23,254 nt of DNA, from positions 1 through 23,254 of the IMG/VR virus record IMGVR_UViG_3300024519_000019. One strand, given 5' to 3'. This document shows positions 1-23,254 of this stretch, one piece after another. The notes under the pieces were generated by a model that was given only the letters and a program-made list of their open reading frames with translations, was not told the origin of the DNA and did no database searches. The translations under genes and the position numbers were made by a program. The stretch's first letter is position 1, and every line of letters begins with the position of its first letter. Source of the stretch: a virus.

Positions 1-1
1 G

Positions 2-43
2 GTTCCCTACAAGGCCCCTGAGGGCCACCCTCAAAGGATCTGA
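2..43 (+). CDS. possible C-terminal end of an upstream gene (partial)
   Basis: The first bases read without a stop in one frame to a TGA at 41-43, one base before the ATG at 45, a spacing typical of this window. Only 13 codons are visible and another frame is also open, so this is a guess from gene packing and no function can be given. Confidence 0.25.
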   Translation, partial: VPYKAPEGHPQRI

Positions 44-44
44 T

Positions 45-308
45 ATGGCTACCGCCTCTATTGTACTGACAAGTGCAGCTATTGATACTACAGTTGATCT
101 TACATCATTAGATGATACATTCATCGTCACATGCCTATCTGGTTCCGTACAGGTTACTGAGACAGCTACTGGTGAGCCTATAGTAAGGCTATCAGCAAAG
201 CCCGGTGGTGATGCCACCTCATCCAGTAAGACCTTTACATTCGGCACAGACTTTAACTTCACACTAACTGCCACAGCGGACAATACCACTGTAAGTGCAG
301 CCATCTAG
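45..308 (+). CDS. small beta-rich virion accessory protein, unknown function
   Basis: An 87-residue protein, rich in Thr, Ser, Ala and Val, with alternating polar and hydrophobic residues that suggest an all-beta fold. It has no signal peptide, membrane segment or cysteine cluster beyond one Cys. The start is supported by AAAGGA at 33-38, six bases before the ATG. It is followed after 8 bases by another small protein of similar character and then by a large fibre-like gene, so a role as a minor capsid or appendage protein is inferred from context only. I do not recognise the family. Confidence 0.65.
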   Translation: MATASIVLTSAAIDTTVDLTSLDDTFIVTCLSGSVQVTETATGEPIVRLSAKPGGDATSSSKTFTFGTDFNFTLTATADNTTVSAAI

Positions 309-316
309 GAGCCCTT

Positions 317-607
317 ATGGCAGATACAATCCCAGACGTGGCCGTTACGCCCAACACATACGTGAGCTTAAATAGCTTATCTGGAGTGGCGGCGGGCACA
401 GCGGTACTCATAACTAACAAGGGCACATCCCCTATTAGGCTACAGATAGCTGCAGCCCAGCCATCTGATGGCGACACAGGGGGCGAGTTAATGATGGTTC
501 TACCCGCGAATACAGCAATCAAGTCTATTCCTGCAGGGGAGAGCGAAGTTTGGGCAATGACTATAGGCTACGTTGATATGCCTGTTAGCGTACAAGATAA
601 CACATAA
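317..607 (+). CDS. small phage virion-type protein, unknown function
   Basis: A 96-residue protein with the layout of small single-domain beta-sandwich proteins often found beside phage fibre genes: an N-terminal strand region (DVAVTPNTYVSLNSLSGVA), an NKGTSPIRLQ segment near residues 36-45, and a C-terminal ESEVWAM segment near residues 77-83. The AGGAG of TAGGAGCCCTT, overlapping the stop of the previous gene, gives a good ribosome site. The family resemblance is from memory and weak. A structural role is inferred from neighbours. Confidence 0.65.
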   Translation: MADTIPDVAVTPNTYVSLNSLSGVAAGTAVLITNKGTSPIRLQIAAAQPSDGDTGGELMMVLPANTAIKSIPAGESEVWAMTIGYVDMPVSVQDNT

Positions 608-613
608 GATTAA

Positions 614-638
614 GTAGCCTCTCAGGAAGAGAAGCTAC
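614..638 (+). other. stem-loop between two virion genes
   Basis: GTAGC (614-618) pairs with GCTAC (634-638) and the inner CTCT (619-622) pairs with AGAG (628-631), leaving a 2-nt bulge (632-633) and a 5-nt loop. No T-run follows, so this is not a standard intrinsic terminator; it may protect or separate transcripts. Confidence 0.4.
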
Positions 639-711
639 GCAGGATACATATTACACCGAGACTCTGGGGGGTGCCTAGGTGTAGTCAATGAGCATGACAA
701 AAGGAATTGAG

Positions 712-2460
712 ATGACTATAAGACCCCCCAACTCCGGTGGCGATGGAGGAGGCATGGTGTTCTCCATATCAGAGGACAGCCTCCCTATGGGAAGCGCAAG
801 TGGTAATATCCTTGACAGCCCCTACTCTATCGATGATGCTAGTAATATCACTGATGGTACGTACACTCTATACAAGGCCCCCGGCACTGTAATCGTAGTA
901 AACTCTGCATCTGATATAGAGGATCTAGCCGTAGCGAATGTCATTACTGTGACTACGCCGACCACATTCATATTCAACGTATCCTACGTTGGCCTAACTA
1001 AGTTCTCGATTGACGCGGGTGCATCTGTGAGGTTTGCAGGGGTGGCACCAACACCACAGTACGTGTACACCGGGGTTGGCACATTCTACTCTGGGGAGGG
1101 GTCGATGGAGCTAGTTAACATAAACCTAGTCTCCACCAGCTCTGCCACATTAGCTGACACCACTGGCAGTGGTTACTTCTCTTTTGAATTCCTCTCCATG
1201 CTTGGGTGGGGTGACCTAGGGATTATAAACAAGAACGGTAGGGTAACCTTCCGGTTCTGCTCCCTAAGGGACATAGGCACTGGATTTGATGTTGTCAACG
1301 CTGACGTAGAAGTACTTAACCTCAAGGTTCTTGATGGGTCTGTAGTAGGCCCTCTAGTATCCCTCTCCGGTAATAGGGTAGCAGCGTACACAGCCTCCGG
1401 TATAAAATTCCAAGCTGACTCAGCAGCATCCTTATTTCACATAGACCCTGCTATGAACCCACAGTCTAGGTTCAACATGGCACAGACCAGCTTGATATCT
1501 GGGTCTGCCTTTGATGTTAACGGGACTCAGGGTGTTTTCACTGCAGTAGCAGATGCCTCTACTGGCTCAACTGCAGTCAGTGTTATTGACTCCCCAGTGT
1601 CTCCGGGCCTTGCTAGGTACACATTTACTGGCCCTACGCTGTACTCAGGCCAAGAGGTGGTCGCTACTGGGTTCACTACTAATGACAATTACAATGGCAC
1701 CCTCTGCATTACTGACACTGACGGCACCTCCTATTTTGAGGCCTTGTTCATTGACTATGGCTCGGATGAGAGTGCTAACTTCACGGTAGATTCTGTAGTT
1801 ATGACAGAGACATCAACCGCCCTAGTAAACGGCGACACTATAATGTTGGACACTGACGGAGCCACAGATTACGATGGTGGACGTACAGTATTCAACCAGC
1901 AGACAAATAGCTTCCAAGTGAGCTTACCCTTTACATCAACACATACGGGTACATGGGATACATCTGGAATAGACCAGACAGACCCTAGGGTGTTGGTTAA
2001 TAATAGTCCCGGTATTCAGTCTAGCCTTTACACAGCTGGGGGGATCTCTAACGCTAATGCAGTCACTACTTCTGTATCTGACGGCGGCTACACAGACATA
2101 GACTTCAGCGGAATAACACAGCAGGGAACCATAGAGAGGTTTAAGGTAGTAGAGGACGGTACTTGGGAGTACACAGGGCTTGAGCCCATTAAGATGGTCA
2201 TATATGGGTCTCTTACAGTGTTCAAGGGCGGGCCTACTGCAGCCTATAGGTTCACTTACGCTATCAACGATGAAGTGCCTACCTTTGCTACTGCACACTA
2301 CCATCCGGTGGAAGTGAAGACAGATAAGATATCCATACCTGTCCTACTGGAAGTGGGTACGATGGTTAAGGGGGATACCGTCCAGCTAAAGATTGCTGGG
2401 GATGGTACTAGCGATAGTATAACTGTCTCGGACGCTAGCCTAGTAATAGGCTCAGTATAG
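712..2460 (+). CDS. large tail fibre / spike-like virion protein
   Basis: A 582-residue protein. I chose the ATG at 712 over the in-frame ATGs at 688 and 694 because AAGGA (701-705) lies six bases before it and nothing comparable precedes the others. The N-terminus is Gly/Asp-rich and flexible (PPNSGGDGGGM). Residues about 40-300 are Ser/Thr/Val/Gly-rich with repeated short strand-turn motifs, as in phage beta-helical or beta-sandwich fibres. The last 100 residues (including FTYAINDEVP and a final TVSDASLVIGSV) look like the compact jelly-roll (TNF/C1q-like) tips seen on phage fibres. No enzyme motif was seen. Host attachment is inferred from composition, size and neighbours. Confidence 0.6.
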   Translation: MTIRPPNSGGDGGGMVFSISEDSLPMGSASGNILDSPYSIDDASNITDGTYTLYKAPGTVIVVNSASDIEDLAVANVITVTTPTTFIFNVSYVGLTKFSIDAGASVRFAGVAPTPQYVYTGVGTFYSGEGSMELVNINLVSTSSATLADTTGSGYFSFEFLSMLGWGDLGIINKNGRVTFRFCSLRDIGTGFDVVNADVEVLNLKVLDGSVVGPLVSLSGNRVAAYTASGIKFQADSAASLFHIDPAMNPQSRFNMAQTSLISGSAFDVNGTQGVFTAVADASTGSTAVSVIDSPVSPGLARYTFTGPTLYSGQEVVATGFTTNDNYNGTLCITDTDGTSYFEALFIDYGSDESANFTVDSVVMTETSTALVNGDTIMLDTDGATDYDGGRTVFNQQTNSFQVSLPFTSTHTGTWDTSGIDQTDPRVLVNNSPGIQSSLYTAGGISNANAVTTSVSDGGYTDIDFSGITQQGTIERFKVVEDGTWEYTGLEPIKMVIYGSLTVFKGGPTAAYRFTYAINDEVPTFATAHYHPVEVKTDKISIPVLLEVGTMVKGDTVQLKIAGDGTSDSITVSDASLVIGSV

Positions 2461-2477
2461 TACAAAGAATTGGAGAG

Positions 2478-2492
2478 AGGAGCCCCGCTCCT
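2478..2492 (+). other. short perfect hairpin after the fibre gene
   Basis: AGGAGC (2478-2483) and GCTCCT (2487-2492) form a 6-bp stem with a CCC loop, 18 bases after the fibre stop codon. There is no following T-run, so a terminator role is unproven. Confidence 0.35.
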
Positions 2493-2504
2493 GAAGAATC
2501 GCGT

Positions 2505-2562
2505 CCCCAGTAGAGACCCCTCCGCTCTGAGCCGATAGTAATAATAACATTCGGTACTGGGG
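2505..2562 (+). other. inverted repeat / folded leader upstream of the TerS candidate
   Basis: CCCCAGTA (2505-2512) is the exact reverse complement of TACTGGGG (2555-2562). Inside, CCGA (2532-2535) pairs with TCGG (2551-2554), which abuts the outer 3' arm. This gives a 12-bp composite stem with a 19-nt one-sided bulge and a 15-nt AT-rich loop. It ends 27 bases before the ATG at 2590. Confidence 0.45.
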
Positions 2563-2589
2563 ATGCACCTAATTCAAGAGGAGCCTAAT

Positions 2590-3072
2590 ATGGCCAAGTT
2601 CCAACCCGGAGTATCAGGTAACCTCCTAGGGAGGGGTGCTTCTAAGAACAAGATACCCTCCAAGGCATTAATCGAGAGGAGCCTTCTGAAGGGCTCCGAT
2701 GATGCTATTAAGACTTTAAGAACAATGCTGAAACACTCCGATGAGAAAGTCAGAGAGAAGGCAGGCACCAAGATAGTAAAAGAAGGCATGAAGCTCCTAC
2801 GAGAGCAAGAAGCCAAAGGTAGGAAGTACCGCACAGATGGTGTTCAAGGTAAGTTCCTAGCAGAGCTAGAGGGCGCCATCATAGAGCTACAAGTCCTTAT
2901 GACTGATTCCATAGACCCCCTGATTAGGGTTAGGGTGGCATCATACCAGCTAGACGAGATTCTAACAGTCCTCAGAGAGAGGTACGAGAGGAAAGAGAAG
3001 AAGGGTGCCAAGGGTACAACCAGCACACCTACTGCAGCTCCTCTAAGCTTGGTCATGGGGAGTAAGAAATGA
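2590..3072 (+). CDS. probable terminase small subunit (DUF5681-like N-terminus)
   Basis: A 160-residue basic, mainly helical protein. The N-terminus reads MAKFQPGVSGNLLGRGASKN, matching the F-x-PG-x-SGNP-x-GR pattern of DUF5681 proteins that are often annotated as small terminases. A helical segment (IPSKALIERSLL to about residue 70) follows, then a charged helical region suited to oligomerisation, and a Thr/Ala/Pro tail. The ATG at 2590 has AAGAGGAG six bases upstream; the in-frame ATG at 2563 lacks a site. Its expected role is recognising phage DNA and loading TerL. Unusually it lies 5 kb from TerL, separated by fibre and lectin genes. A general DNA-binding protein is the alternative. Confidence 0.6.
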   Translation: MAKFQPGVSGNLLGRGASKNKIPSKALIERSLLKGSDDAIKTLRTMLKHSDEKVREKAGTKIVKEGMKLLREQEAKGRKYRTDGVQGKFLAELEGAIIELQVLMTDSIDPLIRVRVASYQLDEILTVLRERYERKEKKGAKGTTSTPTAAPLSLVMGSKK

Positions 3073-3839
3073 GCTTAGATAATGGCCTCCTAGCGGCCTA
3101 TCGAGTGGTAGGTGGAGAGTACGTAGATCAGAGCCCCGTTGGTGGGGCTGATGGTGTGAAGACTGGAACTCCCACTACTTCAGTTGGTGACGGCGGAGAG
3201 ACCTTCTTCAATTTCGATGGATCTACCAACAGCATAGAAATGCCACTGACACCTATAGATGCCTATGCCACTTCCGCCACCCTTGCCATTCGATGCTTTG
3301 GGACAGTGGATCTGGGAACCAACAATGCGGTTGCATCATTAGGGCTAGTGGGACAGACCACTAGCAACCTAGCCCTGAGGGGCTCTGGCAGTGCGGGTGA
3401 TGTTAGCGGATTCATGCGTGACTTGGCCTCCAACAATACAGCAACAAACCTAAACAACACATCCACATGGGATGGTACAGAGAGGGTACTCATAGTTGAG
3501 TACAACTCCCCTGACTTAACTCTAGGGATCTTTGATGAGGTTGAGGGCCTATCCAACGTCCAACCAGCGCTAGCTCAGGATAGCTCATTTAACTTCGATA
3601 GGGTTACTGCTGGGGCTAGGTTTGACACAACGTGGCCAGCGCAGGCATCAGTATCTTGGGTTGCAGTTTGGCCTAGGGTATTGTCCTCCACGGAGAAAGA
3701 GGCCTTAGCAGCCTCCCCGTGGCCAGACTTCGTAGGTGGTGGTCAGACAGACCTAGACGACCTAGGTACAGTGAACAACACCGTAGTAGAAACAATCCAA
3801 TTATCAATTAAGCCTAGCACAGGCAACTCAGTAAACTAA
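3069..3839 (+). CDS. LamG / concanavalin A-like lectin-domain virion protein
   Basis: A 256-residue protein whose ATG overlaps the stop of the TerS candidate (ATGA), implying translational coupling. Residues about 5-225 follow a LamG/ConA jelly-roll pattern: LLAAYRVVGGEYVDQSP, an FFNFDGSTNSIEMP strand pair, then SWVAVWPRVLSSTEKEALAA, which matches the closing strand and helix of phage LamG domains. The last 30 residues (DLDDLGTVNNTVVETIQLS) are a separate polar tail. LamG domains on phages usually bind glycans or decorate the capsid or tail; which applies here is not shown. A second LamG protein lies at 5201-7555. Confidence 0.65.
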   Translation: MSLDNGLLAAYRVVGGEYVDQSPVGGADGVKTGTPTTSVGDGGETFFNFDGSTNSIEMPLTPIDAYATSATLAIRCFGTVDLGTNNAVASLGLVGQTTSNLALRGSGSAGDVSGFMRDLASNNTATNLNNTSTWDGTERVLIVEYNSPDLTLGIFDEVEGLSNVQPALAQDSSFNFDRVTAGARFDTTWPAQASVSWVAVWPRVLSSTEKEALAASPWPDFVGGGQTDLDDLGTVNNTVVETIQLSIKPSTGNSVN

Positions 3840-3857
3840 TACCCACAGGGGCAACCA

Positions 3858-4256
3858 ATGACAATTTTTAGAACAGACGCAGTTAGGACGGCCCTCATGG
3901 ATGGCCTAAACACACAACGTGGTACTAGCGCACTAATACAGATCCGCTCAGGCTCTCCAGATGGTGTGGGTGGTGTTGGTACTCTCCTAGCCACTCTTAC
4001 AGGTAATGTATCAGCTTGGGGATCAACCTCAGGCGGAGTACTAACATCCAATGCTATTACAGCAGATACCAACGCAGCTGCGTCAGGTACAGCAGGCCAC
4101 TACGAGCTCCTTACATCAGGAGCTACATTCTTGGAGGCAGGTTTACTGGATGGCAGTGACGGTGTAACACTAGATAACTTAACCATCGTAGCAGGCCAGA
4201 CTGTGCAGATGTCGGGCAACTGGGTTAATACAGCGGCGTATGACGACGGAGTGTAA
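3858..4256 (+). CDS. small virion-type protein, unknown function
   Basis: A 132-residue protein preceded by CAGGGGCAACCA. A short helix (DAVRTALMDGLNTQRG) is followed by IQIRSGSPDGVG and then strand-rich sequence, ending in a segment resembling IVAGQTVQMSGNWVNT. This 'value plus default plus aGQTV' layout recalls a family of phage tail or appendage proteins with one beta domain, but I cannot name it securely. It stands four bases before the next gene, within the accessory virion module. Confidence 0.6.
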   Translation: MTIFRTDAVRTALMDGLNTQRGTSALIQIRSGSPDGVGGVGTLLATLTGNVSAWGSTSGGVLTSNAITADTNAAASGTAGHYELLTSGATFLEAGLLDGSDGVTLDNLTIVAGQTVQMSGNWVNTAAYDDGV

Positions 4257-4259
4257 CCT

Positions 4260-4697
4260 ATGGTTGATACTGTAGCTATAGCTGATTTGGATAGTGATCC
4301 CAACCTGACAGACCAAGAGTTCTTTGACATCTTGGCTGTTATGACAGAGGACACTACCCCGGAAAGGAAGATAACATTTGTGATGATTGCCAAGGAGGCA
4401 TCAGCAACGGTTGCAGCTTGCTTGCAGGACGCACTGGAGTACTGTTGCGGCTTAGCTATAGAGCATGAGGACTACCAGCCAGCATGGGTGATGTCAGCTC
4501 TGGAGGGTGCGGGTATTGACATCAATAACTCCCAGACACAGGCTGCTGTTAATGCCCTGATAGACATAGGCCAGTTCTCTTCTGAGATGGCCTCAGCAAC
4601 CATAGCAATGGGCACTGTAACCGAACTGGTCTTCCCTAGACTAATCTTACAACACGTAACAGACGCACGAATGAAACGCGCTGCAGGAGATATCTAA
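4260..4697 (+). CDS. unknown helical protein of the virion module
   Basis: A 145-residue, acidic, mostly helical protein, unlike its beta-rich neighbours. The N-terminus (ADLDSDPNLTDQEFFDIL, then a KITF segment) resembles the short lead-in at the start of many phage fibre proteins, where a similar stretch precedes the shaft. The rest contains two cysteines in a CLQDALEYCCGL helix and a QTQAAVNALIDIGQF helix. The stop codon directly abuts the next ATG. No enzymatic motif was seen; an adaptor or chaperone for fibre attachment is possible but speculative. Confidence 0.6.
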   Translation: MVDTVAIADLDSDPNLTDQEFFDILAVMTEDTTPERKITFVMIAKEASATVAACLQDALEYCCGLAIEHEDYQPAWVMSALEGAGIDINNSQTQAAVNALIDIGQFSSEMASATIAMGTVTELVFPRLILQHVTDARMKRAAGDI

Positions 4698-5150
4698 ATG
4701 GCAATACCTACAGGGGCTCCCGTAGACTATTTTGGTACAGCTGTAACAGTGACAGACACTACCTCAGCTGTAGCTACCACCGCATTCTCTGTTGTCGGGG
4801 ATACGGCTAGCTGGACTAACACAGACAATGTACTGTCGGCTTCCGTAGTTGGTACTTTCACAATGACAGGCTCTACTGCCAATGGCACTATAGCCTTATA
4901 CGCTAGGCCTCTAAATATCCTAAGTACTAACGATGCCACTACACCCAACGCCAACTACCTAGATAGGTTCGTAGGGGTGTTTAACCTGAGCGAGGCGGCT
5001 ACCGTCCAGTACCCTGCCTTAGAGATATCCACTACTAACATAGTTGATGGCCAAGAGTACGAGTTCTACATTAAGAACAACATGGCAGTCTCTGTAGTCG
5101 CAGGTTGGGAGCTAGAGCTTACACCCAAGGCTATCGCTGGTAAAGCTTAA
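4698..5150 (+). CDS. small beta-sandwich-like virion protein, unknown function
   Basis: A 150-residue Thr/Ala/Val-rich protein beginning immediately after the previous stop, with AGGAGA (4685-4690) seven bases before the ATG. Strand-like segments alternate with short turns throughout (TASWTNTDNVLSASVVGTFTM, IALYARPL, YEFYIKNNMAVSV), ending in WELELTPKAI. The pattern suits a single jelly-roll or Ig-like decoration or appendage domain. No family was recognised; the structural role is from context. Confidence 0.6.
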   Translation: MAIPTGAPVDYFGTAVTVTDTTSAVATTAFSVVGDTASWTNTDNVLSASVVGTFTMTGSTANGTIALYARPLNILSTNDATTPNANYLDRFVGVFNLSEAATVQYPALEISTTNIVDGQEYEFYIKNNMAVSVVAGWELELTPKAIAGKA

Positions 5151-5200
5151 TCACTTATACCGAGGTACACAATAATATAAGACTATAGGGGCACCAACGA

Positions 5201-7555
5201 ATGGCGATAATTGGTAAGCTGCCTAAGAAATTACATGCGGGTTTTAAAGACCCGATGGGGAAGCCCCCCGGTGAAGTAGAGATAGATTGGGCTAATGGCC
5301 TAACTGATGGTCTTTGCTTCTACACCACACTGGATGCAGACTTACCAATTGACCATGTATCCAGCTCACATTCTGAGAAGGTGGGTACGCCTGAGTTAGG
5401 GTATAATAACGAAGGTAGGCTGGTAGACTTCGGTGGGGGCACCGACAGACTAGACTTCCCAGATGCACCTGTCTTTGACGAGACACTGCCTTACACACTA
5501 TTTATCAGGTGTAATCCAGACTTCTACACTGACCTGACTCCAGTGGTATTGGTCATAGAGGGTATCACCAACAACCTAGTCCTGTCGTTCAGGAGTACTA
5601 ACGGCCCGATGGGGCCGGTTGCTTTTGGTCTTGATAATGGCGGCAATGTAGCACGACCGCAGAATACCTTCAGTAATAATCTTTGGCGAGATGGTAACTA
5701 CCACACCCTAGTCGTAACTTATAACGGAGAGGGGGCTACCACCACTAGCAACTACGACTTCTACCGTGATGAGACACACCACGGTGGCCGTGGCGCAGGC
5801 ACTGGTGGCGTATACCCAGACTACTCCTTCGTCAATGGTGCCTCAGTAGGTGGTAGTGATGATGTAGCAGATGGGCACTTTCTTGGCCCCATGACATTTG
5901 TAGGAGGTATCTGTGGAGTAGCGTGGACTCACGGACAAGTAGTAGAGTTCAACAGAAACCCATACCAGATACTGAAGCCTAAAGTACAGATACCCCTCAT
6001 AGAAGATACCTTTGACGGGGCAAGCCTCACAGCGGATGTTGACGAGGCTGGTGATACTACAGCAGCAACATTAGAGGGGATAGCATCTCTCACAGCAAGT
6101 GTCTCAGAAGATGGGGATACTACAGCGGCTAGCCTAGAGCTACCTGCCAACCTAACAGCAAGTGTCTCCGAGGAAGGAGATACCACAGCAGCAGATATAG
6201 ATGCAGCAGCATCCCTAACAGCCAGCCTCTCAGAAGATGGCGATGTCACACTAGCCACACTGGAAGCTTTAGCCTCCTTAACGGCTAACTTAGCTGAGGA
6301 AGGGGATACAACTGCAGCCACATTAGCAGGCATTGCCTCTCTGGTAGCATCTGTTTCAGAAGATGGTGATGCAACAGCAGCACTCCTAGAGTTAATAGGG
6401 GAGCTCGCAGCTAACGTATCAGAGGATGGGGATACAACCTCAGCTAGTGTCGAGGCTGTAGCCTCACTGGCAGCAAGCCTAAACGAAGAGGGTGATGCTA
6501 CAGTAGCTACCCTTGAGGGAATAGCTTCCCTTACAGCCAACCTCCTAGAGGATGGTGATACTACAGCATCACTCTTAGAGCTCCTTGCAGGACTCACAGC
6601 AGACGTAGCAGAAGACGGTGACACTACCGCAGCCCTTATTGAGCTGATAGCTGAGGTTACAGCTGATGTCTCTGAGGATGGCGATACAACCTTAGCCAAC
6701 CTACAGGGTGTAGTGGCTGGAGTTGCCCTCCTTACTGCTGATCAATATGAGGTAGGGGACACTACAGCAGCAACCTTAGAGGCTGTGGCAAGTATAGTAG
6801 CTACTGTTGCTGAAGATGGTGATACAACATTAGCTTTACTAGGGACTATAGCAAGCCTTACAGCTAACACAGCTGAAGTAGGTGACACAACCTTAGCTCT
6901 GCTAGAAGCCCCAGCAAGCCTTGCAGCCAATGTTTCAGAGGTGGGCGATACAACATTAGCCCTTCTGGAAGCCGTAGCAAGTCTAACAGCAGATGTGGCT
7001 GAAGTAGGCGACACCACTCTAGCTAACCTCGAAGGGGTAGCTGCAGGGGTAGCAAACATCACAGCAAGCCTCCTTGAGGAAGGTGATGCAACAGCAGCCT
7101 CCCTTGGAGCTGTCTTCTCTCTGACTGCAAATGTCTCGGAGGATGGTGATACAGCCACAGCACTCCTACAGGTACCGGGTAACTTAGTAGTTAGCCTAGC
7201 AGAGGCCGGGGATACCACCTTAGCTAACCTTGAGGTGCTAGAAGCGGTAGCCAACCTTACGGCTAATGTGTTTGAGGAGGGTGACTCTACCCTAGCATCC
7301 ATTGAGGGTGTCCTTAGCCTAACAGCTAATGTCCTTGAGGACGGTGATGCAACTACTGCCACCATAGACGTACTGGTACAGCTTGTAGCTGATGTACAAG
7401 AGGATGGTGATACTACCCTAGCAAATATGATCGTGGGAGCCCAGTTGGCTGACCCATGTGATATAGGCCTAGAGGGAACCTTCAGCTTTGGTGACATAGA
7501 CTTCAATGCTACTTTCAGCTTTGGGGATATAAATCTTTCAGGTGATATATGTTAA
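5201..7555 (+). CDS. LamG-domain protein with 22 tandem 21-residue repeats (fibre/adhesin)
   Basis: A 784-residue protein with three parts. Residues about 30-265 form a LamG/ConA-like lectin domain, from GLCFYTTLDADLP to the phage-typical closing motif FNRNPYQILKP. Residues 276-748 are 22 tandem copies of a unit with consensus LTAxVxEDGDTTxAxLExxA: nineteen of 21 residues, two of 25 and one of 24. The C-terminus (residues 749-784) carries two TFSFGDI copies. The regular Gly-Asp turns with alternating hydrophobics suggest a stacked beta-solenoid or hairpin shaft carrying the lectin, probably on the virion surface. AGGGG lies nine bases before the start. Its total size depends on repeat number, so related phages may differ in length. 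Confidence 0.7.
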   Translation: MAIIGKLPKKLHAGFKDPMGKPPGEVEIDWANGLTDGLCFYTTLDADLPIDHVSSSHSEKVGTPELGYNNEGRLVDFGGGTDRLDFPDAPVFDETLPYTLFIRCNPDFYTDLTPVVLVIEGITNNLVLSFRSTNGPMGPVAFGLDNGGNVARPQNTFSNNLWRDGNYHTLVVTYNGEGATTTSNYDFYRDETHHGGRGAGTGGVYPDYSFVNGASVGGSDDVADGHFLGPMTFVGGICGVAWTHGQVVEFNRNPYQILKPKVQIPLIEDTFDGASLTADVDEAGDTTAATLEGIASLTASVSEDGDTTAASLELPANLTASVSEEGDTTAADIDAAASLTASLSEDGDVTLATLEALASLTANLAEEGDTTAATLAGIASLVASVSEDGDATAALLELIGELAANVSEDGDTTSASVEAVASLAASLNEEGDATVATLEGIASLTANLLEDGDTTASLLELLAGLTADVAEDGDTTAALIELIAEVTADVSEDGDTTLANLQGVVAGVALLTADQYEVGDTTAATLEAVASIVATVAEDGDTTLALLGTIASLTANTAEVGDTTLALLEAPASLAANVSEVGDTTLALLEAVASLTADVAEVGDTTLANLEGVAAGVANITASLLEEGDATAASLGAVFSLTANVSEDGDTATALLQVPGNLVVSLAEAGDTTLANLEVLEAVANLTANVFEEGDSTLASIEGVLSLTANVLEDGDATTATIDVLVQLVADVQEDGDTTLANMIVGAQLADPCDIGLEGTFSFGDIDFNATFSFGDINLSGDIC
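6026..7444 (+). repeat. coding tandem repeat array, 22 units of about 63 bp
   Basis: The array is in frame within the 5201-7555 gene. The most constant positions are Glu-x-Gly-Asp-Thr/Ala-Thr in the middle, a hydrophobic pair at the start and Leu near the end. Nearly all variation is substitution, and DNA copies differ at many synonymous sites, so the array is old rather than freshly amplified. Three longer units (25, 25 and 24 residues; units 11, 16 and 19) carry extra GVA- or EVL-type residues. Confidence 0.85.
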
Positions 7556-7568
7556 AGACTAAACCTTC

Positions 7569-7576
7569 GGAGGTGA
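7569..7576 (+). promoter_or_regulatory. strong ribosome binding site before an ATC codon
   Basis: GGAGGTGA is the best Shine-Dalgarno match in this region. Measured from GGAGG it stands six bases before ATC at 7580, the spacing used by other genes here. The only nearby ATG (7590) is in another frame and stops after 24 codons. Confidence 0.6.
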
Positions 7577-7579
7577 GCT

Positions 7580-7903
7580 ATCAATAAAAATGACTATGGC
7601 AATATCCTCCGTGTCAACGCAGGGCAGGATATTAGCTCCAATGTCAACACACTCTTCATAGATAGTCCCCTGACTAGCACAGGGGATTTCACTGTGGATG
7701 CAGGTAGTGGATTGACTGTGGGGACTATATCCATTGTGACAGACGTAGGCACATTCAATGCTAATGAGTACGTTGAGTATACATTCTTGGAGAACGACAT
7801 AGCCTATGCAGGCACATGGAGTGTCAAGCTAACCACACAAGACACTGGCAATGATACATGCAAGAGCTCAGATATCCCACTGACGTTTGAAGTGGGTAAG
7901 TAA
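7580..7903 (+). CDS. small virion-type protein with likely ATC start
   Basis: A 107-codon reading frame that begins INKNDYGNILRVNAGQDIS and ends at TAA 7901-7903. The opening matches the way many small phage proteins begin (Met plus a short polar run, then YGxxLRVNxGxDIS), with Ile where Met is expected. Everything from 7577 is open and rich in purine-first codons. A shorter start at GTG 7694, with AGGGGA seven bases upstream, would discard the conserved-looking first 38 residues. The body is beta-rich (NEYVEYTFLEN, AGTWSVKLTTQDTG) and may be an Ig-like or jelly-roll domain. It is the last gene before the tRNAs. Exact function unknown. Confidence 0.65.
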   Translation: MNKNDYGNILRVNAGQDISSNVNTLFIDSPLTSTGDFTVDAGSGLTVGTISIVTDVGTFNANEYVEYTFLENDIAYAGTWSVKLTTQDTGNDTCKSSDIPLTFEVGK

Positions 7904-7907
7904 TAAA

Positions 7908-7983
7908 TCCGATATAGCACAATTGGGAGTGCAGCTCACTTGTAATGAGCAGGTTGGGAGTTCGAGTCTCTCTGTCGGAACCA
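7908..7983 (+). tRNA. tRNA-Thr (anticodon UGU), CCA encoded
   Basis: A full cloverleaf: acceptor TCCGATA with TGTCGGA (one G-U pair), D stem GCAC/GTGC, anticodon stem GCTCA/TGAGC with loop CTTGTAA (anticodon TGT at 7941-7943), variable AGGTT, T stem GGGAG/CTCTC with loop TTCGAGT, discriminator A and encoded CCA. It reads ACA, a very common threonine codon in this window. Confidence 0.93.
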
Positions 7984-7990
7984 AACAAGA

Positions 7991-8067
7991 GGGCCACTAG
8001 CATAGTGGGTTAATGCAGCCGACTCATAATCGGAAGACGCGAGGTTCAAATCCTTGGTGGCCCACCA
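7991..8067 (+). tRNA. tRNA with anticodon CAU, probably tRNA-Ile2 (AUA)
   Basis: Cloverleaf: acceptor GGGCCAC/GTGGCCC, D stem GCAT/ATGC, anticodon arm GCCGA-CTCATAA-TCGGA with a G27-A43 mismatch, T stem CGAGG/CCTTG, and encoded CCA. Anticodon CAT is at 8025-8027. The G1-C72 pair excludes an initiator tRNA. C4-G69 and C5-G68 are pairs found in E. coli tRNA-Ile2 but not in elongator tRNA-Met. After TilS lysidine modification it would read AUA, which this window uses heavily. The tRNA call is firm; the isotype is inferred. Confidence 0.88.
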
Positions 8068-8090
8068 AATAACGGTTATGGAGGTAACCT

Positions 8091-9629
8091 ATGAGCGATA
8101 AAAAGGGTGGGGTTATCCCCGGCCCAACATCAGCAAAGCAGGAGATGATCATTAACTCTGATGCGCAGATAACGGTCATAGGAGGGGCAGCTGGGTCAGG
8201 AAAGAGCTACCTCCTACAAGTAATGGCCCTAAGGTATATAGATGACCCCAACACAACCTGCATAATGTTCCGAAGAACCACACCCCAGCTGATGGGTCAA
8301 GGTGGTATTGTAGACACAGCCAAGAGTATATACACAGCACTACCAAAGGATTACAGGCCCTCTTGGACACAGAAACCCATGCAGGCTACATTCCCTAATG
8401 GTGCCACTATACGCTGGCAGCACATGGAGCATGTGAGGAACAAGTTTGACATTCAGGGCCTGCAGTACACTTTCATAGGTGTAGACGAGGCCTGCCAGTT
8501 TGAGTGGGAACAGCTTGAGTACATGACCTCAAGGCTACGTTCTGCATCTAGGCACAAAAGCCGTATGGTCATGTCGTGTAACCCAGACCCAGACCATAAG
8601 CTAAGGGAGATCCTTGAGGATTTCTACTTAGACGAAGACGGCTACCCTATCCCAGAAAGGGATGGAGTTGTGCGGTACTTTATGATGCAGAACGGTGACT
8701 TCATCTGGGGAGATACTGCTGACTATCTAGCTGATAAGTACGGAGTAGCTGATGAGGACAGGGATACCAAGATACTATCCTTCACCTTTATCTCATCTAC
8801 GATCTATGACAACCCTATCATGCTCAAGGAGAATAGGGAATACCTAGCTTTCCTAGAGGGCCTCAACGAGGTTGACAAAGCTCAGCTACTGCACGGTAAC
8901 TGGTTTGCCAGAGCAGAGGGCAGCACCTTCTTTAAGAGGGAGTGGTTGGAGGCCGTTGACTATGTACCAGATGGAGCTCAAGAGGCTGTGGGGTATGATA
9001 AGGCAGCGTCTAAGCCATCTCAAGCAGACAGAAGTCCTGATTACACCGCATGTACGAAGATGTCTAAGTGCCGGGAAGGGTATTACTACATAACTGGTGA
9101 CTATATAGAGTCCTTCAAAGATGAGGACACAGGTATATACGGACGCTTCAGGGAGACTGCCGGGAGGAGAGATAACCTCATAGAAGCCCAAGGGCACTAT
9201 GATGGCCGAGATTGTCATATAGTTATGCCACAAGATCCCGGTGCTGCAGGTAAGATGGAGATACTAGAGAGTTGTAAAAAACTCACAGCAGTAGGCCTAA
9301 TCCCTAAGAAAGATCTTATCCCTATTAACAAGGCTAAGGTGACTAAGTTCATGCCCTTTGCAACAGCTGCAGAGAACGGGCTAGTTAGGATAGTTAAGAG
9401 TACTTTTAAGAATGCCAAGTCTTTAGAGGCCTACCTAAAAGAGCTTGATAGCTTTGATGGTGAACGTAGTACGGCACACAAGAAAGATGACTGGGTGGAT
9501 GCCACGGCTACAGTGTTCAACTACCTCACACTAAGCAGAACCTACAAGTTCACCCCCAGAAACCAAGCCAAAGTAAAGACCTTGGCAAACGATCACTTAA
9601 GCAACAATGAAGTCCCTCGGAGGGGATAA
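8091..9629 (+). CDS. terL: terminase large subunit (ATPase-nuclease)
   Basis: A 512-residue DNA-packaging motor that docks on the portal, pumps DNA using ATP and cuts the concatemer. Walker A is GGAAGSGKS at residues 31-39, Walker B is TFIGVDEA at 127-134 (D132, E133), and the coupling motif MSCNPD is at 161-166. The RNase H-like nuclease shows D303 in GYDKAAS, D382 in MPQDPG and the closing KKDDWVDA (D466, D467, D470). All key acidic residues are present and the length is normal for TerL. GGAGG six bases upstream fixes the start. It follows the tRNAs and is two bases from the next gene. Confidence 0.96.
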   Translation: MSDKKGGVIPGPTSAKQEMIINSDAQITVIGGAAGSGKSYLLQVMALRYIDDPNTTCIMFRRTTPQLMGQGGIVDTAKSIYTALPKDYRPSWTQKPMQATFPNGATIRWQHMEHVRNKFDIQGLQYTFIGVDEACQFEWEQLEYMTSRLRSASRHKSRMVMSCNPDPDHKLREILEDFYLDEDGYPIPERDGVVRYFMMQNGDFIWGDTADYLADKYGVADEDRDTKILSFTFISSTIYDNPIMLKENREYLAFLEGLNEVDKAQLLHGNWFARAEGSTFFKREWLEAVDYVPDGAQEAVGYDKAASKPSQADRSPDYTACTKMSKCREGYYYITGDYIESFKDEDTGIYGRFRETAGRRDNLIEAQGHYDGRDCHIVMPQDPGAAGKMEILESCKKLTAVGLIPKKDLIPINKAKVTKFMPFATAAENGLVRIVKSTFKNAKSLEAYLKELDSFDGERSTAHKKDDWVDATATVFNYLTLSRTYKFTPRNQAKVKTLANDHLSNNEVPRRG

Positions 9630-9631
9630 CT

Positions 9632-10126
9632 ATGGAAGATAACACTATCAAACAAGAACGTAAAGTAATCCAAACAAAGGGAGCCCGAGTCAAGTATGAA
9701 CTGGAGTTCTTCTTATCCATCCAAGAGGCTGTCCTAGACGGCTGGCGTATAGCAGAGACCAACCTGAGGGATGATACCTCCCTACGTAACTTCCGAGGCA
9801 ACATAGGCAAGGTAGTCCTCTATAAGGATGCCCTAGGAGCTCCTGAGAGCCCCGTAGAGAGCAAAGAGCCCTTAGAGGTACAACCACCCTCGGAAGAGTC
9901 TGCAGAGGCACCAGCAGCCCCTGAGGAGCTCTCAGAGGTACCTGTAGTGGAAACCCCTGAAGAGGACAAACAACCAGAAGGCCCATCCCCCTTAGAAGAG
10001 CTCAATGGCCTGTCTAAGAAGGTAGAGCTGTATGCCTTTGCTGAGAAGCATGGCTTCACTGTCCCAGAGGATGTAACTAAGGCTGCATCCATTAAGAAGT
10101 TCCTCAAAGGTGAGCTTGCAGAGTAA
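9632..10126 (+). CDS. unknown protein with acidic Pro/Glu linker and small helical C-terminal domain
   Basis: A 164-residue protein between TerL and portal. Residues 1-68 form a compact basic N-terminal domain (KVIQTKGARVKYELEFFLS, ending KVVLYKD). Residues about 70-120 are a disordered Glu/Pro/Ala/Ser linker. Residues about 122-164 (LNGLSKKVELYAFAEKHGF, then SIKKFLKGEL) look like a helix-extended-loop-helix domain of the HeH/LEM/SAP type that often binds nucleic acid. GGAGGGG six to seven bases upstream gives a strong start. Position suggests a packaging or head-assembly accessory role, but I do not recognise the family. Confidence 0.65.
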   Translation: MEDNTIKQERKVIQTKGARVKYELEFFLSIQEAVLDGWRIAETNLRDDTSLRNFRGNIGKVVLYKDALGAPESPVESKEPLEVQPPSEESAEAPAAPEELSEVPVVETPEEDKQPEGPSPLEELNGLSKKVELYAFAEKHGFTVPEDVTKAASIKKFLKGELAE

Positions 10127-10146
10127 CCAACTAATCAAGGCCTATT

Positions 10147-11739
10147 ATGACAGATGAAACAGTAGAGATCAAGAAGGCCGAGACAGTAGGTAAGCAGGCC
10201 ATTATACGTCCACAGAGCTTAAAGGAGAAGGGTCAGCCACGGCAAGTGACTGGCTCTAGGTTCATTCAGGATGGGGCCAAGCAAGACCTCATCATGCCTA
10301 ATAGCTTATACACCTTTGACAATATGGCGTTAGACTCCGCAGTGTTCACTGCAATGGACTCATCTAATGCCCAAGTACTATTATCTCTAAGTGGGGGCGA
10401 GGCAGTCCCCGGCAAGAGTAATTCCTCTGTAGCTAAAGAGGCCGCAGAGTTTATTAACTATAACATACGCAATATGTCCTTTGGTACTTGGATGCAGAGT
10501 ATGAATGATGCTTGTACTGATCTTCAGAATGGCTTCTCTACTCAGAATATTGTACTAGAGAGACGTAACTACGGGCAGTACAAGGGTATGTACTGCCTTA
10601 AGAAGTTGGCCCCTAGATCACAGAAGAGTGTATACGGGTGGGTTTACGATAAGAACTTCAGGGATGTACTTGGGTATGTCCAGAAGCCTATGGTTAAGAA
10701 GTCTAAGCAACCCACAGAGAAGCAGTTCGAACGTGGCATAACTAACACCAACTCCATAATTAACAGCCAGCAGTATACTTATCTTAAGAACGAGGAGTTG
10801 CTCTGGTTTAGGCACAATCCCACACAGAACAACCCTGAGGGGAATAGCCCCCTTAAGAACTGTTACGCAGCTTGGATGGAGAAGGCTCTTGTAGAGAACT
10901 TTGAGATCGTTGGTGTCACTAAAGACTTAGGTGGGGCGTATGTCCTTAGGGTAGACCCCGGCCTAATCGAGATGGCCAATGACCCAGAGGGTAACACAGA
11001 AGCCAAGACAGAGTATACCACACTACAACAAGATGCAGCTGACCTCGTGGCAGGTAAGGATACATTCATCCTACTGTCATCAGAGACAGATGAGAACGGT
11101 AAGTACCTTAATGACTTCTCCATGATGGGGATCTCTGGTACGGGCAAGCAGTACTCCACTTCAGAGATTATAGAGCAGAAGCGTAAGGATATCTTTAATG
11201 TATTCGGTGCATCAGCACAGATCACTGGGGACAACGGAGGGGGTAGTTACTCCCTAAGCTCAAGCAAGACTACCATCCAAGAGTTATACGTACAGAGGAT
11301 TATAGACTGGAAGGTTGATGTTATCAACACCCAATTAATCCCAAGGCTCCTAGCAGCTAACAACATACAGTTGAACTGGAAGGACATGCCTACCTTCAGG
11401 TCAGGAGTAGCCTCAGAGCTTAACTTCGATGAGCTTAGTAAAGCTGTTATGAGAATGGCTGGTACCGGGATGATGACTCCTAGCGCCCTTAAGGAGCTCT
11501 ACAGGCAAGCAGGACTCCCTGAGGACGGTATAGACGACCTAGACTTCACAGCTGCTTCAGGTGGTGATGTAGGGACTTCCAATGGCTCCTCTGGGAATGG
11601 CTCCACTAACCAGAACAACTCCGAGAAGAACGGAGAGAATGGTGGGGTGGAGAAGTCTAGAGTTACCAGTATGGTAGAGGATGAGAAGGGTAGGCTTATT
11701 GACACCGAGACAGACAAGGTACTGGAGAATGTCCAATGA
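10147..11739 (+). CDS. portal protein (Mu gp29 / DUF935-like)
   Basis: A 530-residue protein of typical portal size placed directly after TerL. It forms the dodecameric ring at one capsid vertex through which DNA passes. Family-like segments include an N-terminal TDLQNGFSTQNIVLERR region (about 120-140), ELLWFRHNPTQNNPEGNSPL (about 218-237), KDIFNVFGASAQITGD (about 347-362), and a helix-rich crown with RIIDWKVDVINTQLIPRLL (about 382-400). The last 60 residues are a Gly/Asn/Ser-rich disordered stretch with a short charged tail. It lies 20 bases after the preceding gene. Assignment to the DUF935-type portal group is from remembered pattern; portal function is well supported by order and size. 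Confidence 0.85.
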   Translation: MTDETVEIKKAETVGKQAIIRPQSLKEKGQPRQVTGSRFIQDGAKQDLIMPNSLYTFDNMALDSAVFTAMDSSNAQVLLSLSGGEAVPGKSNSSVAKEAAEFINYNIRNMSFGTWMQSMNDACTDLQNGFSTQNIVLERRNYGQYKGMYCLKKLAPRSQKSVYGWVYDKNFRDVLGYVQKPMVKKSKQPTEKQFERGITNTNSIINSQQYTYLKNEELLWFRHNPTQNNPEGNSPLKNCYAAWMEKALVENFEIVGVTKDLGGAYVLRVDPGLIEMANDPEGNTEAKTEYTTLQQDAADLVAGKDTFILLSSETDENGKYLNDFSMMGISGTGKQYSTSEIIEQKRKDIFNVFGASAQITGDNGGGSYSLSSSKTTIQELYVQRIIDWKVDVINTQLIPRLLAANNIQLNWKDMPTFRSGVASELNFDELSKAVMRMAGTGMMTPSALKELYRQAGLPEDGIDDLDFTAASGGDVGTSNGSSGNGSTNQNNSEKNGENGGVEKSRVTSMVEDEKGRLIDTETDKVLENVQ

Positions 11740-11751
11740 AATTAATTAGAG

Positions 11752-11787
11752 AGACCCTTTTGGGTATTCACATGCAATGGAGGGTCT
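11752..11787 (+). promoter_or_regulatory. alternative hairpins overlapping the protease ribosome binding site
   Basis: AGACCC (11752-11757) can pair with GGGTCT (11782-11787), which would cover part of the Shine-Dalgarno sequence GGAGGG (11779-11784). The same ACCC (11754-11757) can instead close on GGGT (11762-11765) over a TTTT loop, leaving the site free. The two folds are mutually exclusive. Confidence 0.35.
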
Positions 11788-11790
11788 TCT

Positions 11791-12489
11791 GTGACTCAGA
11801 TTAACATCAGTAAGGCTACGGCTGGAGATAAATGGAAACACTTACAGGATGCAATGTATTCAGGGTGGCCCTACGACCATGACGAAGAGTACATATACTA
11901 CGAACTGTGGGATGTAGAGGATGAGAGATACAGATCCTACCGAAGTGCATACAAGTATGATGGTGTCAAGGTGACTATCTCAGAGGACAAGGAGGAGGTA
12001 GTCAGTACGACAGAGCATGTCGTAGTGGAGTCCAGTGAGGATGATATAGAGAAGTCAATGTTTAATGCAATCAAGAAGTTCTTTGGAGGTACTGAGGAGC
12101 CTTCTGTCCCCATCATCAAGCAGCTCAATGAAGTTGAGATGGTGGCAGTGGAGCCAGTATACATTGCCCCCGGTGATGTGGATGGAGTAGGTGACACTAT
12201 CGACATGGATGGCTCTGAGAGCCTAGCTAAGAGTATTAACGATAAGATCGCTGCGGAGAGTATGACTTACAACTACTTCCATGCAGCAGATACTGAAGAC
12301 TTTCACATTCAGAAGTGTTGGGTAAACCCCTACGAGTGTGAGATTGGAGGTAATACAGTTCCTGAGGGTATTGTATTAGCTGAAGTCAAGTATGTCAATA
12401 AGGCTGCTTGGGATAAGCGAGTAGAAGGTGAACTCATGGGACTATCCGTTGAGGGTAGCTGCAAAATAGAGGTATTAGATGAAAGCTAA
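11791..12489 (+). CDS. prohead maturation protease, XkdF-like serine protease
   Basis: A 232-residue protein with a GTG start preceded by GGAGGG at six bases. Residues about 28-72 form the small beta domain that precedes many phage head proteases (YIYYELWDVEDERY then AYKYDGVKVTI). After a charged linker, residues about 115-228 match the XkdF-type fold: EPVYIAPGDVDGVGDTID, YNYFHAADTEDF, EGIVLAEVKYVNKAAWDKRV and GELMGLSVEG. H164 and S219 are the likely catalytic pair. It would cleave scaffold and capsid precursors during maturation. Its last 11 bases overlap the next gene in another frame, suggesting coupled translation. Confidence 0.82.
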   Translation: MTQINISKATAGDKWKHLQDAMYSGWPYDHDEEYIYYELWDVEDERYRSYRSAYKYDGVKVTISEDKEEVVSTTEHVVVESSEDDIEKSMFNAIKKFFGGTEEPSVPIIKQLNEVEMVAVEPVYIAPGDVDGVGDTIDMDGSESLAKSINDKIAAESMTYNYFHAADTEDFHIQKCWVNPYECEIGGNTVPEGIVLAEVKYVNKAAWDKRVEGELMGLSVEGSCKIEVLDES

Positions 12490-13126
12490 GCGTAGGCTCT
12501 ACGACTTCAATGTGACTGGCATAGCAGTGACAGACGGCTCCCAAGGGGGTGCTTGTAGCCTCCTCAACGAACCTCTGTTGCTTAAGTCATTGAAGGGCGG
12601 AGCAACACTCACACCAGAACAAAAGGCCATCCTATTGGAGCTTGGTCATACCGAATCCGGCATAGGCAAATCGCTTGTGTCAGACAACGAACTCCCACCA
12701 TCTTCTTCGGAAGAAATATCCGGGGGAGACAACTTAACTATAGAAGGGACAGATATGTCTGAAGAAGTAAATAAGGCGCTAGAGGCTCAAGTAGCCGTCT
12801 TGACCAAGAAACTAATCCAGAAGGAATTAGGGGTTTATGGCCTAGAGAGTGATCTCTCTAAAGAGCTGGCAGAAGTGTTGTCAGTCTTAGACGAGGATGC
12901 TGTGGCCAGTGTAACTAAAGCATTAGATGCGGTAGTAGCTAAAGGCGAGGCTGAAGTAGAGCTAGCCAAGTCTACAGCACCAGCACCTAAAGAAGAAGAA
13001 GAGAATCCATTAGCTAAAGCCCTCTCAGGTGAGAAAGGTGAAGGTGGTGAGCCAGAAGGTGAAGCCCCTCAGACCATGCTAGAGAAGGCAATGGCCGCTA
13101 AAGATAAAATCCAAGGAGCTGTGTAA
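12479..13126 (+). CDS. scaffold protein with protease-type N-terminal segment
   Basis: A 215-residue protein overlapping the protease end, with AGAGG six bases before its ATG. The first 32 residues (RRLYDFNVTGIAVTDGSQGG, then ACSLLNE) resemble the region found C-terminal to the catalytic domain in phage head proteases. After a linker, residues 93-215 are acidic, helical and coiled-coil-like (EEVNKALEAQVAVLTKKLIQ) with a Glu/Gly/Pro linker and a final helix, the usual composition of a scaffold that shapes the procapsid and is later degraded. Its stop overlaps the next start as TAATG. Scaffold function is inferred from order and composition. Confidence 0.72.
   Translation: MKAKRRLYDFNVTGIAVTDGSQGGACSLLNEPLLLKSLKGGATLTPEQKAILLELGHTESGIGKSLVSDNELPPSSSEEISGGDNLTIEGTDMSEEVNKALEAQVAVLTKKLIQKELGVYGLESDLSKELAEVLSVLDEDAVASVTKALDAVVAKGEAEVELAKSTAPAPKEEEENPLAKALSGEKGEGGEPEGEAPQTMLEKAMAAKDKIQGAV
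12755..13126 (+). CDS. possible internal-start scaffold core (nested, same frame)
   Basis: An in-frame ATG at 12755 (residue 93 of the 12479 gene) has AGGGA five bases upstream, and it stands exactly where the Ser-rich linker ends and the helical scaffold part begins. This would make a 123-residue core, comparable to the nested C/Nu3 arrangement of lambda. It is inferred from the ribosome site and domain boundary only. Confidence 0.4.
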   Translation: MSEEVNKALEAQVAVLTKKLIQKELGVYGLESDLSKELAEVLSVLDEDAVASVTKALDAVVAKGEAEVELAKSTAPAPKEEEENPLAKALSGEKGEGGEPEGEAPQTMLEKAMAAKDKIQGAV

Positions 13127-13629
13127 TGACTGTAATTGCTACTGGTCGCGCTATCTTATCTGACCTGCTTGCGGGTGTAGAGCCTTATAGTGACGACACT
13201 ATGACCAATAAGAACTTACTCGGCGTAGCCGTTGGTGGTTCTACTAATACTGTTGGCTTTATCGGTCAACCTCTAATCTGGGATGATGTTGCAGGCAACT
13301 GGGATATTTATGACGGTACCTCTCTTACTGTAGCCGCTGCCCTAGCCGACCAAGACGACCTACCTGTACTGGCTAACTACGTTGTAGCTTTGAGTGTTGG
13401 TGATAAGTCTGGCTTAGGTTTTAACCGGACTGACATTACTTTATCAGCTGCTAACACTGATGTCAACATGACTGCTATCTACCGTGGTGATGCCACTGTC
13501 AATGACTCAGGCATTGTCTGGGGTGCTACTTCAGCCCCTAACCAAGCATTGTTCTGGGCACAGTTAGAAGCACAGCAGTTTATCCAGTCAGCTGAAGCAG
13601 CTATCACTGACCCATCTTACAACTCTTAA
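13126..13629 (+). CDS. head decoration protein (probable)
   Basis: A 167-residue protein starting within the scaffold stop (TAATG) and lying directly before the capsid gene, the usual place for a gpD-type decoration protein. It is beta-rich, with LLGVAVGGSTNTVGFIGQPL, VLANYVVALSVGD and a DVNMTAIYRGDATVN segment typical of a surface-exposed head protein, and a C-terminal helix (QALFWAQLEAQQFIQSAEAA). Its codons are of the high-expression type (no ATA among about ten Ile codons, no AGG), consistent with hundreds of copies on the head. The family assignment rests mainly on position and codon use. Confidence 0.65.
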   Translation: MTVIATGRAILSDLLAGVEPYSDDTMTNKNLLGVAVGGSTNTVGFIGQPLIWDDVAGNWDIYDGTSLTVAAALADQDDLPVLANYVVALSVGDKSGLGFNRTDITLSAANTDVNMTAIYRGDATVNDSGIVWGATSAPNQALFWAQLEAQQFIQSAEAAITDPSYNS

Positions 13630-13642
13630 TAGGAATACATAA

Positions 13643-14737
13643 ATGAGTGACCACGGAATTGTAAAAGCCCTAGGGGTTTCCGGTGATAGCGCATTTGAGA
13701 TGGTGGATGTTTCCCCTCTCGTACAACGCACACAGATCGCCCCTAAATTACTTACTGCCTTATTTGGTGGTGAGATTAACTCTATCTTCAATCAGACTCG
13801 TACAGTCCGCCACGATGACCTCCAGCACGAAGGTGTGTCTGTCGCTGGTAAGCAGTACTCTGAGTACGGCCCTCGCGCACTGACTGACAAGCCTCGTCAG
13901 CTGAGCTACGACATTGGTTCTTTTGGTGTTACTTACAACACCAAGCCCGGTGATATCTCTGGTCGTCGGACTCCCGGTACCAATGAGTTGATGACAGAAG
14001 AGTACTTACTAGGCCAACTAGGCAACAAGGTTGACAAGGCGTGGGTCAAGTTCGAGGAGCAGCTTATCGCTACCTTGTTAACTACTGACTCTAACTTCAC
14101 TGCTGGTGGTAATCACACAACTTATGACTACTTTGTTGAAGTCATGGGTGATACCCGTGCCAACTTGATTGCTGGTGCTAACGGTAGCGGCCAAGTCTCT
14201 ATGCAATTGGCAGGTAGTGTCGATCACATTGAGTTGTTCACAGAGCAAGCTGATTACCTGCAGACTGACCTAGAGAAGACTGGTAACGACTCCTCTATGA
14301 CTGTCGTTATATGTGGTAAGAACTTCTTCGCACAGCGCTTAGAGATTGAGCGTGACGTAGGCTTCAACCGTGAATTGCGTAACACACTAGATATGCAAAG
14401 TATGGGTGTACCTGCTGGCGGCTTCGGCTCTGGTCAGTTCAACTACCAGTGGTTTGATAGCCCACGGGATGGTATCCGCTATATCCGTTATGCAGCTTCT
14501 TACGATGGCGCTAAGATGATCGGTGATGACGATGCGTACATGGTGCCTATCGGTGCTGAGAACTTCTTACGTACTGCATATGCCCCTGCCCAGACTCGTA
14601 CCTACGTTAACACTGTAGCCCAGTCTGCGTATGCTTGGAGTAAGGTAGATGACCGTCAAGGCACTACTGTAGCTTCTGAGAAGAATGTTCTGGGTATTGC
14701 GGTTAATCCTCAGCTTATTCGCCGCTTAGTAGTCTAA
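13643..14737 (+). CDS. major capsid protein, lambda gpE-like (HK97 fold)
   Basis: A 364-residue protein matching the phage major capsid protein E family. It has an N-terminal region with SPLVQRTQIAPKLLTALF, a middle with MTEEYLLGQLGNKVDKAWVK, an E-loop-like region, and the family closing block from DDDAYMVPIGAENFLRTAYA through NPQLIRRLVV. It forms the icosahedral shell after protease processing. Codons are strongly of the high-expression type: among about 16 Ile codons only one is ATA, and Arg is read by CGN with no AGG or AGA, unlike most genes here. It follows scaffold and decoration genes, completing the head cluster. Confidence 0.92.
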   Translation: MSDHGIVKALGVSGDSAFEMVDVSPLVQRTQIAPKLLTALFGGEINSIFNQTRTVRHDDLQHEGVSVAGKQYSEYGPRALTDKPRQLSYDIGSFGVTYNTKPGDISGRRTPGTNELMTEEYLLGQLGNKVDKAWVKFEEQLIATLLTTDSNFTAGGNHTTYDYFVEVMGDTRANLIAGANGSGQVSMQLAGSVDHIELFTEQADYLQTDLEKTGNDSSMTVVICGKNFFAQRLEIERDVGFNRELRNTLDMQSMGVPAGGFGSGQFNYQWFDSPRDGIRYIRYAASYDGAKMIGDDDAYMVPIGAENFLRTAYAPAQTRTYVNTVAQSAYAWSKVDDRQGTTVASEKNVLGIAVNPQLIRRLVV

Positions 14738-14747
14738 GTTAGTTGAT

Positions 14748-14782
14748 CTTTAGAGGGGGTTCCTAGAGCCTCCTCTCTAAGG
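14748..14782 (+). other. long stem-loop after the capsid gene
   Basis: CTTTAGAGGGGG and the facing CTCTCTAAGG side form about a 12-bp stem with G-U pairs and a loop of about 11 nt, starting ten bases after the capsid stop. It is followed by TTAATTACAAT rather than a T-run. It could act as a weak terminator or a 3' stabiliser that raises capsid mRNA relative to downstream genes. Confidence 0.5.
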
Positions 14783-14808
14783 TTAATTACAATAAAGAGA
14801 GGAACACC

Positions 14809-15294
14809 ATGGCAATAGATAGAGATGTCCTCTATGCAGATACGGTACTGTACTTACCTGAAGGCAATGTCCTCACTGAGGGCCAGATAAGGACTATAAA
14901 CGAGCAGGTTATAGCTCTTGACGGTATCGAGGATGATAACGCATTTTACTCTGAAGTGCTCTGCAAGAGCCTCAAGAGATGTGCCCTAATCAATGCAGCC
15001 AAGTATGATGTAGATGGGGCTGGGCTTAGGCGGGATAAGGTAGGTGAGGTGGAGCTTGAGTTCCATGAGAAGGTAAGCCCATACACATGGCGTAAGTATA
15101 TCAGGGGCTTGTCCCAGCTATGCCCTTTCCTCCCCGGTGGTGGCTACTCTCCAGCATACGGCATGGGTATCCAGATCTCCCCCGGTTGCTTCCCTGATGT
15201 TAACCCTCCCCCAGTGAATGCTACATACCCAGAGGGGACAGTTACTTGTACTTATGACTCAGCCTGCACATGCCCCGGATGTCTAGTCCTGTGA
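14809..15294 (+). CDS. neck protein, head-tail adaptor (Ad1-like)
   Basis: A 161-residue protein immediately downstream of the capsid gene. Residues 1-105 are helical with the pattern of head-tail connectors: YLPEGNVLTEGQIRTINEQV, a middle LCKSLKRCALINAAKY helix, LRRDKVGEVELEFHE, and TWRKYIRGLSQLCPF. It would bind below the portal ring. An unusual tail of about 45 residues follows, Pro/Gly-rich and ending in four closely spaced cysteines (CTYDSACTCPGC). AGAGG six bases upstream fixes the start. Its last 25 bases overlap the next gene. Family call is by order and pattern. Confidence 0.7.
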   Translation: MAIDRDVLYADTVLYLPEGNVLTEGQIRTINEQVIALDGIEDDNAFYSEVLCKSLKRCALINAAKYDVDGAGLRRDKVGEVELEFHEKVSPYTWRKYIRGLSQLCPFLPGGGYSPAYGMGIQISPGCFPDVNPPPVNATYPEGTVTCTYDSACTCPGCLVL

Positions 15295-15767
15295 AGCTCA
15301 AGCTGAAGCGTAAGGGAAGGGCTCACACCAAGACTAGAGACACTATGAAGCACCTAGACCAGAGTCACCTCTCCGTGGGGCACTTCTCTGATGGGGAACA
15401 CTCTAGTGGCTTTAACTATGCAGAGTTAATGGCGATACAGCATCTAGGTCTGGGTGGGCAGATCCCTAGACCCCTTATGAGTATCCTCAAGATGGGTGGC
15501 CTCAAAGACCCAGCCTATAGAGCGGCATTCAATAGGTGGGCAGCAGCCCCTCAGTCTAAGGCCAACAACAATAGACTCATAGATGACTTCGGTAAGATCA
15601 CCGCAGATAACGAGTACGACTTGTTCGGCAAGGTAAGCAATAAGATGCCCCCAACTACCTCACCTAAGAAGGTTGGTGTAGATGGCCCCACAGCCCCTCT
15701 GGTAGACACCGGAGAGCTTAGGGATAACATAAGGTTTAAGAACTCTAATACACCCACTAAGACCTAG
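15270..15767 (+). CDS. neck / tail completion protein (HK97 gp10-like, virion morphogenesis type)
   Basis: A 165-residue basic protein beginning inside the previous gene. ATGs at 15270 and 15279 are both possible, and neither has a clear ribosome site, so coupled translation is likely. Features of the gp10/virion-morphogenesis group are a basic N-terminus, NYAELMAIQHLGLGGQIPRP (the usual 'A-x-IHEFG...IPxRP' block) and the closing PLVDTGELRDNIRFK. It should sit at the head-tail junction and help close the neck or terminate the tail. There are no unusual losses relative to that pattern. Confidence 0.72.
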   Translation: MPRMSSPVKLKLKRKGRAHTKTRDTMKHLDQSHLSVGHFSDGEHSSGFNYAELMAIQHLGLGGQIPRPLMSILKMGGLKDPAYRAAFNRWAAAPQSKANNNRLIDDFGKITADNEYDLFGKVSNKMPPTTSPKKVGVDGPTAPLVDTGELRDNIRFKNSNTPTKT

Positions 15768-15775
15768 GAGGCTTT

Positions 15776-16147
15776 ATGGCTATAAGCCGACTAATGCGTA
15801 CATCCACTCTGACTATTGCGAGGTTCTCCACAGAGAGGGTACTGCAGCCATCAGGTAAGTACGAAGATAATGTATCAGACGAGAGCTTTGATATCCAATG
15901 CAGTATCCAACCCCTAGGTAAGAACCTAGTGAAGATACTCCCAGAAGGGTACACCAAGACGGACTCCAGAACAATAAGAACTACTTCTGTGTTACGAACC
16001 ACTAGCCAGTTTACTAAGTTCTCTGCAGATGAAACAAACATAGAGGGACTTACTTACAGGTGCTTTGCTGAGGATGCTTGGGACACCCATGGCCTTCAGT
16101 CAGATCATAGAAACTACATTTTTATACTTAAGGACTTAGACGTATGA
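15776..16147 (+). CDS. neck protein, head-closure (Hc1)-like
   Basis: A 123-residue protein with GGAGG five to six bases before its ATG. It is a small beta-barrel-like protein: LTIARFSTERVLQPSGKY, then IQCSIQPLGKNLVKILPEGY (the 'IQP...LPEG' block common in phage head-closure proteins), and a C-terminal YRCFAEDAWDTHGL strand pair. It would seal the connector channel after packaging. Its stop overlaps the next start (ATGA). Assignment is from pattern and order. Confidence 0.65.
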   Translation: MAISRLMRTSTLTIARFSTERVLQPSGKYEDNVSDESFDIQCSIQPLGKNLVKILPEGYTKTDSRTIRTTSVLRTTSQFTKFSADETNIEGLTYRCFAEDAWDTHGLQSDHRNYIFILKDLDV

Positions 16148-16728
16148 TCGATTACGACAACATCCTTACAGTGTTATCGACTATAGCTAGAGAGCCTATC
16201 TATACACCAGCTCTCTCAGTAGACCCCGGCAGTGGTCTTAAGAATGTCCTAAGGGCGTACCCTGATGACCAATCTAAGCCAGACTACCCGTACATGGTGG
16301 TAGATATTCCCCATGTCGAGGAAGAGGGTGGCTGGGAAGTAGACAGCTATGTGGCTGATGATGACTTCAGTGTTGTCCATGCCACTAACTTCACCATACT
16401 AATAACCTTCACTATCTACGGGGAGGGGGCCAAGACCATGGCCAGTACTCTCAACGGGTACTTTAGGTATGGCAGGGTGATGGACGATATAAGAGTTAAC
16501 ACAGATGGGGGCAGGATAAAGGAGACCTTCATGGTCAACCTACCTAACCCTAGCCTAGCAACTAAGTTTGTAGAGGCATCCCAAGTAAATCTAATGTTAT
16601 CAGTTACTGATAGCTCTACTGATGAGCAGGCAGGTGTTATCAACATTGCCACGGTAGAAGGTGAGTTGTTCTCCTCAGAGGAAGACACTACCCCCATTGA
16701 GATTGACATCACCGTACCAACCCCCTAA
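16144..16728 (+). CDS. neck / tail terminator-like protein
   Basis: A 194-residue protein overlapping the previous stop. The pattern RAYPDDQSKPDYPYMVVDIP followed by FTILITFTIYGEGAKTMAST is that of phage neck or tail terminator proteins, in which a proline-rich strand leads into a sheet packed against a helix. The C-terminal third is acidic with Thr/Pro at the end. It lies just before the sheath gene, as expected for a protein capping the tail at the head side. The exact class (terminator versus connector) is uncertain. Confidence 0.65.
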   Translation: MIDYDNILTVLSTIAREPIYTPALSVDPGSGLKNVLRAYPDDQSKPDYPYMVVDIPHVEEEGGWEVDSYVADDDFSVVHATNFTILITFTIYGEGAKTMASTLNGYFRYGRVMDDIRVNTDGGRIKETFMVNLPNPSLATKFVEASQVNLMLSVTDSSTDEQAGVINIATVEGELFSSEEDTTPIEIDITVPTP

Positions 16729-16771
16729 CCGGCTCGTAGAGCTAATTAATCACCTAAGAGGAATCCACTAG

Positions 16772-18148
16772 ATGGCCTATCAAGACAATATCGTAAATGT
16801 CTCCATCTCGCTTGACACCACTGCTGTAACCGTTGCGGGGTTTGGTACACCAATCTTCGCTTCTGAGCATCGCTGGTTCCCTGAGCGAGTACAGTCGTTT
16901 ACATCACTAGCAGAAGTAGCAGCAGTTGCCCCAACAGATTCAAACGAGTATGCAGCAGCTGTAGGCTTCTTTAACTCGGACATTTCACCCAATCTTATCA
17001 AGATTGGTAGGCGCACTGTTGACACAATCACGTACACACCTACGGGTGACCCTTCAGTAGCTGGCACCGTGTACACCTTGTCGGTAACTGGTACTGATGA
17101 TGTCACAGTTGAAGGTAGTTACACAACCCTACTAGCTGACACAGCAGTTGAGGTTACCGCTGGTTTGGCTGCAGACCTCACTGGTAATGTAACTGGTGTA
17201 GATGTAGTTGATGGTACAGGTACATTGACAGTATCAGCCACAGTCCCCTCAGTGGACAACTACACAGTTAGTGATATTAGCGGCTTATCCTACGCATACA
17301 CTACCACAGAGACTGCAGCCGATATGGTTACAGCCATCTCTGAAGAGGATAATGACTGGTACTTTATGACATCTAATGATCATACTGATGCCTTCGTTAA
17401 CACCTTAGTCACTGGCATGGCCCCCACTATTGAAGCCCTAGAGAAGCTCTACTTCCTGTCTGTACAGGACACTGAGACTTTAGTTGCTTGGACTGGCACA
17501 GCCCCTACTGATGATGTAGCTGGGCAATTAACTGAAGATGTACGTACACGCTCAACTGCAATCTTCCACCAAGATGCTGACACAGTATTTGCTGAATGCT
17601 ACTTCATCTCTGAGTTTGCTACCAAGAATCCCGGTGAAGAGGTTTGGACTAACAAGCCTATAGGACTGAGCGCATCACAAGACCCTACCACTGGTAATGT
17701 CCTCACATCGACCCAGCGAGGTTACCTAGCTGACCGTAACTGTAACTTCATCCAGAACCAAGGCGGTGTTGCTATTGTCCGTACTGGCCGTACAGCTAGT
17801 GGAGAACGCATAGGTGTTATGAGGTTCCGTGACTTCCTAGCAGCCCGTATCACTGAGGCGTTCCAGTTACTGCAGATCAATGAGGACAAGATCCCTTATA
17901 CTGATGGCGGTATCAATCAGTACCGTAGCACATTAGAGAGTGTCTTGTCCTCCTATGTATCTACTGCACAACAGCCTAAAGGTCTACAAGAAGCACCAGC
18001 CTACACAACTACATTCCCTAAGCGAGCTGGTGTCTCTGCTTCTGATGTACTTGCTGGCCTACTTACTTGCTCCTTTGAGGCGTTCCTATCAGGTGCCATC
18101 ACAGAGAGTATCGTGCAGGGTTCATTAACAATTGAAGGTCTAGGCTAA
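16772..18148 (+). CDS. contractile tail sheath protein (DUF3383-like)
   Basis: A 458-residue protein of the DUF3383 sheath type. The N-terminal domain carries FGTPIFASEHRWFPERVQSF and ends near IKIGRRTVDT. A Thr/Val-rich beta insert of about 90 residues follows, then the core with LEKLYFLSVQDTE and QLTEDVRTRSTAIFHQDADT. The C-terminal part has RDFLAARITEAFQLLQINED and the conserved closing strand AITESIVQGSLTIEGLG. It forms the contractile outer tube and marks the phage as a myovirus. Codons are mostly of the high-expression type (two ATA among about 26 Ile), in keeping with many copies. It sits 11 bases before tube gene 1. Confidence 0.85.
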   Translation: MAYQDNIVNVSISLDTTAVTVAGFGTPIFASEHRWFPERVQSFTSLAEVAAVAPTDSNEYAAAVGFFNSDISPNLIKIGRRTVDTITYTPTGDPSVAGTVYTLSVTGTDDVTVEGSYTTLLADTAVEVTAGLAADLTGNVTGVDVVDGTGTLTVSATVPSVDNYTVSDISGLSYAYTTTETAADMVTAISEEDNDWYFMTSNDHTDAFVNTLVTGMAPTIEALEKLYFLSVQDTETLVAWTGTAPTDDVAGQLTEDVRTRSTAIFHQDADTVFAECYFISEFATKNPGEEVWTNKPIGLSASQDPTTGNVLTSTQRGYLADRNCNFIQNQGGVAIVRTGRTASGERIGVMRFRDFLAARITEAFQLLQINEDKIPYTDGGINQYRSTLESVLSSYVSTAQQPKGLQEAPAYTTTFPKRAGVSASDVLAGLLTCSFEAFLSGAITESIVQGSLTIEGLG

Positions 18149-18159
18149 GGAGCTTATAA

Positions 18160-18636
18160 ATGGCATATACATATAGCGCACGAGAGGTTGTGGCCTCTTG
18201 GTCTGGTGTTGATCTTGGCGGCTTCGCTAAAGACTCATTCATCACTATTGAACGTACTTCTGATCTAGTCACCCCCGGTGACGTAGGTGCCCACGGTGAT
18301 GCGGAGATCAGCCTAAGTCCTGACATGACTGGCACCCTCTCCATGGACTTCCTGCAGGGTAGTAACACTAGCCGTGCTCTAGGAGCTGCAGTAGCAGCCT
18401 CTGACGCTGGCAATCCTATCGTAGGTGATATTACTATCATTGATCCTTCAGGTAGTATCTTCGCCCAGTGTAAGGGTTGTATCCTAATGAAGTCTGCAAC
18501 TATCACCCAAGGTACAGAGCTTAACAGCCGAGTATGGGAGTGGTGGTGTGAAGAGATCATTATGACTGGTACCCCAGCAGGGTTAGACGAGGATGTGGCT
18601 ACATTCGCATCATTCGGTGGTAGCTTAATCACATAA
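18160..18636 (+). CDS. tail tube protein (DUF3277-like), high-expression copy
   Basis: A 158-residue protein immediately after the sheath, with AAGGAG eight bases before the ATG. The pattern (YSAREVVASWSGVDLGGFAK, SFITIERTSD, SGT-type strand TGTLSMDFLQGSN, then SGSIFAQCKGCILMKSATIT) fits the DUF3277 tube family. It would polymerise as stacked hexamers to make the inner tail tube. There are no ATA codons among about 13 Ile and no AGG or AGA among four Arg codons, matching the capsid and sheath and consistent with many copies. A divergent paralog follows after 10 bases. Confidence 0.78.
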   Translation: MAYTYSAREVVASWSGVDLGGFAKDSFITIERTSDLVTPGDVGAHGDAEISLSPDMTGTLSMDFLQGSNTSRALGAAVAASDAGNPIVGDITIIDPSGSIFAQCKGCILMKSATITQGTELNSRVWEWWCEEIIMTGTPAGLDEDVATFASFGGSLIT

Positions 18637-18646
18637 GGATTGACAA

Positions 18647-19153
18647 ATGGCTCACTATTTATATAACCCAGCTAAGGTACAAGTATCTTGGTGGAATGGG
18701 GGAAATGCAACACGCCTCACTGGGTTCTCTAGTGGGTCGTTTGTCACGGTGGACATAGCTTCACCGGAAGTTATTGTACGGAAGGGGATAGACGGGGGCA
18801 ACTCTGTCCTCCCCAAGTTCGACTCATCAGGTACTGTAACCTTGAGCTTCCAGCAGGGTAGCCTTGGTAATGTGTGGCTCCAAGAGATAGCAGCCCACCA
18901 AGAGCAGAACCCCGGAGAGATCTCCCAAGGGAGCATTACTATAGACGATGCATCAGGGACATTCAACCTTAAGATAGACGATGTAATCATACAGAGTCAA
19001 CCAAATGTTTCCTTTGGCAAGTTAGCCTCTGAGGGGACAAGGGAGTGGGTACTCTACTCCAACAGAATATCATATAACAGGCACATACAGTTGCCACAGA
19101 CTTCACAATCTACGGTGAGGCAGTTGTTAACCTCGCTGACTTCACTACCTTAA
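18647..19153 (+). CDS. second tail tube-like paralog, low-expression codon use; 3' end may be out of frame
   Basis: A 168-residue protein related to the preceding tube gene: both start with Y-x(3-4)-V-x(1-3)-SW-x-G, have a GSFVTV/DSFITI strand, a TVTLSFQQGS/TLSMDFLQGS strand and a REWVLYS/RVWEWWC region at the end. In contrast to its neighbour it uses ATA for most Ile codons and AGG/AGA for most Arg codons, implying lower output. The last 20 residues (LPQTSQSTVRQLLTSLTSLP) look like a shifted frame. In the -1 frame the same DNA (19091-19152) reads VATDFTIYGEAVVNLADFTT, which is more protein-like. The stop is TAATGA. Possible roles include a tube cap or a baseplate-proximal tube initiator. Confidence 0.7.
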   Translation: MAHYLYNPAKVQVSWWNGGNATRLTGFSSGSFVTVDIASPEVIVRKGIDGGNSVLPKFDSSGTVTLSFQQGSLGNVWLQEIAAHQEQNPGEISQGSITIDDASGTFNLKIDDVIIQSQPNVSFGKLASEGTREWVLYSNRISYNRHIQLPQTSQSTVRQLLTSLTSLP

Positions 19154-19174
19154 TGACCCTCGGAGGGATTAACT

Positions 19175-19687
19175 ATGAGTACAGGATTTGGTGCTATTGC
19201 AGCACAAGCAGAGGCCAAAAGTGGCACTGTCAGTAAGACCATTAATGGCAAAGCGTTTACCATCAACCGTATGTCAGGCCTGCCGGGGTATATGCTCGGC
19301 TTTAAGCTAATGAGACAACTACTCCCAGCGATAGGTAGTGTCGGGGATGGTGTGCAGAACTTTGAAGATATCTTCCCAGAGGATAGGTCTGTATTCACAC
19401 AGATCAGTGTGCTCCTCAGTAGTGGCCTAGGCAATGTAGACATAGAGGAAGTAATCAGGTTACTGCTGGGTGGAGCTACCCTAGATGGCGTAGCAATTAA
19501 CCTAGACGACCCAGACTTCCTCCGTGGAGATGTAGCCTCAGTGGCCTTCCTATTGGAGTGGGCATTGGAGGTGAACTATAAAGATTTTTTTATCGTGTAT
19601 ATCATGGAGAGGGTTACAGGCATCCCCGCTGTGATACAAAATCTGATGCCACGGCACACAACGTCAGGAGAGTCATCAGAGACATAG
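19175..19687 (+). CDS. tail assembly chaperone, short form (gpG-like)
   Basis: A 170-residue protein directly upstream of the tape measure gene, the fixed position of tail assembly chaperones. GGAGG lies eight bases before the ATG. The protein is helical with a typical IAAQAEAKSGTVSKTINGKA start and an LEWALEVNYKDFFIVYIMER block before the C-terminus. Within codons 137-139 the message holds T TTT TTT (19585-19591), where a fraction of ribosomes should slip by -1 and make the longer fusion. The short form would coat the tape measure protein during tail assembly. Codon use is of the low-copy type. Confidence 0.85.
   Translation: MSTGFGAIAAQAEAKSGTVSKTINGKAFTINRMSGLPGYMLGFKLMRQLLPAIGSVGDGVQNFEDIFPEDRSVFTQISVLLSSGLGNVDIEEVIRLLLGGATLDGVAINLDDPDFLRGDVASVAFLLEWALEVNYKDFFIVYIMERVTGIPAVIQNLMPRHTTSGESSET
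19585..19591 (+). promoter_or_regulatory. -1 ribosomal frameshift slippery heptamer
   Basis: T TTT TTT is in register with the zero frame (GAT TTT TTT ATC) and fits X XXY YYZ exactly. After slippage the -1 frame is open for 106 codons to TAG 19909-19911. No strong structure begins 5-9 bases downstream; GGCATC (19619-19624) and GATGCC (19645-19650) could form a stem further on. Confidence 0.85.
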
Positions 19688-19911
19688 AGAGGACATCCAC
19701 TCTCAACGATGATGAATCTGGTGCCAAGTGGTTCTTCTATAACATAGTGAGAAGTAAGAACTGTCCCCCAGCATGTACCAACCCACAAATGCTTATGTGG
19801 GAGTGGAGCCTTCCTGAGGTATTGGAGCTGGATGAGATGATTACTATGTGGGATGCAGTGGAAGAAGCAGTACATAAAGATAACGAAGCTAAAGAGAAGA
19901 GGGGAAGCTAG
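19591..19911 (+). CDS. tail assembly chaperone, frameshift-encoded C-terminal part (gpT-like)
   Basis: This is the -1 frame portion of the long chaperone form, read after slippage at 19585-19591; the joined product is 139 + 106 = 245 residues. The segment has no credible start of its own. It contains a WFFYNIVRSKNCPPACTN block and a LMWEWSLPEVLELDEMITMW helix, then a charged tail, a composition typical of the T domain that recruits tube subunits to the tape measure. It ends one base before the tape measure ATG. Both the reading frame and the position fit the conserved G/GT arrangement of long-tailed phages. Confidence 0.85.
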   Translation, partial: YRVYHGEGYRHPRCDTKSDATAHNVRRVIRDIERTSTLNDDESGAKWFFYNIVRSKNCPPACTNPQMLMWEWSLPEVLELDEMITMWDAVEEAVHKDNEAKEKRGS

Positions 19912-21783
19912 ATGGCTGACGAGTTCGGTAATTGGACGGTAGGGGTAGACTGGGACTTAACTGGGTTCAACAAGTCAGCTGCCCATGTAGAAAAGACTCT
20001 CAAGAAGCTTGTATCCTTACAGAATAAGCTCACCCCAGCTGTATCCCCTAGAGTATCTAAACTGGCAGGAATCAATGAGAAGGTGAACACCCAAGGGGCT
20101 GTTGTCGCTGAGAGGAGGGCTACAGCCGCTGAGAGGACTACTAGGGCTGCAGAGCGTACTGCTAGGGTTAATAAGTCCACTGCTGTTGAGGGTGATGCTT
20201 GGTTGGTCAGGAAGCAAAGGTTAAATGCTGAGATATTTGCTATAGAGGGTAAAATAGCAAGTAAGGTGAAGGAGACCCACAGGAACTACGACACTCTGAT
20301 AGCTAAGGCTAGGTTACTCAAGGCTGCTGCCCTGAAAGCTAATGACGCTAAGGGCCTTGTAAATTACCGGGAACAACTAGGTCTACTGAAAGCAGGTTTG
20401 GCAGACACCACCAACGAAATAGCCAGACAGAATAGGGCTATGAATAGCCAGAAGTTTGCTGCCAATAGCCTTACATCCTCTATGCAGAATATGGCTAGAA
20501 GTTACTTATCTGTCTTTGCAGCTATAGGGGCTGGTAGATCGGTATTTAATACTGCCTCTAGGTTTGACTCACTTGACGCCTCTATGCTGGCAGCATCAGG
20601 GTCAGCCGAAGCTGCGGCAGATGACTTTAGATTCGTTACAGATCTATCCTTTCAGATGGGCGTAGGCCTAGAAGCAACCACAGACGGCTTCAGGCAGATA
20701 GCATCAGCCCAGAGGTTTAGTGGAGTAAGTGCAGAGGAGAGTAGGAAGCAGTTCACACAGATGACTAAGATCACAAGGTCGTTTGGACTTGACACTGAAA
20801 GGACGAAGCTCTCCTTACTTGCCTTCCAGCAGATGATCTCCAAGGGTGTAGTTAGCTCTGAGGAACTACGTCGTCAGCTGGGTGAGAACTTACCGGGTGC
20901 AATGGCTGTAGCTGCTGATGCTATGGGCTTGACAGGTACAGAGCTTGATAAGATGCTACGCAGTGGTAAGGTTATTACTACTGATTTCCTACCTAAATTC
21001 TTAGATCTCTACGAGGGTATTGTAGTAGAGTCTGGTGCCTATGCCAAGTCCCTCAAGACTATCACCGTTGCCCAGAGTAGGTTTGTTAGTGAGTGGCAGT
21101 TGATGGTTAAGAACTTCTCTGACATGGGCGGCAAGAGCGCTGCTATAATAGTCCTAGAGGGCTTAAGGGATATCCTCATTAGTCTGGCACCTGTCCTCAA
21201 GTTGGTAGGTGGCTTAGTTGGTACCTTAGCGATAGCCGCTACTGGACTCGTCACTGGATTCACTGCTGCACTCTCCCCTATTGCTGAAGTCATCAACGCA
21301 CTATTGAGCATGGTGGGCGTTGTTGGAGGCCCAGACGGCTTAGTGACAGCCTTTGAGGCACTGGGTGTGGTTATGGGGGGCGTCTTTGTTATGGGTGCTG
21401 GGGGTGCCATTGGTGCTGCCGTGGCTGCTATGGCCAAGATGCTCAAGTATGTGGTCAAGTGGAGAGTCACCTTGAGACTGATCAGGATGGAGATGGCTAA
21501 GATTGCCTTCTTCTCTTCTTTAACTACTGGTGGTGCTACCGCACTCGCTGGAGCTGCTGCCTTCGGGGCGGTGGCTGTAGGTGGCATGGCACTGATCAAT
21601 AGGAGCGATCCCAGTGAGGCCCCCGGAGCAACAACAAACACAGACAAGAGCACTAACACCACTATAGAGAAGCTGGAAGTGAATGTCACAGCACCAGCTG
21701 GGGCCGATGCAAACCAGTTCGGTCAGCACGTAGCTGATTCTATGGCTGCTAGTATGGGGTTGTCCTCGGCTATAACTAATTAG
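19912..21783 (+). CDS. tail tape measure protein
   Basis: A 623-residue protein. Residues about 20-190 are helical and coiled-coil-like, including an Ala/Arg/Thr repeat (ERRATAAERTTRAAERTARV). Residues about 205-400 match the TMP_3 tape measure domain, with the signature GVVSSEELRRQLGENLPGAM. From about 420 to 565 there are several Ala/Gly/Val-rich hydrophobic segments, as in the part inserted into the host membrane. The tail is Thr/Asn-rich. At about 1.5 angstrom per residue the length would set a tail near 90 nm. It sits immediately after the chaperone, with AGGGGAAG upstream. Confidence 0.93.
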   Translation: MADEFGNWTVGVDWDLTGFNKSAAHVEKTLKKLVSLQNKLTPAVSPRVSKLAGINEKVNTQGAVVAERRATAAERTTRAAERTARVNKSTAVEGDAWLVRKQRLNAEIFAIEGKIASKVKETHRNYDTLIAKARLLKAAALKANDAKGLVNYREQLGLLKAGLADTTNEIARQNRAMNSQKFAANSLTSSMQNMARSYLSVFAAIGAGRSVFNTASRFDSLDASMLAASGSAEAAADDFRFVTDLSFQMGVGLEATTDGFRQIASAQRFSGVSAEESRKQFTQMTKITRSFGLDTERTKLSLLAFQQMISKGVVSSEELRRQLGENLPGAMAVAADAMGLTGTELDKMLRSGKVITTDFLPKFLDLYEGIVVESGAYAKSLKTITVAQSRFVSEWQLMVKNFSDMGGKSAAIIVLEGLRDILISLAPVLKLVGGLVGTLAIAATGLVTGFTAALSPIAEVINALLSMVGVVGGPDGLVTAFEALGVVMGGVFVMGAGGAIGAAVAAMAKMLKYVVKWRVTLRLIRMEMAKIAFFSSLTTGGATALAGAAAFGAVAVGGMALINRSDPSEAPGATTNTDKSTNTTIEKLEVNVTAPAGADANQFGQHVADSMAASMGLSSAITN

Positions 21784-21791
21784 GAACCACT

Positions 21792-22403
21792 ATGGCAGAA
21801 ATCACAGAGCAGTACTACATACTGACTCAAGACGGCACGGTGTACACGCTGGACTCCACTACAGGGATGGCCTATACCCTTAGCGGGGAGACCACTGACT
21901 CAAAAGTGGAGGCTGGGTTCACCTCATCTGACCACTATGTAGTTAAGAACACGATAGCCAGCCTTACTGGGGTCATCACTGATATAAACACCTTCCAGCC
22001 TAGCGCACACTCATTAGTCTCCGGGGATAGCTACACCAAGCACTGGTCAGAGAGGTTGACAGCCCTACAGAAGAGTGGAAATACGTTCTCCGTTGGTTGT
22101 ACCGGCAGCTTAGGGGTACTCAGTAGCTGTGTGTTCACCTCGCTGTCCTTCAACCAGTCCGGGGAAGTGGGTACTGCGGTACACGGCAGTGGGACTATAT
22201 CAGCCTTTAATATCCAGATGGCGTTTAAGCAGATAAGAGTAGCTACCCGGAGTGTCACTAAGACAGTACTTATAGACGTAGATGAGTCTATAGAGAAGGA
22301 AGCCTCTGACAAGGTTATCTCTGGTGCAGTGCCTGATGAGCCAGAACCGCCACAAGACCCCCTAGTACATAGAGGCCAAGAGATAACTTACCTAGGGTTC
22401 TAG
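21792..22403 (+). CDS. Dit-like / baseplate-proximal tail protein (probable)
   Basis: A 203-residue protein directly after the tape measure. After a beta-rich start (YYILTQDGTVYTLDSTTGMA), the segment KVEAGFTSSDHYVVKNTIAS-LTGVITDI resembles the N-terminal domain of Dit-like tail proteins, where a strand set ending in 'LTGVITDI' packs around the tube end. The C-terminal 50 residues are charged with a Pro/Glu-rich stretch. TAGGAACCACT precedes the start. The position between tape measure and baseplate plug supports a role at the distal tail end; family assignment is moderate. Confidence 0.55.
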   Translation: MAEITEQYYILTQDGTVYTLDSTTGMAYTLSGETTDSKVEAGFTSSDHYVVKNTIASLTGVITDINTFQPSAHSLVSGDSYTKHWSERLTALQKSGNTFSVGCTGSLGVLSSCVFTSLSFNQSGEVGTAVHGSGTISAFNIQMAFKQIRVATRSVTKTVLIDVDESIEKEASDKVISGAVPDEPEPPQDPLVHRGQEITYLGF

Positions 22404-22419
22404 GGGTAACGGAGGAAGT

Positions 22420-22764
22420 ATGCCATTAACTATACCAGTACCAAGTCACGCACACTCAGAGATTAGAAACACCCTAGGTGGTCTCTCCTACACCATAGAG
22501 TACAAATTCAACAGTAGGGATGAAGGGTGGAGGTTTGATGTCTATGACTCCTCCGGTAACGCTATCAAGCTCGGGATCAAGGTTGTGGAGAATATAGCCT
22601 TCTTCACTAGGTTTAGGTTACCGGGGTTCTCCACTGGGGATATAGTTTGCACTAAGTTTAGGCAGACAGACGACAACATAGACTTTAATAACCTAGGCTC
22701 CAACAAGGCCTACGTACTAACCTACCTCACTAATGCAGAGATAGCAGAACTCCTAGAGGGCTAA
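22420..22764 (+). CDS. baseplate plug protein (DUF6983 / Pam3 gp18-like)
   Basis: A 114-residue beta-rich protein, with CGGAGGAAGT immediately before the ATG. The layout IPVPSHAHSEIRNTLGGLSY, YKFNSRDEGWRFDVYDSSGN and LGIKVVENIAFF is the pattern of small baseplate plug proteins in simple myophages: a strand, an 'x-W-x-F-D-x-x-D-x-x-G-x-x' hairpin and an 'LGI-x-V' strand. It would close the hub before contraction. The next gene, a hub candidate, starts after two bases, matching the plug-hub order known in such phages. Confidence 0.68.
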   Translation: MPLTIPVPSHAHSEIRNTLGGLSYTIEYKFNSRDEGWRFDVYDSSGNAIKLGIKVVENIAFFTRFRLPGFSTGDIVCTKFRQTDDNIDFNNLGSNKAYVLTYLTNAEIAELLEG

Positions 22765-22766
22765 CC

Positions 22767-23254
22767 ATGGCAGACAGCAACTTAGCCTACAAGAGGAGAT
22801 ACTCCCTCTCTATAGCTCACCCAGAGAAGACCATAAGAACTAAGACCCCTAGTGCTGTACAGGGGGTGTATGAGAACCCAGCAGGCCCTACATACATCTA
22901 TCCACTGAAGATAGACCCTGCACTAAACTCCAACCCAGCATACTTTGACTACGTGTTCACTAACAATGATGCACAAGTGATCTCTGAGTTGAATATGCAG
23001 GCCACTATAGTATATGAGAAGGATGTGGTCTCAGCCACTCCCCAGCAGGCAACCATAACATTATACAATGTTAGTAAGGAGACTGACCAGTACCTCAAAG
23101 AGGAGGCTACCATAAAGCTCCAAGCGGGGTACGAGAAGGATGGGGATGACCTCCCCACACTCTTCATAGGGCAGATAAGTACTAAGATTACCACAAAGAG
23201 TGGGGCAGACATAATCACTGTCCTGTACTGTGGAGACTCCTATACACTGAAAAA
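22767..23254 (+). CDS. baseplate hub protein, N-terminal part (cut by window end)
   Basis: An open frame of 162 codons from ATG 22767 to the end of the window. The start reads MADSNLAYKRRYSLSIAHPE; the later part contains QATITLYNVSKETDQYLKEE and IKLQAGYEKDGDDLPTLFIG followed by QISTKITTKSGADIITVLYCGD. The 'TITLYNVSKET..., AGYE, LPTLFIG' series is common to the first barrel domain of phage hub proteins (gp27/gpD-like), which trimerise below the tube. The remainder lies outside the window, so total length and any C-terminal domain are unknown. Confidence 0.7.
   Translation, partial: MADSNLAYKRRYSLSIAHPEKTIRTKTPSAVQGVYENPAGPTYIYPLKIDPALNSNPAYFDYVFTNNDAQVISELNMQATIVYEKDVVSATPQQATITLYNVSKETDQYLKEEATIKLQAGYEKDGDDLPTLFIGQISTKITTKSGADIITVLYCGDSYTLK

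Follow-up and report, generated by a model that had tools for sequence, protein, structure and literature searches.

CCWGG and GGWCC are absent from a myovirus genome fragment: a probable record of selection exerted by Type II restriction enzymes of the hosts

The words CCWGG and GGWCC are both absent from the 23,254 nucleotides analyzed here (hereafter the window), which constitute the entire IMG/VR virus record IMGVR_UViG_3300024519_000019 (positions 1 to 23,254). Both words are also nearly absent from the near relative denoted G001, the differences between the two phages skip these words, and at homologous positions where a more distant relative retains sites, the window is silently recoded. 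CCWGG (the site of EcoRII, MvaI and PspGI) and GGWCC (AvaII, Eco47I and SinI) are established palindromic specificities of orthodox Type II restriction enzymes. Very probably, the myovirus lineage has been subject to long selection by at least two such enzymes of its hosts, one cutting each word; that restriction exerted the selection, how many enzymes took part and which host was involved are inferred from this pattern. Under the proposed mechanism, one host enzyme (EcoRII/MvaI/PspGI-type) would cut CCWGG and another (AvaII/Eco47I/SinI-type) would cut GGWCC, so that each site would present a chance for the cutting of the incoming unmethylated phage genome, and variants that lost a site, in almost every case through a synonymous codon substitution, would leave more progeny until the number of sites reached zero.

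Judging from its genes, the window is a fragment of the structural module of a myovirus, a tailed bacterial virus, the assignment to myoviruses following from the presence of a tail sheath protein gene. The predicted features are:

7908-7983, plus strand, tRNA-Thr
7991-8067, plus strand, tRNA-Met
8091..9629, plus strand, terminase large subunit (PHROG 979, E 1.4e-186), with both words absent
10147..11739, plus strand, portal protein (PHROG 113, E 1.5e-55)
13643..14737, plus strand, major capsid protein (PHROG 29, E 8.1e-12)
16772..18148, plus strand, tail sheath protein (PHROG 205, E 9.8e-77)
19912..21783, plus strand, tail tape measure protein (PHROG 18891, E 1.7e-34)
22767..23252, plus strand, baseplate hub protein, incomplete at the window end (PHROG 196, E 2.5e-18)

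The two tRNA genes are similar to those of numerous enterobacterial and Vibrio phages, and this pair is too widespread among phages for the host to be named from it. When the window was compared with 50,697 phage records, a close match was found for the tRNA only, and the host search in a bacterial genome collection covering 84,980 species yielded no related capsid or terminase. A 784-amino acid protein encoded at 5201-7555, for which no PHROG match was found, consists in its C-terminal two-thirds of an array of ~21-residue repeats (63-bp units, e.g. LTASVSEDGDTTAA).

The exact count of CCAGG and CCTGG is 0 on either strand, in agreement with a preliminary description of this sequence that had reported CCWGG to be missing. 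The 30-35 sites expected according to that description is a fair to low estimate: a maximal-order Markov model gives 33.4 sites, a synonymous-codon shuffle gives 47.3 (200 shuffles, minimum 35), and the strictest null, a shuffle that holds the proteins, the codon usage and the dinucleotides at codon junctions constant, gives 51.4 +/- 4.75 (300 shuffles, minimum 39, z = -10.8). The agreement of the three nulls confirms that the absence of CCWGG is real and beyond chance. Also as described previously, CCAG (106) and CCTG (53) are common and CCSGG is frequent, with 22 occurrences of CCCGG and 14 of CCGGG; the resulting 36 compare with 19-21 expected from the codon shuffles, that is, CCSGG is slightly raised rather than depleted. 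The codon-preserving shuffle that had been proposed as a check thus gives 47.3-51.4 expected CCWGG sites against 0 observed, with CCSGG undepleted; the accompanying count over the full genome was performed on the records of relatives. The avoidance, however, is not specific to the Dcm/EcoRII-type site as had been thought. The AvaII-type word GGWCC, overlooked in that first reading, is equally eliminated (0 against 22-28 expected; under the strictest shuffle, 27.5 expected, minimum 15, z = -6.0), and the count of GGSCC is normal (33 against 38 expected, strictest shuffle).

Among 1,288 motifs evaluated under the strictest null, CCWGG and GGWCC show the strongest independent depletions, with a weaker one for CYCGRG (2 against 11 expected). 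Base composition, codon usage or dinucleotide preference could by themselves make words rare, and they do account for some of the low counts, such as that of TCGA, for which z changes from -9.5 to -2.8 once the junction dinucleotides are fixed. CCWGG and GGWCC, however, are still extreme under the same null, the contrast between W and S in the same frame excludes a general effect on CCNGG, and a relative with the same gene order as the window (L034) retains both words; the probability that composition is the only cause is negligible. Apart from these two words, TACTA/TAGTA (TASTA) is moderately low (59 against 94 expected, strictest null), and the depletions of TCGA, GATC and CATG seen with weak nulls were dropped from consideration because they disappear or become smaller under the junction-preserving shuffle.

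The sites were removed by silent codon choice. The Pro codon preceding Gly is CCC or CCG in all 25 cases, compared with 65 of the 245 other Pro codons (p = 9e-14), and all 12 Gly codons that precede Pro are GGC or GGG (p = 1e-4). Between a codon that ends with C and a codon that starts with G, CAA is found 25 times and CAG not once (p = 3e-13), CTG is likewise never used in this context (p = 2e-7), and none of the 21 fourfold codons before Trp ends with C (p = 0.004). The same route is seen in the comparison with L034, the relative that avoids neither word (capsid 55% identical; CCWGG 10 against 14 expected, GGWCC 4 against 7). At all six site positions of L034 where the amino acid pair is conserved, the window holds a synonymous non-site: in the portal protein, at a Pro-Arg and a Gly-Ser pair, and in the major capsid protein, at a Gly-Pro, two Pro-Gly and a Thr-Arg pair, which are encoded in the window by GGC CCT, CCC GGT, CCC GGT and ACC CGT, respectively.

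Of the two causes that the preliminary description had put forward for the loss of CCWGG, there is support, albeit indirect, for prolonged selection by an enzyme cutting CCWGG, and mutational loss after cytosine methylation is contradicted by the 25 of 25 Pro-Gly pairs with CCC or CCG. In the latter scenario, a cytosine methylase, either Dcm-like from the host or phage-borne, would modify CCWGG and GGWCC, and deamination would turn the sites into CTWGG, CCWAG and the like. Two such products are indeed above the second-order expectation in the window (CTAGG 1.26x, CCAAG 1.10x), but CCCGG/CCGGG, neighbors that do not arise by deamination, are raised more (1.42x), and GGATC, which GGACC would yield upon deamination of its inner C, is at only 0.40x of the expectation. 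Deamination changes C to T and cannot convert CCW GGN into CCC or CCG GGN, so the recoding of the Pro-Gly sites, which were lost by A/T-to-C/G changes at the middle base, contradicts mutational loss and favors selection. Furthermore, mutation pressure alone should spare sites in constrained codons, yet zero remain. The signature of Dcm methylation followed by deamination, namely, an excess of C-to-T products and a loss confined to the C/G positions of the site, was not found in the window. The methylase family PF00145 is absent from eight related records, PF01555 is absent from the window, and the listed Pfam hits of non-structural ORFs in G001 include no methylase, although the window and most of its relatives are fragments, so that a methylase or an antirestriction gene could lie outside them. 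Altogether, mutational loss appears extremely unlikely.

The near relative G001, an incomplete IMG/VR record of 55,002 bases (L015-L017), has a capsid protein 97% identical to that of the window and aligns with the window in four main blocks at 92-97% nucleotide identity. Its coding sequence contains 5 CCWGG against 93 expected and 1 GGWCC against 64 expected; the five CCWGG mean that selection in this phage is incomplete or relaxed. In the 20.2 kb of aligned sequence, only two sites are confined to one of the phages, both of them CCWGG and none GGWCC, and 11 would-be sites are masked by a second difference, such that a hybrid sequence would have the site but neither phage does. This proportion of one-sided to hidden sites, 2 to 11, compares with 542 to 220 for 30 control words (Fisher p = 6e-5), which include multi-base codon changes and any recombination, effects that should apply to all words alike. 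Thus, the differences between the window and G001 tend to be paired in such a way that the forbidden words are bypassed. Because a word eliminated in both phages is rarely visible as a one-sided site, there are few chances for such sites, and the pairwise test shows recent constraint without providing an independent measure of its strength.

The pairwise differences also bear on whether the pattern could be an inherited scar, with an ancestor purged under restriction and present-day hosts that need not cut either word. The five CCWGG and the one GGWCC in G001, along with the single CCWGG in another near relative (L032), could be interpreted as early decay of such a scar. However, the 4-8% nucleotide divergence between the window and G001 predicts ~20 single synonymous differences that create a site, compared with the 2 sites present, and the hidden double changes exceed those in the controls. 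This combination of too few new sites with an excess of hidden double changes implies that selection acted until recently, and we consider the scar scenario quite unlikely.

The terminase large subunits of the window and G001 (L015:16819-18282 in the latter) are only 36% identical whereas the flanking sequences are over 90% identical; accordingly, window positions 8095-9485 fall outside the high-identity blocks. This divergence points to a gene swap. Both versions of the terminase gene lack CCWGG and GGWCC, so the acquired gene has either been purged or was donated by a phage that faced the same selection. Elsewhere in G001, one ORF (L015-L017) matches the PADLOC model of PtuB (Septu; 1.1e-42), and a weak match to PDC-S10 is located at L017:7946-8725.

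Across the other relatives, the set of avoided words varies. The shorter near relatives L013, L029 and L032 contain 0, 0 and 1 CCWGG, respectively, and no GGWCC. In the distant relative G002 (83,539 bases, L018-L022; capsid 46% identical to that of the window), both words are missing (0 and 0), and near-complete loss extends to CCNGG, CCGG (2 against 42 expected), GRGCYC (0 against 24) and CYCGRG (1 against 22), which suggests several additional restriction specificities. In G007, which is related via the terminase, CCWGG and almost every CCNGG are avoided, but the number of GGWCC is normal (77 against 77 expected). Taken together with G006 (L023-L025 for the two phages), which is also related by the terminase, it represents a different avoided set, with CCNGG nearly eliminated and GGWCC normal. 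Such variation shows that avoidance is not a fixed property of the lineage and fits host-specific enzymes; differences between related phages are to be expected if the avoided set follows the enzymes of the host.

The same variation speaks against the possibility that a nuclease targeting CCWGG and GGWCC in the DNA of the host or of rivals is encoded by the phage, or by an element that co-infects with it, and that the phage keeps its own genome free of the sites. Viruses with their own site-specific nucleases exist, chlorella viruses being an example, and the records of the window and G001 are incomplete, leaving room for such a gene. Nevertheless, the non-structural ORFs of G001 match 11 Pfam families, none of which is a restriction enzyme. 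A search of six further related records for EcoRII-C was also negative, a result of little weight because the control genomes likewise gave no match. Self-protection would, moreover, require two unrelated specificities. We regard self-protection as highly improbable, and its full form, in which the double loss protects against nucleases of both specificities carried by the phage or a partner element, as less probable still.

The loss of restriction sites has precedents among phages. According to Rusinov et al. (2018, PMC6286503), roughly one in ten viral genomes shows near-complete elimination of Type II sites, with elimination defined as an observed/expected ratio below 0.1 at more than 15 expected sites. 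By the same kind of estimate, CCWGG in the window (0/17.9) and GGWCC in G001 (1/21.6) are eliminated, whereas CCWGG in G001, with a ratio of 0.15, lies just above the cut-off. As in those dsDNA phages, short palindromic Type II sites are almost all lost from the window; unlike in those cases, the host and the enzymes are inferred from the sequence pattern. The hallmarks of restriction-site elimination are present here in the form of words that drop to zero against a strict null, sister words that are undepleted, correspondence to known Type II palindromes, and silent loss. Haloviruses of the HF1 group are myoviruses that lack several palindromes together (GATC, CTAG and GGWCC), which has been interpreted as evasion of several host systems (PMC7230728), but they differ from the window in that they infect archaea and that the main words they avoid are others.

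Among named phages, Alteromonas phage vB_AmeM_PT11-V22 (Myoalterovirus, MN877442) is the closest to the window in its capsid protein (29% identity; sheath, 38%) and resembles the window in the order of the structural genes and in the lack of CCWGG (0 against 31 expected). It differs in that GGWCC is reduced but not lost (8/34), and GATC and GGCC are reduced as well (82/182 and 31/74 expected, respectively; L027, L028). With GGWWCC (1 against ~44) and GGYRCC (1 against ~38) also low, this named marine phage shows multi-word avoidance.

The window therefore represents a strong and unusually complete new case of an established phage strategy, the mechanism itself not being new. From the set of words lost from a phage genome, one can read which restriction enzymes its hosts have used, and for this uncultured phage, the lost words predict two enzyme specificities in the host. 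The differing sets of related phages imply that this record of enzymes shifts with the host lineage; the record is useful for host prediction, with the window as a clean worked example.
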